This document shows positions 1 through 64,000 of a stretch of 64,000 bases of DNA, piece by piece. The number at the start of each line of letters is the position of its first letter. Positions within the stretch are counted from its first letter, which is position 1. The stretch spans positions 1,116,001-1,180,000 of the forward strand of contig LT549889.1 in the NCBI GenBank assembly GCA_900078775.1, given 5' to 3'. The translations under genes were made by a program, and so were the position numbers. A model generated the notes under the pieces. That model had not been told where the DNA came from, ran no database searches, and was given only the letters and a program-made list of their open reading frames with translations. The stretch comes from Mycolicibacterium aurum (GTDB lineage Bacteria; Actinomycetota; Actinomycetes; Mycobacteriales; Mycobacteriaceae).

Positions 1-793
1 CGCCGTCCAGTCCGATTCGGACACCGAACCCGGCGGGGAGCAGGAACCGAAGAAGAAGCACGGCGCGCTGCGTGAAGGCGCCATCCTGGTCACCATCGCG
101 TTGGTTCTCTACTACGTGATGCTGACCTTCATCGCGCGGCCGTACCTGATCCCGTCGGAATCGATGGAGCCCACGCTGCACGGCTGCCCGGGCTGCGTCG
201 GCGACCGGATCATGGTCGACAAGCTGACGTATCGGTTCAGTGAGCCCGAGCCCGGGGACGTCGTGGTCTTCAAGGGCCCGCCGAACTGGAACATCGGCTA
301 CAAGTCGATCCGCTCGGACAATCCCGCGATCAAGTTCGTGCAGGACGCGCTGTCCTTCGTGGGCTTCGTCCCGCCCGACGAGAACGATCTGGTCAAGCGG
401 ATCATCGCGGTCGGCGGCCAGACCGTGCAGTGCCGGGCGGACACCGGGCTGACCGTCGACGGCAGGAAACTCGTCGAGCCGTATCTGGATCCGGTGACGA
501 TGAACGCCGATCCCGAGGTCTACCCGTGTCTGGGCAATGAGTTCGGCCCGGTGAAGGTTCCCGAGGACAAGCTGTGGGTGATGGGCGACAACCGCACGCA
601 CTCCGCCGACTCGCGGTCGCGCTGCACGAATCAGCCCGGCGACGCCCAGCGGGGCCTGCTGTGCACCGGTGACCCCGAGGCGGGCACCGTGCCGGTGGAC
701 AACGTGATCGGCAAGGCCCGGTTCATCGCCTGGCCGCCGTCGCGCTGGGGCGGTGTGAGCAGCGTGAACCCGCAGACGGCGACGGCCGATTAG
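1..793 (+). CDS. lepB: Signal peptidase I, 3' part (5' end outside window)
   Basis: Membrane-bound serine protease that removes signal peptides from exported proteins. The frame is open from base 2, so the start lies upstream of the window. A charged, Lys-rich cytoplasmic stretch precedes one transmembrane helix (about bases 80-135). The catalytic Ser of the SESMEP motif is encoded at 161-163 and the general-base Lys of [10 protein letters not shown] at 395-397. The box [12 protein letters not shown] is also present, as expected for the family. An insertion between the boxes is usual in mycobacterial LepB. It sits directly upstream of rnhB, as in M. tuberculosis (Rv2903c-Rv2902c). Function is well supported; only the N-terminus is missing. 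Confidence 0.95.
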
Positions 794-804
794 GAGTTCC
801 GGCG

Positions 805-1533
805 TTGCCGGCGAGTTGGCCCCCCAGAACAGTGATCCGCAGGTCGGGCCTGCGCACCCTGGAGTCCGCGCTGTACCGCAGCGGCCTCGGCCCGGTGGCC
901 GGGGTCGACGAGGTCGGTCGCGGGGCGTGCGCCGGCCCACTGGTGGTGGCCGCCTGCGTGCTCGGCCCGAACAGGCTGACAAGCCTTGCGGCCCTGGATG
1001 ATTCGAAGAAGCTCAGCGCAGTCGAACGGGAGCGGCTGTTCCCGTTGATCCGCCGCTACGCGCTGGCCTATCACGTTGTGTTCATCTCCTCGGAGGAGGT
1101 GGACCGCCGCGGCGTGCACCACGCCAACATCGAGGGCATGCGCCGCGCGGTGGCCGGGCTGTCGGTGCGGCCGGGCTACGTACTCTCCGACGGGTTCCGG
1201 GTCCCGGGACTGCCGATGCCCTCGCTGCCGGTCATCGGCGGTGACGCCGCGGCGGCCTGTATCGCCGCGGCCAGCGTGCTGGCCAAGGTGAGCCGGGACC
1301 GGCTGATGGTGGAGATGGACCGTGAATACCCCGGCTACCGTTTCGCCGAGCACAAGGGGTACATCACCCCGGTGCACACCGCGGCGCTGACCGAACTCGG
1401 GCCGTGCCAACAGCACCGGTATTCGTTCGTGAACGTGCGCCGGGTCGCGGGCCTGGCTGTGCCGCGGTTGGATGGCGAAGCGCTGTGCGGAATGATGGAG
1501 CACAACCTAGACGAAGGACAGCAGAGCAGATGA
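805..1533 (+). CDS. rnhB: Ribonuclease HII
   Basis: Cytoplasmic endonuclease that cuts the RNA strand of RNA/DNA hybrids and misincorporated ribonucleotides. The motif [13 protein letters not shown] at residues 33-45 carries the metal-binding Asp35 and Glu36; further family motifs are DDSKKLS and the late [20 protein letters not shown] block. The TTG start at 805 is chosen because AGGAG lies about 8 bases upstream at 792-796, inside the end of lepB. Predicted length is 242 residues, normal for actinobacterial RnhB. The stop codon overlaps the ATG of the next gene (ATGA), so the two are probably translationally coupled. Confidence 0.95.
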
Positions 1534-1835
1534 GTGCCGAAGATCTCGAGAAGTACGAAACCGAGATGGAGCTCTCGCTGTATCGGGAGTACAAGGACAT
1601 CGTCGGGCAGTTCAGCTACGTGGTGGAGACCGAACGCCGGTTCTACCTGGCCAACAGCGTGGAGATGGTGCCCCGTAACGCCGACGGCGAGGTGTACTTC
1701 GAGCTGCGGCTGGCCGACGCCTGGGTGTGGGACATGTACCGACCGGCCCGCTTCGTCAAGCAGGTCCGGGTGATCACCTTCAAGGACGTCAACATCGAAG
1801 AGGTCGAGAAGCCCGAGCTGCGGCTGCCGGACTAA
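1530..1835 (+). CDS. DUF2469 family protein (Rv2901c-like)
   Basis: A small acidic protein of 101 residues, conserved in actinobacteria next to rnhB; function unknown. The ATG at 1530 overlaps the rnhB stop by four bases. The sequence begins [20 protein letters not shown], typical of DUF2469, and is rich in aromatic and acidic residues with no membrane segment or signal peptide. It is the last gene that matches the M. tuberculosis order on the left side of the window. Its stop overlaps the stop of the convergent hydrolase gene by four bases, so the accessory region begins immediately here. Confidence 0.9.
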
Positions 1836-2530
1836 CCGTCGCGCAGGTGTTCGTCGAAGAACGCGAACACCCGCTGCCAGGCGTCCTCGGCGACCGCCTC
1901 GTTGTACCCGAATCCGGTGACCCGCAGCAGTGACTGGGCGGGCAGCTGATTGGCGAAGCTGTGCCCGGCCCCCGGGTACACCTTGATGTCGGCGGCGATC
2001 CCGTGCGCCTCGACGGCCCTGTTCAACTTCGCCGGGGCACCGCGGCCGGCCGGGTCGCGGGCGCCGAAGCTGGCCACGATGGGGCAGGCACCGCGCAGCG
2101 TCTGCTCCAGATTCCTCGGCAGCGGCGTCCCGTAGAACGGTGCGGCCGCGCCGAAACCCGCCGGCGACATGACGAGCGCGAACTGTCCGCCCATGCAGAA
2201 CCCGGCGATGCCGACCGCGCCGGTGCAGTCCGGTCGGTCGCGCAGATGGTCGCGGGCCGCCGAGATGTCGTCGATGGCCGGCCCATGTTTGGTCAGCGCT
2301 GCCCGCATCACCTTGGTGACGCAGCGGGCCCACCCACCACGGGCGAACAGGTTCGGGGTGAGGGCCAGGAACCCGGCGCCGGCGATGCGCTCGGAGATGG
2401 CCTCCTTGTCCGGCTGGTAGCCGAAGGCGTCGTGCACCACCACCACCCCCGGCCACGGGCCGCTGCCCTCCGGGATGTCGAGCAGCGCGTCGATGGGCCC
2501 GGCCGGGGTCTCGAGTTCGATCGAGGGCAT
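1832..2530 (-). CDS. Dienelactone hydrolase family protein
   Basis: Alpha/beta hydrolase of 232 residues, likely cytosolic, expected to hydrolyse an ester or lactone. The dienelactone hydrolase triad is visible: Cys112 in GFCMGG, Asp159 in SFGARDPAG and His190 in PGAGHSF. An oxyanion-type segment VVVHDAFG is near residue 31. The ATG at 2530 lies about 33 bases from the divergent gene at 2564, leaving a very short shared promoter region. Substrate is unknown; cysteine as nucleophile favours dienelactone hydrolase over serine esterases. It is convergent with the DUF2469 gene. Confidence 0.85.
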   Translation of the reverse strand: MPSIELETPAGPIDALLDIPEGSGPWPGVVVVHDAFGYQPDKEAISERIAGAGFLALTPNLFARGGWARCVTKVMRAALTKHGPAIDDISAARDHLRDRPDCTGAVGIAGFCMGGQFALVMSPAGFGAAAPFYGTPLPRNLEQTLRGACPIVASFGARDPAGRGAPAKLNRAVEAHGIAADIKVYPGAGHSFANQLPAQSLLRVTGFGYNEAVAEDAWQRVFAFFDEHLRDG

Positions 2531-2563
2531 CTTTCAAATCTAGAGGCCGTAAGGTCACCTGTC

Positions 2564-3229
2564 GTGTCCGAATCCGTCGAACTGGCACCTCAGGTCGTCA
2601 CCGCGCTGCGGGAGCTGCGCGACGCCGGTGAGGTTCCGCTGCGCTGCAACAAGGGCCCGATCCGCACCGCCGTCGCCGCCGCCGTGCGGGCCCTCAACCA
2701 GGACAGTCTCGGGTCCACGGTTCGGCCGTGGCATCTGTCGGCGCTGCGCCGGCGCGCCGCCGAACTCGGCGCGTCAACCGGTGCGGTCGCGGTGCACCTC
2801 GACGAGGACGTGCTGGTCGCCGAGCTGGCGCCCAGCGGGGAGCGCATCGTGCTGTGCGGAGACGGCGACCACTGGCGGTTGGTGCGTTTCCTGGATCCGG
2901 GCGAGGCCGCCGAGGAGGTGCGCCTGGTCCCGGAGACCACCCGCGAGATCACCCTGGACGACTTCTCACCCGACGCGGTGCTGGCCGCGCTGGGCATCAC
3001 CCGGCCCGACGATGTGGAACTCGACGTCGAGTCCGCGAACCTGGGCCCGGGTGAGACCCGGACGGTGATGCGCTACCTGTTCACCGATGCGGGCCGATCG
3101 GTACTGGCCGAGCAGATCACCGAGGGCGCGACGCCGTTATGGCGGCAGCTGCGTGGTGTGTTGATCGACGGCGGGCGCGGCGCGCTGGTCACCGCGAACC
3201 GGGACGGCGCCCAGCTGATCATGGGTTGA
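2564..3229 (+). CDS. Conserved hypothetical protein
   Basis: A 221-residue protein that I do not recognise. The GTG at 2564 (start VSESVELAPQ) is preferred because the reading frame upstream runs antisense through the hydrolase gene and looks like a shadow. The N-terminal half is Arg/Ala-rich and predicted helical; the rest is acidic with no transmembrane segment, signal peptide or cysteine motif, so a cytosolic protein is likely. It ends 12 bases before the next gene's GTG and may be co-transcribed with it. Being a gene is supported by clean coding character and tight packing, not by a known family. Confidence 0.7.
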   Translation: MSESVELAPQVVTALRELRDAGEVPLRCNKGPIRTAVAAAVRALNQDSLGSTVRPWHLSALRRRAAELGASTGAVAVHLDEDVLVAELAPSGERIVLCGDGDHWRLVRFLDPGEAAEEVRLVPETTREITLDDFSPDAVLAALGITRPDDVELDVESANLGPGETRTVMRYLFTDAGRSVLAEQITEGATPLWRQLRGVLIDGGRGALVTANRDGAQLIMG

Positions 3230-3241
3230 TAGCTTGACCCG

Positions 3242-4441
3242 GTGACTGGTGAGGCGCAGGGGCCCCTGGCGGGCGTACGGATCATCGAGATATCGAGCTT
3301 CGTGGCGGTGCCCCTGGCGGGGATGACGCTGGCTCAACTGGGTGCGGACGTGATCCGCGTCGACCCGGTCGGCGGCGCCGCCGACTACAAACGCTGGCCG
3401 GTCACCGAGGACGGCGACAGCATCTACTGGGCCGGGCTCAACAAGGGCAAGCGGTCGGTGGCGGTGGACATGCGGGCCCCCGACGGCCAGGAATTGATCC
3501 GCGGGCTGATCGCCGACGCCGGGGTGCTGATCACCAATGTGGCCGGCCGGGCGTGGCACTCCTATGACGAGCTGGTCGGACTGCGCCCGGACCTGATCCA
3601 CGTCGAGATCTCCGGCCGCGCGGACGGTTCCACCGGCGTGGACTACACCGTCAACGCGGCGGTCGGGTTCCCGCTGGTGACCGGGCCCGCCAATCTGTCC
3701 ACCCCGGTCAACCACGTGCTGCCGGCCTGGGATGTGGCGTGCGGGCTGTACGCGGCGCTGGCGGTGTCCACCGCGGTCCGCCACCGCGAGCTCACCGGCA
3801 CCGGCCAGCGAATCGCCATCCCACTGGAGAACGTCGCCCTGGCCACTGCGGGCAATCTGAGCTTCCTGACCGAGGTGATGGTCGGCGGCACCGAGCGCCA
3901 GCGCATCGGGAACTCGCTGTACGGCCAGTACGGGCAGAACTTCACCAGCCGCGACGGGGTGGTGTTCATGCTGGTCGCCCTCACCGGCCGGCACTTCCGC
4001 GATCTCACCGAGCTGACCGGCACCGCCAAAGCCGTTGCCGCCCTGGGCGAGGCGCTGGGCGCGGACTTCACCGACGAGGGCGACCGGTACCGGCACCGCG
4101 ACGCCCTCACCGGCCTGTTCACCCTGTGGTTTTCCGAACGCGACGCCGAGGAGGTGAGCGCCGCACTGGCGCAGACCTCGGTGCTGTGGGAGCGCTACCG
4201 CAGCTTCGCCGAGGTGGCCGCGGACGCGCGGGTGACCGCCAACCCGCTGTTCACCGAGCTGGACCAGCCGCGGATCGGGCAGTACCTGGCGCCCGGGCTG
4301 CCGATCTCGATCGACGGCGATTATCCGGCGGCGGTCCCGGCACCCGCACTCGGCGACCACACCGCGCAGGTGCTGGCCGACCGGCTGGGCCTCAGCGCCG
4401 ACGAGATCGACCGGCTGACCGGGTCCGGCACCGTAGCATGA
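3242..4441 (+). CDS. CaiB/BaiF family III CoA-transferase
   Basis: Predicted to move CoA between acyl groups (or to racemise 2-methylacyl-CoA, an activity of the same fold). The 399-residue protein starts with the typical PLAGVRIIEISSFVAVPLAG segment and AQLGADVIRVDP. The conserved catalytic Asp is probably Asp164 in PAWDVACGLYAA. GTG start at 3242. Its stop overlaps the ATG of the thioesterase gene (ATGA), indicating a two-gene unit handling CoA esters. Members differ widely in substrate, so the acyl donor and acceptor cannot be named. Confidence 0.9.
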   Translation: MTGEAQGPLAGVRIIEISSFVAVPLAGMTLAQLGADVIRVDPVGGAADYKRWPVTEDGDSIYWAGLNKGKRSVAVDMRAPDGQELIRGLIADAGVLITNVAGRAWHSYDELVGLRPDLIHVEISGRADGSTGVDYTVNAAVGFPLVTGPANLSTPVNHVLPAWDVACGLYAALAVSTAVRHRELTGTGQRIAIPLENVALATAGNLSFLTEVMVGGTERQRIGNSLYGQYGQNFTSRDGVVFMLVALTGRHFRDLTELTGTAKAVAALGEALGADFTDEGDRYRHRDALTGLFTLWFSERDAEEVSAALAQTSVLWERYRSFAEVAADARVTANPLFTELDQPRIGQYLAPGLPISIDGDYPAAVPAPALGDHTAQVLADRLGLSADEIDRLTGSGTVA

Positions 4442-5235
4442 GCGAGCTGCTGGACCTGCTGACCCTGACCCCCGACGGTGCGGACGCCTGGGTGGGGCCC
4501 GGCGCCGGACCGGTCGGCAAGCGCTCCTTCGGTGGGCTGTTCGCCGCCCAGAGCCTGGCCGCGGCCTGCCGCACCGTCGACGCCGACAAGCGGCCCACCA
4601 ACATGCATCTGCAGTTCCTGCGTGGCGGGGAGGCCGGGGACAGCGCCGACTACCGGGTGCAGCGTGTCTACGACGGGCGTACCGCGGCCGTGCGCCGGGT
4701 GGAGACCCGCCAGCACGGGCGGCTGCTCAACACCGCCACGGTGTCGTTCTCCGCGCCGCTGGCCGGGCCCGAACACGGCACCCGGCCCTCGATGCCGGCC
4801 CATCCGGACACCCTGGAACAGACCGGCCCGCCGGGCCCGGCGCCGTCACTGCCGCTGGGCGAACTCGACATCCGCATCGAGGACGACCGCGGCGGCGGGG
4901 AGTTCGTGCGCCGGATGTGGTGGCGCACCCGATTCGATCTGCCCGCGGACCCGTTGCTGCACACCGTGGTGGCGGTGTACGTCACCGACCTGTACGGCAT
5001 CGATCCGATCCTGCAGGTGCACGGCCACGCGATGGCCGCCCGCACGCACCGCGGCGGGACCACCGACTCGTCGATCTGGTTTCACCAGCCGCTGCGGGCC
5101 GATCAGTGGAATCTGCTGGAGTCGCGCTCCCCGGCGGCGGCCGGCGGCCGCGGCGTGGTCACCGCGTCGCTGGTCCGCGAAGACGGGGTGATCGCCGCGA
5201 CTCTCGTCCAGGAGGGCCTGGCCGCCGACCGTTGA
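4438..5235 (+). CDS. Acyl-CoA thioesterase, TesB-like double hot-dog
   Basis: Predicted to hydrolyse acyl-CoA to free acid and CoA. The 265-residue length and two tandem hot-dog halves fit the TesB/acyl-CoA thioesterase II group: the first half carries GGLFAAQSLAAACRTV and NMHLQFLRGG, the second the DSSIWFHQPLRADQWNLLE segment typical of the C-terminal hot-dog. The ATG at 4438 overlaps the CoA-transferase stop by four bases. The 3' end lies antisense over the last 133 bases of the convergent ligase-acyltransferase gene, an unusually long tail-to-tail overlap. Confidence 0.88.
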   Translation: MSELLDLLTLTPDGADAWVGPGAGPVGKRSFGGLFAAQSLAAACRTVDADKRPTNMHLQFLRGGEAGDSADYRVQRVYDGRTAAVRRVETRQHGRLLNTATVSFSAPLAGPEHGTRPSMPAHPDTLEQTGPPGPAPSLPLGELDIRIEDDRGGGEFVRRMWWRTRFDLPADPLLHTVVAVYVTDLYGIDPILQVHGHAMAARTHRGGTTDSSIWFHQPLRADQWNLLESRSPAAAGGRGVVTASLVREDGVIAATLVQEGLAADR

Positions 5236-7694
5236 CGGATCCGGCGGCGCAGCGCCGTCATCAGGTAGGTCAGCGCGATGCCGACCAGCAGGGCGGCGGT
5301 CACCCCGGCGACGCGGTGCTCCCCGAACAGCGGGTACACCTGGTAGTGGGTCAGGTAGGTGTACAGCGAGGCCTCCGCCAGCACGGCCGCGGCCGCGCTC
5401 ACCGGTGCGGGGCAGCGGATCGCCGGCACCCAGATCAGCAGGGCGAGCCCGCCGAACACCAGCATCTCGCGGACCGTGTTGTGGCCGAAGTAGCCGTGCA
5501 GGGCGACCGCCAGCACGCACGTGATCGCGGCGCGCTGCCAGAACGTGGTGGCCTTGGATACCGCCCAGCCCGCCGCGAAGAACCAGAACGCCAGCATGGT
5601 GAACATGGCGTCGCGCACCGGGTACGGGCCGAAAACCTGGTAGCGCAGCGCCAGTCCGAGCACCAGGAAGGCGATCGCGAAGGTGAACGGGTGACGGCGC
5701 TCGGTGCGGTCCATCCCGGGCAGCCACAACAGGCAGGCCAGCGCCACCAGGATCCACACCAGCACCTCGATGAACCACAGCCGGCCCGAGGTCATGCTGT
5801 CCGGGGGCCCGAGGAACTTGTCGGCCAGCAGCAGGTTGGTCAGGTGGTAGTGGTCGGTGAACAACAACGTCCACGCCACCCATGCCACGGTGGGCGCCGC
5901 GATCCAGCCGATCGTGGTGCGCAGGTGCCGGATCCGTTCCCGGCGGGGGACGGCGGTCAGGCAGAACCGGCCGAAGTTGTAGCCGGCGACACCGAGCAGG
6001 ATGTGCGCCCCGCCCCACATCTGGAACAGTTCGGCATGCGAGCCGACGATGAGCACGATCGCCGCGGCCCGCAACGCGACGCTGGTCTCCAGGGTGGTGC
6101 CCCAGCGTCGCATCGGGGCGCCGAGGCCCTCCAACTCGCGCAGCGAGAGCTGCTGCCACTGGGAAGGGAGTGTTCCCAACGCCTTCTCCAGCCGCACCGA
6201 CATGGACACATAGGTCAGCGAGTTGCCGCCCAGGTCGACGAAACTGGCATCGGGGTCGATGGTGTCGGGGTCCAGGTGCAGCACGTCGGCGAACACCTCC
6301 CGCAACTGGATCCCGGCCTGGACCTGTGGGGCCAGCGCCCGCACCGCCGGGTAGTCCGGCTTGCCCGACGGCAGCATCGGCAACTCGTCGACGGTCACCG
6401 CCCGCACCGACCCGCCGGGTACCCCGGTGATGTCGGTGACCGCATCGCGTACCGCGGCGGCCGGGTGCGTGGCGGCGACGACCAGGGTCTCCTCATCGGC
6501 CGCGCACAGGGCGGCGATGCCGCGGCTGCGCAGTTCGGTCTCCACCCGGGCCAGGTCGATGCGCAGGCCGAACATCTTGACGAACCGGTTGGCCCGGCCG
6601 ACCACCTCGAAGAGTCCGTCCGGACCGCGCCGGGCCAGATCCCCGGTGCGCAGTTCGCCGGCCGCGGCCGGCAGTGCCAGGTCGGCGAGGTTGTGGGCGT
6701 AGCCCATCATCACGTTCGGTCCGCTGTAGACGAGTTCACCGACATCGCCCTCACCGTCGTGCTGATCTCCCGTCGCTTCGCTCGCCCAGGAAAGATCGAT
6801 GCGCAGTTCACCGCCGGGGATGGCGCGCCCGATCGCGTTGGGCCGGGTCGCGGCCAGTTCCGGCGGCAGGTACGCCATCCGGGCGGTTGCCTCGGTGGCG
6901 CCGTACATGACGAAAAGCCGCCATCCGCGTTGTCGTCCCAACGTGGCGTACTGCTGCACCCGCTGTGGCGCCAGCTTGCCGCCGGCCTGGGTGACGTAGC
7001 GCAGATGCGGCAGCGACATCTCGGCGAAGCCGATCCGGTCCAGCAGATCGAATGTGTAGGGCACCCCGGCGAACGAGGTACCGCGGTGCCGGCGGAACAG
7101 CTCCCAGAAGTCCTCGTCGATGACCGACAGGTCGGTGAGGATCAGCGCCGCGCCGGACAGCAGGTGGCTGTGGATCACCGACAGTCCGTAGCAGTAGGAC
7201 ATGGGTAATGTGGTTGCTGCGCAGTCGGTTTCGTCGATGCCCAGATACTCGGCGATGGAGCGGGCGTTGGCCAGCAGATTGGCCGCCGACAGCCGGACCA
7301 GTTTGGGTGAACCGGTGCTGCCAGAGGTGGACATCAGCAGCGCGAGGTCGGGATGCAACTGGTGCCCGCCCGGCCCGCGGTGCTCGATCCCGGCCGCGTC
7401 GATCACCACATCGGGACGGTAGGTGCCCAGCAGATCGGTGTGGTCGCTGCCCGGGGGTGCGGGCAGCACGACGTGCCCGGCGGCCAGCGCACCGAGATAG
7501 TGCACCAGCGTGCTGACGTCGTTGCGGGTTTCCAGCAGCACCAGTCGCCGGTCGCCGCCGAGATCCTCGGTGGCGACACGATGCACCCGGTCGGCCAGCT
7601 CACGGTAGGTCAGGGTCGCCTCGGCGGTGTGCACCGCCGGGCGGGCACCGAAACGGCGCAGGTGAGCGACGAGATCGCGGCGGAGCGGATTCAC
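5103..7694 (-). CDS. Adenylation-carrier-acyltransferase fusion protein
   Basis: An 863-residue protein with three modules. Residues 1-455 are an AMP-forming adenylation domain: STSGSTGSPK at 122-131, YGATEAT at 264-270, RTGDL at 349-353 and the C-terminal Lys445 in LPSGKPDY. Residues about 462-535 form a carrier domain with the phosphopantetheine Ser492 in DLGGNSLTY. Residues about 540-815 form a multi-spanning membrane acyltransferase of the OafA/acyltransferase-3 type. The layout suggests activation of a carboxylic or amino acid, loading onto the carrier, and transfer to an acceptor at or across the membrane, much as separate Dlt proteins do. GTG start at 7694. The C-terminal tail reads antisense to the thioesterase gene. 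Substrate and acceptor are unknown. Confidence 0.85.
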   Translation of the reverse strand: MNPLRRDLVAHLRRFGARPAVHTAEATLTYRELADRVHRVATEDLGGDRRLVLLETRNDVSTLVHYLGALAAGHVVLPAPPGSDHTDLLGTYRPDVVIDAAGIEHRGPGGHQLHPDLALLMSTSGSTGSPKLVRLSAANLLANARSIAEYLGIDETDCAATTLPMSYCYGLSVIHSHLLSGAALILTDLSVIDEDFWELFRRHRGTSFAGVPYTFDLLDRIGFAEMSLPHLRYVTQAGGKLAPQRVQQYATLGRQRGWRLFVMYGATEATARMAYLPPELAATRPNAIGRAIPGGELRIDLSWASEATGDQHDGEGDVGELVYSGPNVMMGYAHNLADLALPAAAGELRTGDLARRGPDGLFEVVGRANRFVKMFGLRIDLARVETELRSRGIAALCAADEETLVVAATHPAAAVRDAVTDITGVPGGSVRAVTVDELPMLPSGKPDYPAVRALAPQVQAGIQLREVFADVLHLDPDTIDPDASFVDLGGNSLTYVSMSVRLEKALGTLPSQWQQLSLRELEGLGAPMRRWGTTLETSVALRAAAIVLIVGSHAELFQMWGGAHILLGVAGYNFGRFCLTAVPRRERIRHLRTTIGWIAAPTVAWVAWTLLFTDHYHLTNLLLADKFLGPPDSMTSGRLWFIEVLVWILVALACLLWLPGMDRTERRHPFTFAIAFLVLGLALRYQVFGPYPVRDAMFTMLAFWFFAAGWAVSKATTFWQRAAITCVLAVALHGYFGHNTVREMLVFGGLALLIWVPAIRCPAPVSAAAAVLAEASLYTYLTHYQVYPLFGEHRVAGVTAALLVGIALTYLMTALRRRIRQRSAARPSWTRVAAITPSSRTSDAVTTPRPPAAAGERDSSRFH

Positions 7695-7838
7695 TGCGGC
7701 CCCGGCCGCGCGGTCACGGACCCGGAGGCCCTGCCGCGGATCGCGGATACCGCGGGGGAGTCAACCGGCTGAAACATGCTGTTCGGCAGTCTATCGGAGT
7801 CGGCGATCCTCCATCTTCCGCACCGTCGGCGCGGGTGG

Positions 7839-8966
7839 TCAGGACGCCACGCGCGCCTGCACCGACCGGCACAGCAGCTCGCGGTGGTGCGCGGAGTCCC
7901 CGGCCAGCAGCGCGTTCACCCGCGCCCGGCGGATGTAGAGGTGCAGGTCGTGCTCCCAGGTGAAGCCGATGCCGCCGTGCAGCTGCAGCGCATTGCCGGC
8001 GATGCGGCCGATCGCGTCGGACACGTAGACCTTGGCCACGCTGGTCGCGTGCGCGGCGTCGGCCTGATCGCTGTCCAGGGCCATCGCCGCGTAGTAGGTC
8101 GCCGCGGTGCAGGCCTGCACCCAGATCCGGATATCCGCGCACTGATGCTTGACGGCCTGAAAGCTGCCCACCGGGCGGCCGAACTGGACGCGGTCCTTGA
8201 CGTAGTCCACGGTCATCGCCAGCATGCGCTCGCCGATGCCGACCAGCTCGGCGCACAGCAGCACGGTGTGCAACCGCATCGTCGCGGCCAGTGAGTCCCG
8301 GGCGGACCGGCCGGTGGCGAAGGCCGCATCGGCGCCCACGGCGACCTCGTCGAAGGTGACATCGCAGTAGCTGCGGGTCACATCAAGCGTCTGCTGCCGG
8401 TTGATGTGCACGCCGGCGGCGTCGGTGGGCACCACGAACCGGGCCGGTTCGTCGTCCAGCAGCGCGTCGACGATCATGAACCCGGCCGTATCCGCGTCCT
8501 GCACAGTCACTTTGGATCCGCTGATCCGGTAACCGGTACCGTCGAACCGGGCCCGGGTGCCGATGCCGCTGACCGACCACGGCTGCCCGTACTCGGCGAA
8601 CGCCCAGGTCGCGGTGACCGTTCCCGCGGCGATGGCTGCCACCAGTTCCGAGTTCCGTTCCCCGGTGCCGTGGCCGAGCGCAGCGGCGGCGACCACGGTC
8701 GGGATGAACGGAGTGGCCGCCAGGCTGCGGCCGAGTTCGACGGCGACCAGCGCCAGGTCCACGCAGAGCTGGCCCAGGCCGCCGTTCTCCTCGGCGATGG
8801 CCAGGGCCGGCCAGCCGAGTTCGGTGCCGCGCCGCCACAACTCGGCGTCCACCCGGGTGCCGCCGTCGATCAGAGTCCGCGCGTTGCCGGTCGCCGATCT
8901 GCTCGTGAGCAGTGCGCGGGTGGAGTCGACGAGGCCGCGCTGTTCGTCGGTGAGCTCGAAATTCAC
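7839..8966 (-). CDS. Acyl-CoA dehydrogenase family protein (FadE)
   Basis: FAD-dependent alpha,beta-dehydrogenation of an acyl-CoA, probably as one half of a heteromer. The 375-residue protein has the acyl-CoA dehydrogenase fold: an N-terminal helical part with LGWPALAIAEENGGLG, a central barrel, and a C-terminal DRVQFGRPVGSFQAVKH and LHGGIGFTWEHDLHLY segment. The latter wording is usual in the partner subunit of paired mycobacterial FadE enzymes. The GTG at 8966 is chosen because AAGGAG sits just upstream on this strand (near 8973-8978); a much longer upstream frame is only a shadow of the divergent gene. It is divergent from another acyl-CoA dehydrogenase, with operator site A between them. 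Confidence 0.9.
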   Translation of the reverse strand: MNFELTDEQRGLVDSTRALLTSRSATGNARTLIDGGTRVDAELWRRGTELGWPALAIAEENGGLGQLCVDLALVAVELGRSLAATPFIPTVVAAAALGHGTGERNSELVAAIAAGTVTATWAFAEYGQPWSVSGIGTRARFDGTGYRISGSKVTVQDADTAGFMIVDALLDDEPARFVVPTDAAGVHINRQQTLDVTRSYCDVTFDEVAVGADAAFATGRSARDSLAATMRLHTVLLCAELVGIGERMLAMTVDYVKDRVQFGRPVGSFQAVKHQCADIRIWVQACTAATYYAAMALDSDQADAAHATSVAKVYVSDAIGRIAGNALQLHGGIGFTWEHDLHLYIRRARVNALLAGDSAHHRELLCRSVQARVAS

Positions 8967-9031
8967 CAGCTGCTCCTTTTGCCGGAATCCGGTCTTCGGG
9001 GACGGGCATTGCAATATCCGCCCCCAAGATA

Positions 9032-9041
9032 CAGGATACTG
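9032..9041. promoter_or_regulatory. Shared operator motif, site A
   Basis: CAGGATACTG followed by ATTAAGG, an imperfect palindrome with ideal form CAGTATACTG. It lies in the 120-base gap between the divergent acyl-CoA dehydrogenase genes; the rightward gene leads into the mce operon. On the minus strand it contains TATCCT, a fit to the mycobacterial -10 form TANNNT. Six similar sites occur at other promoters of this window. Confidence 0.65.
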
Positions 9042-9086
9042 ATTAAGGTAAATCTGGTTCCGTCGACGTGGATAGGGGAGGGTGCC

Positions 9087-10262
9087 GTGCACCTCGGGCA
9101 AGACGCAGAACTCGACGTCCTGCGCAAGCGTGTCCGCGAACTCGCCGCTCGGCACGCACCGCCCCGGCACGGGCGCACCGGCGTGCGGGCGCCGGAGCCC
9201 GAGCAGATCCCCGCGCTGCGGAAATGGACCGGCATGCTGTTTGCCGAAAACCTGCTCGGCGTGCACTGGCCGGTGGCGTACGGGGGCCTCGACAACCCGC
9301 ACCCGCTGCACGAATCGGTGGTGACCGACGAGTTGATCCGAGCGGGCGCGGCCGGGCCGGTCGGCGGTGGTCTGCTCGCGGCCGCGGCGATCATCTCCTC
9401 GGGCAGCACCGAGCAGAAGGACTACTTCCTGCCCAGAATCCGCTCCGGTGAGGACATCTGGTGCCAGCTGTTCAGTGAACCGGAGGCGGGCAGTGACCTG
9501 GCCGGACTGCGGACCAAGGCCCGCCTGGACGGCGATTCCTATGTGGTCGACGGACAGAAGGTGTGGACCACCAACGGTCAGCACGCAGACTGGGGTTATC
9601 TGCTGGCCCGCACCGATCCGGATGCGCCCAAACACGCCGGGATCACCGCCTTTGCTCTGGACATGAACGCCCCGGGTGTGACGGTGCGCCCGCTGCGCGA
9701 GATCACCGGTACCTCGGACTTCAACGAGGTGTTCCTCGACGGGGTCCGGATCCCGGCCGACCGGGTGATCGGGGAGGTCAACCACGGCTGGGCCGTCACC
9801 ACCGCCAGCCTGGCCCACGAACGGTCCAGTGCCGGCAGCGGCGCCTCGTTGTTCGGTGCACTGGATAGGTTGGGGCGCTTGGCCACTGAGGTCACCCGAA
9901 ATGGTTGCCGGGCCATCGACCGCGACGACGTGCGGCAGGCCATCGGCGGCTTCGTCGCCGACGTGCAGGTGAACTCCCTGGTCTCCGCGTTCGGCGACAG
10001 CCGGGCCCTGCACGGCAGCGGTGACGTCGCCGACGCGCCGGTGTCGAAGATCCTGTTCAGCGAGATCAACCTGGCGTTGCACGAATACGGCATGCAACTG
10101 CAGGGCCACGACGGGGTGCGGGTGGAGGGCGACCCGCTGGTGCGCGACGACGGCTGGTGGCAGGACGCATTCCTCTACGGGCGGGCGTTCACCATCGCCG
10201 GTGGCACCAACGAGGTGCTGCGCAATGTGATCGCCGAGCGGGCACTGCAACTGCCCAGGTGA
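9087..10262 (+). CDS. Acyl-CoA dehydrogenase (FadE), first gene of the mce transcription unit
   Basis: A 391-residue FAD-dependent acyl-CoA dehydrogenase. Visible motifs are WCQLFSEPEAGSDLAGL and VVDGQKVWTTNGQHADW (FAD and substrate binding), ITGTSDFNEVFLDGV, and the C-terminal AGGTNEVLRNVIAERAL. The GTG at 9087 is preferred because GGGGAGGG precedes it; the longer upstream frame runs antisense through the neighbouring gene. It probably pairs with the divergent enzyme at 7839-8966, as FadE heteromers are common in mycobacterial sterol and branched-acid degradation. Only 37 bases separate it from yrbEA, so uptake and first oxidation are likely co-expressed. Confidence 0.92.
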   Translation: MHLGQDAELDVLRKRVRELAARHAPPRHGRTGVRAPEPEQIPALRKWTGMLFAENLLGVHWPVAYGGLDNPHPLHESVVTDELIRAGAAGPVGGGLLAAAAIISSGSTEQKDYFLPRIRSGEDIWCQLFSEPEAGSDLAGLRTKARLDGDSYVVDGQKVWTTNGQHADWGYLLARTDPDAPKHAGITAFALDMNAPGVTVRPLREITGTSDFNEVFLDGVRIPADRVIGEVNHGWAVTTASLAHERSSAGSGASLFGALDRLGRLATEVTRNGCRAIDRDDVRQAIGGFVADVQVNSLVSAFGDSRALHGSGDVADAPVSKILFSEINLALHEYGMQLQGHDGVRVEGDPLVRDDGWWQDAFLYGRAFTIAGGTNEVLRNVIAERALQLPR

Positions 10263-10299
10263 CTTTTGGCGTCGACGTTCGAAATGGGGGAGGGGCGAA

Positions 10300-11148
10300 T
10301 TGGCGGACACACCGCGACCGCCGTCGCCGGTCGGTGACATCACCCGGTGGTCGAAGGGTTACGTCGACCGGCACCCGGTCGCCTCGTTGGAAACCGTTGG
10401 CCTGCAGTGCATTCTCGGGATGCGCGCGCTGCAGTACCTGGTCCTCGACATCGTCAGGTGGCGTTTCTCATTCCCCGAGTTCGTGCATCAGGCGGCATTC
10501 ATGGCCTCTACCGCCATGCTGCCCACCATGTGCGTGGCCATCCCCATCGGGGTCACCCTGCAGATCCAGTTCGCCCTGCTGGCCGGGCAGGTCGGCGCCA
10601 CGTCGCTGGCCGGCGCCGCCAGCGGCCTCGCGGTCATCAAACAGGGCGCGCCGCTGGTCGCGGCGCTGCTGATGGCCTCCGCGGTGGGCTCGGCCATCTG
10701 CGCCGACCTCGGCTCACGCACCATCCGCGAAGAGGTGGATGCCCTTGAGGTGCTGGGTATCTCGGCCATCCGACGACTGGTGGTGCCCCGGCTGGCGGCC
10801 GCCATCGTGGTCAGCGTCGCGCTGACCGGGCTGGTCTGTTTCATCGGATTCCTGGCCGGCTACCTGTTCAACACCTTCGTGCAGGAGGGCGCACCGGGCA
10901 GCTTCGTCACCACGTTCGCCTCCTTCGCGACCGTCGGGGACCTGGTGCTCACCCTGATCAAGTCGGTGGTGTTCGGAGCAATCGTCGCCATCGTCGCGTG
11001 CCAGAAAGGGTTGAGCACCAAGGGTGGTCCGGCCGGTGTCGCCAATTCCGTCAACGCCACGGTGGTGGCCTCGATCCTGTTGCTGATGATCACCAACGTC
11101 ATGTTCACCCAGATGTACGTCCTGCTCTTTCCGAAGGCGGCCCTGTAG
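10300..11148 (+). CDS. yrbEA: Mce-associated permease YrbEA (MlaE family)
   Basis: Integral membrane permease of the Mce lipid importer; the YrbE pair forms the inner-membrane channel driven by an MceG-type ATPase (not in this window). The 282-residue protein has about five or six hydrophobic segments and the MlaE-family EEVDALEVLG motif before LVVPRLAA. The TTG start at 10300 follows a purine-rich GGGGAGGGG stretch. Its stop shares a base with the GTG of yrbEB. Which numbered mce operon this corresponds to cannot be decided from sequence reading alone. Confidence 0.92.
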   Translation: MADTPRPPSPVGDITRWSKGYVDRHPVASLETVGLQCILGMRALQYLVLDIVRWRFSFPEFVHQAAFMASTAMLPTMCVAIPIGVTLQIQFALLAGQVGATSLAGAASGLAVIKQGAPLVAALLMASAVGSAICADLGSRTIREEVDALEVLGISAIRRLVVPRLAAAIVVSVALTGLVCFIGFLAGYLFNTFVQEGAPGSFVTTFASFATVGDLVLTLIKSVVFGAIVAIVACQKGLSTKGGPAGVANSVNATVVASILLLMITNVMFTQMYVLLFPKAAL

Positions 11149-12002
11149 TGGCGGCGCCGTACTACCCCCGCGGCGTCCGGCCGATCGTCGCCGCGACCAC
11201 CGCGGTCGGCGACGTCGGGATCCGGCTCGGCCACATGCTCACCTTCTTCATCCACGCGGTGGCGGCGATCCCGGTGGCGCTGACCCGGTACCGCAAGGCC
11301 TTTCTCACCGTGCTGTCCGACGTCACCTGGGGCAACGGCTCGATCGTGGTCGGCGGCGGCACCGCCGGGGTGATCATCGTGCTCGGCGCCACCGCCGGGG
11401 CGATCGTCGGTATCGAGGGTTATCAGGCGCTGCACCTGCTGGGCATGGAACCCGCAGCCGGGCTGCTGTCCTCCACGGTGTCCACTCGCGAACTGGCCCC
11501 GATCATGGCGGCGCTGGCGTTCGCCGCGCAGGCCGGTTGCCGGTTCACCGCCCAGCTCGGCTCCATGCGCATCTCCGAGGAGATCGACGCGATGGAATCG
11601 CTTGCCATCCGCCCGATCCCGTACCTGGTGACCACCCGGCTGCTGGCCTCGGTGCTGGCCATCATTCCGCTCTACATCCTGTGCCTGGTGGTGAATTACG
11701 CGGCGGTGCAAACCATCGTGACGTTCGCCGGCGGCCTGTCCGGGGGCACCTTCGACCACTACTTCCGGCTGGTGCTGACCGGCACCGACATCGTGTACTC
11801 GGTGATCAAGGCGATCGTGTTCGTCACCATCACCTCGACCATCCAGTGCTACTACGGATATTTCGCCAGCGGCGGTCCCCAGGGCGTCGGCGTCGCCGCG
11901 GGCCGGGCCATGCGGGCCAGCATCTCGGTGATGATCATCGCCAACCTGCTGCTCACCATCGGGTTGTGGGGCATCGGCTCCGGCGCGCGGTTGGGTGGTT
12001 GA
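11148..12002 (+). CDS. yrbEB: Mce-associated permease YrbEB (MlaE family)
   Basis: Second permease subunit of the Mce importer, 284 residues. It has the family motif SEEIDAMESLAIRPIPYLVTTR and several hydrophobic segments, including GTAGVIIVLGATAGAIVG and SVLAIIPLYILCLVV. The GTG start at 11148 overlaps the yrbEA stop (TAGTG), giving translational coupling. It lies three bases before mceA. It should act with YrbEA as a heterodimer in the cytoplasmic membrane, passing lipid delivered by the MceA-F tube. Confidence 0.92.
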   Translation: MAAPYYPRGVRPIVAATTAVGDVGIRLGHMLTFFIHAVAAIPVALTRYRKAFLTVLSDVTWGNGSIVVGGGTAGVIIVLGATAGAIVGIEGYQALHLLGMEPAAGLLSSTVSTRELAPIMAALAFAAQAGCRFTAQLGSMRISEEIDAMESLAIRPIPYLVTTRLLASVLAIIPLYILCLVVNYAAVQTIVTFAGGLSGGTFDHYFRLVLTGTDIVYSVIKAIVFVTITSTIQCYYGYFASGGPQGVGVAAGRAMRASISVMIIANLLLTIGLWGIGSGARLGG

Positions 12003-12005
12003 GCG

Positions 12006-13364
12006 ATGACCCAACGCCTCGAATCCGCCGAACGGGCCTACTCCAAGGGCCAACTGCTGCTGCGTGGGCTGGCCCTGATCACCGTCACCCTGGTGCTGTC
12101 CGCGGTCGCCGTCGCCAAGTCCGAGGGCGTGTTCTCCGACCGCGTAGCGGTCGTCGCCATGCTCGGCAACGTCGGTGATGGACTGCCGTCGGGATCGGAC
12201 GTCAAGTTCCGCGGCGCGCTGGTCGGCACCGTCGAGGACGTGTCACCCGCTATCGACGGACGCCCCAACGAGGTCCTACTGAGCCTGGATCCGCACTTCG
12301 CACCGGCGATCCCGGCCAACGTCACCGCCCGGGTGGTGCCCAGCAACGTGTTCGCGGTGTCCTCCATCCAGCTCGTCGACAACGGCCCCGCCCCCGCGCT
12401 GCGCGCCGGATCGCAGATAACCCAGGACGAGAGCCTGGCCACCGTGCAGTTCCAGACCGCGCTGACCAAACTGCGCGATGTGATGGCCGCGGCCGGCCGG
12501 CCCGGATCCGACAACACGGTCGGCGTGCTGGCAGCGGTGGCCGAGGCCACCAGCGGCCGCGGCGACGAACTGACCCAGGCCGGCAGCGGCGCCAATCGGA
12601 TCGTCAAGGAACTCAACGCCCAAATGGCCCCCGGCGGAGACGAACAGACCCTGATGGTGCTGTCGGATGCGCTCGACGGGCTGCAGCACTCCTCCCCGGA
12701 TCTGGTGGAGGCGGTGCACAACGCGGTCGTCCCGATGCGCACGGTCGCCGAGAAGCGCCAGGAACTGGCCAGATTCCTGTCCGCCGGGCACACCACCTTC
12801 GCGACCGTCGCCGAGGCCTTCGAGAACAACACCGACACCCTCATCGTGATCACCACCGGGTTGTCCCCGGTGCTCGGTGTGCTCGCCGACGGCGAGAAGG
12901 AGTACGCGCCGATGGTGACCCGCATCCACGATGTGGTGAACCGGTTCTTCACCCACGTGTGGAAGGCCGACCGCAATACCGCCGTCGGCAAGTTCCTGTT
13001 GGTCTTCACCCCGAACAAGATGTACACCCGGGCGGACTGCCCGCGGTACGGACACCTGGAGGGGCCGAGCTGCCAAACCGCGCCATTGACCGCGGACCCG
13101 CCGATCCTGCCGCGGGTGGCCGATCCGCGCAATTACCCACCGCCACCGCCGATGTCGGGCGGCAACGTCGGCTCGGTGGGCGGCCCCGCCGAACGCGCCC
13201 AACTGGCCGAGATCCTCGGCCCGGAACCCAACGCCGCCTCCGAACTGCTGCTCGGCCCGGTGGCCCGGGGTAACACCGTGCAGGTGATCCCGGACCCGGC
13301 CGGCACCGCCGCCGGGCCGGCGTTGGCCGCCGAGGCCACACCACCGGCAGGGGAGGGGCCGTGA
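12006..13364 (+). CDS. mceA: Mce family protein MceA
   Basis: First MCE-domain subunit (452 residues) of the lipid importer. One N-terminal transmembrane helix (LALITVTLVLSAVAVA, near residues 22-37) is followed by the MCE domain (VAMLGNVGDGLPSGSDVKFRGALVGTVEDV), a long helical region, and a Pro/Gly-rich tail beginning around NYPPPPPMSGG. Predicted topology places most of the protein outside the cytoplasmic membrane. ATG at 12006. The stop overlaps the mceB GTG (GTGA). Mce subunits assemble as a heterohexamer that spans the cell wall space. Confidence 0.93.
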   Translation: MTQRLESAERAYSKGQLLLRGLALITVTLVLSAVAVAKSEGVFSDRVAVVAMLGNVGDGLPSGSDVKFRGALVGTVEDVSPAIDGRPNEVLLSLDPHFAPAIPANVTARVVPSNVFAVSSIQLVDNGPAPALRAGSQITQDESLATVQFQTALTKLRDVMAAAGRPGSDNTVGVLAAVAEATSGRGDELTQAGSGANRIVKELNAQMAPGGDEQTLMVLSDALDGLQHSSPDLVEAVHNAVVPMRTVAEKRQELARFLSAGHTTFATVAEAFENNTDTLIVITTGLSPVLGVLADGEKEYAPMVTRIHDVVNRFFTHVWKADRNTAVGKFLLVFTPNKMYTRADCPRYGHLEGPSCQTAPLTADPPILPRVADPRNYPPPPPMSGGNVGSVGGPAERAQLAEILGPEPNAASELLLGPVARGNTVQVIPDPAGTAAGPALAAEATPPAGEGP

Positions 13365-14398
13365 GCTACCGTCGCCCGCTGATCTTGCTGGGTGTCTTCC
13401 TGGCCGTGTGTTTCGCGCTGATCTGGACGGTGTTCGTCACCCTGCAACGCAACGTCAGCGGCCGCACCGACTCCTACACCGCACTGTTCACCGACGTCTC
13501 CGGGCTCAAGGTCGGCGACGAGGTGCGGATGGCCGGGGTCAAGGTGGGCCGGGTGGACACCGTCGGCCTCGACGGCGACCTGGCCCGTGTCGGCTTCCGG
13601 GTGGAATCCGATCAGTCGCTCTACGGCAACACCCGGGTGTCCATCGACTACCAGAACATCATCGGGCAGCGTTACGTCGGGCTGTCCCTGGCGGAGTTCG
13701 GAGATCCGCGGGTGCTCGAGCCCGGCACCGTGATCCCGGTGTACCGCACCCAGCCGTCCTTCGACATCTCCAAGCTGCTCAACGGGTTCGAGCCGCTGTT
13801 CGCGCTGCTCAACCCGCAACAGGTGGACAATCTGACCACCGCCATCGTGCGGGCCATGCAGGGCGACGCCGGCTCGGTCACCACCCTGATCGCCGAGACC
13901 ACGCGCCTGGCCGAATCGTATTCGGGGACCGACCAGATCCTCGACGGGGTGCTGGCCAACCTCGACACCGTCCTGGACTCGGTGGCCGAACGCGGCGGCG
14001 ACCTGGACTCCACCATCGTCTCGGCCAAGACCCTGTTCGACGGATTCGCCGTCCGCCGAGAGGAATTCGTCACCTCCCTGGATCAGACCTCGATCGTCGC
14101 GCAGCGGCTGTCGACGGTGATCGGCGATGTGCAACCCGACCTGCAGGAGTGGCTGTCTCGCGAACCCGGCTTCGCCAAACACTTCATGGACGACAAGCAG
14201 GGCTTCGCCTACATGGCGTTCAACACCCCGCTGATGCTCAAGGGCCTGGCCCGGATGAGCCAGACCGGTTCGTATCTGGACGTCTATGCCTGCGACCTCA
14301 CGGTCAGTCAGTTCCCGCGGATCGACAGCCTCATCGCCCAGATCGTCGCGTCCGGGACACCCGGCGGTGTGTCGCAACGGAGTTCGAAGTGCCGGTGA
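13361..14398 (+). CDS. mceB: Mce family protein MceB
   Basis: Second MCE subunit, 345 residues. An N-terminal membrane anchor (LILLGVFLAVCFALIWTVFV) precedes the MCE domain with ALFTDVSGLKVGDEVRMAGV and the following VGRVDTVGL strand; the C-terminal half is helical and ends with Cys-containing DVYACDL. It overlaps mceA by four bases and lies seven bases before mceC, so it belongs to the same transcript. It is expected to be one of six non-identical chains of the importer; substrate specificity is not evident. Confidence 0.93.
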   Translation: MSYRRPLILLGVFLAVCFALIWTVFVTLQRNVSGRTDSYTALFTDVSGLKVGDEVRMAGVKVGRVDTVGLDGDLARVGFRVESDQSLYGNTRVSIDYQNIIGQRYVGLSLAEFGDPRVLEPGTVIPVYRTQPSFDISKLLNGFEPLFALLNPQQVDNLTTAIVRAMQGDAGSVTTLIAETTRLAESYSGTDQILDGVLANLDTVLDSVAERGGDLDSTIVSAKTLFDGFAVRREEFVTSLDQTSIVAQRLSTVIGDVQPDLQEWLSREPGFAKHFMDDKQGFAYMAFNTPLMLKGLARMSQTGSYLDVYACDLTVSQFPRIDSLIAQIVASGTPGGVSQRSSKCR

Positions 14399-14405
14399 GG
14401 ACACC

Positions 14406-15440
14406 ATGAGAATCAGAGCAGTGCTGCGTCGGCCGGTGGAGAGCCACGGCGCGCTCCGGGTCGGGGTGATCACCGTGTCGGTCCTGGCCGTGATGCTGGG
14501 CACCGCGCTCGGCCTGGGTCGGCTGGGCCTGGGCAAGACCCTCTACACCGCTGAGTTCGCACAGGCCGCCGGCATCTCGGCCGGCGATCAGGTGACCGTC
14601 GCCGGGGTGCGGGTCGGGTCGGTCAAGGGCCTGCGACTGGAGGACGACCATGTCGCGGTGACGCTGGAGGTCGGCAACGAGGTGCAGCTGGGAGCCGCCA
14701 CCCGGGCCGAGGTCAAGCTGACCACCCTGCTGGGCGCCCGCTACGTCGACCTGCGGCCCGGCGGCTCCGGTGAGCTGAGCGGCGGCCGAATCCCGTTGTC
14801 GCACACCGAAGTGCCCTACGATCTACAGGCCGCCCTTCAGGACGCGACCACCACCTTCGAGGCCGTCGACGCGGAGAAGATAGCCGAGTCGATGACCAGC
14901 CTGTCCGAGCAGTTGCAGGGTGCCCCGGAGATCCTGCCGCAGGCCCTGGACAACATCGAGCACCTGTCCTCGGTGATGTCGGCCCGGCGCAACGAGATCG
15001 GCGATCTGCTGCGCAGCACACAGCGGGTCGCCGAACTGCTGGGCAACCAGCAGCGCAGCCTCGGACTGCTGATCACCCAGGGCCACGAGGTGCTGACCGA
15101 CCTGGCGGCCCGGCGGCAGATGATCGTGCGGTTGATCGGCGCCACCACCAGGCTGGTCGACGAACTGCAACCGGTGCTGATCGACAGCCGCCCACAGGTG
15201 GACGAACTGCTGAAGAACCTGGAGGGCATGCTCTCGGCGGTCGGCCGCAACGATGCGCTGCTGCGCAACACCCTGCAGATCCTGCCGGTCCCGATCCGCA
15301 ACTTCGCCAACGCCACCGGCAACGGCAACGAATTCGACTTCACCTCCTCCGGCGGCACCATGATCGACTCCTGGATGTGCGCCATCAGCGGCCGCGCCAT
15401 CCAGTTCAACCTGCCGCACTACTTCGAGGACTGCGGATGA
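14406..15440 (+). CDS. mceC: Mce family protein MceC
   Basis: Third MCE subunit, 344 residues from the ATG at 14406. A membrane anchor (VGVITVSVLAVMLGTALGLG) is followed by the MCE domain (TAEFAQAAGISAGDQVTVAGVRVGSVKGL) and long amphipathic helices. The last residues include a Cys-rich pair (WMCAISG and FEDCG) seen in several Mce proteins. The stop overlaps the ATG of mceD (ATGA). A longer frame upstream is not preferred because it would run back into mceB. Confidence 0.92.
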   Translation: MRIRAVLRRPVESHGALRVGVITVSVLAVMLGTALGLGRLGLGKTLYTAEFAQAAGISAGDQVTVAGVRVGSVKGLRLEDDHVAVTLEVGNEVQLGAATRAEVKLTTLLGARYVDLRPGGSGELSGGRIPLSHTEVPYDLQAALQDATTTFEAVDAEKIAESMTSLSEQLQGAPEILPQALDNIEHLSSVMSARRNEIGDLLRSTQRVAELLGNQQRSLGLLITQGHEVLTDLAARRQMIVRLIGATTRLVDELQPVLIDSRPQVDELLKNLEGMLSAVGRNDALLRNTLQILPVPIRNFANATGNGNEFDFTSSGGTMIDSWMCAISGRAIQFNLPHYFEDCG

Positions 15441-16543
15441 GCCGCGGCGCGGTCGCCAAGCTGCTTGCCGTCGTCGCCATCACGCTGGCGGCGTGCGGAT
15501 GCTCCAGCGGTCCGCTGGCGGCGTTGGACCGGGGCATGACGATCACCGCGCAGTTCGACAACGCCAGCGGCCTGTACGAGGGCAATGCGGTGGCCGTCCT
15601 GGGCATGCCCGTCGGCAAGATCGAAAAAATCGTGCCCAAGGGGCAGTACGTCGATGTCACCATGCGCATCGACGGCGGCGTGCAGATCCCGGCCGACGCC
15701 CAGGCCGTGACCCTGTCGACCTCGATCCTCACCGACCGGCACATCGAGTTCACCCCGGTGTACCGCGGCGGGCCGACCCTCGCCGACCACGACCACCTCG
15801 GCCTGTCCCGCACCCGCACGCCGGTCGAGTTCGACCGGGTGCTGGCCATGGTGGACAAGCTCGCCGTCGAGATGCAGGGCGACGGTGGTGGAGCGGGCCC
15901 GATCGCCGACCTGCTCAACATCAGCTCGGCCATGACCGGCGGCAACGGGCCCGAGATCCGGTCGGCGCTCGGCGAGCTGTCCACCGCGCTGAAGATGAGC
16001 GAGGACCGCGGCAAGCCCACCGGTGACGCCATCACCACCATCGTCACCAACCTGGAGCGGCTGACCAAGGCGGCCTCCGACAACGACCGCACCATCCGCG
16101 AATTCGGCACCGCCATGCGGCAACTGACCGCCGTGCTGGCCAGTGAGCGGCTGGGCAGCGGATCGACCGGAGCTCAGATCAACCAGGTGCTCACCGCGAC
16201 CACCGACCTGCTGGAGGTCAACCGGAAGAACCTGGAGTCGACGGTCGGCGGCACCCAGGCCGTGACCCGGGCCATCGCCGACTACCGCCGGGAGATGGCC
16301 GAGGTGCTCGACCTGGCGCCGATGGTGCTCGACAACGTCTACAACATGATCGACCACGAGAAGGACGCCATCCGGGCGCACCCGACGCTGGACAAGATCG
16401 AGCTGAACGGCCAGTTCACCAAGGAGGTGTGCAATCTGCTGGGGTTGCGCCAACTCGGTTGCGCGACCGGTACGGTCGCCGACTTCGGACCGGACTTCGG
16501 GGTGACGAGCATGCTTGAGGGATTGGCAGGGCTGGGGCCGTGA
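15437..16543 (+). CDS. mceD: Mce family protein MceD, predicted lipoprotein
   Basis: Fourth MCE subunit, 368 residues. The N-terminus is a lipoprotein-type signal, KLLAVVAITLAAC, with the lipobox Cys near residue 20, so it is probably lipid-anchored rather than helix-anchored. The MCE domain (AQFDNASGLYEGNAVAVLGM, VGKIEKIVPKGQYVDV) and helical C-terminal half follow. In many mce operons only the E subunit is lipidated; here D and E both carry a lipobox. ATG at 15437 overlaps the mceC stop; the stop overlaps the mceE GTG. Confidence 0.9.
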   Translation: MSRGAVAKLLAVVAITLAACGCSSGPLAALDRGMTITAQFDNASGLYEGNAVAVLGMPVGKIEKIVPKGQYVDVTMRIDGGVQIPADAQAVTLSTSILTDRHIEFTPVYRGGPTLADHDHLGLSRTRTPVEFDRVLAMVDKLAVEMQGDGGGAGPIADLLNISSAMTGGNGPEIRSALGELSTALKMSEDRGKPTGDAITTIVTNLERLTKAASDNDRTIREFGTAMRQLTAVLASERLGSGSTGAQINQVLTATTDLLEVNRKNLESTVGGTQAVTRAIADYRREMAEVLDLAPMVLDNVYNMIDHEKDAIRAHPTLDKIELNGQFTKEVCNLLGLRQLGCATGTVADFGPDFGVTSMLEGLAGLGP

Positions 16544-17748
16544 GGTACACACTGATTCGGCGACTCGCGGCCGGGGCCACCGTGCTCGCGCTGACCTCCT
16601 GTTCGGTGGGTCTGGACGGCCTGCCGCTGCCCGCGCCCTCGGCCGGGCAGCAGACCTACCCGATCGGCGCCACCTTCACCGACGCGCTCAACCTGCCCGC
16701 CAAGGCCAAGGTGCGACTGTCCGGCGCCGACGTGGGCGAGGTGGAATCCATGCAGGCGCGCGATTACACGGCCGTGGTGACCCTGCGGATCGCCGCCGAC
16801 GTGCAGATCCCGGCGGGCACCAAGGCCGAATTGCGTTCGGCCACCCCGCTCGGCGACGTCTTCGTATCCCTCTCGCCCCCGCCCGGTCTGGTGCCCGGTG
16901 CGCCGATGATGCGGCCCGGTGACACGATCGGATTGGCGTCCACCGCCTCCGCGGCCTCGGTGGAAGAGGTGCTCAGCACGGCGGCGCTGCTGGTCAACGG
17001 CGGCGCGATCCGAAATCTCACCAAGGTGATCAACGGCATGGGCGAGGCCGTCGGCGGCAAGGGCGAGGACCTCGGCCGATTCATCGACGAGTCCACCCAA
17101 CTGATCGACAGCCTGTCGCAGCGGTCGGTGCTGATCAAACAGGCGCTCACCCAGACCGGGGACGTGGCCGCGGTGCTGGCGCAGCGGCAGGAGTCGATCA
17201 ATGAGGCGATCGAGGCCGCCGGCCCGGCCCTGGGCACGCTGGCCGACAACACCGACCGGATGGTCGACCTGGTCGCCCAGGTCAACCGGATCATGCTGCA
17301 GCTGGCCAAGTTCCCGTCGATACGCGGGGAGGAGACCCGCAGCATGATGGCCGACCTGAACCGGCTCTCGGCCGGGATGAACGAGGCCTCGATCGCCCCC
17401 GGCGCCTCGTTGGCCAGGTTCAACACGCTGTTCGGCCCGATCCTGAAACTCACCAATTCCACGTCCGCGCACGTCGACATCGACCTGGCCGACCTGGCGG
17501 TCGGCGCCTTCGCCGACCCGTACCATCCCGCCGACCCGGGCAGTCGCGCCCCAACCCGGGAGGACTTCCGCAACATGGTCGGCAGCATCACCTACGAGCT
17601 GATCAAGGTCCGCGACAAGTTCTGGGGTGCACCCACCCCGCCGCCGGGGAATGTGCCGCCACCCAACCTGATCGGACCCGCCCCGCATGCGCTCACCCCG
17701 GCCCCGCCGCCCCCGGGCCTGCCCGCACCGCCGGAAGGCACACCGTGA
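16540..17748 (+). CDS. mceE: Mce family lipoprotein MceE
   Basis: Fifth MCE subunit, 402 residues, corresponding to the LprK/LprN-type lipoprotein of other mce operons. Signal peptide with lipobox VLALTSC (Cys near residue 22) is followed by the MCE domain (TFTDALNLPAKAKVRLSGADVGEVESM), a helical stretch, and a Pro-rich tail near residues 365-402. GTG at 16540 overlaps the mceD stop and its own stop overlaps the mceF GTG, so the whole A-F run is tightly coupled. Confidence 0.92.
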   Translation: MRYTLIRRLAAGATVLALTSCSVGLDGLPLPAPSAGQQTYPIGATFTDALNLPAKAKVRLSGADVGEVESMQARDYTAVVTLRIAADVQIPAGTKAELRSATPLGDVFVSLSPPPGLVPGAPMMRPGDTIGLASTASAASVEEVLSTAALLVNGGAIRNLTKVINGMGEAVGGKGEDLGRFIDESTQLIDSLSQRSVLIKQALTQTGDVAAVLAQRQESINEAIEAAGPALGTLADNTDRMVDLVAQVNRIMLQLAKFPSIRGEETRSMMADLNRLSAGMNEASIAPGASLARFNTLFGPILKLTNSTSAHVDIDLADLAVGAFADPYHPADPGSRAPTREDFRNMVGSITYELIKVRDKFWGAPTPPPGNVPPPNLIGPAPHALTPAPPPPGLPAPPEGTP

Positions 17749-18998
17749 TCCGCGGCCTGCTGAACGCATTGGGCTACGCCCGGGAGCGTCGACTGGGGCT
17801 CTCGGCGCTGGCCCTGTTGATGATGTTCGTCATCGGCGTGGTGTACCTGCTGTTCGGCACCCTCAAGCTGGACCCGGCGCGCTCGGACAAGCTGGTACGC
17901 GTGCATCTTGCCGAGACCGGCGGACTGCTGCCCGGACAGGACGTGACGCTGCGCGGTGTCCCGGTGGGCCGGGTCCGGTCGATCGATCTGGCCGGTGACG
18001 GGGTGGTCGCCATCGCCGCATTGCACCCGGACGCCGAGATCCCGACCGACAGCGCGCTGCGGGTGTCCGCGCTGTCCCCGGCCGGCGAGCAGTACCTCGA
18101 TTTCCGTGCCGACCGCAACGACGGCCCGTATCTCCATGACGGCAGTGAGATCGACCGCGACGCAACGAGTACGCCGGTCACCCTGGGCACCCTGCTGGGC
18201 AACCTGGACGGCACCTTGGCGCAGATCGAGACCGCGAAACTCAGTGCGGTACTCGACGAACTGCGGGTCGGGCCCGACGGCGGCGAGAAGCTGGCCGCCA
18301 TCCTCGACGGTGGCGCATTCCTGGTCTCGACGCTGGATTCGGTGCTGCCGCAGACGGTGAGCCTGTTCAACACCAGCCGGGTGGTGCTGGCCACCGTCCG
18401 TGACGTCAATCCCGGTCTGGCCTCCACCTCCACTGACCTGTCCGCGGTCCTGGACGGGGTGCAGCGGATGGACGGTGGCTATCGGACCCTGCTGGACCGC
18501 GGACCCGGCACGATGGCGGGACTCGACGACATCATCGCCGACAACTCGCCGACCATGGTGCAGCTGCTCGGAAACCTGACCACCGTCTCCCAGTTGGCCT
18601 ACCTGCGGGTGCCCGCCCTGGAGGAGTTCCTGTTCCCGCAGTACCGGGCCGGGTCGGCGCTGGAGGCCCTCGGCAGCAGCTTCCGGGACGGCGGCGTGTG
18701 GGGCGCGGTCAGCCTGTACCAACGGTATTCGTGCGACTACAACCTGCCGCACGCTCCGCCGACGCTCGCCGATCACCCGGAACCCTATCTGTACACCTAC
18801 TGCCCGAACCCGGATCCCAAGTACCTGGTGCGCGGTGCGCGCAACGCCCCCCGGCCTCCGGGGGACGACACCGCCGGGCCGCCGCCGGGCGCGGACCCGT
18901 TGCGGCGCGCCGATCCGACCCCGACCGGGCCGCTGACCATCCAGACCCCGTACGCGGGGCCGATCCTGCCGGTGCCGCCGGCGCCGAGCGGGCCGTGA
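17745..18998 (+). CDS. mceF: Mce family protein MceF
   Basis: Sixth MCE subunit, 417 residues. One membrane segment (LGLSALALLMMFVIGVVYLLFG) is followed by the MCE domain (VHLAETGGLLPGQDVTLRGV, VGRVRSIDL), helices, and a C-terminal part with Cys residues (YSCDYNLPH, YTYCPNPDPKY) and a long Pro/Gly-rich tail. The GTG at 17745 overlaps the mceE stop. It completes the A-F set; no gene of the set is missing or visibly broken. Confidence 0.92.
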   Translation: MIRGLLNALGYARERRLGLSALALLMMFVIGVVYLLFGTLKLDPARSDKLVRVHLAETGGLLPGQDVTLRGVPVGRVRSIDLAGDGVVAIAALHPDAEIPTDSALRVSALSPAGEQYLDFRADRNDGPYLHDGSEIDRDATSTPVTLGTLLGNLDGTLAQIETAKLSAVLDELRVGPDGGEKLAAILDGGAFLVSTLDSVLPQTVSLFNTSRVVLATVRDVNPGLASTSTDLSAVLDGVQRMDGGYRTLLDRGPGTMAGLDDIIADNSPTMVQLLGNLTTVSQLAYLRVPALEEFLFPQYRAGSALEALGSSFRDGGVWGAVSLYQRYSCDYNLPHAPPTLADHPEPYLYTYCPNPDPKYLVRGARNAPRPPGDDTAGPPPGADPLRRADPTPTGPLTIQTPYAGPILPVPPAPSGP

Positions 18999-19021
18999 CG
19001 GCCGGACAGGGAGGAACAGCC

Positions 19022-19567
19022 ATGTCGAGCGAGGACGTGCTGACACTGGACGAGACGGAAGCCGAAGTGGCCCAGCCGAACTCGACCCCCCGGTCCCGCC
19101 GGTGGTGGCCGGCGGCCGGGGCGGTGCTGCTGGTGGCCGCGGTGGTAACCGCCGGGGTGCTGGGTTGGCAGCTGCGCGAGCAGCGGGCGATCGCCGAAGC
19201 CGGTCAGCAGGCGCTGGCCGCGGCCCAGGAGTACGCGTTGGTGCTCACCAGCGTGGACGCCGCGGCGCTGGACCAGAAGTTCGCCGCCGCGGTCGACGGT
19301 GCCACCGGCGAGTTCAAGGACATGTACCGCGAGTCCAGCGCCCAGCTCAAGCAGGTACTGATCGACAGCAAGGCCAAGGCCGACGGCACCGTGATCGCGG
19401 CGGCCGTCAGTTCGGCGACCACCGACAAGGTGGAGGTCATGCTGTTCGTGGATCAGGCGGTGACCAATGCGCTCAACCCCGAACCCCGGGTGGACCGCAA
19501 CCGGATCATCATCACCATGGAGAAGGTCGACGGACGCTGGCTGGCGTCCAACGTCGACCTGCCCTGA
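19022..19567 (+). CDS. Mce-associated membrane protein
   Basis: A 181-residue protein with an acidic cytoplasmic N-terminus, one transmembrane helix (AAGAVLLVAAVVTAGVLG, near residues 31-48) and an extracytoplasmic domain ending in GRWLASNVDLP, the layout of Mce-associated (Mas) proteins that stabilise Mce complexes. The ATG at 19022 follows GGGAGGAA at about 19010-19017, a good ribosome site, 23 bases after mceF. It is presumably the final-assembly factor of this operon. Confidence 0.88.
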   Translation: MSSEDVLTLDETEAEVAQPNSTPRSRRWWPAAGAVLLVAAVVTAGVLGWQLREQRAIAEAGQQALAAAQEYALVLTSVDAAALDQKFAAAVDGATGEFKDMYRESSAQLKQVLIDSKAKADGTVIAAAVSSATTDKVEVMLFVDQAVTNALNPEPRVDRNRIIITMEKVDGRWLASNVDLP

Positions 19568-19584
19568 CCGGGGGAGCGCACACC

Positions 19585-20298
19585 GTGAACATCCGCCAAC
19601 TGGCCCGGTGGGCCGCGGCGTTGACCGTGGCGATGCTGGGCGCCGGGGTGCCGGCCGCCGTCGCCGAACCGGGCTACACCGCGGTCCCGGCCCTGTTGGA
19701 CGCGGAAAGCCCCGGCGGGCTGGGGCATTGGACGGTCGAGTACGAGAAGGTGGCCGGCGGTGACCCTGCGGTGGCCGGGGCGATCAACCGCATCCTGGAC
19801 GACGAGGCGCACGGCCAGGTGTGGCTGTACGGTGCCAGCGCCAGCAAGACCTCACCCTGGACCTTGAACACCCAGGGGCGGCTGCTGTTCCGGCCGCCGA
19901 CCATCTCGGCGTTGTTCACCGGGCGGTACGACGCCGTCGAGTTGCCCAACATGCCGGTCGACACCGTCGCGACCCGGGTGTTCGACTCGCGCAGCGGGAT
20001 CCAGATCGTGTGGAGCAATCTGTTCGTCGACGAGCGGGCCGGGCTGGCCCGGCTCTCGGAACTGACCCGGCAGATCCTGCCGGCCACCTACCCGACGCCA
20101 CCGCTGGGCGGCTGGGACGAGTACCGCGGCGCGATGGCGCCGGTGGAACGCAACTACAAGTACTGGATCCCGACCGACGCCGGGATCGAACTGCATTTCC
20201 CGGACCGCCAATTCGGCCGGGGCGTACGTGCCATCACCGTTCCGTGGGCGGCGGTCAGCGATCTGATCGCACCCGAATTCGCCGTGCTCACCAGTTGA
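19585..20298 (+). CDS. Secreted protein of the MPT64/RsiV-like (DUF3298) type, mce operon
   Basis: A 237-residue exported protein: signal peptide with ALTVAMLGAGVPAAVAEPG and likely cleavage after AVA near residue 28. The body begins with VEYEKVAGGDPAVAGAINRIL and ends with a domain containing YWIPTDAGIELHFPDRQFGRG, an arrangement that resembles MPT64/RsiV-type DUF3298 proteins. GTG at 19585 with GGGGGAG upstream, in the slot often held by a second accessory gene of mce operons. I infer an extracellular role linked to the importer; the family match is from pattern recognition only. It overlaps the convergent DUF2599-like gene by 11 bases. Confidence 0.7.
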   Translation: MNIRQLARWAAALTVAMLGAGVPAAVAEPGYTAVPALLDAESPGGLGHWTVEYEKVAGGDPAVAGAINRILDDEAHGQVWLYGASASKTSPWTLNTQGRLLFRPPTISALFTGRYDAVELPNMPVDTVATRVFDSRSGIQIVWSNLFVDERAGLARLSELTRQILPATYPTPPLGGWDEYRGAMAPVERNYKYWIPTDAGIELHFPDRQFGRGVRAITVPWAAVSDLIAPEFAVLTS

Positions 20299-20722
20299 AC
20301 ACGTCGTCCGGGCCACCCGGATTGCAGCCCGAGTGCAGCAGGATGGTGTTGGACACCACCTGCCGCCACGGCTCCAGATTCCAGGTGCCCACCTTGCCCG
20401 GATTGGTGAACGTCGCCGACTGCCAGTAACAGAAGAACTGCTGCTGCATGGACAGCGTGTTGGCGTCGGGGGCGTGTTCGAGCAGTTCGGCCCAGGCATC
20501 GTAACTCTGGGCGCCGTTGGTGAACGGTCCGGCTGCCGCCCAGCCCCACGCGGTCGGGTGGATCCGCAGGGTGGCCCGGTCGCCGTGATACTCCCATACC
20601 GCGCGCTCGATGTACTGCGGGGAGCCGGGCGGGCGTTGCGGCAGCGGTGCCGCCGCGGCCGGAGCGACCGTCGCCGCCGCCGCGGCAATGACGGCCGCCG
20701 CAAAGGAAATCGAGCGCATCAT
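20288..20722 (-). CDS. Secreted DUF2599-like protein
   Basis: A 144-residue small exported protein. A clear signal peptide (SISFAAAVIAAAAATVAPAAAAP) ends near residue 25. The mature part, with YIERAVWEYHGDRATLRIHP and FFCYW, resembles DUF2599 proteins found in mycobacteria; function unknown. Two adjacent ATG codons at 20722 and 20719 can serve as start. Two Cys residues (in FFCYW and HSGCNPGG) could form a disulfide. It is convergent with the mce operon. Confidence 0.75.
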   Translation of the reverse strand: MMRSISFAAAVIAAAAATVAPAAAAPLPQRPPGSPQYIERAVWEYHGDRATLRIHPTAWGWAAAGPFTNGAQSYDAWAELLEHAPDANTLSMQQQFFCYWQSATFTNPGKVGTWNLEPWRQVVSNTILLHSGCNPGGPDDVFNW

Positions 20723-20749
20723 GGTCCCCTCGTCAGCCGGTCTGTCTGG

Positions 20750-22231
20750 CTACCGGACCGGCCACTGCAGCGCCTTGTGCTGCAGGTACTCGGCCAGGCC
20801 GTACTCGCCGAATTCGCGGCCGATGCCGCTGTCCTTGTATCCGCCGAACGGGGCGGCCGGGTTCAGGCCGCCCCCGCCACCGTTGATCACCACCATGCCG
20901 GTTCGCAGTCGGCGGGCGACCGCGGCCGCGCGCAGCGGATCCGCCGACCACACGCCGCCGGCCAGGCCGTACCGGCTGTCGTTGGCGATCCGCACCGCAT
21001 CGTCGTCATCGTCGAACGGGATGACCACCGCCACCGGGCCGAAGAACTCGTCCTGCGCGATGCGCATGCTGTTGTCGACCCCGACGAACAAGGTCGGCTC
21101 CAGGAAGAACCCGCGGTCCAGATGCGCGGGACGCTTGCCGCCGTAGGCGATCTCGGCGCCCTCCTCGACGCCGACGGAGATCAGCCGCTCCACCCGCTCG
21201 CGCTGCACCTCCCGAATCAGCGGGCCCACCATGTTGGCCGGATCGGCGGGGTCACCGACCGGGAGGAAGCCGAGCACACCGGTGATCCGGGCCACCAGAT
21301 CGTCGTGCAGCGAGCGGTGCACCAGGATCCGGGTCTGCAACGCACAGCCCTGCCCGGCATGCGTGATGAACCCGCCCAGAACGCCTTCCAGCACATTGTC
21401 GAGGTCGGTGTCGTCGAGGATGATGTTCGCCGACTTGCCGCCCAACTCCAGGACGACCTTCTTGATGCTCTCCGCGCCCTGGACGTACACCTTCCGGCCC
21501 ACGGCGTCGGAGCCGGTGAAGCTGACGAGGTCGACACCGGGGTGGCGGGTGAGCCGCTCGCCGGCCGGGATGTCACCGGTGACGACGTTGAGGACGCCCT
21601 GCGGCAGTCCCGCCGCCTCGGCGATCTCGCCCAGGATCAGCGCCTCCAACGGGGTGTAGGGGGAGGACTTGAGCACCGCGGTGCACCCGGCCGCCAGCGC
21701 CGGACCGAGCTTGGCCAGATTCAGCAGGAAGGGGAAGTTGAAGGCGGTGATCAGCGCGGCGACACCGTAGGGCTCGCGGACCACCATGCCCTGACCGATG
21801 CCGTTGCCCATGATGGGGGCGACCGGATACTCGAACGGGAACTGCGGGATCACCCGGTCCACCAGATCCCGGAAGTGGTCGATCGGGGTGCCGACCTGCA
21901 GCATCTCGGCCAGCATCCGGGTGGACCCGGCCTCGGTGATGTTCAACTCGACCAATTCGGCTCGGCGGCGGTCGAGTTCGTCGGCCATCGCCGAGAGGAT
22001 GCGGGCCCGCTCCGCGGGCTTCATCGCCGGCCACGGGCCCTCGTCGAAGGCCCGCCGGGCCGCGCCGACCGCCGCGTCGATATCGGCCGGAGTGGCCTGG
22101 GGCACTTCGGCGATGGTCTCCTCGGTGGCCGGGTTCAACACCGTGATGGACTCGTCGCCGGCACCGTCGGTCCAGGAGCCGTCGATGAACAGACCGCGCA
22201 CAGCCGGCGTTGTCGAGGTCGTCGAGGTCAT
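20750..22231 (-). CDS. Aldehyde dehydrogenase (NAD(P)+)
   Basis: Oxidises an aldehyde to the acid; 493 residues, usual for the ALDH superfamily. The catalytic Cys is about residue 296 in HAGQGCALQTR and the general-base Glu about 262 in LELGGKSA; FTGSDAVGRKV and the proline-containing PFGGYKDSG are also present. The ATG at 22231 is preferred over 22237 because AAGGAG (complement of 22238-22243) is 7 bases from the first but only 1-2 from the second. Divergent from the FadR-type regulator with operator site B between them. It could oxidise an aldehyde made by the cluster P450 or an SDR. Confidence 0.93.
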   Translation of the reverse strand: MTSTTSTTPAVRGLFIDGSWTDGAGDESITVLNPATEETIAEVPQATPADIDAAVGAARRAFDEGPWPAMKPAERARILSAMADELDRRRAELVELNITEAGSTRMLAEMLQVGTPIDHFRDLVDRVIPQFPFEYPVAPIMGNGIGQGMVVREPYGVAALITAFNFPFLLNLAKLGPALAAGCTAVLKSSPYTPLEALILGEIAEAAGLPQGVLNVVTGDIPAGERLTRHPGVDLVSFTGSDAVGRKVYVQGAESIKKVVLELGGKSANIILDDTDLDNVLEGVLGGFITHAGQGCALQTRILVHRSLHDDLVARITGVLGFLPVGDPADPANMVGPLIREVQRERVERLISVGVEEGAEIAYGGKRPAHLDRGFFLEPTLFVGVDNSMRIAQDEFFGPVAVVIPFDDDDDAVRIANDSRYGLAGGVWSADPLRAAAVARRLRTGMVVINGGGGGLNPAAPFGGYKDSGIGREFGEYGLAEYLQHKALQWPVR

Positions 22232-22248
22232 TCGCATTCTCCTTGATT

Positions 22249-22258
22249 CCGGATACTG
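22249..22258. promoter_or_regulatory. Shared operator motif, site B
   Basis: CCGGATACTG followed by AGTAAG. One half (ATACTG) matches the consensus fully, the other (CCGG) poorly. It lies 17 bases upstream of the aldehyde dehydrogenase start and about 80 bases upstream of the GntR regulator start. Confidence 0.55.
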
Positions 22259-22287
22259 AGTAAGATCATTTGGGTAATGGGGAGAGT

Positions 22288-22308
22288 TCAGCTGATCGTC
22301 TCAGCTGA
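22288..22308. promoter_or_regulatory. Paired TCAGCTGA palindromes before the regulator gene
   Basis: Two identical self-complementary octamers, TCAGCTGA at 22288-22295 and 22301-22308, separated by five bases, lie 32 bases before the ATG of the FadR-type regulator. Identical palindromes at such short spacing are typical of a dimer-binding site and could serve autoregulation. This is inference from position. Confidence 0.45.
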
Positions 22309-22340
22309 CCGGCCGTGCGTGTTGAGGATTGGACGATCGG

Positions 22341-23132
22341 ATGAACTCGGTGAACCGCCCGAACGGTACGAAGTTGGTGCGGGCGCCGAAAACCGCTGAG
22401 CTCATTGCCGATCAACTGCGCAGCAGCATCGTGCGCGGGGTGCTGAAGAAGGGCGATGCGCTGCCCACCGAGGTGGAGCTGGTCAAGCAGTTCGGGGTGT
22501 CGCGGCCCACCCTGCGCGAGGCGTTCCGCATCCTGGAGAGCGAGTCCCTGATCGTGGTGCGCCGCGGGTCGCGGGGCGGTGTGCTGGTGTCCGCGCCGGA
22601 AACCTCGGTCGCGGCACGCGATTTCGGCCTGCTGCTGCAGATGTCGGGGACCACGCTGGCCGATGTGTACACGGCGCGGCGGGTGTTCGAGCCGGCGGCC
22701 GCGGAGATGCTGGCGCGCCGAGCGTCCGCGGAGGACGTGGCCGAACTGCGCGCTGCGGTAGGAACTTTGGCGGTGCTGGTCAACGAGGGCACCGAGCAGG
22801 CCGATTTCGACGAATGGTCGGCGGCGGTGTTCCGGTTCCACGACGTGATCCTGGAGCGGGCCGGAAACACCACCATGATGTTGTTCGGCGCCGTGCTGCG
22901 CGAGGTCGTGACCCGGCACATGGCGCAGGCCGTCGCCCGGTCCACCGATCGCGCCGAGATCGAGAAGCAGTTCAAACACACCATCCGGACCTTCACCAAG
23001 TTCATCACCCTGGTCGAGACCGGTGACGCCGACGGGGCCCGGGATCTGTGGGCCGGACACATGGACCGGGCCGGCCGCAGCATGCTCTGGGGTGAACTGG
23101 CCACCGAGACGGTCATCGACCTCTACACCTGA
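22341..23132 (+). CDS. GntR-family transcriptional regulator, FadR subfamily
   Basis: A 263-residue DNA-binding protein. The N-terminal winged helix (residues about 15-85) holds PTEVELVKQFGVSRPTLREA and VVRRGSRGG; the C-terminal part (about 95-240) is an all-helical FCD domain that binds an acyl or organic acid effector, with candidate metal ligands in the FHDVIL and TRHMAQA regions. ATG at 22341 is preferred over a TTG at 22329, which directly abuts the GAGGA. Divergent from the aldehyde dehydrogenase. It is one candidate for the regulator that binds the shared palindrome of this cluster. Confidence 0.9.
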   Translation: MNSVNRPNGTKLVRAPKTAELIADQLRSSIVRGVLKKGDALPTEVELVKQFGVSRPTLREAFRILESESLIVVRRGSRGGVLVSAPETSVAARDFGLLLQMSGTTLADVYTARRVFEPAAAEMLARRASAEDVAELRAAVGTLAVLVNEGTEQADFDEWSAAVFRFHDVILERAGNTTMMLFGAVLREVVTRHMAQAVARSTDRAEIEKQFKHTIRTFTKFITLVETGDADGARDLWAGHMDRAGRSMLWGELATETVIDLYT

Positions 23133-23155
23133 GACCACCGGGGCCGGCATGGCGC

Positions 23156-24364
23156 TCACCCCAGCGCGCCGCTGTCCCGCAGGGCGCTGATGTCGTCCCA
23201 ACTCCAGCCGCTCTCCAGCAGCACCTCCTCGGTGTGCTGGCCGACTTCGGGGGCCGGCCCGACCGGGGTGCCCGGGATGCCGTCGAACTGGTACGGCGGG
23301 GACACCAACCGGAACGGGCGGCCGTCGGCCCCGGTGACGGTGGGCAGGTAGCCGTTGTCGCCGACCTGCGGGTTGTCACAGAGTTCCTCGAATGTGGCTG
23401 CGGCCGACCAGACTCCGGAGAACCCCTCCAGGGCCTGCTTCCACTCGCCCAGGGTGCGGACGGCGAAGGCCTTGTCCAGTTCGGCGACGCAGGCCTCGCG
23501 ATTGACGAACCGCTGGACGGCATCGACGAAGCGTTCATCGAAGGTCAGGTCCGGACGGTCGATCAGTTCGCATAACTCGGCCCAGTACCGGTCGGCCTGC
23601 AGGCAGACCAGGTTCAGCCACCGATCATCGGAGGTGCGGTAGGCGTTGACGATCGGATTGGGTGCGTCGTGGCGTTGCGGGCGGGGTATCTCGCCGCCGC
23701 CGGCCGCGGCCGCCGCGATATCCGGGCCCATGGTCCACATTCCGGTGTTGAGCAGTGACACGTCGACCACGCCGCCCTGGCCGGTGCGCTCGCGCCGGAA
23801 CAGCGCCATGGCCACCGCGCCGGCCAGTGCGCTGGAGCCCTGCAGGTCGAAGAACGCCGCGGGCTGCGACGCCGGTGCCGCGGCGCCGGGGGAGGTGAGC
23901 TTGTTCTGCACCCCGGCCGCCGACCAGGCGGCGGCGGCATCGAATCCGCCGACGTCGGCCTTGGCTCCGGCACTGCCCCATCCGGTGCCGCGCACGTAGA
24001 TCAGCCGTTCGTTGCCGGCACGCAGATCGTCGACGTCGATGCCGAGTTTGGTGCGCACCTTGGGCAGGTAACTGGTCAGGAAGACATCGGCGGACTTCGC
24101 CAACTGCAGCAGGGTGGCCCGCCCGTCGGGCGAGGTCAGGTCCAGGGTGATGCTCCGCTTGCCCCGATTGGGCACCTGCAGAAAGGGATTGGGCGCCGAG
24201 TCGTCGGCGTTGATGGCGTTGCGCAGGGCCCGCTGCGGGTCCCCGGTGGGGGGTTCGACCTTGATCACATCGGCGCCGAGGTCGGCCATGATGGCGCCGG
24301 CCCCGGGCACGAATGTCCAGGCCGCGACCTCGACGACACGCACCCCTTCGAACGGTCCGGTCAC
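23156..24364 (-). CDS. CaiB/BaiF family III CoA-transferase
   Basis: A 402-residue CoA-transferase or acyl-CoA racemase-type enzyme. It shows FEGVRVVEVAAWTFVPGAG and DLGADVIKVEPPTGD at the N-terminus and the probable catalytic Asp173 in FFDLQGSSALAGAVA. GTG at 24364 is preferred because GAGGAG lies six to twelve bases upstream on this strand; the longer upstream frame would run into the neighbouring gene. It follows the broken DUF7065-like gene by 10 bases, suggesting one transcript from operator site C. Confidence 0.9.
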   Translation of the reverse strand: MTGPFEGVRVVEVAAWTFVPGAGAIMADLGADVIKVEPPTGDPQRALRNAINADDSAPNPFLQVPNRGKRSITLDLTSPDGRATLLQLAKSADVFLTSYLPKVRTKLGIDVDDLRAGNERLIYVRGTGWGSAGAKADVGGFDAAAAWSAAGVQNKLTSPGAAAPASQPAAFFDLQGSSALAGAVAMALFRRERTGQGGVVDVSLLNTGMWTMGPDIAAAAAGGGEIPRPQRHDAPNPIVNAYRTSDDRWLNLVCLQADRYWAELCELIDRPDLTFDERFVDAVQRFVNREACVAELDKAFAVRTLGEWKQALEGFSGVWSAAATFEELCDNPQVGDNGYLPTVTGADGRPFRLVSPPYQFDGIPGTPVGPAPEVGQHTEEVLLESGWSWDDISALRDSGALG

Positions 24365-24374
24365 TGGTTGCTCC

Positions 24375-25468
24375 TCATCGATGGGCCTGTAGTGCCTCGC
24401 GCATCCGGGCGAAATGCTTCGGATGCCAGATGTCCTGATCCTCACCCCAGCCGATCCGGCCGTCGAACTCCCACCGCATCAGCGCGGTGCTGCCACCGCC
24501 GTGCTCGCAGATGTGGCTGACGGTGAACCCCTCGGCGTCCATGCTGCGCCCGGTCACGTCGGTCAATCGCACCTGCATGTGCGCGCTCCACCCGGTCAGC
24601 GGGTCGCGGTAGTTCTTCATCCGGCTGGTGGTCTTGTCCAGCAGTTCGAAGCGTCCGTCGCGCAGCAGCCAGCCGTGATTGAGCGGTGACCAGCCCGCCG
24701 CGTCCCCGTCGGCGACCCGGGCGAACGCGAGGAAGCCGGCGTCTGGACCGGCGTGGCCGAAGATGTACTGGATACGGCCACGTCCGCGCTCACGTTCGAT
24801 CTCGCGCCAGCGGGGTCCGCCGGGACGGCGCACCCGGTCGGTGTCGCGGCCGCCGGCGGGGTGGCGCCGGCCGGGCGCGGGGCGCCGCGCGGTGCCCAGG
24901 ACCGGTCCCGGATCGAATAGCAGTCGATCGGGATACGCTGCCCGCCCAGCACCAGCTCACCGGTGACGTGCCCGAGCTGGTCGAGGTGCGCATGCTCCAT
25001 GAACGGTGGTTCACCGGGGGTGTAGCGGCGCGGATCGTGCACCCCGTCGAAATGCAGTCGGACCGCGAAATCTGCTTCCGGATCACTGAATTCGATTCGG
25101 TACTCGCGCAGTGGCCGGAGCATCCGGACGCTGAACCCGCCTCCCGGGATGGCGATGTCACGCAGATCCGGGGCCGGATCGTTCAGTGGCACATCGGTGA
25201 CCATCCGGAAGTAGCGCAGATCCTGCGGGGTGGCGCCGCTGGGATCCCAGACGTACACCCGCCAGGTGACGGTGCCGCGGGTGGTGTGGAAGGTGGCGTG
25301 CAACCAACCGCCGATCTTGTGCTCCGGGATGTTGAACGACCACCAGGTGGTCTCGGCCCAGTACGGGTTGTCGTCCGGTGCTGGATGGAACTGGTCGTCG
25401 GCCGGCAGAAAGGGGGTGTCGGCGGTGACCACCGTGCCCGGTGCGGCTGCGCGAACCATGGAAGCCAT
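24375..25468 (-). pseudogene. Frameshifted DUF7064/7065-like gene
   Basis: Two frames on the minus strand make up one protein. The first (from ATG 25468) runs about 200 residues with NPYWAETTWWSFNIPEHKIGG and ends in a nonsense-like tail after CYSIRDRSWAPRG; the second frame supplies the C-terminal part (IQYIFGHAGPDAGFLAF through GWGEDQDIWHPKHFARM) and stops at 24375. The break lies near 24,850-24,870 in a very GC-rich stretch. The combined protein of about 360 residues resembles DUF7065/DUF7064 proteins that often neighbour CoA-transferases and fadD in mycobacteria; function unknown. Either a real frameshift or a base-call error in GC-rich sequence. Confidence 0.75.
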
Positions 25469-25477
25469 CGTATCGTA

Positions 25478-25487
25478 AAGGATACTT
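25478..25487. promoter_or_regulatory. Shared operator motif, site C
   Basis: AAGGATACTT followed by ATTTAG. On the minus strand it provides TATCCT, a TANNNT -10 form, ten bases from the ATG of the DUF7065-like gene, so the transcript would be nearly leaderless. The flanking sequence is A/T-rich compared with its surroundings. Confidence 0.6.
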
Positions 25488-25509
25488 ATTTAGTTGATAG
25501 TTGGTGAGA

Positions 25510-26355
25510 TCATCCCAGCGGCCGCTGCGCCGGGAAGTCGAACAGCGACTCCTGGGCGAGGCTGGCCAGCAGGGTGCCGTCCCGGTGGAACATCTGGCCC
25601 GAGTACACACCGCGACCGCCGGCCGCCGACAGCGGGTTCAGGTCGATCAGCAGCCAGTCGTTGGGATCGCCGGCGCGGTGCAGCCACACCGCGTGGTCGA
25701 TGCTGGGCAGCAGGCCCACCTGCTCGATCTGCGGGTGCCGGGACAGCCCGGTACACAGATCGGACAGGAAGACCAGGCCGCAGGCCCGCACGTTGGGATC
25801 GTCGTCCAGGGGTTCGCGGATGCGCAGCCACAGCCGGGCCGGCCAGCGATACCAGGGATCGGGGTCCTCGGGTACCCGGGCCTCGACATCGAAGGCGCGC
25901 GATGCGTTGAGCAGGTGGGTGGCCGAGTTCTCGGGTGGGTCCACGGGTGGTATGGCGGCGGCCTGGAACCCGGCGGTGGTCTCCTGGGGCCGGACGAACG
26001 AGCAGACCATCGAGAAGATGACCGATCCGTGTTGCACCGCCGAGACCCGGCGACCCGAGTAGCGGCCCCCGTCCCGGTCGCGTTCCACCTTCAGCTCGAT
26101 CGGTGCGCCGGCGTCCCCGGCGGCGAGGAAGTACGCGTGCAGTGAGTGGGCGATCCGCCCCTCGGGCACCGTCAGGGCCGCGGCCCGCAGCGCCTGCGCG
26201 GCCACCTGCCCGCCGTAGCTGGTGCGCCGCCCGGTCACGTTGACCGGGTCTGCCTGAAAGCGGTCGTGCGGCAAGGATTTGAGCCGCAGCACCTCGGCCA
26301 CCGCGACGGGCGCGGACTGGCCGCTGTCGAACACCTCTCGCGAGGTGACGCTCAC
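25510..26355 (-). CDS. Acyl-CoA thioesterase II, TesB-like
   Basis: Predicted to release CoA from acyl-CoA; 281 residues, close to the usual TesB length. Two hot-dog halves are visible: RRTSYGGQVAAQALRAAALTV with HSLHAYFLAAGD in the first, SIDHAVWLHRAGDPNDWLLIDL with MFHRDGTLLASLAQE in the second. The GTG at 26355 overlaps the thiolase stop by four bases, so it is translationally coupled to that gene; an upstream ATG lies inside the thiolase. With the thiolase reading frame interrupted upstream, translation of this gene may be affected. Confidence 0.9.
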   Translation of the reverse strand: MSVTSREVFDSGQSAPVAVAEVLRLKSLPHDRFQADPVNVTGRRTSYGGQVAAQALRAAALTVPEGRIAHSLHAYFLAAGDAGAPIELKVERDRDGGRYSGRRVSAVQHGSVIFSMVCSFVRPQETTAGFQAAAIPPVDPPENSATHLLNASRAFDVEARVPEDPDPWYRWPARLWLRIREPLDDDPNVRACGLVFLSDLCTGLSRHPQIEQVGLLPSIDHAVWLHRAGDPNDWLLIDLNPLSAAGGRGVYSGQMFHRDGTLLASLAQESLFDFPAQRPLG

Positions 26356-27512
26356 AGCAATTCCAGGATGGTGGCATTCGCCATGCCGCCCCCCTCGCAC
26401 ATCGACTGCAGGCCGTAGCGGATCCCTTCCCGGCGCATCCGGTGCACCAGGGTGGTCATGATGCGCGCACCCGAACCTCCGAGCGGGTGACCCAGCGCGA
26501 TCGCCCCGCCGTCCGGGTTGGTGACGGCTTCACCGGCGCCGGTCTCCTTGAGCCAGGCCAGCACCACCGGCGCGAAGGCCTCGTTGATCTCGAAGGTGCC
26601 GACATCGGCCACCGAGAGGCCACTGCGGGCAAGGGCTTTGGCCGTGGCCGGGATCGGCGCGGTCAGCATCATCACCGGGTCGGCGCCGGCCAGCACGGTG
26701 GTGTGGATACGGGCCCAGGGCTGCAGGCCCAGCTGGGCGGCACGTTCGGAGGTGGTGATCAGCAGGGCCGCGGTGCCGTCGCTGATCTGCGATGAGGTGC
26801 CCGCGGTGACCACGCCGTCCTCGGCGAACGCGGGCTTGAGCCCGGCCAGTTTCTCGACGGTGGTGTCGGGCCGCACCCCGCCGTCGGCGTCCACCGGGCC
26901 GTCCGGGGTGTCGACGGTGAAGATCTCCTCGGCGAAGGCGCCGGCGGAGATCGCGGCCGCGGCCCGATGATGGGACTGGGCGCCGTACTCGTCGAGTTGG
27001 GTGCGGGTCAGTGACCAGTGTGCGGCGATCATCTCGGCGCCGACGCCCTGGTGGAAGTACTTGACGCCGTAGCGTTCCCGCTCCGCATCGGTCATCGGGT
27101 CGCCGACGTCCACCCCGCGGGAGGCACCCATCGGCACCCGGCTCATCGACTCCACGCCACCGGCGACCGCCACGTCGTACTGACCGGAGATCACCCCGGC
27201 CGCGGCGAAATGCACGGCCTGCTGGCTGGATCCGCACTGCCGGTCCACGGTGGTGGCCGGCACCTCCTCGGGCCACCCGGCCGACAGCACGGCATGCCGG
27301 CCGATATTGCCGGTCTGTTCACCGACCTGCCCGACGCAGCCTCAGATCACATCATCGACGATGCCCGGGTCGATACCGGTGCGCGCCGCCAGTGCGGTCA
27401 GGGCCTGCGCCGACAGCTCGCCGGCGTGCACACCGGACAATGCGCCATTGCGCCGGCCGACCGGGCTGCGGACGGCGCCGACGATGACTGCGTCGCGGGT
27501 TGACGATGCCAC
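26352..27512 (-). pseudogene. Thiolase (acetyl-CoA acyltransferase) with in-frame stop at codon 57
   Basis: The frame from GTG 27512 (with GAGGAG upstream) to 26352 encodes a 386-residue thiolase except for a TGA at 27342-27344, codon 57, in the context VDDVI-stop-GCVGQVGEQ, where I expect Trp from family memory (TGG to TGA). The rest is intact: nucleophile Cys93 in DRQCGSSQQ, INEAFAP, GGAIALGHPLGGSGAR and CEGGGMANA. The part after the stop could restart at a GTG at 27290, giving 312 residues that keep the active site but lack the first strands. Either a true nonsense mutation or a sequencing error. It would perform the last, chain-shortening step of beta-oxidation. Confidence 0.85.
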
Positions 27513-27527
27513 AGGAGACTCCTCATT

Positions 27528-27537
27528 CAGGATACTG
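27528..27537. promoter_or_regulatory. Shared operator motif, site D
   Basis: CAGGATACTG followed by TTTGAG, in the gap between the leftward thiolase gene and the rightward SDR gene. It contains TACTGT on the plus strand and TATCCT on the minus strand, both TANNNT forms, so binding would block both promoters. Confidence 0.65.
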
Positions 27538-27646
27538 TTTGAGATGATTAGATATCAGCGGGGCGTGTAGGGCAAGTGTGCACGCACCGTGCACCGCCGC
27601 ACTCGCGAGATTCCTCCGACAGCGTCGGCGGCGAGAAGGGAAAATC

Positions 27647-28414
27647 ATGCGTATCAACGGAATTTCGGCTCTGGTGACGGGTGCGTCCTCCGGGCTGGGG
27701 CGAGCCACCGCAACCCGGCTGATCGACGAGGGCGCCGCAGTCGTGCTGGTCGATCTGCCCACCTCCGATGGGGCGAAGGTGGCCGCCGAACTCGGTGAGC
27801 GGGCCACGTTCGCTCCCGCCGACGTCACCGACTCCACTTCGCTGGAGGCCGCCCTGGCCACCGCGGAGGCGAACGGGCCGTTGCGTGCGGTGGTGCACTG
27901 CGCCGGCCGGGGAGGCGACCGGCTGCGCATCCTGGACAAGGAGGGCAACCCGGCCGACCCCGATTCGTTCGCGGAAGTGTTGCGGGTCAACCTGATCGGT
28001 ACCTACAACGTGTTACGGCTGGCGGCGGCCCGGATGGCCCGCAACGAGCTGCTGGACGGCGACCGGGGCACCGTCGTGATGACGGCGTCGGTGGCGGCCT
28101 TCGACGGACAGATCGGGCAGACGTCCTACACCGCATCCAAGGCCGGCGTGCACGGCATCACCCTGGTGGCCGCCCGCGATCTGGCGTCCTATCAGATCCG
28201 GGTCAACTCCATCGCTCCCGGTACGTTCGACACCGCCATGCTGGCCCGGTTGCGCGACGACATCCGCCAAGGCCTGGCGGATGCGATCCCGCATCCGAAA
28301 CGCCTCGGCGACGCCGACGACTATGCACACCTCGCGGTCAGCCTCATCGAGAACGAGTTCGTCAACGGCGAAACCATCCGGCTGGACGGGGCGCTGCGGA
28401 TGGCGCCCCGCTAG
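27647..28414 (+). CDS. Short-chain dehydrogenase, HSD10-like 3-hydroxyacyl-CoA dehydrogenase
   Basis: A 255-residue classical SDR. NAD(P)-binding motif TGASSGLGRA near residue 11, acidic Asp after the second strand (VLVDLPT, favouring NAD+), and active-site YTASKAG with the upstream Ser in MTASVAAFDG. The wording resembles type-2 3-hydroxyacyl-CoA dehydrogenases, which fits the thiolase and hydratase neighbours, but other alcohols are possible. ATG at 27647 follows GAGAAGGG. Its stop overlaps that of the convergent acyl-CoA ligase by a few bases (CTAG). Confidence 0.88.
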   Translation: MRINGISALVTGASSGLGRATATRLIDEGAAVVLVDLPTSDGAKVAAELGERATFAPADVTDSTSLEAALATAEANGPLRAVVHCAGRGGDRLRILDKEGNPADPDSFAEVLRVNLIGTYNVLRLAAARMARNELLDGDRGTVVMTASVAAFDGQIGQTSYTASKAGVHGITLVAARDLASYQIRVNSIAPGTFDTAMLARLRDDIRQGLADAIPHPKRLGDADDYAHLAVSLIENEFVNGETIRLDGALRMAPR

Positions 28415-29982
28415 ACCTGGCGACCGGATCCGGCCCAGTAGGAATCCCGGATCTGCCGCTTGATCAACTTGCCGGTCTCGGTGCGGGGCAACGCGGAATC
28501 GAAGTCGACGCTGCGGGGGCATTTGAATCCGGACAGCCGGGCCCGGCAGAACGCGATGATGTCCTCGGCGAGCGCGTCGGAGGGTTCGACGCCGTCGACC
28601 GGTTCGACCACGGCCTTGACCTGCTCACCCCACTCCGGGTCGGGGATGCCGATCACCGCGACGTCACCGATCGCCGGATGGCTGGCCAGCACCCCCTCCA
28701 CCTCGGCAGGGTAGATGTTGACCCCGCCGCTGATGATCATGTCCTTGGCGCGGTCACAGATGAACAGGTAGCCGTCATCGTCGAGATAACCGACATCGCC
28801 GATGGTGAAGGCCGATCCGCGGTGCACCGATGCGGTGAGTTCGGCGTCGTTGCGGTACTCGAAGCTCTGGCCGTCGGTGCGGTCGATGTAGACGTCGCCG
28901 ATGGCGTTGGGCGGCAACGGCCGGCCCTCGTCGTCGAGAATGAGCACCCGCACCCCGCGCACGGTGCGCCCGACGGTGCCCGGCTTCTCCAGCCAGCGAT
29001 GGGGTTTGGCGATCGTCGCCGCGCCCTCGGTACCGCCGTAGGTCTCCCAGATCACCGGGCCCCACCAGGCCATCATGTCCTTCTTGACCTCCAGCGGGCA
29101 GGGCGCCGCGGAGTGCACGATGCTGCGCAGGCTGGACACGTCGTAACGGTCGCGGACCTCTTGGGGGAGTTTGAGCATCCGGACGAACTGGGTGGGCACC
29201 ATGTACGCGGTGCTCACCGCGTACCGCTCGATGGCGGCCAGGGTCCGCTCGGCGTCGAATTTGCCCAGGATGGCCAGCGCCTGACCGACGTTCAGCGCAC
29301 CCAGATAGAAGCTCTGGCAGCCCGCGTGATGCATACCGGTGGACACCAGGTGCACGCCGTGCAGTGGCTGGAAGTCGAATGCGCGCCCGAAGATCGCCAT
29401 CGCGTGGGCGGCTTCGGAGGGGTCGCGCCCGTCCAGTGCGCGGACGATGCCCTTGGGCTTGCCGGTGGTCCCCGACGAGTACCGGATGGAGTCGCCCTGC
29501 CGGCGGTCGGCGGGCGGGGTGTCGGGGTGCCCGGCCAGGAAGTCGGCCTCGGTGACGAACCCGCCCGGCGCGCCGGCGTCACCGCCGAGGACGATCCGCA
29601 GGCCGGCCCCGGCGGTGCCGGCGGTCGCGAAGCTGTTCAGGTGCTCGACATGGGTGACCAGGACCGTGGCCCCCGAATGGTCCAGGATCGAGGCGAATTC
29701 ATCCCCGGCCAGCGCGGTGTTCAGGGCCAGGTAGCGCAACCCGATCTCGGTGGTCGCGAGCTGCCAGATCACCGCATCGACGTCATTGGGTAGCGCGTAG
29801 GCCACCACATCCCCGTCGCTCAGGCCGTGCGCGCGCAGCGCATTGGCCACCCGGTGCGCCGCGGCGGCCAGTTCGCCGAAGGTCAGGGTGCGTCCGCTGG
29901 GGGATGCGACGATGGCCGGGGCGGCCGGGTGATCCTCGGCGATCCACCACACGCCGAGGCGCTGATCCCACGGATGCTGCAT
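28411..29982 (-). CDS. Acyl-CoA ligase (FadD)
   Basis: ATP-dependent formation of acyl-CoA through an acyl-adenylate; 523 residues. Motifs: YSSGTTGKPKGI (P-loop), TYGGTEGAATI, IGDVGYLDDDGYLFICDR and the C-terminal Lys in PRTETGKLIKRQ. The ATG at 29982 is preferred over the adjacent TTG because GGGAGG is four bases upstream of the ATG but only one base from the TTG. Expressed from operator site E. It is closely similar in motif wording to the ligase at 46728, notably RMLKLP and VRDRYDVSSLR, so the two may be paralogues with related substrates. Confidence 0.93.
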   Translation of the reverse strand: MQHPWDQRLGVWWIAEDHPAAPAIVASPSGRTLTFGELAAAAHRVANALRAHGLSDGDVVAYALPNDVDAVIWQLATTEIGLRYLALNTALAGDEFASILDHSGATVLVTHVEHLNSFATAGTAGAGLRIVLGGDAGAPGGFVTEADFLAGHPDTPPADRRQGDSIRYSSGTTGKPKGIVRALDGRDPSEAAHAMAIFGRAFDFQPLHGVHLVSTGMHHAGCQSFYLGALNVGQALAILGKFDAERTLAAIERYAVSTAYMVPTQFVRMLKLPQEVRDRYDVSSLRSIVHSAAPCPLEVKKDMMAWWGPVIWETYGGTEGAATIAKPHRWLEKPGTVGRTVRGVRVLILDDEGRPLPPNAIGDVYIDRTDGQSFEYRNDAELTASVHRGSAFTIGDVGYLDDDGYLFICDRAKDMIISGGVNIYPAEVEGVLASHPAIGDVAVIGIPDPEWGEQVKAVVEPVDGVEPSDALAEDIIAFCRARLSGFKCPRSVDFDSALPRTETGKLIKRQIRDSYWAGSGRQV

Positions 29983-30011
29983 CAAACCTCCCGCTGTCCA
30001 ATTAGATAGAA

Positions 30012-30021
30012 CAGTATCCTC
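30012..30021. promoter_or_regulatory. Shared operator motif, site E
   Basis: CAGTATCCTC; on the minus strand GAGGATACTG followed by TTCTATC. It lies 30 bases upstream of the ligase ATG at 29982 and supplies a TACTGT -10 form on that strand. There is no plus-strand gene here, so the site serves the ligase only. Confidence 0.6.
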
Positions 30022-30069
30022 AATTGAGGTTTCGGGGAAGTCTGCACCGCCGTTCGGTCGGGTTCGGTG

Positions 30070-31518
30070 TCAGATGGTTTCGGGTGCGGTCTCGGTCATG
30101 TGGGCACGCATGCGCATGACCGCGAGTTCGGAGTCGCCCGCCAGCAGCGCGTCGGCGATACCGCGGTGCGCCGGTCCCACCACCGCGGGCAGGGATTCGG
30201 ACATGGCGCTCAGTCGCGGATCCCCGCCGGCGACCTGTTCGAAGAACTGCCAGCCCAGCCGCATGGTGACCCGATGCAGCAGTTCGATCGCGTTGTTGCC
30301 GGTGAGCGCGCCGAGCATGGAGTGAAAGTCCTCATCGCTGCCGAACGCCTGGGCCACACCATGTTCGGTCTCGGCGCGCAGGGCGGCCTCGATCTGCTCG
30401 GCGTACCCGGCCGGGTCGGCCGCGGTGCGGATCCGGTCGGCCGCCCGGACCACCACGGCCAGCTCTAGGCCGGTGCGCAGTTCCAGAATGTGCCGCAGCG
30501 AGACCCCGCGGCGGCGCAGATAGATCGCGATGATGTCGGTCAGCGCGGCCATGTCGGGCTCGGCGACGAACAGCCCGCCGCCCGGGCCGCGCCGGGTCAC
30601 CGCGATCTGGTGATACTCCAGGATGCGGATCGCCTCACGCACCACGGCCCGGCTCGCCTGGTGCTGTTCCATCAGGCCGGCCTCGGAGCCGACGAACGTG
30701 CCCGGGCTGGCCCCCGAATGTGCGATCCAGGTGAAGATCTCGCGGGCCAGCGCCTCGCCGCGCTTGTCCCCGATCGCCCCGGTCAACGCGACGGTCGGGT
30801 CCAGGCGCTGCACCGTGCCGGGCTGATTGCGGATGTACTCGGCCTCGGCGCTCAGGTGCCGCTTCATCCGCTCGCGGGCCAGGCCCGCATTGTTGGTCAG
30901 GATGGCCCGGGCGATCGCGTCGTGGGCATGGCGCACACCGTCGGCCAGACCGTCGGGGCGGGTGACGTGCTCGTCGAAGTACAGGTTGCTGACCCGGCTG
31001 AACGTCTCGACGAACAGCTCCAGCAGCGGGTTGGCCGTCAGCTCGGCGAGTTGGCGGTGCAGCAGCCGGGCGTTGGTGGCGGTGCCGGCCGCCTCGCGTT
31101 CCAGGGTGTCGCGCACCGCGGCGATGTCGGCCTCCCCGGCCCGCCGGGACGCGATCTCGGCGACCAGTTCCTCCAACAGGATTCGGGAATCGAAGATCTC
31201 GTCGAGGGTGGCGCCCACCCGTAGCAGATAGATCACCGCGGGCCCGATCACGGCGTCGATATCGGGTTCGCTGATGACCAGTCCACCGCCGGTACCGCGC
31301 CGCATCCGCGCCACATGCTGGTGCTCGACCAGCCGGATCGCCTCGCGTAGCACGGCGCGGCTGACCCCGTAGCGTTCCAGCAGTTCGGTCTCCGAACCGA
31401 GCACCTGCCCGACCGGCCAGCCCAGCTCGATGACGTCGGCGACGATCTGCTCGGCGGCCCGGCCGGCCAGCTTGGCCCGGCGCGAATCGACCCGGGGCGC
31501 GATCAGTTCAGGGCTCAC
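30070..31518 (-). CDS. Tandem double GntR/FadR transcriptional regulator
   Basis: A 482-residue protein made of two complete FadR-type units in a row. Unit 1: winged helix at about residues 15-85 (YGVSRAVLREAIRLVE, RRGTGGGLVISEPD) and FCD domain about 95-235. Unit 2: winged helix about 250-320 (QASRAVVREAIRILE, RRGPGGGLFVAEPD) and FCD about 330-475. Ordinary members have one unit of about 240 residues and act as dimers, so this chain may work as a covalent dimer. GTG at 31518, four bases after the enoyl-CoA hydratase stop, so expressed with it from site F. A candidate regulator of the whole cluster. Confidence 0.88.
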   Translation of the reverse strand: MSPELIAPRVDSRRAKLAGRAAEQIVADVIELGWPVGQVLGSETELLERYGVSRAVLREAIRLVEHQHVARMRRGTGGGLVISEPDIDAVIGPAVIYLLRVGATLDEIFDSRILLEELVAEIASRRAGEADIAAVRDTLEREAAGTATNARLLHRQLAELTANPLLELFVETFSRVSNLYFDEHVTRPDGLADGVRHAHDAIARAILTNNAGLARERMKRHLSAEAEYIRNQPGTVQRLDPTVALTGAIGDKRGEALAREIFTWIAHSGASPGTFVGSEAGLMEQHQASRAVVREAIRILEYHQIAVTRRGPGGGLFVAEPDMAALTDIIAIYLRRRGVSLRHILELRTGLELAVVVRAADRIRTAADPAGYAEQIEAALRAETEHGVAQAFGSDEDFHSMLGALTGNNAIELLHRVTMRLGWQFFEQVAGGDPRLSAMSESLPAVVGPAHRGIADALLAGDSELAVMRMRAHMTETAPETI

Positions 31519-31522
31519 GGCA

Positions 31523-32359
31523 TCACCGGTAGACCGGCGCTCCGTTGCGGCGGGGCGTGGCCCGGCGCTCGTCCAGGGGCGGGTTGCCGATATGGGTATA
31601 GGCCATCCCGTTCTGCAGCGCGGTCGACCTCGTCATATCCAAAGACTCCCATATCGCCCGGACGCTGCCTTGGATGGCCGTCGGGCTGCGGGTGGCGATG
31701 GAGGCCGCGATGGCCTGCGCGCGGTCCCACAGGGCGTCGTGGGCGACCACCTCGGACACCAGGCCGATGCGCAGCGCGGTGGCCGCCGAGATGCGCTCCT
31801 CGGTGCCCATCAGGGCCCAGCGCAGCACCTCGCCGAGTGGAACGCCACGGTGCAGCATCCCGATCGGTTCCAGCGCCGAGACGATGGAGGCGTTGGCGTG
31901 TGGGTCGAAGAACGAGGCCTCCTCCGAGCAGATGATGATGTCGGATTCGTTGAGCAGGTACTGGGCGCCGCCGGCGGCGAATCCGTGGACCGCGGTGACG
32001 ACCGGCTTCCAGCATCGGTGATGCAGCTTCGGCGAGATGACCGTGCCCGGGTCGAAGGTGTTCCAGATGTTGGTCCGGAAGAACCAGCTGCCATCACCTT
32101 TGACGTCCACGCCGGTGCAGAAGGCCTTGTCCCCGGCGGCCCGTAGCACCACCGCGTGGATGTTGTCGGTGTCGCGCACCGTCTGCCACGCCCAGGCCAG
32201 CTCGCGGGCCATCTGCCCGGATATCGCATTCATGGCGTCCGGCCGATTCAGGGTGATCGTCGCGACGTGGTCGTCACCGACGGCGAACTCGATGTGCTCC
32301 AAGGTGACCGGATCGATTCCCTGGGTTTGCAGATCGTCATGGGGGGTAGCGAAAATCAT
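31523..32359 (-). CDS. Enoyl-CoA hydratase/isomerase family protein
   Basis: A 278-residue crotonase-fold protein. NRPDAMNAISGQM and AVVLRAAGDKAFCTGVDVKG (oxyanion-hole region) and VHGFAAGGAQYLLNESDIIICSE with the second oxyanion Gly are present. The usual catalytic Glu of hydratases near ASFFDPHAN is not obvious, so isomerase or another crotonase reaction is possible. The ATG at 32359 has no ribosome site but lies exactly seven bases after a TACACT -10 form within operator site F, consistent with a leaderless transcript. Followed immediately by the double GntR gene. Confidence 0.88.
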   Translation of the reverse strand: MIFATPHDDLQTQGIDPVTLEHIEFAVGDDHVATITLNRPDAMNAISGQMARELAWAWQTVRDTDNIHAVVLRAAGDKAFCTGVDVKGDGSWFFRTNIWNTFDPGTVISPKLHHRCWKPVVTAVHGFAAGGAQYLLNESDIIICSEEASFFDPHANASIVSALEPIGMLHRGVPLGEVLRWALMGTEERISAATALRIGLVSEVVAHDALWDRAQAIAASIATRSPTAIQGSVRAIWESLDMTRSTALQNGMAYTHIGNPPLDERRATPRRNGAPVYR

Positions 32360-32365
32360 AGAAAT

Positions 32366-32375
32366 CAGTGTACTA
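32366..32375. promoter_or_regulatory. Shared operator motif, site F
   Basis: CAGTGTACTA; on the minus strand TAGTACACTG followed by ATTTCT. The arms TCAGT and ACTAA make it one of the more symmetrical copies. It sits between the leftward hydratase-GntR operon and the rightward P450 operon and overlaps the TACACT -10 form of the leftward promoter. Confidence 0.65.
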
Positions 32376-32477
32376 ATGAAGCCGGATCGACGATGTGTAA
32401 CGGAGAAGTTGGCCGGGCGGGTCCGCGGGCCGGGGTTTGTGCCCGGGCCAGTGAGCGGGACACCGATGGGAGAGATC

Positions 32478-33701
32478 ATGTCCAAGGCGATCGGCACTTT
32501 GGAGCGCACGGCACTGGGTAGCCGGCAGATGCTCGACCACCCGTTCGAGCGGTTCGCATACCTGCGTGCACAGGCGCCGCTGTCCTGGGCCACCGCCCCG
32601 CAGTTGCTGCCCGGCAAGGGTGGCTTCCTGCTCACCCGGTTCGACGACGTGATGGCCATGCACAGCGACGACCGATTCTCCACCGACGTCATGAAGTACA
32701 CCTCGATCGGCCGGTACGCCTGGGCGCTGCCGGCCACCGGCCGGATGCTGATGCAGACCATGGTGTTCAAGGACGATCCCGACCACAAGCGGCTGCGCGC
32801 CCTGGTGCACAAGGCGTTCACGCCGAAGCTGGTGGCCACCATGGAATCCGACATCGTCAAGATCGCCGAACAACTGGCCGACGAGGTGCAGGCCAAACGC
32901 GATGTGGATCTGGCCCACGAGTATGCGGTCCGGCTGCCGCTGGCCGTGATCGCCACCATGCTGGGGGTCGCCGACAAGGACCGCGATGAGTTTCACCGCC
33001 TGGTGGAGGCCCTCGGCGCCGGGGGTGGCAAGGTGCGCTCGCTGATCAACGCGCACCGGCTCGCCAAACTCTTCGAGCGGCTGATCGAGGAGCGCCGCGT
33101 CAACCCCGACGATGGGCTGATCTCGCAACTGGTGGCCGCCGAGGAGGGCGGCGATCGGCTCGACCACACCGAGACCGTGGCCATGGTTTTCCTGCTGCTG
33201 CTGGCCGGCCACGACACCACGGCCAGCCTGATCGGCAGCAGCGTGCTGGCCCTGATCCAGCATCCCGAGCAGCTCGAGCTGCTGCGCGCGCAACCGGAAC
33301 TGCTGGGCGGCACCGGGATAGAGGAGCTGCTGCGATTCACCTCGCCGGTCGCCTCCGGTGCGGCGCGGCTGGCCACCGAGGACGTCGAACTGCACGGCGT
33401 CACCGTGCCGCGCGGGGCCTACATCCTCGGCATGATCTCCGCGGCCAACCGGGACGACACCGTCTTCGAGAACCCCGAGTCCCTCGACCTCACCCGTAAG
33501 CCCAACCGGCACTTGGCCTTCAACTTCGGCATGCACTACTGCCTGGGCCACCAACTGGCCAGGCTGGAGGGCCGCATCGCGTTGACCACACTGCTGCAAC
33601 GCTTTTCGAACTGGGAGCTGACGGTGCCACCGGAACGGTTGCACTACAAACCCACGGTCTCGCTTCGCGGGCTGACGAAACTACCGACACGGATGTACTG
33701 A
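32478..33701 (+). CDS. Cytochrome P450
   Basis: Haem monooxygenase of 407 residues, soluble bacterial type. I-helix AGHDTTAS, ExxR in IEELLR, and the haem loop FNFGMHYCLGHQ with the thiolate ligand Cys355. The ATG at 32478 is preferred over 32466 because GGGAGA lies four bases upstream of it. It heads an operon with a MaoC-type hydratase, crotonase, kinase and double acyl-CoA dehydrogenase, so it probably hydroxylates the substrate or an acyl intermediate. No ferredoxin or reductase gene lies nearby; electrons must come from elsewhere. Confidence 0.94.
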   Translation: MSKAIGTLERTALGSRQMLDHPFERFAYLRAQAPLSWATAPQLLPGKGGFLLTRFDDVMAMHSDDRFSTDVMKYTSIGRYAWALPATGRMLMQTMVFKDDPDHKRLRALVHKAFTPKLVATMESDIVKIAEQLADEVQAKRDVDLAHEYAVRLPLAVIATMLGVADKDRDEFHRLVEALGAGGGKVRSLINAHRLAKLFERLIEERRVNPDDGLISQLVAAEEGGDRLDHTETVAMVFLLLLAGHDTTASLIGSSVLALIQHPEQLELLRAQPELLGGTGIEELLRFTSPVASGAARLATEDVELHGVTVPRGAYILGMISAANRDDTVFENPESLDLTRKPNRHLAFNFGMHYCLGHQLARLEGRIALTTLLQRFSNWELTVPPERLHYKPTVSLRGLTKLPTRMY

Positions 33702-33718
33702 CAGAGGGGAACTCCACG

Positions 33719-34990
33719 ATGACCCAGACCGAACCGGCCCGCGATTTCGACCACGCCATCAAGGACGAGGACATCGAGCGGGCCCAGCTGCTGCTCGGTA
33801 TCGATGCCCCGGCCAGCATCGACGAACACCATCGCGAGCTCAGTGTGGACGCGATCCGGCAGTTCGCCATCGGCTACGGCGACGACAACCCGCTCTACGT
33901 CGACCCCGACTATGCCGCCACCACCCGGTGGGGCGGACCCATCGCGCCGCCGATGATCCACTCCTCGCTGTCGAAGAAGATGCTCGGCGACCCGATCCCC
34001 GAGGAGATCCGCAAGGCCACCAAGGGCCTGTTCTCCGGCATCCACATCTTCGTCTCCGGGCAGGACACCGAATGGTTCCAGCCGGTGCGGCCGGGCGATC
34101 AGCTGTTCGGGTTCGGCGGCCTGGAATCCATCGAGGAGAAGCACAGTGAGTTCGCCGAACGCTCGGTGATCCGGGTGCGCCGGGTGGTCCGGATCAACCA
34201 GCGGGCGGAGGTGGTGGCCATCGAGCGCACCATCCTGATCGCCACCGAGCGCAAGAAGTCCCGCGAGCGCGGCAAGAACATGACCATCGAACCGGCCAGC
34301 TACACCGATGAGCAGATCGCCGAGATCGACGCGATCTACGCGGCCGAGGGGCCGCGCGGCGCCGAACCGCGCTACTACGAGGACGTCCAGGTCGGCGATG
34401 TGCTGCCGAAGATGGTCAAGGGCCCGCTGACGCTCACCGACATGATCTGCTTCCACGCCGGCGGTTACGGTTTCGGGCCATACGGCACCAGTGCCTCCCG
34501 GGTCGGGTACAAGAACCGGCAGCGTGCCGGGAAGTTCTACATCAAGAACGCGGCCGGGATCCCCGACGTGGCGCAGCGGTTGCACTGGGAGAACGAATGG
34601 TCCCAGTCGATCGGCAATCCGATGGCCTACGACTACGGCATCATGCGCGAATGCTGGCTGACGCACTACGTCACCGACTGGATGGGTGACGACGGCTGGT
34701 TGCTGCGCCAGCACGACGAGATGCGCAAGTTCAACTTCATCGGTGACACCCAGTTCATCACCGGTGAGGTGGTCGGCAAGAAGATCGAGAATGGTACCGC
34801 CACTGTGGATCTCGCGTTTCGGGCGACAAACCAGCGCGGTGAGGTCACCGCGCCGGCCACCGCCACGGTCGCGCTGCCCAGCCGCGAACTCGGCCCCGTC
34901 GTGCTGCCCGAACCCGAGCCGGAACTGCGCCGCAGGGCAGCGGTGTTCATGGCGCGGCACAACGAACTCGCCGGGACATCACGGCGGTGA
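33719..34990 (+). CDS. Two-domain MaoC-type (hot-dog) dehydratase
   Basis: A 423-residue protein with two hot-dog-like halves. The N-terminal half (about 1-180) shows the FAS1-type dehydratase pattern with IRQFAIGYGDDNPLYVDPDY and GGPIAPPMIH; the C-terminal half (about 210-400) has FEEDVQVGD-like RYYEDVQVGDVLPKMVKGPL and TDMICFHAGG. Predicted to hydrate an enoyl-CoA, a role taken by paired MaoC proteins in mycobacterial sterol degradation. ATG at 33719, 17 bases after the P450. Its stop overlaps the next GTG (GTGA). Confidence 0.85.
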   Translation: MTQTEPARDFDHAIKDEDIERAQLLLGIDAPASIDEHHRELSVDAIRQFAIGYGDDNPLYVDPDYAATTRWGGPIAPPMIHSSLSKKMLGDPIPEEIRKATKGLFSGIHIFVSGQDTEWFQPVRPGDQLFGFGGLESIEEKHSEFAERSVIRVRRVVRINQRAEVVAIERTILIATERKKSRERGKNMTIEPASYTDEQIAEIDAIYAAEGPRGAEPRYYEDVQVGDVLPKMVKGPLTLTDMICFHAGGYGFGPYGTSASRVGYKNRQRAGKFYIKNAAGIPDVAQRLHWENEWSQSIGNPMAYDYGIMRECWLTHYVTDWMGDDGWLLRQHDEMRKFNFIGDTQFITGEVVGKKIENGTATVDLAFRATNQRGEVTAPATATVALPSRELGPVVLPEPEPELRRRAAVFMARHNELAGTSRR

Positions 34991-35820
34991 GCGGGGCCGG
35001 CGTGCAGACCGGCACCGACACCGTGCTGGCCGAGGTCGTCGACGGGGTCGGTGTCATCACCCTCAACCGGCCCGACCGGCGCAACGCGCTGCACGCCGAG
35101 ATGTACGAGGCGGTGCCACGACTGCTCGAGCGGTTCGCCACCGACGACGGCATCGGTGCGGTGCTGCTCACCGGCTCCGGCAACGCGTTCTGCGCCGGCG
35201 GTGACGTCCGCGACGGCGGCTCGGGAAAAGAGGTTCCGGACGGAGATCGGGAGTCCCGGATTCTCGCCCGCAGTGCGATTCTCGCCGACAACGCCCGGAT
35301 GGTGACGCTGCTGCACGAGATGCCGAAGATCACCGTCGCCGCGCTGCCCGGCGCGGCGGTCGGTGCCGGGATGAGCATCGCGCTGGCCGCCGATCTGCGC
35401 ATCGCGGCCCGGTCGGCGCGGCTGATCCCGGGCTGGTCGAAGCTGGCCTTCTCCGGTGACTTCGGCGGGGCCTGGCTGCTGACCCATCTGGTCGGCCCGG
35501 CCAAGGCGCTGGAACTGCTGATCACCGACGAGCCGATCGACGCCGGGAGTGCGCAGCAATTGGGATTGTTCAACCGGGTCGTCTCCGACGCCGAGCTGCC
35601 CGCCGCGGCGCTGCGCTGGGCGGCGCAGATCGCCGCCGGGCCCAGCTACGCGTTCGCCGGCACCAAGGCCAACGTGCTCGACGCCGGGCGGCTGCCACTG
35701 GCCGCGGCGATCCGGGCCGAAAGCGAGCGGATGGTGCGCAGCGGATCGACCGCCGAGCACCGCGACGCGGTCAAGGCCTGGCTGGCCCAGGCCGCCCAGA
35801 AGGCGCAGGTCCGGTCATGA
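34987..35820 (+). CDS. Enoyl-CoA hydratase/isomerase family protein
   Basis: A 277-residue crotonase-fold protein: LNRPDRRNALHAEM, VLLTGSGNAFCAGGDVRDGG and LPGAAVGAGMSIALAADLRIAA form the two oxyanion-hole regions. A Gly-rich FSGDFGGAWLL segment occupies the place of the catalytic loop, with Asp rather than Glu at the usual position, so the exact reaction is uncertain. Overlaps the MaoC gene start and the kinase start by four bases each, in the middle of a five-gene operon. Confidence 0.88.
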   Translation: MSGAGVQTGTDTVLAEVVDGVGVITLNRPDRRNALHAEMYEAVPRLLERFATDDGIGAVLLTGSGNAFCAGGDVRDGGSGKEVPDGDRESRILARSAILADNARMVTLLHEMPKITVAALPGAAVGAGMSIALAADLRIAARSARLIPGWSKLAFSGDFGGAWLLTHLVGPAKALELLITDEPIDAGSAQQLGLFNRVVSDAELPAAALRWAAQIAAGPSYAFAGTKANVLDAGRLPLAAAIRAESERMVRSGSTAEHRDAVKAWLAQAAQKAQVRS

Positions 35821-37253
35821 CCGGTGGGCGTACCCGGATCCCGGCCGACCTGCAGGCCTGGATCGCCGAGGTGACCGGCGCCGGACAGATTGCGCTGAAA
35901 CAGGTTTCCGGTGGTGCGAGCCGGCAGGCCTGGTTCGTCGACCTCGACGCCGGTACGGAGGACGCACAGCAGCTGTTCCTGCGTTACGACCCGCGCGAAC
36001 CACGGCCCGGCAGCGCCTTCCACTCGCTGCAGGTGGAGGCCCAGATCATCGCCGAGCTGCACCGGCACGGCGTCCAGGTGCCGCGGGTGATCGCCGCGCA
36101 CCCGTCGGCCCAGGCGGTGCTGATGGACCGGATCGCGGGGGAGACCTGGTTCCGGCTGATCAAGGATCCGGGCGAACAGGTGCGCACCGCGCAGGATTTC
36201 ATCGCCAAGCTGGCCGCCATGCACCGCATCGACGCGCGCGAGCTGCGGATCGCCGGCCTCGGTCCGGCCGGTCCGGTCGCCGAGCATGTCCGCGCCGAGA
36301 TCGCCGCGATGCGCTCCCGGGTGGACCGGTACGGCAGACCGGCGCCGCTGCTGGGCTTCTGCATCGACTGGCTGGACCGCAACGTGCCCGAGTACGCCGG
36401 GCCTACCGTGCTGGTGCAGGGCGATACCGGACCCGGCAATTTCATGTACGCCGACGGGGTCGTCACCGCAATCGTGGACTGGGAACTGGCGCACTTCGGT
36501 GACCCGATGGACGACATCGCCTGGCTGTCCCTGCGCACGGTGCAGGACACCTTCACCGATTTCCCGGCCCGGCTCGCCGAGTACGAACAGCTGTCCGGGC
36601 ACCGCATCGACGAAAACCGGGTCTGGTACTACCGGCTGTTCGCCGAGACCCGGCTGGCCTCCATGAACCCGGGCAGCGTGGACACCCGGGCCTCGGCCCC
36701 GGCCGGCTCGCCCGATGCGGGCAACGGTCTCATCTACGGCATGCTGCACCGGCGGCTGCTCATCGAGGCGCTGGCGCACGCCGTCGGTATCCCCGAGGTG
36801 GTGGTGGATCTGCCCGGCGAGGACCGGGTTTCGGAGAACGCCCCGGTCTACGAGGCGGCCGCCGCGGCGCTGTCCGGTGCCGCCGAGCGCTCCGGCGACG
36901 CGCTGGCGACCCGCTATGTGAAGGGTGCCGCCCGGCTGGTCAAGTACCTTGCCGAGGTCGACCGGATCGGCGGACTCGTCGAGGCCGCCGAGATCGCCGA
37001 GATCGCCGCACTGCTCGGCCGGACGCCGTCCTCGGTGACCGTGGGCCGCGCGGGCCTGGCCGCGGCTGCCGGGCGCGGCGAGATCGGCGAACGCGACTAC
37101 GTCGCCCAACTGTGGCGCGGCATCAAACGTGACGACCATCTGACCCGCACTGCCTCCGGCGCGCTGAGCCGCAGGACGTGGCCACCCCTGACCCATTCCG
37201 TGGAACCCCACTTGCACAAGGAGACCGAGACCGTTGGGCATCGCAATCACTGA
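35817..37253 (+). CDS. APH-type phosphotransferase, LvaA/ACAD10-11 kinase-like
   Basis: A 478-residue protein. The N-terminal kinase domain has the nucleotide loop VSGGASRQAWFVD, the catalytic segment VLVQGDTGPGNFMY and the metal-binding IVDWELAHFGDPMDDIAWL, as in aminoglycoside/choline kinase-like proteins. About 100 extra residues at the C-terminus (from AAAAALSGAAERSGDALA) may be a DUF6285-type helical domain. Known relatives phosphorylate 4-hydroxyacyl-CoA: LvaA in Pseudomonas levulinate degradation and the kinase part of human ACAD10/11. Its overlap with an acyl-CoA dehydrogenase gene supports the same role rather than drug resistance. ATG at 35817. Confidence 0.8.
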   Translation: MTGGRTRIPADLQAWIAEVTGAGQIALKQVSGGASRQAWFVDLDAGTEDAQQLFLRYDPREPRPGSAFHSLQVEAQIIAELHRHGVQVPRVIAAHPSAQAVLMDRIAGETWFRLIKDPGEQVRTAQDFIAKLAAMHRIDARELRIAGLGPAGPVAEHVRAEIAAMRSRVDRYGRPAPLLGFCIDWLDRNVPEYAGPTVLVQGDTGPGNFMYADGVVTAIVDWELAHFGDPMDDIAWLSLRTVQDTFTDFPARLAEYEQLSGHRIDENRVWYYRLFAETRLASMNPGSVDTRASAPAGSPDAGNGLIYGMLHRRLLIEALAHAVGIPEVVVDLPGEDRVSENAPVYEAAAAALSGAAERSGDALATRYVKGAARLVKYLAEVDRIGGLVEAAEIAEIAALLGRTPSSVTVGRAGLAAAAGRGEIGERDYVAQLWRGIKRDDHLTRTASGALSRRTWPPLTHSVEPHLHKETETVGHRNH

Positions 37254-39405
37254 AGATCATCGCGAACTGGCCGGCGTCGCCCGTGCCTTTCTGCAGGCCC
37301 GGGGCGCTCGGGCGGCCGCTCGCTCGCTGCTCGACGCCGATGACGAAGCGCGGCCGGCATTCTGGGCCGAGTTGAGCGGTCTGGGGTGGCTCGGTCTGCA
37401 CGTCGCCGAGGAATATGGCGGCGCCGGCTTCGGGCTGCCCGAACTCGTGGTGGTGGTGGAGGAATTCGGCCGCGCCGTCGCCCCCGGACCGTTCGTGCCC
37501 ACGGTGACCGCCTCGGCGATCATCTCCGCCGCGGGCAGCGCTGAGCAGCGGGCCCACCGGCTGCCCGGCCTCGTCGACGGCAGCACCACCGCGGCGGTCG
37601 GTATAGACACCGCCATCACCGCCGACGGCAACCGCTTCTCCGGTGCAGCCGGGGTGGTCCTGGGTGCGGCACTGGCCGACCTGCTGGTGCTGACCGTCGG
37701 GGAAGACGTGGTGATCGTCGACCGCGCGGCGGACGGCGTCACCGTCGAGGTGCCGGCCAACCTCGATCCCACCCGACGGTCGGGACGGGTCACGCTGACC
37801 GATGTGGAGTTGTCGGCGGCGGACATCCTGCCCGGCCGGGCAGGGACCGCAGTGGCCTTGGCGCAGACCATCGCCGCGGCCGAAGCCGTTGGTGGATGCC
37901 AGGATTGCGTTGAGGCAGCGGTCGACTACGCGAAGGTGCGTGAACAGTTCGGCCGCACGATCGGCACCTTCCAGGCGATCAAACACCACCTGGCCAACAT
38001 GCTGGTGGCCGCCGAATCGGCGACCGCGACCGTGTGGGACGCCGCCCGCGCCGCCGAGTCGGCCAGCGAGGACGAGTTCGCGCTGATGGCCGCCTGCGCG
38101 GCGACCCTGACCTTCCCGGCCTACGTGCACAACGCCGAACTCAACATCCAGGTGCACGGCGGTATCGGGTTCACCTGGGAGCACGACGCCCATCTGCACC
38201 TGCGCCGCGCGCTGACGGTGCGCGGGCTGTTCGGTGGCCGGGAGGGGCCGACGTCGGTCTACGAGCTGACCGCCAAGGGCGTGGTTCGGGAGAACTCCAT
38301 CGACCTGCCCCCGGAGGCCGAGCAGCTGCGTGCCGAGATCAGCCGGGAGTTCGCCAGCTGGCCGGATCTGGACGAGAAGGCCCTGCGGGAGCGGATGATC
38401 GAGACCGGCTATCTGATGCCGCACTGGCCCAAGCCGTGGGGCCGGGCGGCCGACGCGGTGGAGCAGCTCGTCATCGAGCAGGAGATGGCGGCCGCGGGGA
38501 TCAAGCGCCCCGACTTCGGCATCACCGGGTGGGTGGTGCTGACCCTGATCCAGCACGGCACCGCCGAGCAGATCGAGCGGCTGGTCGCCAAGGCACTGCG
38601 CGGTGACCAGGTGTGGTGCCAGCTGTTCTCAGAACCGGGCGCCGGATCCGATGCCGCGGCGGTCAGCACCAAGGCGGTGCGCACCGACGGCGGCTGGATC
38701 ATCAACGGGCAGAAGGTCTGGACCAGTGGAGCGCAGTACTGCCAGCTCGGTCTGGCCACCGTGCGCACCGATCCGGAGGCGTCCAAGCACGCCGGCATCA
38801 CCACGGTGATCATCGACATGACCGCGCCCGGCGTCGAGGTGCGGCCGCTGCGGCAGATCACCGGGCAGTCGGAGTTCAACGAGGTGTTCTTCACCGACGT
38901 GTTCGTGCCCGACCACGATGTCGTCGGTGCACCGAACAACGGCTGGACGGTCGCGCGGGCCACGCTGGGCAACGAACGGGTGAGCATCGGCGGTGGCGGG
39001 GTGGCGGCCAGCCGCAATGCGGCGGCGGCGATAGTGGATGTGACGCAACGGTTCGCCGAGCGCGTCGCCGGCGCGCCCGAGCGGGCCGGCCGGTTCCTCG
39101 CCGACGAGCACGCGCTGCGGCTGCTGAACCTGCGCCGGGTGGCGCGCAGTGTGGCCGGGGCGGAGCCCGGTCCCGAGGGCAATGTGACCAAACTGCTGAT
39201 CGCCGAACATGTGGTGGACCGGGCCGGTCTGACCGCGGAGTTGTTCGGCCCCGATGTCGCGCTGCTGGCGGCGCCGGCCAAGGGGGCCGGGCTGATGGTG
39301 CTCGGATCGCGGGGGATGACGATCGCGGGCGGCACCTCGGAGGTGACCCGCAATCAGATCGCCGAGCGCATCCTGGGCCTGCCCCGCGACCCGCTGATCA
39401 AGTGA
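37234..39405 (+). CDS. Double acyl-CoA dehydrogenase (two FadE units fused)
   Basis: A 723-residue chain with two acyl-CoA dehydrogenase units. Unit 1 (1-345): LGWLGLHVAEEYGGAGFG, REQFGRTIGTFQAIKHH and VHGGIGFTWEHDAHLHLRRA. Unit 2 (about 350-723): WCQLFSEPGAGSDAAAVST, IINGQKVWTSGAQYC, ITGQSEFNEVFF and the final AGGTSEVTRNQIAERILG. This is the layout of FadE34-type enzymes of mycobacterial side-chain degradation, where one half keeps the active site and the other is structural. TTG at 37234 with AAGGAG ten bases upstream, inside the kinase 3' end. It may act on the phosphorylated product of the kinase. Confidence 0.9.
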   Translation: MGIAITEDHRELAGVARAFLQARGARAAARSLLDADDEARPAFWAELSGLGWLGLHVAEEYGGAGFGLPELVVVVEEFGRAVAPGPFVPTVTASAIISAAGSAEQRAHRLPGLVDGSTTAAVGIDTAITADGNRFSGAAGVVLGAALADLLVLTVGEDVVIVDRAADGVTVEVPANLDPTRRSGRVTLTDVELSAADILPGRAGTAVALAQTIAAAEAVGGCQDCVEAAVDYAKVREQFGRTIGTFQAIKHHLANMLVAAESATATVWDAARAAESASEDEFALMAACAATLTFPAYVHNAELNIQVHGGIGFTWEHDAHLHLRRALTVRGLFGGREGPTSVYELTAKGVVRENSIDLPPEAEQLRAEISREFASWPDLDEKALRERMIETGYLMPHWPKPWGRAADAVEQLVIEQEMAAAGIKRPDFGITGWVVLTLIQHGTAEQIERLVAKALRGDQVWCQLFSEPGAGSDAAAVSTKAVRTDGGWIINGQKVWTSGAQYCQLGLATVRTDPEASKHAGITTVIIDMTAPGVEVRPLRQITGQSEFNEVFFTDVFVPDHDVVGAPNNGWTVARATLGNERVSIGGGGVAASRNAAAAIVDVTQRFAERVAGAPERAGRFLADEHALRLLNLRRVARSVAGAEPGPEGNVTKLLIAEHVVDRAGLTAELFGPDVALLAAPAKGAGLMVLGSRGMTIAGGTSEVTRNQIAERILGLPRDPLIK

Positions 39406-39838
39406 GCGCGGCCGGAGCGAACACCGGGACGTACACCGTCCCGGTGTCCTGCGGGTGCGCCTCGAACCGCACGGTCAGCGGCATTCCGGTGACCAGGTCC
39501 CCGGGATCGCAGTCGACGATGTTGGTCACCATGCGCAGCTCGGCCTGTTCGGCCAGTTCCACCACCGCGATGATGAAAGGCGTTGGCACGCTGGGATGGA
39601 ACTGCTGATGGGCGACCGTGTAGGTGAACAACGTGGCGGCGCCGGAGACCGCGACGAACTCACAGGCGCCGTCGCAGTCGGGGCAACCCGCACGGGGCGG
39701 GAGGACGAATCGTCCGCACGGCGCGCAGTGCTGCACTCGCAGCACCCCGTCGGCGCCAGAGGTCCAGAACGGGCGGGTGGCCTCGTCGAGTGCGGGCAGG
39801 ATCCGGGGCGCGTTCGCCGAAACCGGTGATGTCGTCAC
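39398..39838 (-). CDS. DUF35 OB-fold protein with zinc ribbon
   Basis: A 146-residue protein. A zinc ribbon, CAPCG with CPDC 15-20 residues on, precedes an OB-fold (AATLFTYTVAHQQFHPSVPTPF). Proteins of this family act with thiolase-like partners; in steroid degradation the pair Ltp2-DUF35 is an aldolase. The GTG at 39838 (VTTSPVSANA) lacks a ribosome site but is seven bases after TACTGT on this strand, matching a leaderless start within operator site G. Divergent from its likely partner at 39886. The 3' end overlaps the double dehydrogenase by 8 bases. Confidence 0.85.
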   Translation of the reverse strand: MTTSPVSANAPRILPALDEATRPFWTSGADGVLRVQHCAPCGRFVLPPRAGCPDCDGACEFVAVSGAATLFTYTVAHQQFHPSVPTPFIIAVVELAEQAELRMVTNIVDCDPGDLVTGMPLTVRFEAHPQDTGTVYVPVFAPAALT

Positions 39839-39846
39839 ACAGAGAA

Positions 39847-39856
39847 CAGTACACTG
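39847..39856. promoter_or_regulatory. Shared operator motif, site G
   Basis: CAGTACACTG followed by ATTAAGC; apart from the central two bases this is a perfect palindrome. It lies between the divergent DUF35 and thiolase-like genes and holds TACACT on the plus strand and TACTGT on the minus strand, both -10-like. Confidence 0.7.
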
Positions 39857-39885
39857 ATTAAGCTTATTCACGTGAGGAAGGACGG

Positions 39886-41040
39886 ATGGTCCTGACCAGC
39901 ACAGCCGCCCCGGTGATCTCGGGCACCGGCATCTCCCAGATCGGGCGCCGCACCGGCGTCCCGGCGTTGGATCTCACCGCCCAGGCCGCCGTCGCGGCCA
40001 TCGCCGATGCCGGGCTCACCGCCGCCGATATCGACGGCGTCATCACCCTGGGCGACACCCCGGCCGAGGAGGCGGCCGCCCACCTAGGCATCCCGGAGGC
40101 CGGTGATTTCGGGCCCGTGATGGGATCTGCCGGGCTGCTCACCCCAGTGGTGCAGGCCCACGACGCGGTGGCCGAGGGTCGGGCCCGACACGTGTTGGTC
40201 TACCGCACGGTGCAGATGATGGGCGGCACCGCCGACGCCGGGCCCAAGAAGGCCCGGCCCGCCACACGCACCGCGATGGATCGAGAGTTCGAATATCTCG
40301 TTGCCGCGCACGCCTATTCGGCCGCGAACTGGCTGGCCATGCATTGCCGGCGGCACATGGATCTGTACGGCACCACCCGTGAACAGCTCGGCTGGATCGC
40401 CATCAACGCCCGCCGCAACGCGGCCCGCAACCCACTGGCCGTCTACCGCGACCCGATCACCATGGCCGACTACCTGAACGCGCGACCGATCTCGTCGCCG
40501 TTCGGGCTGCTGGACTGCGATGTACCGGTCGACGGCTCGATCGCCTTCGTGGTGTCGACCGCGGCGCACCGCGCCGACAGCCCGCACGGCGCGGTGACCA
40601 TCGAAGCCACCGGCGGAGCGTCGGGCCGCGGCGGCTGGTTCGGTCGCTCGGACTACCCGAAGATGGCCGCCACCGACGCCGCCGCGGACCTGTGGTCCAA
40701 GACCGCCCTGAAGCCCGCCGACGTCGACATCGCGGAACTGTATGACGGATTCAGCTTCCTCACCCTGGCTTGGCTGGAGGCGCTGGGATTCTGCGCGGAC
40801 GGGGAGGGCGGCGCCTTCGTCGACGGCGGAACCCGCATCGCCCCGGACGGGCAGTTGCCGCTGAACACCTATGGCGGTCAACTCTCCGCCGGCCGGATGC
40901 ACGGCTACTGGGTGCTGCATGAGGCCTGTCAACAACTGCGCGGCGTCGCGGGACCCACCGCGATCCCCACCCGTCCCGAGGTGGCCGTGGTGTCCGCCGG
41001 CGGCGGCCCGATCGCCGGATGCGTGTTGCTGACATGCTGA
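39886..41040 (+). CDS. Thiolase-like (lipid-transfer type) protein, DUF35 partner
   Basis: A 384-residue thiolase-fold protein. The usual nucleophile Cys is replaced: the segment reads PVMGSAGLLTP, so it should not form an acyl-enzyme as condensing thiolases do. Conserved late motifs such as IAELYDGFSFLTLAWLEALGF and NTYGGQLSAGRMHG match the Ltp2-type proteins that cleave carbon-carbon bonds by retro-aldol reaction with a DUF35 partner, here encoded divergently. ATG at 39886. It leads a transcript of five genes (ligase, SDR, F420 enzyme, AveC-like). Confidence 0.85.
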   Translation: MVLTSTAAPVISGTGISQIGRRTGVPALDLTAQAAVAAIADAGLTAADIDGVITLGDTPAEEAAAHLGIPEAGDFGPVMGSAGLLTPVVQAHDAVAEGRARHVLVYRTVQMMGGTADAGPKKARPATRTAMDREFEYLVAAHAYSAANWLAMHCRRHMDLYGTTREQLGWIAINARRNAARNPLAVYRDPITMADYLNARPISSPFGLLDCDVPVDGSIAFVVSTAAHRADSPHGAVTIEATGGASGRGGWFGRSDYPKMAATDAAADLWSKTALKPADVDIAELYDGFSFLTLAWLEALGFCADGEGGAFVDGGTRIAPDGQLPLNTYGGQLSAGRMHGYWVLHEACQQLRGVAGPTAIPTRPEVAVVSAGGGPIAGCVLLTC

Positions 41041-42581
41041 CCCACGCCGTCACCACCATCGGCGACGCCATCATCGAGGGCGCGCGGCAGTACCCGGACA
41101 AATTGGTCAAGGTGCACAGCACCATTCGCCCCGACACCACCACCCGGGCCGATCTCTACGCCGAGAGCCGGCGGCTGGCCACCGGACTGATCGGACTCGG
41201 GGTGCGCCCCGGTGACGTGGTGGCGGTACAACTGCCGAACTGGCGGGAGTGCCTGACAGCGCACGCCGGCATCTGGCTGGCCGGGGCGGTGGTGCTGCCG
41301 ATCGTGCCGATCTACGGCCCGGCCGAGGTAGCCTTCATCGCCCGCCAATCCGGCGCGCGGGCGCTGATCCTGGCCCGCGAGATCCGCAACCGGGACGCGG
41401 CGGCCACCCTGGACGCGGTGGCCGACCTGCCCGGACTGGCGCATCGCATCCTGGTGGGCGACCCGCTACCGGGAACCACGCCCTACACCGACCTGGCCGC
41501 CACACCGGCCGGGGCGATCGCGCCCACCGCGGGCGGGGGCGGGCGCGCGCTGCTGGTATACACCTCGGGGACCACCGCCGAACCCAAGGGTGTGCAACAC
41601 AGCCACGCCGGCCTGCTCGGCGAGATCCGCGCCATGGACGAGATGCGCGGCGGCGGTGACGATATGACCACGCTGTCGGTGTTCCCGTCCGGCCACATCG
41701 CCGGCACCCTGGGCATCCTGCGGGTGTTCTGCGGCAGCAGCGCCACCATCGCGATGGACGCCTGGGACCCGGTCGCCGCGGCACGGCTGATCGACGAGTA
41801 CTCGGTCACCGCGTCCGGGGGCGCCCCGATCCATCTGAGCGGCATCCTCGACGTCGCCGAACGCGAGGGCCTGGACCTGTCCAGCCTGACCGAGTACGTC
41901 ACCGGCGCGGCCGGGGTGGCCGGCAGCCTGATCCGCCGCGCCGACGGATTCGGTGTGGGCGCATTCCGCTGCTACGGCTCCTCCGAACACCCCACCATCA
42001 GCTCCGGGCTGCCCGTCGATCCGCTGGACAAACGTGCCGACACCGACGGCCGGGTCTGTCCGGGCACCGAGGTCAGGATCGTCGACGAGGATGACCGCGA
42101 CGTCGAAACCGGTTACCCGGGCGAGATCCTGACCCGCGGGCCGGAACTGTTCAGCGGCTATACCGACACCGCCCACACCCGGGCCAGCATGCTCGACGGC
42201 TGGTTCCGCACCGGCGACATCGGTCGCCTCGACGCCGAGGGTTTCCTGACCATCACCGACCGCAAGAAGGACATCATCGTGCGCGGCGGGGAGAACATCT
42301 CCTCCAAGGAGGTCGAAGACGTCCTGAGCAGTCACCCGGCCATCGCCGAGGCTGCCGCGATCGGCGCCGCCGACGACCGCTACGGCGAACGGGTCTGCGC
42401 ATTCGTCGTGGTGACCCCCGGAAGCCACTTCGGGATCCCTGATGCAGCAGCGCATTTCGCGGCATGCGGACTGGCCCGCCAGAAGACCCCGGAACACATC
42501 GTGGTGGTCGACGAACTACCCCGTACCGCCAGCGGCAAGGTGCAGAAGCATCTGCTGCGGGCACAGCTGAAAGCAACCTGA
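41034..42581 (+). CDS. Acyl-CoA ligase (FadD)
   Basis: AMP-forming acyl-CoA ligase, 515 residues. P-loop LVYTSGTTAEPKGVQH, CYGSSEHPTI, WFRTGDIGRLDAEGFLTITDRKKD and the late Lys in PRTASGKVQKH. The ATG at 41034 overlaps the thiolase-like stop; an alternative ATG at 41019 would add five residues. It differs clearly from the ligases at 28411 and 46728, so the cluster has at least two ligase types, perhaps for the parent acid and for a shorter product. Confidence 0.92.
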   Translation: MLTHAVTTIGDAIIEGARQYPDKLVKVHSTIRPDTTTRADLYAESRRLATGLIGLGVRPGDVVAVQLPNWRECLTAHAGIWLAGAVVLPIVPIYGPAEVAFIARQSGARALILAREIRNRDAAATLDAVADLPGLAHRILVGDPLPGTTPYTDLAATPAGAIAPTAGGGGRALLVYTSGTTAEPKGVQHSHAGLLGEIRAMDEMRGGGDDMTTLSVFPSGHIAGTLGILRVFCGSSATIAMDAWDPVAAARLIDEYSVTASGGAPIHLSGILDVAEREGLDLSSLTEYVTGAAGVAGSLIRRADGFGVGAFRCYGSSEHPTISSGLPVDPLDKRADTDGRVCPGTEVRIVDEDDRDVETGYPGEILTRGPELFSGYTDTAHTRASMLDGWFRTGDIGRLDAEGFLTITDRKKDIIVRGGENISSKEVEDVLSSHPAIAEAAAIGAADDRYGERVCAFVVVTPGSHFGIPDAAAHFAACGLARQKTPEHIVVVDELPRTASGKVQKHLLRAQLKAT

Positions 42582-42607
42582 GATCCCCAACTGAAAGGCG
42601 CACGAAC

Positions 42608-43462
42608 ATGGGCAGAGTTGAGAACAAGGTCGTCCTCGTCACCGGCGGCGCCCGCGGGCAGGGCCGCCGGCACGCCGTCCGGCTGGCCGAAGAGGGTGCC
42701 GATGTCATCCTGTTCGACATCTGCGCCGACATCGAGCACAACGACTATCCGCTGGCCAGCAGCCTCGACCTGGAGGAGGCCTGCCGGGAGGTCGAGAAGT
42801 CCGGGCACCGGGTGGTATCGGCCGCGGTGGACGTCCGGGATCGGGCCGCGCTGGAAACCGCACTCGCGGCCGCCGTCGCCGAATTGGGTCGCCTCGACGT
42901 GGTGGTGGCCAACGCCGGCATCTGTCCGCTCGGCGGCAACCAGCCGATCGGCGCCTTCGCCAACGCCTTCGACGTCGACTTCGTCGGCGTGGTCAACACC
43001 GTGCACACCGCGCTGCAATACCTTTCGGCCGGCGCCTCGATCATCACGGTGGGATCGGTGGCCGGGCTGCTGGCCGAGAAGGCCGGTCCCGGAGCCAGTA
43101 TGGGCCCCACCGGCGCCGGCGGCGCCGGGTACAACCTGGCCAAGCAGTTCATCGACAAGTACACCCTGTCGCTGGCCGGACAGCTTGCGCCGCTGTCGAT
43201 TCGGGCGAACGTGGTGCACCCCACCAACGTCAACACCGCGATGCTGCACAACGAGGCCATGTACAAGATGTTCCGGCCCGATCTGGAGCATCCCGGCCTC
43301 GACGACGCGCTGCTGACCTTCCCGATGATGCAGGGCATGCCGATTCCGTTCGTGGAACCCGAGGACATCTCGCACGCGGTCACCTACCTGGCCTCCGACG
43401 AGTCCCGCTACGTGACCGGCGTGCAGCTCAAGGTCGACGCCGGCGCGAGCCTGAAGTTCTGA
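42608..43462 (+). CDS. SDR family oxidoreductase, mycofactocin-coupled type
   Basis: A 284-residue short-chain dehydrogenase with TGGARGQGRRHAVRLAEEGAD at the N-terminus, Asp after strand 2 (ILFDICAD), NAG motif in VVANAGICPL, Ser in VGSVAG and YNLAKQF as the Tyr-Lys pair. The GQGR wording and the insertion after ILFDICA are typical of the SDR subfamily thought to hold NAD tightly and to use mycofactocin as electron carrier. ATG at 42608. It should oxidise an alcohol intermediate. No mycofactocin biosynthesis gene is in the window. Confidence 0.88.
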   Translation: MGRVENKVVLVTGGARGQGRRHAVRLAEEGADVILFDICADIEHNDYPLASSLDLEEACREVEKSGHRVVSAAVDVRDRAALETALAAAVAELGRLDVVVANAGICPLGGNQPIGAFANAFDVDFVGVVNTVHTALQYLSAGASIITVGSVAGLLAEKAGPGASMGPTGAGGAGYNLAKQFIDKYTLSLAGQLAPLSIRANVVHPTNVNTAMLHNEAMYKMFRPDLEHPGLDDALLTFPMMQGMPIPFVEPEDISHAVTYLASDESRYVTGVQLKVDAGASLKF

Positions 43463-43470
43463 GCGGCGCC

Positions 43471-44475
43471 ATGAAGTGGGGCATGCCCTGGCCGGGAGCC
43501 GAACTCGCCCAGCGTTGTGAGCAGGCCGGCGCGCAGGCGTTCTGCGCCGGCGAGTTCGCCGACGCCAGCGCCTACGTCACGGCGACCGAGATGGCACACG
43601 GCACGCAGCGGGCGGTCACCGGGCCCGGGATCGCCTACGCGTTCGCCCGGTCCCCGTTCGTGCACGCCGCGGCGGTCCGACATCTGAACAAGATCGCGCC
43701 CGACCGGATCTTCCTCGGCCTGGGGGCCGGCACCGGCCGGATGAACCGGGACTGGTTCGGGGTGGACTCCGCACACCCGGCGCCGCGAATGGCCGAGTTG
43801 GTCGACTGCATCCGGGCCTTCCTGCAGGCCGAGAACGATCAGAAGATCACCTTCAGCGGGAACTACTATTCGATCGACACCCACATCCGGGCGCCTGTGA
43901 TGGGCCCGATCGAGGTGCCGATCCTGCTGGGCGCGTTCAATATTCACATGTTGCGTACCGCCGGGCGGGTCGCCGACGGGGTGTTGGGGCACGGCCTGTT
44001 CACCGACCGCTGGTGGTCCGAGGTGGTCGACCCGCAGTTGCGGACCGGCGCCGAGCAGGCCGGCCGCGACGCTGCGGCGCTGCTGCGCTGGGGCTGGGTC
44101 ATCACCGCCATCGATGACGAGGACCCGGCGCGGGCCGTCGAGGACGCCCGCCGGCAGATCGCCTTCTACCTGACCGTCAAGACCTATGACTCACTGGTGG
44201 CGCTGCACGGATGGCAGGACGAGGTCGCCGCCATCCGCGCCGAGTTCGCCGGGGGAGACCCCCGCAAGATCGGCAGCCACGTCACCGACGACATGTTGTG
44301 GTCGATGGCGGCCTGTGGTGACACCGCGCAGGCAACCGAGATGCTGGCCGGTCGCAAGAACCTTCCCGACCTCGGATTCCTCTCCCCGCCCGGGTTTCTG
44401 GTGAGCCCACGGCGTCGCAAGCACTACGGCAACAACACTGTCGAGAGTGTCCATCAGATTGGAGTGGCACAGTGA
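43471..44475 (+). CDS. LLM-class F420-dependent oxidoreductase
   Basis: A 334-residue TIM-barrel protein of the luciferase-like group: MKWGMPWPGAELAQRCEQAGA at the N-terminus, APDRIFLGLGAGTGRMN (phosphate-binding loop) and AFNIHMLRTAGRVADGVLGHGL. Mycobacterial members usually use coenzyme F420, though FMN-dependent monooxygenases share the fold. ATG at 43471, eight bases after the SDR stop; its own stop overlaps the GTG of the next gene. It presumably oxidises or reduces an intermediate of the cluster pathway. Confidence 0.87.
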   Translation: MKWGMPWPGAELAQRCEQAGAQAFCAGEFADASAYVTATEMAHGTQRAVTGPGIAYAFARSPFVHAAAVRHLNKIAPDRIFLGLGAGTGRMNRDWFGVDSAHPAPRMAELVDCIRAFLQAENDQKITFSGNYYSIDTHIRAPVMGPIEVPILLGAFNIHMLRTAGRVADGVLGHGLFTDRWWSEVVDPQLRTGAEQAGRDAAALLRWGWVITAIDDEDPARAVEDARRQIAFYLTVKTYDSLVALHGWQDEVAAIRAEFAGGDPRKIGSHVTDDMLWSMAACGDTAQATEMLAGRKNLPDLGFLSPPGFLVSPRRRKHYGNNTVESVHQIGVAQ

Positions 44476-45497
44476 CCGCAGATCAGACCACCCGGCCGGA
44501 ATCGGAGAATTTCGACCGGCTGTGGACCGGGGTGAAGGACTCGCCGCCGATCGTCTGGTTGGCTCGACTGGGCGCGGTATTCGTCGTCTTCCAGACCTAC
44601 GTGTACCTGCGCTGGATCTTCTCCGACAGCTTCGCGCCCTCGCCCAACGGGCCCGACGAGATCCCGGGCGCCACGATGGCGTGGATTCGGTTCTGGGAGA
44701 TCGGCTGCCTCGTGCTCGGGGTGGGACTGTTCTGGTTCATCGTCGCCAAGATGCGCCGGGAACGGCAGTTCCCCACGCTCGGCGTATTCGTTCTGGCCTG
44801 GCTGCTGGCGGCCTGGCAGGACGTCGGCGTCAACGCGGTGCGGCCGGTGTTCGGCTACAACGGCGGCTTCTTCAACATGGGCACCTGGGGCGAGTTCATC
44901 CCCGGCTGGGTGGAGAAGGGCGCGGAGAATCCACAGCCGCTCATCTACTTCCTGGCCAGCTACATCGTGCTGACACCGCTGGCGATCATGGGCATCGACA
45001 AGCTCATCGAGACGGTCCGCAAACGCTTCCCGCGGATCAACCGGGCGGGCGTGATCGTGTTCATGATCGCGCTGTTCACCTTCCTGTGCATCACGCTGGA
45101 GCAGTTCTTCCACCGCATCGGCGCCTGGCACTACCTGCGCGTCAACGAGGACTGGGCGGTCTTCCCCGGCACCCTGCACCAATTCCCGCTGTATGAGGGC
45201 ATCTTCTTCGGTGGGGTGGTGACCGTGCTGTCCATCGGCATCTACTGCTTCCGGGACAACGACGGGCTGATGATCACCGACCGGGGTATCGACCAGTTGC
45301 GTCCCACCCGGTGGCTCCCGGTAGTCCGCATCCTGGCGCTGACTGCGGTGTTCAACCTGATCATGATGGTGTTCATGCTGGGGTTCAACTTCATCAACAT
45401 GCATGCCGACGTCCAGCCCGCCGAGGATGTGCCCAGCTACGTGCACCACGGCATGTGCGGGATCGATCCGAATCCGCCGTGCCCGGCCCTGCCCTGA
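44472..45497 (+). CDS. AveC-like (spirocyclase family) membrane protein
   Basis: A 341-residue integral membrane protein with about seven hydrophobic segments (for example LGAVFVVFQTYVYLRWIF, VIVFMIALFTFLCITLEQFF, LALTAVFNLIMMVFMLGF). Its pattern matches the AveC-like family, named after the avermectin spirocyclase; mycobacterial members lie in catabolic clusters and their reaction is unknown. GTG at 44472 overlaps the F420 enzyme gene. It closes the transcript that starts at site G. Confidence 0.78.
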   Translation: MTADQTTRPESENFDRLWTGVKDSPPIVWLARLGAVFVVFQTYVYLRWIFSDSFAPSPNGPDEIPGATMAWIRFWEIGCLVLGVGLFWFIVAKMRRERQFPTLGVFVLAWLLAAWQDVGVNAVRPVFGYNGGFFNMGTWGEFIPGWVEKGAENPQPLIYFLASYIVLTPLAIMGIDKLIETVRKRFPRINRAGVIVFMIALFTFLCITLEQFFHRIGAWHYLRVNEDWAVFPGTLHQFPLYEGIFFGGVVTVLSIGIYCFRDNDGLMITDRGIDQLRPTRWLPVVRILALTAVFNLIMMVFMLGFNFINMHADVQPAEDVPSYVHHGMCGIDPNPPCPALP

Positions 45498-45519
45498 GCA
45501 CAGCTGGTTGAATCGCCGT

Positions 45520-46710
45520 ATGAAACGGCTGGGTACGGTGCTCGTGGCGGGTGCGGTTGCGCTGACCGGTTGTTCCGGCCCGCCCAATGATGCGGAGGCG
45601 GCGGGGGATTCGGGACCGGCGGCCCTGCCGGTCACGACGCCGCTGCTGGTGTCCGCGGTGGGAGCGCCGACGAGGCTGTTCGGCAGTGACGGCAAGGTGC
45701 ACCTCGACTACGACCTGATCTTCCAGAGCGTGTTCGACGCGCCGGTGACGATCACCTCCATCGAGGTACTCGATCCGGACGGGACGGCACTGCTGGGCCT
45801 GCACGGCGACCGGGTCGCCGCTGCCACGATGCCGGTGTTTCCCGGGCCGAGCACCGCGGTGGTGCCGCCGGGCGGGGCGCTGGGCACGGTGCTCGACGTC
45901 GTGTTGCCCACCGAGGTGGTACCGGCCCGGCTCGGGCATCGGATCCGCTACACCACAGGCGATTCGGCGGCGCGCTCGGCGATGGGTGCCACCGAGATCG
46001 TGGGCCCCGAACTGGACGTCGACCCGGGGTCGCCCAGGGTGATCAAGCCGCCGGTGCGGGGTGCGGACTGGGTGAACGGCAATGCCTGCTGTGCCGCCGA
46101 GGCGCCGCACCGGCAGACCCGATTCGCGGTGGGCGGCAGCACCGTCAAGAACATCGAGGAGTTCGCGGTGGATCTGATGCAGATGCCCGGGGGGCGCGCG
46201 CTCTCCGGTGACGGCGGCCGGCTGGAGGACTTCTACACCTATGGCGCCGAGGTGCTCGCGGTGGCTGACGGCGAGGTCGGCGTCGCCGTCGACGACATGC
46301 CCGACCAGCGTCCGGGCGGGCCCCGCGCCGGAATCGAAACGCCCGCCGACTACGCAGGAAATACGGTGTCGCTGCAGATTTCCCCGGGGGTTTGGGCGAT
46401 CTACGGACATCTGCAGCCGGGCAGTGTCACCGTCGAACCCGGCGACGAGGTTCGTGCGGGGCAGGTGATCGGCCGACTGGGCAACAGCGGCAACTCTTCC
46501 GCGCCGCACCTGCACTTCCAGCTCTCCGACGGCCCGGACATCATGACCTCCAACAGCTTGGCGTTCGCGCTGGACTCCTACCGGCTCGTCGGGACCATCG
46601 ATCCCGCCCAGCTGTCCGGTGAGGTCCCGGAGATCACGATCCGCGGACCCGGCTCCGACCAGACCGACAGCTATCCGCTCGCCTACACGGTGTCGGACTT
46701 CGGGCAATAG
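45520..46710 (+). CDS. M23-like peptidase lipoprotein
   Basis: A 396-residue exported lipoprotein: signal VLVAGAVALTGC with lipobox Cys near residue 18, an N-terminal beta-rich part, then a LytM/M23 domain with GHLQPGSVTVEPGDEVRAGQ and the HLHFQ metal-binding motif. The first zinc-binding motif HxxxD is not intact; the equivalent region reads EEFAVDLM, so it may be catalytically altered or non-peptidolytic. ATG at 45520, 22 bases after the AveC-like gene. It could modify peptidoglycan or serve as a scaffold; its link with the catabolic genes is unclear. Confidence 0.8.
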   Translation: MKRLGTVLVAGAVALTGCSGPPNDAEAAGDSGPAALPVTTPLLVSAVGAPTRLFGSDGKVHLDYDLIFQSVFDAPVTITSIEVLDPDGTALLGLHGDRVAAATMPVFPGPSTAVVPPGGALGTVLDVVLPTEVVPARLGHRIRYTTGDSAARSAMGATEIVGPELDVDPGSPRVIKPPVRGADWVNGNACCAAEAPHRQTRFAVGGSTVKNIEEFAVDLMQMPGGRALSGDGGRLEDFYTYGAEVLAVADGEVGVAVDDMPDQRPGGPRAGIETPADYAGNTVSLQISPGVWAIYGHLQPGSVTVEPGDEVRAGQVIGRLGNSGNSSAPHLHFQLSDGPDIMTSNSLAFALDSYRLVGTIDPAQLSGEVPEITIRGPGSDQTDSYPLAYTVSDFGQ

Positions 46711-46727
46711 CGGAAGGTTCACCAACG

Positions 46728-48260
46728 ATGCAGATCCGGCAATGGGCGGCCTCGGACCGGCCCGCCCTGATCATGTACCCGTCCGGCCTCGAGGTCGGAT
46801 TCGCCGAACTGGAGGCCCGGGCCAACCGGCTGGCCCAGCACTTCCGGGCCGCCGGGCTGCGTACCGGAGACACCGTGGCGGTGGTGATGGACAACAGCGC
46901 GCACATGTTCGCCGTCATGTGGGCGGCCCGGCGGGCCGGGCTGTACTACGCGACGGTGAACACCCATCTGACCGTGCAGGAGGCCGCCTACATCGTCGCC
47001 GACAGCGGCGCCCGGGCGGTCGTCGGCGCGGCCGCCACCGTGGACGTGTGCGCGGGCCTGGCAGCGCATCTGCCGGGTGGCCTACCGGCGTTGCGGTTGC
47101 TGGCCGACGCGCATCTGGACGGCTGGCAGCGCTATCCCGAATGCGTGGCGGGCCAACCGGATACCCCGATCGATGACGAGTCCGAAGGGGATCTGCTGCA
47201 GTACTCCTCGGGCACCACCGGGAAACCCAAGGGGATCCGCCGGGAGTTGCCCGGGGCGTCCCCGGCTCGGGCCGGGGTGATGCTCGCCCCACTGCTGAAT
47301 GCGGCCGGAATCGACGGTGACGCGGTGTATCTGAGCCCGGCGCCGCTGTATCACACCGCGCCGTCGTACTGGTCGATGTCGGTGCAGGCGCTCGGGGCCA
47401 CCGCGGTGGTGCTGGAGCGCTTCGACCCGGTCGTCGCGCTGGAGGCGATCGAACGTCACCGGGTCACGCACGGCCAATTCGTGCCGACCATGTTCGTCCG
47501 TATGCTGAAACTCCCTGCCGCCGTACGGGATCGGTATGACGTGTCCAGTCTGCGCCGGGTGGTGCACGCGGCCGCGCCGTGCCCGCCGGAGATCAAGCGG
47601 CAGATGATCGACTGGTGGGGCCCGATCGTGGATGAACTGTACGGTGCCTCCGAGGGCGTGGGCGCGTCGTTCATCCGCGCCGAGGAGTGGCTGCGCCGCC
47701 CCGGATCGGTGGGGCGGCCGATGGGTGCGACCGTGCACATCGTCGGCGAGGACGGTATCGAGCTGCCGGCCGGGCAGCCCGGGGAGATCTTCTTCGAGGG
47801 CGGGCTGGGATTCTCCTATCTCAACGACGCGGCCAAGACGGCCGCATCCCGCAACGAACACGGCTGGGTGAGCGTGGGGGACATCGGCTATCTGGACGAG
47901 GACGGCTACCTATACCTGACCGATCGCCGCCACCACATGATCATCTCCGGCGGGGTCAACATCTATCCGCAGGAAGCCGAGGACCTGTTGATCAGCCACC
48001 CCCGGGTGCTCGACGCGGCGGTGTTCGGGATACCGGACCCGTCGATGGGGCAGGCCGTGAAAGCCGTTGTGCAGACCGTAGATCCGGCCGATGCCACCGA
48101 GGCCTTCGGTGACGGACTGCTGGACTGGTTGCGGGACCGGCTGGCCCACTACAAATGCCCCAGATCGATCTCGTTCGAGTCCGAACTGCCGCGCTCGGAC
48201 ACCGGCAAGATCTATAAGAACGTGCTCGCGCAGCGGTACAGCGTGGTCAGCGCAGGCTGA
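46728..48260 (+). CDS. Acyl-CoA ligase (FadD)
   Basis: AMP-forming acyl-CoA ligase, 510 residues. Visible are YSSGTTGKPKGIRRELPG, LYGASEGVGASFI, VGDIGYLDEDGYLYLTDRRHHM and the C-terminal Lys in PRSDTGKIYKN. It shares much wording with the ligase at 28411 (RMLKLP, VRDRYDVSSLR, ISGGVNIYP), so the two are probably related paralogues. ATG at 46728, 17 bases after the M23-like gene. Convergent with the iron transporter operon. Substrate unknown. Confidence 0.93.
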   Translation: MQIRQWAASDRPALIMYPSGLEVGFAELEARANRLAQHFRAAGLRTGDTVAVVMDNSAHMFAVMWAARRAGLYYATVNTHLTVQEAAYIVADSGARAVVGAAATVDVCAGLAAHLPGGLPALRLLADAHLDGWQRYPECVAGQPDTPIDDESEGDLLQYSSGTTGKPKGIRRELPGASPARAGVMLAPLLNAAGIDGDAVYLSPAPLYHTAPSYWSMSVQALGATAVVLERFDPVVALEAIERHRVTHGQFVPTMFVRMLKLPAAVRDRYDVSSLRRVVHAAAPCPPEIKRQMIDWWGPIVDELYGASEGVGASFIRAEEWLRRPGSVGRPMGATVHIVGEDGIELPAGQPGEIFFEGGLGFSYLNDAAKTAASRNEHGWVSVGDIGYLDEDGYLYLTDRRHHMIISGGVNIYPQEAEDLLISHPRVLDAAVFGIPDPSMGQAVKAVVQTVDPADATEAFGDGLLDWLRDRLAHYKCPRSISFESELPRSDTGKIYKNVLAQRYSVVSAG

Positions 48261-48265
48261 TCACC

Positions 48266-49321
48266 TCAGCGCAGCACCAGGCCGCTGCCGACCACCGCGA
48301 TACGCACCTTGGTGTGTACCTCGGGCGGATCGATGCTGTGCTGGCGCACGGTGATCGGCGCGGTGTCCCCACCGATGTCGATGGTGAGCAACACGTCGTG
48401 GCCCAGGAACTCGGTACCCAGCACCGTCCCGATGCCGGGTTCGGCTCCGCTGGCGGTATCGGTGTTCTCGGTGGCGACCAACTGCTCGGGGCGCAGCATC
48501 AGCGTGCCGGGACCGTCCGCGGCGGGGGCGGTCAGCCCGATCCGGCCGAGTGCGGTGTCGGCCGTCCCGGACCGCACGGTGCACGCCAAGAACACACAGT
48601 CGCCCAGGAATTCGGCGGTGAACCGGTCCGCGGGCCGGCGGTACACCTGATGCGGGGTGCCGACACAGGTGAACCGGCCGTCGCGCATGACGGCGACCTG
48701 ATCGGCGATCGACAGGGCCTCGCCCTGATCGTGGGTGACCAGCAGGGTGGTCACCCCGGCGTCGGTGAGCACCTTGGTCACCGCCTTGCGGGTGGCCGCC
48801 CGCAGCCCGGTATCGAGCGCGGAGAAGGGTTCGTCGAGCAACATCAGGGCCGGTTGGCGGGCCATCGCCCGGGCCAGTGCGACCCGCTGCTGCTGGCCAC
48901 CGGACAGTTCGTGCGGGCGGCGATCCGCGAAAGACGGCTCCAGAGAGACGGTTTCGAGCAGTTCGGCGACCCGGGACCGGACCGCGGCGCTGCGGGCCCG
49001 GCCGGGTAACCCGTAGGCGATGTTGGCGCCGACACTCAGATGCGGGAACAGCGCACCGTCCTGGGCGACATACCCGACGGAGCGTCGGTGCGGGGCCACG
49101 AAGGTGTCGGCGGAGGCCACCGGGCGGCCGTCGATCTCGACGGTGCCGGAATCCGGGGCCTCGAATCCGGCGACCAGTCGCAGCAGGGTGGTCTTGCCGC
49201 ATCCCGAGGCGCCGACCACGGCGGTGATGCTGCCGGCTGCCAGGGCCAGGTCCACTCCGTCGAGCACCGGGTGGTCGGTGAAGGTCTTGGTCAGCCCCAG
49301 GACCGTGAGGGTGTCGGTCAC
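48266..49321 (-). CDS. Iron(III) ABC transporter, ATP-binding protein
   Basis: A 351-residue ABC ATPase of the FbpC type. Walker A GASGCGKTTLL, Q-loop YVAQDGALFPHL, signature LSGGQQQRVALARAMA, Walker B LMLLDEPFSALD and the H-loop LLVTHDQGEAL are all intact. The C-terminal 100 residues form a regulatory (TOBE-type) domain with LMLRPEQL. It overlaps the permease gene by four bases, completing a three-gene operon. Confidence 0.92.
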   Translation of the reverse strand: MTDTLTVLGLTKTFTDHPVLDGVDLALAAGSITAVVGASGCGKTTLLRLVAGFEAPDSGTVEIDGRPVASADTFVAPHRRSVGYVAQDGALFPHLSVGANIAYGLPGRARSAAVRSRVAELLETVSLEPSFADRRPHELSGGQQQRVALARAMARQPALMLLDEPFSALDTGLRAATRKAVTKVLTDAGVTTLLVTHDQGEALSIADQVAVMRDGRFTCVGTPHQVYRRPADRFTAEFLGDCVFLACTVRSGTADTALGRIGLTAPAADGPGTLMLRPEQLVATENTDTASGAEPGIGTVLGTEFLGHDVLLTIDIGGDTAPITVRQHSIDPPEVHTKVRIAVVGSGLVLR

Positions 49322-50883
49322 GACGCGCCCCCGCGGGTGACTTCGCGGAACAGCGCCACCGTGACCGGGATCGACAACGCGACCAGCAGCAATGCGTATG
49401 GCGCCGCCGCGGCGTAGTCGAGTTCGCTCGACAGCGACCAGAACCGCATCGCCAGCGTCCGGGTGCCGGTCGGAGCGAGCAGCAGGGTCGCGGTCAGTTC
49501 GGTGGCCACCGCGACGAACACCAGGGCCGCGCCGGCACCGGCGGCGGGGGCGGTCAACCGCAGAGTCACCCGCACGAAGCTACGCGCCGGGGACACACCC
49601 AGAGACCGGGAGGCCTCCTCCAGACCGGGGGGCACCTGGGCCAGCCCGGACCGCAAACTGACCAGCGCGCGGGGCAGAAACATCAGGACGTAAGCGCACA
49701 ACACCAGGGCCGCGGTCTGATAGAGCGGGGGAACGAACCGGATCGCGACGGTGACCAGGGCCAGCGCGGTCACGATGCCGGGCATGGAACTGGTGACGAA
49801 GTTGGCGCCCTCGACGGTGCGGGCGAAGGCACCGCTGTAGCGGACCGCCAACCAGGCGAACGGGAACGCGGCCACGGTGGTGACGGCGGCGGCCACCGCG
49901 GCCAGCGCCGCGGTCTGCCCGAGGGCCGCACCGAGATCGGCCAACTCCCACACCTGCCCGCCACCGATCCGCAACCAGCGCAGCAGCGTCCACACCGGCA
50001 CGCCCAGCGCCAGCACGGTCAATCCGGCGAGCCCCGCCGCGGCCGGAATGGTCCACCCACGCAGCCGAATCGGGGTGGCCGCCCGCGGCGCACCGGACCC
50101 GATCCGGGCGAACCGGGCGTTGCCGCGCAGCAGCGCCTCGCCGAGCAGCAGCACCAGGCACAGCAGCACCAGCACTGCGGCCAGGGTGGCGCCGGCAGCC
50201 CCGTCGAACGTGGCCTGGAACTGTTCGAAGATCGCGGTGGTGAAGGTGGAGAACCGCAGCATCGCGAACGCACCGTACTCGGCGAGCAGGTGCACACCGA
50301 TGAGCAGCCCGCCGCCCAGTACGGCCAGCCGCAGCTGCGGCAGCACCACCCGGAAGAACACCCCGGCCGTGCCCGAGCCGAGCGCGCGTGCCGATTCCTC
50401 GATGGCCGGGTCGAGCCGGCGCAGGGTGGCCGCGGCGGGCAGGAACACGAACGGGAAGTACGACAGTGTGGTGACCAGCACGCCGGCCCAGAAGCCGTGC
50501 AGGGTCGGCCACACGCTGACCCAGGCGTAACTGTTGATGAAGGCGGGCACGGCCAGCGGCGCGACCAGCAGCGGGCGCCACACCGTGGCGCCGAGCACGT
50601 CGGTGCGCTCCACCAGCCACGCCGCCCCGACACCGAGGGCCACGCACAATGGCACGGTCACCACCACCAGACCGACGGTGTTGACTAGCAGTTCGCCGAC
50701 CCGGGGCCGCACCACCAGGTCGTAGATGCGGGTCGGGCCGGTGCTCACCACGGCCCACGCCACATAGCCGAGCGGCACGAAGGTCAGCGCGACCAACAGA
50801 CCGATGCCGGTGCTGAGCAGCGGTCCGGGCCGGGCGGGTGGCCGCGGTCCGGCGGGGGGTCGTCGGGTCTGGGTGGCGGCCAC
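49318..50883 (-). CDS. Iron(III) ABC transporter, two-domain permease
   Basis: A 521-residue membrane protein with about twelve hydrophobic segments and two permease halves, each with the EAA-type loop (for example ALGSGTAGVFFRVVLPQLR and SLGVSPARSFVRVTLRLTAP). This double layout is the FbpB type, which needs no separate partner. The GTG at 50883 directly follows the TAG stop of the binding-protein gene, so translation is coupled. It imports iron into the cytoplasm together with the neighbouring ATPase. Confidence 0.92.
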   Translation of the reverse strand: MAATQTRRPPAGPRPPARPGPLLSTGIGLLVALTFVPLGYVAWAVVSTGPTRIYDLVVRPRVGELLVNTVGLVVVTVPLCVALGVGAAWLVERTDVLGATVWRPLLVAPLAVPAFINSYAWVSVWPTLHGFWAGVLVTTLSYFPFVFLPAAATLRRLDPAIEESARALGSGTAGVFFRVVLPQLRLAVLGGGLLIGVHLLAEYGAFAMLRFSTFTTAIFEQFQATFDGAAGATLAAVLVLLCLVLLLGEALLRGNARFARIGSGAPRAATPIRLRGWTIPAAAGLAGLTVLALGVPVWTLLRWLRIGGGQVWELADLGAALGQTAALAAVAAAVTTVAAFPFAWLAVRYSGAFARTVEGANFVTSSMPGIVTALALVTVAIRFVPPLYQTAALVLCAYVLMFLPRALVSLRSGLAQVPPGLEEASRSLGVSPARSFVRVTLRLTAPAAGAGAALVFVAVATELTATLLLAPTGTRTLAMRFWSLSSELDYAAAAPYALLLVALSIPVTVALFREVTRGGAS

Positions 50884-51897
50884 CTAGAGCAGGCCGGCCC
50901 TGGTCATCAGGTCGGTGACCTTGCCGGCGTCCAGGGTGGACGGATCCACCTTGGGTGCCTGCAAGGTGTCCAACGGGGGCAGCGCCGGATTGGCCGGGAC
51001 CCCGCTGGCGACCGGGTATTCGAACGAGGTGCCCTTCTGCAGGACTTCCTGGCCGGCTTGGGAGGTGATGAACTTGAGGAACTGCTGGGCCTGGTCCTTC
51101 TTCTTGCTGGACTCCAGCACGCCGGCACCGGAGATGCTGATGAACGCACCCGGGTCCTCGTTGCGGAAGTAGTGCAGCGTGGTGTTGCCGCTGATCTCCT
51201 CGGTCTTGGCCTGATCGCGGAACCAGTAGTAGTGGTAGATGATCCCGCCGTCGATCTCACCGTCGTTGACCGCGCGCAGGGTGGCGATGTTGTCCTGCAG
51301 CAGCGTCGCGTTGGTCTTCATCCCGGCCAGCCAGGCATCGGTGGCCTGTTCACCGGTCAGCTGCAGGATGGCCGCGACGATGGCCTGGAAGTCGGCCTTC
51401 GACGGCGGGGCGCCCCAGCGGCCCTTCCATTCGGGTTTCTCCAGATCCATGATCGAGCGGGGCAGTTCGCCCAGCTGCAGCTTGCCGGTGTTGTAGACGA
51501 ATACCGTGGTCCGGGCGGCGACACCGGTCCACTTGTTGGTCGACGGCCGGTATTCGGCGGGCACCTGCTCGACGGTGGCCGCGTCCACGTCGGCGAACAG
51601 TCCGGCGTCCTCGACGGCGGCCATGGCCGGCGAGTTCTCGGTGAGGAACACGTCGGCCGGGGACGAGGTGCCCTCGGCGATGAGTTGATTGCCGAGTTCG
51701 GTGTCCCCGCCCTGGCGGTAGGTGACCTTGATACCGGTCTCCGCGGTGAACGCGTCGATCCACTCTTTGGTCAGGGATTCGTGCTGGGCGTTGTAGATCA
51801 GCAGTTCGTCGCTCTCACCGGACGAACACGCCGTGGCCGACGCGATCACCGTCACGACGGACAGCACTGCGGCCAGCCGGCCGCATCGGATTCTCAT
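50884..51897 (-). CDS. Iron(III) ABC transporter, substrate-binding lipoprotein
   Basis: A 337-residue extracytoplasmic binding protein. Lipoprotein signal VVTVIASATAC with Cys near residue 24, then LLIYNAQHESLTKEWIDAF at the start of lobe 1. The candidate iron ligands are the tyrosines in IIYHYYWFRD, a pattern of FbpA-type ferric-binding proteins. ATG at 51897, 22 bases downstream of an IdeR-type iron box. It heads the three-gene iron uptake operon. Confidence 0.92.
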   Translation of the reverse strand: MRIRCGRLAAVLSVVTVIASATACSSGESDELLIYNAQHESLTKEWIDAFTAETGIKVTYRQGGDTELGNQLIAEGTSSPADVFLTENSPAMAAVEDAGLFADVDAATVEQVPAEYRPSTNKWTGVAARTTVFVYNTGKLQLGELPRSIMDLEKPEWKGRWGAPPSKADFQAIVAAILQLTGEQATDAWLAGMKTNATLLQDNIATLRAVNDGEIDGGIIYHYYWFRDQAKTEEISGNTTLHYFRNEDPGAFISISGAGVLESSKKKDQAQQFLKFITSQAGQEVLQKGTSFEYPVASGVPANPALPPLDTLQAPKVDPSTLDAGKVTDLMTRAGLL

Positions 51898-51919
51898 CCG
51901 GCAATCCTGTCACCTCAAG

Positions 51920-51938
51920 GTAGGTAAGCGTAACCTTC
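51920..51938 (-). promoter_or_regulatory. IdeR-type iron box
   Basis: The 19 bases at 51920-51938 match the mycobacterial IdeR consensus (TTAGGTTAGGCTAACCTAA) at 14 of 19 positions by my count, with clear AGGT and ACCT arms. It lies 22 bases upstream of the iron-binding lipoprotein start, so repression by iron-loaded IdeR is expected. Confidence 0.7.
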
Positions 51939-51947
51939 GCAGGGTAT

Positions 51948-52538
51948 TCACAGGCAGCGCAGCACGGGCCGCTGGTCGTTCACCTCGGTCCCGTGTAGGA
52001 AGTAGCGTCCGGTCCCGTCGGACCATTCGACGGCGGGCCGCCCGGTGTCGCAGTGCAGCACCTGGTTTCGGCTGTCGGCGTAGCGGGTGATCGGCATCGG
52101 GACCAGCAGGACTTCGCGGTGCACCGGCAGAATCCAGCCCAGGCCGAGGTGCTCGGCTGCGGCCATCGCCGGGGAGAACCGGGCCCACCGGCTCACCGAG
52201 ACCACCGTGTTCGGCGGCAGCCAGTCCGCGTCGGGCAGCGCGGCGACGAAGCGGTTGTAGAGCTTGTCGCGTTCATCGGTGAGCAGGATGGTCTCCGGCA
52301 GTCCGTCAACCTCGTTGTTGCCGGACCAGCGGGCCATCCGCCGCCAGCGCCGGTCCGGGCCGATCTGCGCGGCCATGCGCAGGGCGCGGTCCAACTGCGG
52401 CACCACCGAGTATCGGGTGTGCCGGTCCACGTCGTGCGCGGCGCAGAAATCGGACACCAGTGCGATCGCCGTCTCGGCGTCAAAAGTCCCGGTGCTGGCC
52501 GGGAAATCGAGGTCGGGAGCGAGGGTGGGAATCGACAT
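51948..52538 (-). CDS. Conserved hypothetical protein, DUF6745-like
   Basis: A 196-residue protein without signal peptide or membrane segment. The C-terminal part, with NQVLHCDTGRPAVEWSDGTG and a final YFLHGTEV, resembles the repeat-like strands of DUF6745 proteins; function unknown. The middle contains a Trp/Arg-rich WRRMARWSGNNEVDGLP segment. ATG at 52538. It ends just upstream of the iron box, which therefore serves the transporter operon and not this gene. Confidence 0.65.
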   Translation of the reverse strand: MSIPTLAPDLDFPASTGTFDAETAIALVSDFCAAHDVDRHTRYSVVPQLDRALRMAAQIGPDRRWRRMARWSGNNEVDGLPETILLTDERDKLYNRFVAALPDADWLPPNTVVSVSRWARFSPAMAAAEHLGLGWILPVHREVLLVPMPITRYADSRNQVLHCDTGRPAVEWSDGTGRYFLHGTEVNDQRPVLRCL

Positions 52539-52600
52539 GGCATGAGGGTAAGGACGGGTACCGACATCCAGCCGGGGTGTGGGTCAGCCGGCGGAGCTCG

Positions 52601-53221
52601 TCACGGCGCTGATTGCGGCGGTTTGATGCTGGAAATGACCAGCTGCATGTAGGGCCGGTAGAGGCTCTGGCCGTCGATGTGGCTGTCCAGCGTGATGCCG
52701 TTGTTGGCAGCCAGGATCACCCGGGCCAGGGTATCGGCCTCGATGGTGAGTGTGCCGCCGATGCGTGCGACGTTCTTGCTGATGAATTCGCCGAGCGCAC
52801 GGACGGTTTCGGCGCGTTGGGCCGCCACGCGTTCGCGCGCCTCGGGATTGCGCAACAGGAACAAGGTGAGCTCGCAGCCCAGCGCGGCCCGGTCGGTGCC
52901 GCTGCTGAGTTGGTCCCACCGATCGGCGAGTTCGTCCAGATCGACGTCGTCGAGTCGATGGAAGGACGCCATCACCTCGGTGAAGCCGTTCAGGAATCTC
53001 TCGCGTTGCCGGTCGACGACGGCGAGGAACAGGGTCTCCTTCGCGCCGAACTGTGAATAGATGGCGCCCCGGGTGAAGCCGGCGGCCTCGGCGATCTCCT
53101 CCAGGGCTGCCCCGCTCAATCCCTTTCGGGCGAAGACCTCCTCGGCGGCATCGAGCAGTAACTCGCGGATGTGCTCGGCCCGGCGCTCCTTGGTCCAACG
53201 TTCAGCCACGAGGGCCATCAT
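52601..53221 (-). CDS. TetR-family transcriptional regulator
   Basis: A 206-residue repressor-type protein. The helix-turn-helix lies at about residues 18-62 (ILLDAAEEVFARKGLSGAALE-type start, EIAEAAGFTRGAIYSQFGAKETL); the C-terminal domain is the all-helical ligand-binding part. The ATG at 53221 overlaps the stop of the preceding gene by four bases; a longer GTG start at 53248 is less likely. It is divergently arranged to a Rieske oxygenase-P450 operon and is the probable binder of the palindromes at 53744-53769. Confidence 0.9.
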   Translation of the reverse strand: MMALVAERWTKERRAEHIRELLLDAAEEVFARKGLSGAALEEIAEAAGFTRGAIYSQFGAKETLFLAVVDRQRERFLNGFTEVMASFHRLDDVDLDELADRWDQLSSGTDRAALGCELTLFLLRNPEARERVAAQRAETVRALGEFISKNVARIGGTLTIEADTLARVILAANNGITLDSHIDGQSLYRPYMQLVISSIKPPQSAP

Positions 53222-53691
53222 CCCACCACCGCGGTGGACAGGTGACACCCCGCGAAGGGGTAGCCGTCGGTGCTGCCGTCAGCCCAGAACGTCTCGCGCT
53301 CGTCGACGTGCCGGGCCGGCCCGGCGCAGAGCAGCGCCTGCGCCTTGAACATCTGTGCCGCGGTGGACAGCCGGAACTCCATCGGGTGCAGCGCAGCGGC
53401 CGGTTCCGGTGCGCCCCAGTGCAGATGTAGCTCGTGCGGTGCGGGTGGGGTGCCTGCAGGGATGGGCGGCGCCGACGTCCGCACCACCCGATCCGGTGCG
53501 GGGGGCACCGGGACGTCGAGCCCGGGAACGACGGAGTAGGTCCCGAGAATTCGCAGGGCCCGGTCATGTGTCGGGGCAGCGGTGAGGACGCGAACATGCC
53601 ACCCCGCGCGCCCGAGGTCGAACATCAAACCGCCGATATGGGCGATCGCGTCGGCGACGTCCTCGGTCACGACGTCCAACAGATAACTCAT
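53218..53691 (-). CDS. Conserved hypothetical protein
   Basis: A 157-residue protein I do not recognise. It has no membrane segment; it begins MSYLLDVVTEDVADAIAHIGG and contains a middle part rich in Pro. Short motifs WHVRVLTAAPTHDRALRILG suggest a compact alpha/beta domain. The ATG at 53691 is chosen because AAGGAG lies seven bases upstream on this strand. It is the first gene of a two-gene operon with the TetR gene and would be transcribed divergently from the Rieske oxygenase. Confidence 0.65.
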   Translation of the reverse strand: MSYLLDVVTEDVADAIAHIGGLMFDLGRAGWHVRVLTAAPTHDRALRILGTYSVVPGLDVPVPPAPDRVVRTSAPPIPAGTPPAPHELHLHWGAPEPAAALHPMEFRLSTAAQMFKAQALLCAGPARHVDERETFWADGSTDGYPFAGCHLSTAVVG

Positions 53692-53743
53692 GATCGGGCT
53701 CCTTGCCTCGTTCACCGGGTGTTGCGGCATTTCGATTCACGCT

Positions 53744-53769
53744 TGTATCGGCGATACATCAATGTATCG
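53744..53769. promoter_or_regulatory. Three overlapping inverted half-sites, probable TetR operator
   Basis: TGTATCG at 53744-53750, CGATACAT at 53752-53759 and ATGTATCG at 53762-53769 form two overlapping palindromes that share the middle arm; the right pair is a perfect 8-base inverted repeat with a 2-base spacer. It lies in the 200-base divergent gap between the TetR operon and the Rieske oxygenase operon, the expected place for a repressor controlling both. Confidence 0.75.
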
Positions 53770-53890
53770 TGAGTCGGGTCACGCCACGGGCTGAAATGTC
53801 GGCCCGGTTACACAACGGTGGTACGGGCAGCCCGCGAACTCATCCGGTTCGCGAACCCCGTCCCCGCGCTCGTCGACGAGGAGGATTTGG

Positions 53891-55264
53891 GTGATGTCAA
53901 CGCCGAGGCCCGGAGAATGGGCCGAACTGGATTCCGGTACGGGGCTGGGCCTCGAGGATGTCGCGCCGGGAACGTTCAACATGACGATCCAGACCGACCG
54001 CTACACCAGCCGGGAGTACGCGGACCGGGAGCGGGAGTCCATCTGGCTGCGGGTCTGGCAGGTCGTGGGCCGCGCCGAGGACCTGCCGAATGCCGGCGAC
54101 TGGAAGAAGCACGAGATCGGCGACCAGTCGTTCATCGTGGTGCGCGGCAAGGACGACAAGCTGCGCGGCTTCGTCAACGCCTGCCGACATCGCGGAAATG
54201 CGCTGTGCATCACCGAAACCGGAAACGCCAAGCGCGGGTTCCTGTGTCAGTATCACCTGTGGTCCTACAACCTGGAGGGCAAGCTGCGCGGGGTGCTCCG
54301 CGAGGAACTCGCCGGCCAGATCGACAAGAGTGACAACTCGCTGCTGGAGGTCCCCGTCGACACCTTCGCGGGGTTCATCTTCCTCAACCCCGATCCGCAG
54401 GCCGTGCCGCTGCGTGAGTATTTGGGCGAGGAGGTGTACCAACTCCTCGAGCCCTACAACATCGACCAGTTCACCACGGTGATGGACGTCAAGGAGGCCA
54501 TCGACTGCAACTGGAAGGTCGTGATGGATGCCTTCGAAGAGGGCTACCACATCAACGGCATTCACCCCCAGTTGCTGGCGGTGCTGAACATCAATCCGAA
54601 GACCGCGCGCTACCAGTTCTTCGAGAACCACAGCGTCGCCGTGGCGCCCTTCGAGGTGCAGGGCGCCGGCCCGCAGAAGCAGGTGGAAGGAATCCTGGCG
54701 CTGCCGGAGACCTTCCCCGGCACGGTGGCGGTGATTCCCCGATTCCAGGAGTTGATCGCGCCGTATCAAGCCGAGAACGGTGACGTGAACTTCCCCGACG
54801 GCGTCACCGCGCGGGCGCTGCTGCAGGAGGCCACCCGCGATGTCCTGACCGGGATGGGCCTGGATGTCGGCGGTTTGACCGACAACCAGATGAGCGACAA
54901 TCAGGGGTGGGTGCTGTTCCCCAACTACTTCATGACGGTGCGCGCCGGGGAATGCCACGTCGTGATGTCCGCGCCCCACCCCGACGGCGATCCCCACCAC
55001 TGCATCTGGCACGTCGCCAGCTACATGTACCTGCCCGAGGAGTTCCGCTCCGCCGTGCGGGCCGAACCGATCGTGGTCGAGGAGCCGGGTAGCTACAAGT
55101 ATTTCGAAGCGCTGCACCAGGATTACGTCCAGATGCCGCGCCAGCAGAAGGGCCTGCGCAACAACCGCCTGGACCATATGTCACTGGTCAAAGAGGAAGT
55201 CGTGATCGCGCACTTCCACTCCGTGATCGACCGCCACATGAACAAGGCTCAGGTGACCGCATGA
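53891..55264 (+). CDS. Rieske-type aromatic ring-hydroxylating oxygenase, alpha subunit
   Basis: A 457-residue oxygenase. The Rieske 2Fe-2S site is CRHRG with CQYHLWSYN about 18 residues later. The mononuclear iron motif is DAFEEGYHINGIHP (His pair; a distal Asp is expected near the C-terminal part). GTG at 53891 or ATG at 53894 both fit GAGGAGG just upstream. It leads an operon with a SnoaL-like protein, a P450 and SDRs, so an aromatic or terpenoid compound may be attacked. Neither a ferredoxin nor a reductase is encoded nearby. Confidence 0.92.
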   Translation: MMSTPRPGEWAELDSGTGLGLEDVAPGTFNMTIQTDRYTSREYADRERESIWLRVWQVVGRAEDLPNAGDWKKHEIGDQSFIVVRGKDDKLRGFVNACRHRGNALCITETGNAKRGFLCQYHLWSYNLEGKLRGVLREELAGQIDKSDNSLLEVPVDTFAGFIFLNPDPQAVPLREYLGEEVYQLLEPYNIDQFTTVMDVKEAIDCNWKVVMDAFEEGYHINGIHPQLLAVLNINPKTARYQFFENHSVAVAPFEVQGAGPQKQVEGILALPETFPGTVAVIPRFQELIAPYQAENGDVNFPDGVTARALLQEATRDVLTGMGLDVGGLTDNQMSDNQGWVLFPNYFMTVRAGECHVVMSAPHPDGDPHHCIWHVASYMYLPEEFRSAVRAEPIVVEEPGSYKYFEALHQDYVQMPRQQKGLRNNRLDHMSLVKEEVVIAHFHSVIDRHMNKAQVTA

Positions 55265-55719
55265 CCACGCTGGACGACGTTCTCGCCACCGCTACCGGCC
55301 GGCGCCGGGCCGTGCTGGAGTACAGCAGAATCACCAAGAACCTGGTGGACGCCGCCAAACAGCCCGGGTTCAGCACCGACAGCTGGGCGCCGCTGGCCGA
55401 GCTGATCGAGGTCGACGAGTTCGTCCGGGTCGGGCCGTTCAAAGAGGTGATGAACTGGCAGCAGTACGCCGAGTTCCTGACCGGTTGGGCGATGTCCTCG
55501 GAGTGGGACTGCTCGTTCCGACGCTTGACCGAGGCCGGTGACATCGCGTTCCTGGAACTGGAGGAGCGCAGTCGCATCGGTGACTTCTCCAGTGTGGTGA
55601 ACACCGTGTCGGTCTATGAGTTCAACGCCGAGAACAAGATTCGGCGCATCGCGGTATACCTGCAGATGGAATACCCGGCGGCGACCTCGATTCCCGACTA
55701 CGCCGGGGATGGCCAGTGA
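55261..55719 (+). CDS. SnoaL/NTF2-fold protein, possible oxygenase partner
   Basis: A 152-residue protein whose pattern (LAELIEVDEFVRVGPF, WDCSFRRLTEAGDIAFLELEE, YEFNAENKIRRIAVYLQ) suggests an NTF2-like fold with a cavity. The small beta subunits of Rieske oxygenases have the same fold, so it may be the beta subunit, but SnoaL-like isomerases or dehydratases are also possible. The ATG at 55261 overlaps the alpha-subunit stop and its own stop overlaps the P450 GTG, so it is translationally coupled on both sides. Confidence 0.75.
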   Translation: MTTLDDVLATATGRRRAVLEYSRITKNLVDAAKQPGFSTDSWAPLAELIEVDEFVRVGPFKEVMNWQQYAEFLTGWAMSSEWDCSFRRLTEAGDIAFLELEERSRIGDFSSVVNTVSVYEFNAENKIRRIAVYLQMEYPAATSIPDYAGDGQ

Positions 55720-57014
55720 CCGCATCGCAGTCCACCGGCCGGCCCATCGACGTGGACGCCGTCGACTTCTTCAGCGATAAAGCGGTGCTCCACGATCCGT
55801 ACCCCTATCTGACGGCGCTGCGCGAGGAGAGCCCGTTGCGGCGGGAGCCGCACCACGACGTCGTGATGGTGACCGGGTACGACGAAGGGGTGTCGATCTA
55901 CAACGACAGCAAGCGGTTCTCGTCGTGCATCTCGGTCACCGGTCCGTTCCCGGGATTCCCGGTTTCCCTGCAGGGCAGAGAAAACGAGGACATTTCGGAC
56001 CTGATCGCGGCGCACCGTGATGATGTTCCGTTCAGCGACCAGCTGCCCACCTTCGACCCTCCGATCCACAGCGCGCACCGGGCGTTGCTGTCGCGGATGA
56101 TCACCCCGAAGCGCCTCCAGGAGAACGAGGATTTCATGTGGCGGTTGGCCGACCGCCAGTTCGACGAGGCCTTGACCGGTGACCGGTGTGAGTTCATCGC
56201 CGACTTCGCCTCGCCGTTCGCGATGCTCGTCATCGCCGATCTGCTCGGGGTTCCGGAGTCCGACCACGACGAGTTCCGGGACGCCCTGCTCACCGAGGCC
56301 GGGACCATCGGCAGCAGCGATGGCGAGCAGATGCACCATTCGCCGCTGGAGTACCTGTACGGCAAGTTCAGTCGTTACATCGAGGACCGGCGGGCCGAGC
56401 CCCGGGCCGATGTGCTCAACGGGATCGCCGCCGCCACCTTCCCGGACGGCAGCGTTCCCGAGGTAATCGACGCGGTGCGGGTGGCGGCCAACCTGTTCGC
56501 CGCGGGCCAGGAGACCACCGTCCGACTGCTCAGCGCCGCCGTCATGCTGATCGCCGAAGATGCTGAGCTGCAGTCGAGGTTGCGTGCCGACCGGGACCTG
56601 ATTCCCAACTTCATCGAGGAGACGCTGCGCTACGAAAGCCCCGTCCGCGGGGACTTCCGGCTGTCCAAGTGCCCGGTCACCGTCGGCGGCGTAGGACTGC
56701 CCGCCGGCACCACCGTGATGCTGCTCAACGCTGCGATCAATCGCGACCCGCGCCGGTTCCCGGAGCCGGACACCTTCGACATAGCCCGCAGCAATGCCCG
56801 CAGCCACGTGGCGTTCGGCCGGGGACCGCACGCCTGCCCGGGCGCCCCGCTGGCCCGCGCCGAGGCACGAATCAGCCTGGAGCGACTGTTGGACCGCACC
56901 ACCGACATTCGCATCGATGCCGAGAAGCACGGGCCGCCCGACGATCGGCGCTACTCCTACCTGCCGACCTTCATCCTGCGTGGGCTCACCCGCCTGCACA
57001 TCGAGTTCTCCTAG
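55716..57014 (+). CDS. Cytochrome P450
   Basis: A 432-residue soluble P450. I-helix AGQETTVRLL, ExxR in IEETLR, and haem loop VAFGRGPHACPGAP with thiolate Cys374. GTG at 55716 overlaps the SnoaL-like stop. It is unlike the cluster P450 at 32478 in motif wording, so it belongs to a different family. Together with the Rieske enzyme it gives two oxygenases in one operon; the substrate is unknown. Confidence 0.94.
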   Translation: MTASQSTGRPIDVDAVDFFSDKAVLHDPYPYLTALREESPLRREPHHDVVMVTGYDEGVSIYNDSKRFSSCISVTGPFPGFPVSLQGRENEDISDLIAAHRDDVPFSDQLPTFDPPIHSAHRALLSRMITPKRLQENEDFMWRLADRQFDEALTGDRCEFIADFASPFAMLVIADLLGVPESDHDEFRDALLTEAGTIGSSDGEQMHHSPLEYLYGKFSRYIEDRRAEPRADVLNGIAAATFPDGSVPEVIDAVRVAANLFAAGQETTVRLLSAAVMLIAEDAELQSRLRADRDLIPNFIEETLRYESPVRGDFRLSKCPVTVGGVGLPAGTTVMLLNAAINRDPRRFPEPDTFDIARSNARSHVAFGRGPHACPGAPLARAEARISLERLLDRTTDIRIDAEKHGPPDDRRYSYLPTFILRGLTRLHIEFS

Positions 57015-57026
57015 GACAGTTGCTTT

Positions 57027-57224
57027 ATGCCGTTCACTGACACCACCGCCATCGTCACCGGTGGCGCCGCCGGGCTGGGCCTGGCGATCACCGAGGCACT
57101 GGCTGCCCGCGGGACCAAGGTGGCCATCTTCGATATCGCCAACGCCGCGATCTTCCTGTGCCAGGACGAATCCTCTTACATCACCGGTCAGGTGATCCCC
57201 GTCAACGGTGGCCGCCGGACATGA
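57027..57224 (+). pseudogene. Miniature SDR remnant with internal deletion
   Basis: A 65-residue open frame made of the two ends of an SDR. Residues 1-39 hold the Rossmann start (IVTGGAAGLGLAITEALAAR, VAIFDIA); residues 40-65 jump straight to the C-terminal end (NAAIFLCQDESSYITGQV, NGG). About 170-190 residues, including the active-site Tyr and Lys, are missing, but the frame is kept, so a precise in-frame deletion is the simplest explanation. It cannot be an active dehydrogenase. ATG at 57027; its stop overlaps the next SDR's ATG, so it may now act only to couple translation. Confidence 0.75.
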
Positions 57225-58003
57225 CGGCCGGGGCGGACGGCATCGACGGCCTGTTCGGGTTGGCCGAGAAAGTCGCGGTGGTGACCGGGGCAGCCGGAGG
57301 TATCGGCCTGGGGATCGCGCGGGTGCTCGCGCAGGCCGGTGCCACCGTGGTCTTCGCCGACCGCAACCGTGCCGAGGCGCAACGCCAGGTCGATGCGCTC
57401 ACCGCGGACGGGCATCGTGTGTTCACGGTGCCCGTCGATCTGGCCGACGAGCCATCGATCGTGCAGGCGGTCGGTCAGATCGTCGACACCGTCGGCACGC
57501 CCTGGCTTCTGGTGAACAACGCGGCGGTCCAGGACCGCGAGCCGCTGCTGGAGGCCACCGCCTCGGGGTGGGACCGCATCCATGAGGTCAATGCGCGCGG
57601 CGCTTTTCTCATGACCCGCGAGGCCGCCAAGGCGATGGTGGCGGGGCAACAAGGCGGCCGGATCGTGAACGTCGCGTCGAACGCACTGCGCGGTGGCTTG
57701 ATCACCGGGCTGGCGTCCTACGCCTCGTCGAAAGGTGCTCTCGCCGCGCTGAGTTCGTCCTCGGCCTTCGAACTGGCAGAGCACGGGATCACGGTGAACA
57801 CCGTGCTGCCCGCGGCGGTCATCACGCCCGGGGCGAGGAGATCTGCCGGGCCGGGCAGCAACGGTCCGGCGACCCGTGCGGTGCCCTTCGGGTTCCAGCA
57901 GCCCGAGGAGATCGGTGCCGCGGTGCTGTTCTTCGCCTCGCCGGCGGCGCGTCCGATCACCAATCAGGTCCTGGCGGTGGACGGCGGGTTCTCGATCAGC
58001 TGA
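57221..58003 (+). CDS. Short-chain dehydrogenase/reductase
   Basis: A 260-residue classical SDR: TGAAGGIGLGIARVLAQAG at the N-terminus, Asp after strand 2 (VFADRNRAE), NNAA in LLVNNAAVQDRE, Ser in NVASNAL and YASSKGALAA as Tyr-Lys pair. ATG at 57221 overlaps the stop of the miniature SDR (ATGA). Last gene of the Rieske-P450 operon; probably oxidises a diol or alcohol formed by the oxygenases. Ends three bases before the convergent DUF1206 gene. Confidence 0.9.
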   Translation: MTAGADGIDGLFGLAEKVAVVTGAAGGIGLGIARVLAQAGATVVFADRNRAEAQRQVDALTADGHRVFTVPVDLADEPSIVQAVGQIVDTVGTPWLLVNNAAVQDREPLLEATASGWDRIHEVNARGAFLMTREAAKAMVAGQQGGRIVNVASNALRGGLITGLASYASSKGALAALSSSSAFELAEHGITVNTVLPAAVITPGARRSAGPGSNGPATRAVPFGFQQPEEIGAAVLFFASPAARPITNQVLAVDGGFSIS

Positions 58004-58006
58004 CGC

Positions 58007-58825
58007 TCACAGCCGGCCATAGCGGCTGCGCACGAAGCTGTAGGCACCGAAGGCTGCGATGCCGAGACCGGCGATCACCAGCAGGAACTTACCGAACGGC
58101 GCCTCGCCGAGCGTCTTGACCGCGGCGTCGAGCCCGGAGGCCTTGGCCGGGTCGGCCTGCAGGGTGGCGACGACGACGAGGATCCCGGCGCCGGTGAGCA
58201 CCAGGCCCTTGGCCGCGTAGCCGGTGATGCCGACTGCGGTGATCGCGGTGCCGCCCGAGACCCGCAGATCCTTGAAGAAGCGTTTCGAGACACCCTTGTA
58301 GACGTGATAGCCACCCACGCCGACGATGCCGAGACCGACGACGATGAGCAGTGCCTTACCCCAGCCCGACTGCATCAGCTGGGCCGACAGTCCGGCGTTC
58401 TGCTGTCCGCTGGACTGCCCGGAGCCGGCCGCGAACCGCAGCGCGGAGAACGCGATTGCGAAGTTGGTCAGGGCCAGGCCGACCGACTTGGCGCGTTTCC
58501 AGGCCGGGGAGTCGTCGTTGCCGGAGCGTTCGCTGGGTTTGGAGCCGAGGATGGATTCGGCCAGGTGCCACAGCCCGAGGGCGAACAGGCCCAGGGCGAC
58601 GATCCACAGCATGATCTGGCCGCCGGTCTGCCCGGCCAGGGCTGCCAGGGCGCCGGACTGATCGGCGTTGCCGCCACTGCCGAAGGCCAACCGCACGACG
58701 ATGTAGCCCAGCAGCAGGTGCAACACGCCGCTGGTGGCGAACCCGATGCGGGCGGCGTATTGGAAGGTGTCGCTGTCGGTGGCGCGGTCCACGGCGCCGT
58801 GGACATGGCCGGCACTCATGCTCAT
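58007..58825 (-). CDS. DUF1206 membrane protein
   Basis: A 272-residue integral membrane protein with six predicted helices arranged as three two-helix repeats (ATSGVLHLLLGYIVV / IVALGLFALGLWHL; LALTNFAIAFSAL / LLIVVGLGIVGVGGYHVY; GYAAKGLVLTGAGIL / LLVIAGLGIAAFGAY), the layout of DUF1206 proteins; function unknown. The ATG at 58825 is preferred over 58819 because GGAGGAG lies six bases upstream on this strand. The DNA is transcribed toward the SDR operon. Confidence 0.85.
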   Translation of the reverse strand: MSMSAGHVHGAVDRATDSDTFQYAARIGFATSGVLHLLLGYIVVRLAFGSGGNADQSGALAALAGQTGGQIMLWIVALGLFALGLWHLAESILGSKPSERSGNDDSPAWKRAKSVGLALTNFAIAFSALRFAAGSGQSSGQQNAGLSAQLMQSGWGKALLIVVGLGIVGVGGYHVYKGVSKRFFKDLRVSGGTAITAVGITGYAAKGLVLTGAGILVVVATLQADPAKASGLDAAVKTLGEAPFGKFLLVIAGLGIAAFGAYSFVRSRYGRL

Positions 58826-58942
58826 CTCAAACTCCTCCACGCGCGGATCGATGGCTGCGGGTACCCGGGCTTTGACGCGGGTGAAACATCGGGCCCCGGG
58901 AAATGGTTGTGCACCCGAGTTCGGATGGCGATAATCCCGGCC

Positions 58943-59437
58943 ATGACCGCTGCCGAGCCCTTCGCCACCGATTCCACCTCCGCGCTGTCGGCGCTGAAAC
59001 CGCAACTGGACGAGCTGGCTGCCCGGCTGGGCGTCAAGTCGGTTCTGGTGATGCGCTCGGAACCGGACTCCATGGTGGTGGCGGCGACGGCGGGGGAGGC
59101 GACCCAGCACTACACCGTCGGTGCGGCGGGGGAGAAGGCCGGCCACAGCGACCGGATCCCACTGTACTGCGAACGGGTGGTCAACACCGATGCGCCTCTC
59201 TACGTTCAGGATTCGCGGGTGCACGACACGTTCGCGGGCAACGAGGATGAGACGGAGTTCGGGTTGTTCAACTACCTGGGTGTGGCCGTGCACGACGAGT
59301 CGGGCCGCCCGGTCGGGACCGTCTGCGTATTGGATGACACCGCACGTGAGTACTCCGAGCAGGAGCGCGCCGAACTGGACCGGGTGCGGGCCGAGGTGGA
59401 GAAGATCGTCGCCGAGGATCCCGGCGCACTGGGCTGA
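58943..59437 (+). CDS. GAF-domain protein
   Basis: A 164-residue protein with a GAF-like ligand-sensing fold: LAARLGVKSVLVMRSEPDSMVV, YCERVVNTDAPLYVQDSRVHDTF and GVAVHDESGRPVGTVCVLDDTAREY are the characteristic strands. No output domain is attached, so it may bind a small molecule or act with a partner. ATG at 58943; a second ATG at 58925 is possible and neither has a good ribosome site. It is divergent from the DUF1206 gene. Confidence 0.78.
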   Translation: MTAAEPFATDSTSALSALKPQLDELAARLGVKSVLVMRSEPDSMVVAATAGEATQHYTVGAAGEKAGHSDRIPLYCERVVNTDAPLYVQDSRVHDTFAGNEDETEFGLFNYLGVAVHDESGRPVGTVCVLDDTAREYSEQERAELDRVRAEVEKIVAEDPGALG

Positions 59438-59443
59438 CCTGTT

Positions 59444-59470
59444 TGTGGATGAATCCGTGATTGTGGATAA
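59444..59470 (+). promoter_or_regulatory. Two DnaA-box-like nonamers
   Basis: TGTGGATGA at 59444-59452 and TGTGGATAA at 59462-59470 (the second a perfect complement of TTATCCACA) lie 18 bases apart in the short gap before the yraN-like gene. They could bind DnaA and tune the following recombination and repair genes, or titrate DnaA. Position and sequence are clear; function is inference. Confidence 0.5.
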
Positions 59471-59530
59471 CTAGCTCGTTCCTGGTGCGGCGGCCCGGCC
59501 TCTGTCGGAGGTCGTGAGGACGGTGGGTGC

Positions 59531-59911
59531 ATGGAAGCCCACAAGGAAACCTGGACCCGCGCCGAGATCGGTGCGCTCGGTGAGCGGTTGGCGGTGCAGC
59601 ACCTGGAGTCGCTGGGTTTGACTGTGCTGGACCGTAATTGGCGGTGCCGGTACGGCGAGCTGGATGTGATCGCACTGGACCCGGCCGGGCGCACCGTGGT
59701 GTTCGTCGAGGTCAAGGCGCGCACCAGCGACCGGTATGGGGGTGTGGCCTATGCGGTGACGCCGGACAAGGTGCGCCGGCTGCGCCGGCTGGCCGGGCTG
59801 TGGTTGGCCGCGCAGGCGGGCCGCTTCTCGGCGGTGCGGATCGATGTGATCGGGGTGCGGTTCGGCCGCGCCCGGGAACCCGAGCTCACGCACGTGCAGG
59901 CGGTCGGCTGA
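59531..59911 (+). CDS. yraN: UPF0102 (YraN) family putative endonuclease
   Basis: A 126-residue protein of the UPF0102/YraN family, which has a restriction-endonuclease-like fold. GALGERLAVQHLESLGL and the motif RYGELDVIA with VVFVEVKAR give the candidate metal-binding Glu, Asp, Glu and Lys residues. ATG at 59531. The counterpart in M. tuberculosis is Rv2898c, which begins the right-hand core block. Its stop overlaps the ATG of the ComM-like gene. Confidence 0.92.
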   Translation: MEAHKETWTRAEIGALGERLAVQHLESLGLTVLDRNWRCRYGELDVIALDPAGRTVVFVEVKARTSDRYGGVAYAVTPDKVRRLRRLAGLWLAAQAGRFSAVRIDVIGVRFGRAREPELTHVQAVG

Positions 59912-61422
59912 TGCCGCTCGGGCGGGCCTACGCGGTGGCCATCCGCGGGCTGGACGGCATCACGGTGGAGATCGAGGCCGATATCAGCGGCGGGCTGCCC
60001 GGTGTGCACCTGGTCGGGCTGCCCGATACCGCGCTGCAGGAGTCCCGGGACCGGGTGCGGGCGGCGATCACCAACTGCGGCAACAGTTGGCCCGACACCC
60101 GGCTCACCCTGGCGCTGTCCCCGGCGACGCTGCCCAAGAACGGTTCGATGTACGACCTGGCGTTGGCCTCGGCCGTGCTGTCGGCGCAGCTGAAGAAAGC
60201 GTGGCCGCGGTTGGAGAAGACGGTGCTGCTCGGCGAGCTGGCGCTCGACGGCCGGGTGCGGCCGGTCCACGGGGTGCTGCCGGCGGTGCTGGCGGCCAAG
60301 GGCGACGGGTGGCCGACGGTGGTGGTGCCGTTGGAGAACCTGGCCGAGGCGAGCCTGGTCGACGGTATCGAGGTGTGGGGGGTGCAAGATCTGAAGCAGT
60401 TGCAGGGGTGGTTCCGCGGGAAGCAACAGCTGGCCCCGCGCATCGAGGATGCCGGTGCCGGTGCCGCCTCGCAATGTCTGGACCTTGCCGATCTGATCGG
60501 GCAGACCGAGGCGCGGGTGGCGGTCGAGATCGCTGCGGCAGGGGCGCATCACCTGTTGTTGACCGGGCCGCCGGGGATCGGGAAAACCATGCTGGCACAG
60601 CGGCTACCCGGCCTGCTGCCGGAGTTGACGGAAGAGGAGGCGATCGAGGTGACGGCCATCCATTCGATCGCCGGCACCCTGGCGCCGGAGACTCCGCTGA
60701 TCACCCGGCCCACCTTCATCGCCCCGCATCACTCCTCGACCGTGGCCGCGATGGTGGGTGGCGGATCGGGGATGGCCCGGCCCGGAGCGGTGAGCCGAGC
60801 GCATCGCGGAGTCTTGTTTCTCGACGAATGCGCCGAGATCGGCACCCACGTGCTGGAGGCGTTGCGAACACCGTTGGAGGAGGGCGAGATCCGGCTTGCC
60901 CGCCGGGACGGGGTGGCCCGGTACCCGGCCCGGTTCCAGCTGGTGATGGCGGCCAATCCGTGTCCGTGTGCGCCCACCGACCCGAAGGACTGTCTCTGCA
61001 ACGCGGGCGCCAAACGCCGGTATCTGGGCAAGTTGTCGGGACCGTTGATGGACCGGGTCGATCTCAAGGTCGAGATGCATCCGATCCGGGCGGGTGCCTT
61101 CACCCACGAGGTCGGGGAGCCCACCGCGGCGGTGCGGGCGAGGGTCGCTGCGGCCCGCGAAGCCGCGGCGGCCCGGTGGCGACCCTTGGGGGTACGCACC
61201 AACGCCGAGGTGCCGGGCCCGGCGCTGCGCCAGGAGTTTCGGCCCGGCGCGACGACGATGGCGCTGCTGCGGACGGCGGTCGACCGGGGCAAGCTCAACC
61301 TGCGCGGTGCCGATCGCACGTTGCGGATCGCGTGGTCCATTGCGGATCTGGCCGGACTCGGCTCGCCGACACCCGATCATGTCGCCATGGCGCTGAGCTT
61401 CCGGCAAGGGGGTGCGAGATGA
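59911..61422 (+). CDS. ComM/YifB-type Mg-chelatase-like AAA+ ATPase
   Basis: A 503-residue ATPase. The N-terminal domain (ADISGGLPGVHLVGLPDTALQESRDR) is followed by a Walker A GPPGIGKTMLAQR near residue 215, Walker B VLFLDECAEI, and sensor motifs in AANPCPCAP and LMDRVDLKVE. ComM proteins are DNA helicases that promote branch migration in natural transformation. Counterpart of Rv2897c. The stop overlaps the dprA start (ATGA); the order yraN-comM-dprA is typical of DNA-processing clusters. Confidence 0.93.
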   Translation: MPLGRAYAVAIRGLDGITVEIEADISGGLPGVHLVGLPDTALQESRDRVRAAITNCGNSWPDTRLTLALSPATLPKNGSMYDLALASAVLSAQLKKAWPRLEKTVLLGELALDGRVRPVHGVLPAVLAAKGDGWPTVVVPLENLAEASLVDGIEVWGVQDLKQLQGWFRGKQQLAPRIEDAGAGAASQCLDLADLIGQTEARVAVEIAAAGAHHLLLTGPPGIGKTMLAQRLPGLLPELTEEEAIEVTAIHSIAGTLAPETPLITRPTFIAPHHSSTVAAMVGGGSGMARPGAVSRAHRGVLFLDECAEIGTHVLEALRTPLEEGEIRLARRDGVARYPARFQLVMAANPCPCAPTDPKDCLCNAGAKRRYLGKLSGPLMDRVDLKVEMHPIRAGAFTHEVGEPTAAVRARVAAAREAAAARWRPLGVRTNAEVPGPALRQEFRPGATTMALLRTAVDRGKLNLRGADRTLRIAWSIADLAGLGSPTPDHVAMALSFRQGGAR

Positions 61423-62546
61423 GTGACGAACTGCGACGGGCCTGGGCGTACCTGTCCCGGGTGGCCGAATCCCCGTGCCAAGACCTCAATGCGTTCGTCG
61501 CGAAGTACGGCCCGATCGAGGCGGCGGCCAGGATCAAGGCCGGGCTGGCGCCGCCCGAGTTGCGGGCTCGAGTGCTGGCGCGCCACGAAGTAGACACCGC
61601 GGCAGAGGATCTCGATATCCTGGACCGCCGCGGAGGCCGGCTGATCACCCCCGACGATGTGGAGTGGCCGCACCTGGCCTTCACCGTGTTCGGGTCGGAC
61701 CCGGTGACCAAAAAGGAATCCGGGCGGGCACCGCTGGTGCTGTGGGCGATCGGCCCGGCCCCGCTGGACCGGGTGGCCGCGCGTGCGGCGGCGGTCGTCG
61801 GGACCCGTGCGGCCACCGCCTACGGCGAACACGTCGCCGCCGATCTGGCCGCCGGCCTGGCCGAACGCGATGTCGCGGTGGTGTCCGGCGCGGCCTACGG
61901 CATCGACGGTGCCGCACATCGCGCCGCCCTCGGCGTGGAGGGCATCACCGTGGCCGTGCTCGCCTGCGGTGTCGACGTGCCTTATCCGGCAGGGCATTCC
62001 GCGCTGCTGCACCGGATCGGCGGCAGTGGGCTGGTGGTCACCGAGTACCCACCCGGTGTCCGGCCGGCCAGGCACCGCTTCCTGACCCGAAACCGGTTGG
62101 TGGCTGCGTTCTCCCGGGCGACGGTGGTGGTGGAGGCCGGGCTGCGCAGCGGTGCGGCGAACACCGTGGCCTGGGCCGACGCGATGGGCCGGGTGATCGG
62201 GGCCGTGCCCGGGCCGGTCACCTCGGCAGCCTCGGCGGGCTGTCACGTGCTGCTGCGCCGAAAGGATGTGCAACTGATCACCCGCCCCGAGGAGGTGGTG
62301 GAGATCGTCGGGAACATCGGTGAGCTGGCCGAGGACCCGCAACACCCGCAGACCCCGCTGGACGGTCTGTCCCGGGAGGAGGTGCTGGTGTACGAGGCGC
62401 TGCCCGGGCGGGGCGCCCGCAGTGTGGAGGAGATCGCCGTGGCCGCCGGCATCCCCGCCGATCAGGTGCTCGGCCCGCTGGCGTTACTGGAGATCGCCGG
62501 GCGGGTACACCGACGGGACGGCGGGTGGCGGATCACGCCGTATTGA
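61419..62546 (+). CDS. dprA: DNA processing protein DprA
   Basis: A 375-residue single-strand DNA-binding protein that loads RecA. The Rossmann-like core has VGTRAATAYGEHVAADLA and SGAAYGIDGAAHRAAL, and the G-rich nucleic acid-binding region RFLTRNRLVAAFSRATVVVEAGLRSGAANT. A C-terminal winged-helix-like part ends in VHRRDGGWRITPY. ATG at 61419. Counterpart of Rv2896c. Single-strand DNA binding and RecA loading rest on the family. Confidence 0.94.
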   Translation: MSDELRRAWAYLSRVAESPCQDLNAFVAKYGPIEAAARIKAGLAPPELRARVLARHEVDTAAEDLDILDRRGGRLITPDDVEWPHLAFTVFGSDPVTKKESGRAPLVLWAIGPAPLDRVAARAAAVVGTRAATAYGEHVAADLAAGLAERDVAVVSGAAYGIDGAAHRAALGVEGITVAVLACGVDVPYPAGHSALLHRIGGSGLVVTEYPPGVRPARHRFLTRNRLVAAFSRATVVVEAGLRSGAANTVAWADAMGRVIGAVPGPVTSAASAGCHVLLRRKDVQLITRPEEVVEIVGNIGELAEDPQHPQTPLDGLSREEVLVYEALPGRGARSVEEIAVAAGIPADQVLGPLALLEIAGRVHRRDGGWRITPY

Positions 62547-62632
62547 ACAGTGCCCACTGCGTAGCCGACCGTGCGGGTATCCCGGCTCGTAGAGTGGTCC
62601 GCGAGATGCTGAAACGACTGCGAAGGAAGATT

Positions 62633-63484
62633 GTGGCGGGACGTCCGATTCACACATTCGAGGTGATCAGCACCGAGCAGCTGGCACCGCACATGATCCG
62701 GCTGGTCCTCGGCGGGGTCGGGTTCGACACCTTCAAACCGGGTGAGTTCACCGACTCCTACGTCAAGATCGTGATCGTCGATCCGGACGTCGACATCGTC
62801 GCGCTGCCGCATCCGCTCACCCTGGACAGCTTCGACGAACTGCCCGAGCACAAGCGGCCCACCGTGCGCACCTACACGGTGCGCTCGGTCGACGACTCGC
62901 TGCGCCAGATCGCCATCGACTTCGTCGTGCACGGTGAACTCGGCGTCGCCGGGCCGTGGGCCGCCGCCGCCAAGCCCGGTGACCCGGCCTACCTGATGGG
63001 CCCGAACGGCGCGTACGCCCCCAACCCGGACGCGGACTGGTACCTGTTCGCCGGCGACGAGGCGGGCCTGCCCGCCATCAGTGCGAGCCTGGAGGCGTTG
63101 CCGCCCAACGCGATCGGTAAGGCCTTCATCGAGGTGAGCGGACCGGACGACGAGATCGCGCTCAAGGCGCCCGAGGGTGTCGACGTGCACTGGATCTACC
63201 GCGGCGGACGCGCCGACCTGGTCAGCGACGCCATCGCCGGGGACAACGCGCCACTGGTCGCCGCGGTCAAGGAGATGGCTTGGCTGCCCGGGCAGGCGCA
63301 GGTGTTCGTGCACGGCGAGGCCCAGGCCGTCATGCACAACCTGCGACCCTACCTGCGCAAGGAACGCGGGGTGGAGGCCAAGTGGGCGTCCATCTCCGGG
63401 TACTGGCGCCGCGGCCGCACCGAGGAGACCTTCCGGGAGTGGAAGAAGGAGCTAGCCAAAGCGGAGGCGGGCCAGCAAGACTGA
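62633..63484 (+). CDS. viuB: Siderophore-interacting protein (ViuB family)
   Basis: Flavin-dependent reductase-type protein expected to release iron from ferric siderophores; 283 residues from the GTG at 62633. A ferredoxin-reductase-like fold is visible: [20 protein letters not shown], the flavin-binding RTYTVRSV and the NAD(P)-binding part with [14 protein letters not shown] and [14 protein letters not shown]. The GTG is preferred because AAGGAAG lies four bases upstream and the length matches Rv2895c; ATG 62606 would add nine residues. No iron box is visible just upstream. Confidence 0.9.
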
Positions 63485-63488
63485 CGCC

Positions 63489-64000
63489 ATGGCATACGGC
63501 GATTACCAGCTGGAGATCTACCTGCAGGGCCTGGCCGGGGTGGTGCCGTCGCTACCGATGGCCTTCGCCGAACTGGAGGCCCGGGCGCAGTCGGCGATGT
63601 CGCCGTCGGTGTGGTCCTACGTGGCCGGCGGGGCCGGTGACGAACGCACCCAGCAGGTCAACGTCACCGCCTTCGAGCGCTGGGGGTTGATGCCCCGGAT
63701 GGGGGTGGGGGCCACCGAACGCGACCTGAGCGTCGAGTTGTTCGGGATGACGCTGCCCGCGCCGGTCTTCATGGCGCCGATCGGCGTCACCGGTATCTGC
63801 AGCCGCGACGGACACGGCGACCTCGCCGTCGCCCGCGCCGCCGCCCGCACCGGGGTGCCGATGACCGTGTCCACCCTCACCGCCGACCCGATGGAGGACG
63901 TGGCCGCCGAATTCGGTGACACCCCAGGCATTTTCCAGCTGTACACCCCCAAGGACCGTGATCTGGCGGCCAGCTTCGTCGCGCGCGCCGAGGCCGCCGG
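63489..64000 (+). CDS. Lactate 2-monooxygenase-like FMN protein, 5' part (runs off window)
   Basis: The first 170 residues of an FMN-dependent alpha-hydroxy-acid oxidase family protein. [36 protein letters not shown] and [20 protein letters not shown] closely resemble mycobacterial lactate 2-monooxygenase, which turns lactate into acetate and CO2; [16 protein letters not shown] follows. The ATG at 63489 is five bases after the viuB stop. The 3' end lies beyond base 64000, so catalytic His and Arg cannot be checked. Confidence 0.85.

Follow-up and report, generated by a model that had tools for sequence, protein, structure and literature searches.

The window, i.e. the whole stretch of 64,000 nucleotides that was analysed (Mycolicibacterium aurum, contig LT549889.1, positions 1,116,001 to 1,180,000), carries a 31-kb gene cluster. 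Its genes encode enzymes of the FadD, ACAD, ECH, MaoC-like, thiolase, CoA-transferase, aldehyde dehydrogenase and P450 types, together with an mce importer, and the cluster is predicted to import and degrade a lipid. The genes that matter here are given below, with window coordinates, strand and the basis of their assignment.

7839..8966, minus strand: ACAD1, acyl-CoA dehydrogenase (Pfam; start by inspection)
9069..10262, plus strand: ACAD2, acyl-CoA dehydrogenase, first gene before yrbE/mce (Pfam on the longer frame 8406-10262; start approximate)
10300..18998, plus strand: yrbEA-yrbEB-mceA-F importer operon behind site A (Pfam MlaE, MlaD, Mce4_CUP1)
20750..22237, minus strand: AldDH, aldehyde dehydrogenase (Pfam)
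22329..23132, plus strand: GntR1, single GntR-FCD regulator, rival binder and possible target (Pfam GntR, FCD)
24617..25468, minus strand: DUF7065 protein (Pfam)
28411..29985, minus strand: FadD1, acyl-CoA synthetase (Pfam AMP-binding)
30070..31518, minus strand: GntR2, tandem GntR-FCD-GntR-FCD regulator of 482 aa, proposed binder of all sites (Pfam, AlphaFold)
31523..32359, minus strand: ECH1, enoyl-CoA hydratase/isomerase, first gene of the ECH1-GntR2 operon (Pfam ECH_1)
32478..33701, plus strand: P450, divergent from ECH1 and followed by MaoC, ECH2, APH and fused ACAD genes (Pfam)
39886..45497, plus strand: Thiol2, FadD2, SDR2, luciferase-like and AveC-like genes behind site G (Pfam)

Seven copies of a shared motif had originally been described in the gene gaps of this region, most of them between divergent genes. 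This description is borne out: in the window, all seven sequences are located at their coordinates, each in a gap before one or more genes, and five of the seven gaps are divergent (A, B, D, F and G), the genes that flank sites C and E sharing one direction. With their extension (see below), the sites are the following.

9030..9055 (core 9032), plus strand: site A, putative extended operator TACAGGATACTGATTAAGGTAAATCT, in the divergent gap between ACAD1 (minus) and ACAD2-yrbE-mce (plus)
22247..22272 (core 22249), plus strand: site B, the weakest operator-like site (27.7 bits), between AldDH (minus) and GntR1 (plus)
25476..25501 (core 25478), plus strand: site C, operator-like, upstream of the DUF7065 gene (minus)
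27526..27551 (core 27528), plus strand: site D, operator-like (31.4 bits), between a thiolase gene (minus) and an SDR gene (plus)
29998..30023 (core 30012), minus strand: site E, operator-like, upstream of FadD1 (minus), with core GAGTATACTG
32352..32377 (core 32366), minus strand: site F, upstream of the ECH1-GntR2 operon (minus), divergent from P450
39845..39870 (core 39847), plus strand: site G, operator-like, between DUF35 (minus) and the thiolase-like Thiol2 (plus)

The extension of site F crosses the ATG of ECH1, and site G reaches into the 5' end of the DUF35 reading frame when this frame is drawn at its greatest possible length; the true start of DUF35 probably lies further inside.

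The motif had been read as a shared 10-bp palindrome. A near-palindromic core is indeed present, but a plain palindrome is not an adequate description, since the conserved element is longer and one-sided. Its extended consensus is WWNAGKAYACTGATTWAGNTNATT, and the class-weighted frequencies read WW-NAGKAYACTG-ATTWAG-N-T-N-ATT (logo frequencies computed with the GntR1 class omitted and false coding matches at Thiol2 removed). Each core of the window has one perfect FadR-type half and another half that is one base off (GGATAC or GTACAC), the symmetric centre GTATAC being found in 8 of 21 FadD1 sites. The original comparison had covered the KstR, KstR2 and IdeR sites only. The operator consensus of FadR-subfamily GntR regulators is NyGTM-N0-1-KACNy (excerpt of PMC4494728), and the ideal core GTATAC, like the 8 of 21 FadD1 sites, matches its GTM-N0-1-KAC part fully, the seven window sites missing one position each.

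In all classes that were aligned, the extension is found on one and the same flank of the core. It is retained whether the gene runs along it (ACAD2), runs against it (DUF7065) or starts inside it (ECH1), and is thus unlikely to be merely a -10 box. As had been noticed originally for most copies, six of the seven cores nevertheless include a TANNNT form, wholly or in part (TATCCT, TACTGT or TACACT), and such forms are also present in some extensions. At site F, this form lies seven bases before the ATG of ECH1, which suits a leaderless start.

The window count taken alone does not differ significantly from chance. At up to two mismatches, 8 matches are found where 5.03 (sd 2.07) are expected, and 13 of 100 shuffles reach 8; six of these matches are originally listed sites, site C escaping with three mismatches. 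At up to one mismatch, CAGTATACTG is found at four places in the 6.04-Mb genome, three of them inside the 31-kb cluster (nominal binomial chance of at least three of four places falling in this stretch: 5e-7). The fourth lies within a 196-aa reading frame and is devoid of the AT-rich extension. As the backwards-read control gives 30 matches per strand genome-wide at up to one mismatch, the motif is not over-represented but rare. When extended to the right (NAGKAYACTNWTNNAGN), the core has four exact matches in the genome, all of them in the cluster (A, C, D and G). When one mismatch is allowed, there are 13 genome matches versus 22 for the backwards control, so that only the exact class is informative.

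Two profiles were also used. R1, a sequence-only profile built from the sites of 30 relatives with zero window rows, yields six matches genome-wide at E<=10, namely A, G, C, E, F and D (E from 7e-4 to 0.33, the latter value being that of site D); site B is not picked up in this search of the whole genome at E<=10. At E<=0.02, R1 matches 21 of 248 genomes of the genus, exactly those in which a GntR2 ortholog (>=68% identity) is present. These positives are circular, because R1 was trained on sites from genomes that it matched, and the 227 negatives bear on the long form only, because genomes of a distant class carry the core with another extension; the match to exactly the 21 close genomes therefore adds little on its own. 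The extended matrix, for which the closest relatives of each genome were excluded from training and a threshold of 20 bits was set, gives 118 matches of at least 20 bits in 22 stretches, some sites being counted in both orientations. Of these, 112 are noncoding and the 6 'coding' ones are site G, whereas 100 column-permuted matrices give 0.65 matches on average and 15 at most.

The conservation of the sites was followed in 20 close genomes besides the window and M. vaccae (L001). Counts include the window, those for ACAD1 and ACAD2 are restricted to clusters whose stretch included the gene start, and L002-L004, apparent duplicates with the same sites as G174, G150 and G226, were omitted. Site A is kept at ACAD1 in 12/12 clusters and at ACAD2 in 12/12, site C before DUF7065 in 20/21, and site E before FadD1 in 21/21. 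Site F is above threshold before ECH1 in 18/20 clusters, a 19th (G150) having TAGTACACTC. For site G, 15/18 clusters are above threshold at Thiol2, two of these 15 being chance coding matches; when TAGTACACTC forms are counted, the site is present in 18/18. The two other sites are much less constant. Site B is above threshold in the window alone (GntR1 1/21, AldDH 1/20), while relatives commonly have altered forms in which the left half and the extension are intact and, in most, the right half of the core is changed. Site D is found at the thiolase in one of four clusters, namely that of the window; G150 has a related form. SDR1 (2/4) and FadD3 (1/8) are mostly without sites at threshold. Additional sites occur in some relatives, before FadD3 (G150, G073, G226 and G174) and beside an AveC-like gene (G150).

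Presumed operon-internal genes carry no site in these clusters, i.e. AcotII (0/16), CoAtr3 (0/21), GntR2 (0/22), MaoC (0/19), yrbEA (0/19) and FadD2 (0/18). Strong sites are found at ACAD1, ACAD2-mce, DUF7065, FadD1, ECH1-GntR2 (shared with P450) and Thiol2, which covers the majority of the cluster's transcription units and nothing outside it, as befits a local regulon, the signal being weak at AldDH/GntR1. Two outcomes had been named beforehand as speaking against the original prediction: a motif equally common inside genes or at unrelated promoters, and sites that are not conserved in orthologous clusters. The genome-wide search finds the strong sites confined to the cluster, and A, C, E, F and G are kept at the same genes. 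Together with the lack of sites at internal genes, these observations agree with the proposal that one regulator controls the region from 7.8 to 45.5 kb, including the mce operon behind site A, and such a shared regulator is well supported.

One of the two candidate regulators encoded in the cluster has an unusual architecture, a feature absent from the earlier reading. GntR regulators of this kind have one wHTH-FCD unit per chain (about 220-260 aa), a rule that GntR2 breaks with two units in 482 aa. The Pfam GntR domain scores 54 bits on the whole protein (cut-off 27), with 35.5 bits in the first half and 23.2 bits, under the curated cut-off, in the second; the FCD domain scores 57.5 bits in the first half and 50.5 bits in the second (cut-off 24.3). 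Pfam scans of GntR2 gave GntR and FCD only, so that it does not have the TetR domains of an Mce3R-type double regulator. The halves are identical at 75 of 221 aligned positions, and their recognition helices are near-identical (SRAVLREAIR and SRAVVREAIR), which suits a near-palindromic core. The AlphaFold model, computed for a monomer without DNA, places both halves confidently (pLDDT 89, pTM 0.88); being monomer-only, it would also be compatible with a dimer of tandem chains. Among the best 50 of 658 Foldseek matches, all are single-unit GntR-type chains, the nearest solved structures included, and no tandem protein is present. At E<=1e-30, GntR2 has matches in 99 of 248 genomes of the genus, some covering one half only, so that 78 genomes with distant matches are added to the 21 with an ortholog.

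Of these 78 genomes, 33 were examined, as well as a second copy in G012. Their tandem GntR proteins are 37-40% identical to GntR2 and are encoded in a different cluster (SDR-fused ACAD-DUF35-Thiol2'-GntR2'). The sequence CAGTACACT[CT] is found just upstream of Thiol2' in 31/31 examined distant tandem-GntR loci with a Thiol2' gene and in L182 (32/32 copies), and AAGTACACTC precedes the fused ACAD gene in 20 of 22 stretches of the distant class that reach its start, the misses being L092 and L130. In the two cases where no Thiol2' lies beside the tandem GntR gene, the second copy of G012 has no core near the gene, and in G098 the space that separates GntR2' from a FadD-like gene holds only GAGGACACTG, which scores lower (14.4 bits).

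For comparison, a sample was taken of Thiol2' copies whose retrieved surroundings include no tandem GntR gene. Of these 39 copies, 35 come from genomes without a GntR2 match at E<=1e-30 and four (L145, L147, L148 and L151) are second copies from genomes with GntR2 elsewhere. The exact core is present in only 1/39 (L160), the remaining copies having a one-base-off core (16/39) or neither form (22/39). Fisher's test for the association of the core with an adjacent tandem GntR gives 2e-19, a value that is nominal because the genomes are related and not independent. The 16 one-base-off forms could be either decaying sites or sites for another regulator with a related taste. The core thus accompanies the tandem GntR in another genomic context as well, and none of the 31 core-bearing distant genomes has a GntR1 match at E<=1e-60.

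The reading that we favour, and regard as probable, is that the seven WWNAGKAYACTGATTWAGNTNATT elements are bound by GntR2, one folded pseudo-dimer per site, and that transcription is repressed until a pathway intermediate binds the FCD domains. Its observed basis consists of the sites themselves, the conservation of five of them, the restriction of the strong ones to the cluster, the presence of a site before the GntR2 operon, the tandem organization of GntR2, and the finding that the core goes together with tandem GntR genes in two classes distant from each other. One GntR2 chain would bind each core directly and could also contact the right-hand extension. Occupation of the core by a protein would mask the -10 region, which makes repression the likely outcome, and through site F the ECH1-GntR2 operon could be autoregulated. 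Small acids are ligands of FCD domains, and acyl-CoA esters those of FadR; given the lipid-pathway enzymes encoded in the cluster, an acid or acyl-CoA intermediate of the pathway may well be the releasing ligand.

The GntR-type proteins at 22341 (GntR1) and 30070 (GntR2) had both been put forward as candidate binders, and it is the latter that is now favoured. Binding by GntR1, alone or with GntR2 (e.g. with the core occupied by GntR2 and the right-hand extension by GntR1), would account for the presence of site B at its own promoter, where the relatives keep the left half and the extension with a mostly altered right half of the core, and, of the 21 genomes that have a GntR2 ortholog, 20 have a GntR1 ortholog too. 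However, site B is the least conserved (1/21, the window only), whereas sites E and F, which flank GntR2, are among the most conserved, and the core is found in all 31 distant tandem-GntR loci, in genomes where GntR1 is unmatched at E<=1e-60. A role of GntR1 in binding is thus rather unlikely. Co-occurrence of the two proteins in the genus was useless as a discriminator, 20 of 21 genomes being shared. Neither does G245 separate them: it keeps GntR2, and GntR1 is unmatched there, but the cluster is lost and the sole R1 match is on a different contig.

If the element were bound by a regulator from another locus of the genome, be it of the GntR family or not, GntR2 would be a mere neighbour. The exact core of L160, which has no tandem GntR, and the 16 loci with one-base-off forms point in this direction. 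They have to be set against the tight linkage of the exact core to an adjacent tandem GntR in a second, different cluster, the confinement of strong sites to the cluster, and the agreement between the ideal core and the FadR-subfamily consensus (excerpt of PMC4494728), all of which render an outside regulator improbable. It is still harder to regard the repeats as shared -10 promoter elements only, with no dedicated regulator, although the TANNNT forms of the cores and of some extensions would be in line with it. A general promoter element is expected genome-wide, while this element is cluster-confined; its extension is kept in either gene direction and overlaps the start codon at site F, and the exact core is absent from 38 of the 39 Thiol2' copies that have no tandem GntR close by. 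As to chance likeness of AT-rich gaps, the window count at two mismatches, which lies within the range of shuffles, would fit it; conservation and the permuted-matrix controls refute it, and hardly any weight is left to this explanation. Binding by GntR2 therefore remains the preferred explanation.

In the open-licence papers that were searched, no description was found of a tandem GntR-FCD protein or of this motif. A binding-site definition and a candidate binder are now offered for such proteins, and an mce importer is tied to one catabolic cluster, so that its substrate becomes searchable through what derepresses these promoters. More broadly, we advance only tentatively the idea that double GntR repressors made of one chain are a class widespread among mycobacteria, with unequal wHTHs and a lopsided operator in which an AT-rich arm, centred roughly a turn of the helix away, flanks one side of the near-palindrome, as an independent counterpart of Mce3R, and that here they act as the private switch of an undescribed mce-fed lipid pathway.

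Several mycobacterial systems can be compared with this one. KstR and KstR2 are TetR-family repressors with other operators, each controlling a local lipid catabolic cluster, and KstR control includes an mce operon; the proposed regulon would likewise place a lipid catabolic cluster under one local repressor. Rv3060c is about 490 aa long, and Mce1R is a single GntR-FCD unit of ordinary length. Rv3060c has been named as a FadR-type GntR (excerpt of PMC9927256). Like GntR2, Mce1R (Rv0165c) is a FadR-subfamily GntR protein tied to an mce operon, a repressor that the excerpt of PMC2277422 links to the mce1 operon only. Ms0535 of M. smegmatis is, like GntR2, a mycobacterial GntR-FCD protein; it binds its own promoter at a footprinted 26-bp palindrome, is reported to be an activator and, in the excerpt of PMC4609117, has no further binding site in its genome. 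Its operator sequence is unrelated to the element of the window. With FadR-subfamily regulators in general, GntR2 shares a winged HTH and an FCD-type domain (excerpt of PMC4494728). It differs from them by its tandem fusion and by sites that fit one half perfectly and carry a one-sided extension.

The closest published parallel is Mce3R of M. tuberculosis, in which two regulators of the same family are likewise fused in one chain. According to the excerpt of PMC11667970, this double TetR repressor has two nonidentical HTHs, recognizes a 25-bp nonpalindromic operator before mce3, controls lipid-metabolism genes together with an mce operon, and is autoregulated. Mce3R differs by its family, TetR and not GntR, and by its operator: unlike the latter, the element described here has a near-palindromic core with a one-sided extension, and many promoters of the cluster have a copy of their own. 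The comparison of the two systems could show whether fused repressor pairs repeatedly serve asymmetric operators.

When the related clusters are compared for variation (loci L047, L048, L051-L054, L063-L066, L081, L083 and L084), that of genome G232 contains an insertion of SDR, GntR, CoA-transferase, DUF35 and thiolase homologs, and an additional operator-like site is located upstream of FadD3 in genomes G150, G073, G226 and G174. On the basis of this insertion and these extra sites, regulon membership seems to shift from species to species. In G245 (loci L075 and L140), GntR2, the tandem GntR-FCD-GntR-FCD protein proposed to bind sites A-G, is present (69%) together with an ECH1 fragment, and the remainder of the cluster was not found in the 40 kb surrounding it. 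The single extended site of this genome (31.4 bits) is carried by a contig other than that of GntR2, upstream of a reading frame that looks, by inspection, glutaminase-like.

A core with one base changed is retained at the promoters of Thiol2', the thiolase-like gene of a second, different cluster, in 16 of the 39 cases where no tandem GntR gene lies nearby (loci L143-L181). The variants are AAGTACAGTC (n=6), AAGTACATTC (n=6) and CAGTACGCTC/T (n=4), as if the site were either in decay or in use by another regulator. The homologous-protein search also recorded homologs of similar length in Acidimicrobiales assemblies (P0087, P0106 and P0122; 47-51% identity), which suggests that the tandem GntR fusion predates the genus.

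Within the cluster, two stretches deserve comment:

26352-27494, - strand, thiolase gene behind site D, with an in-frame stop after residue 50
35817-39405, + strand, APH-type kinase gene, overlapping a fused double acyl-CoA dehydrogenase gene

The thiolase looks like an interrupted gene, because this stop splits one frame into 50 and 329 residues. G200, a near relative, has its SDR gene within some 150 bp after site C, so that there is no space for this thiolase gene. The kinase/dehydrogenase pair brings to mind ACAD10/11 and Lva-type phosphorylation and elimination of 4-hydroxyacyl-CoA, and could, by this analogy, hint at a 4-hydroxy-acid step.
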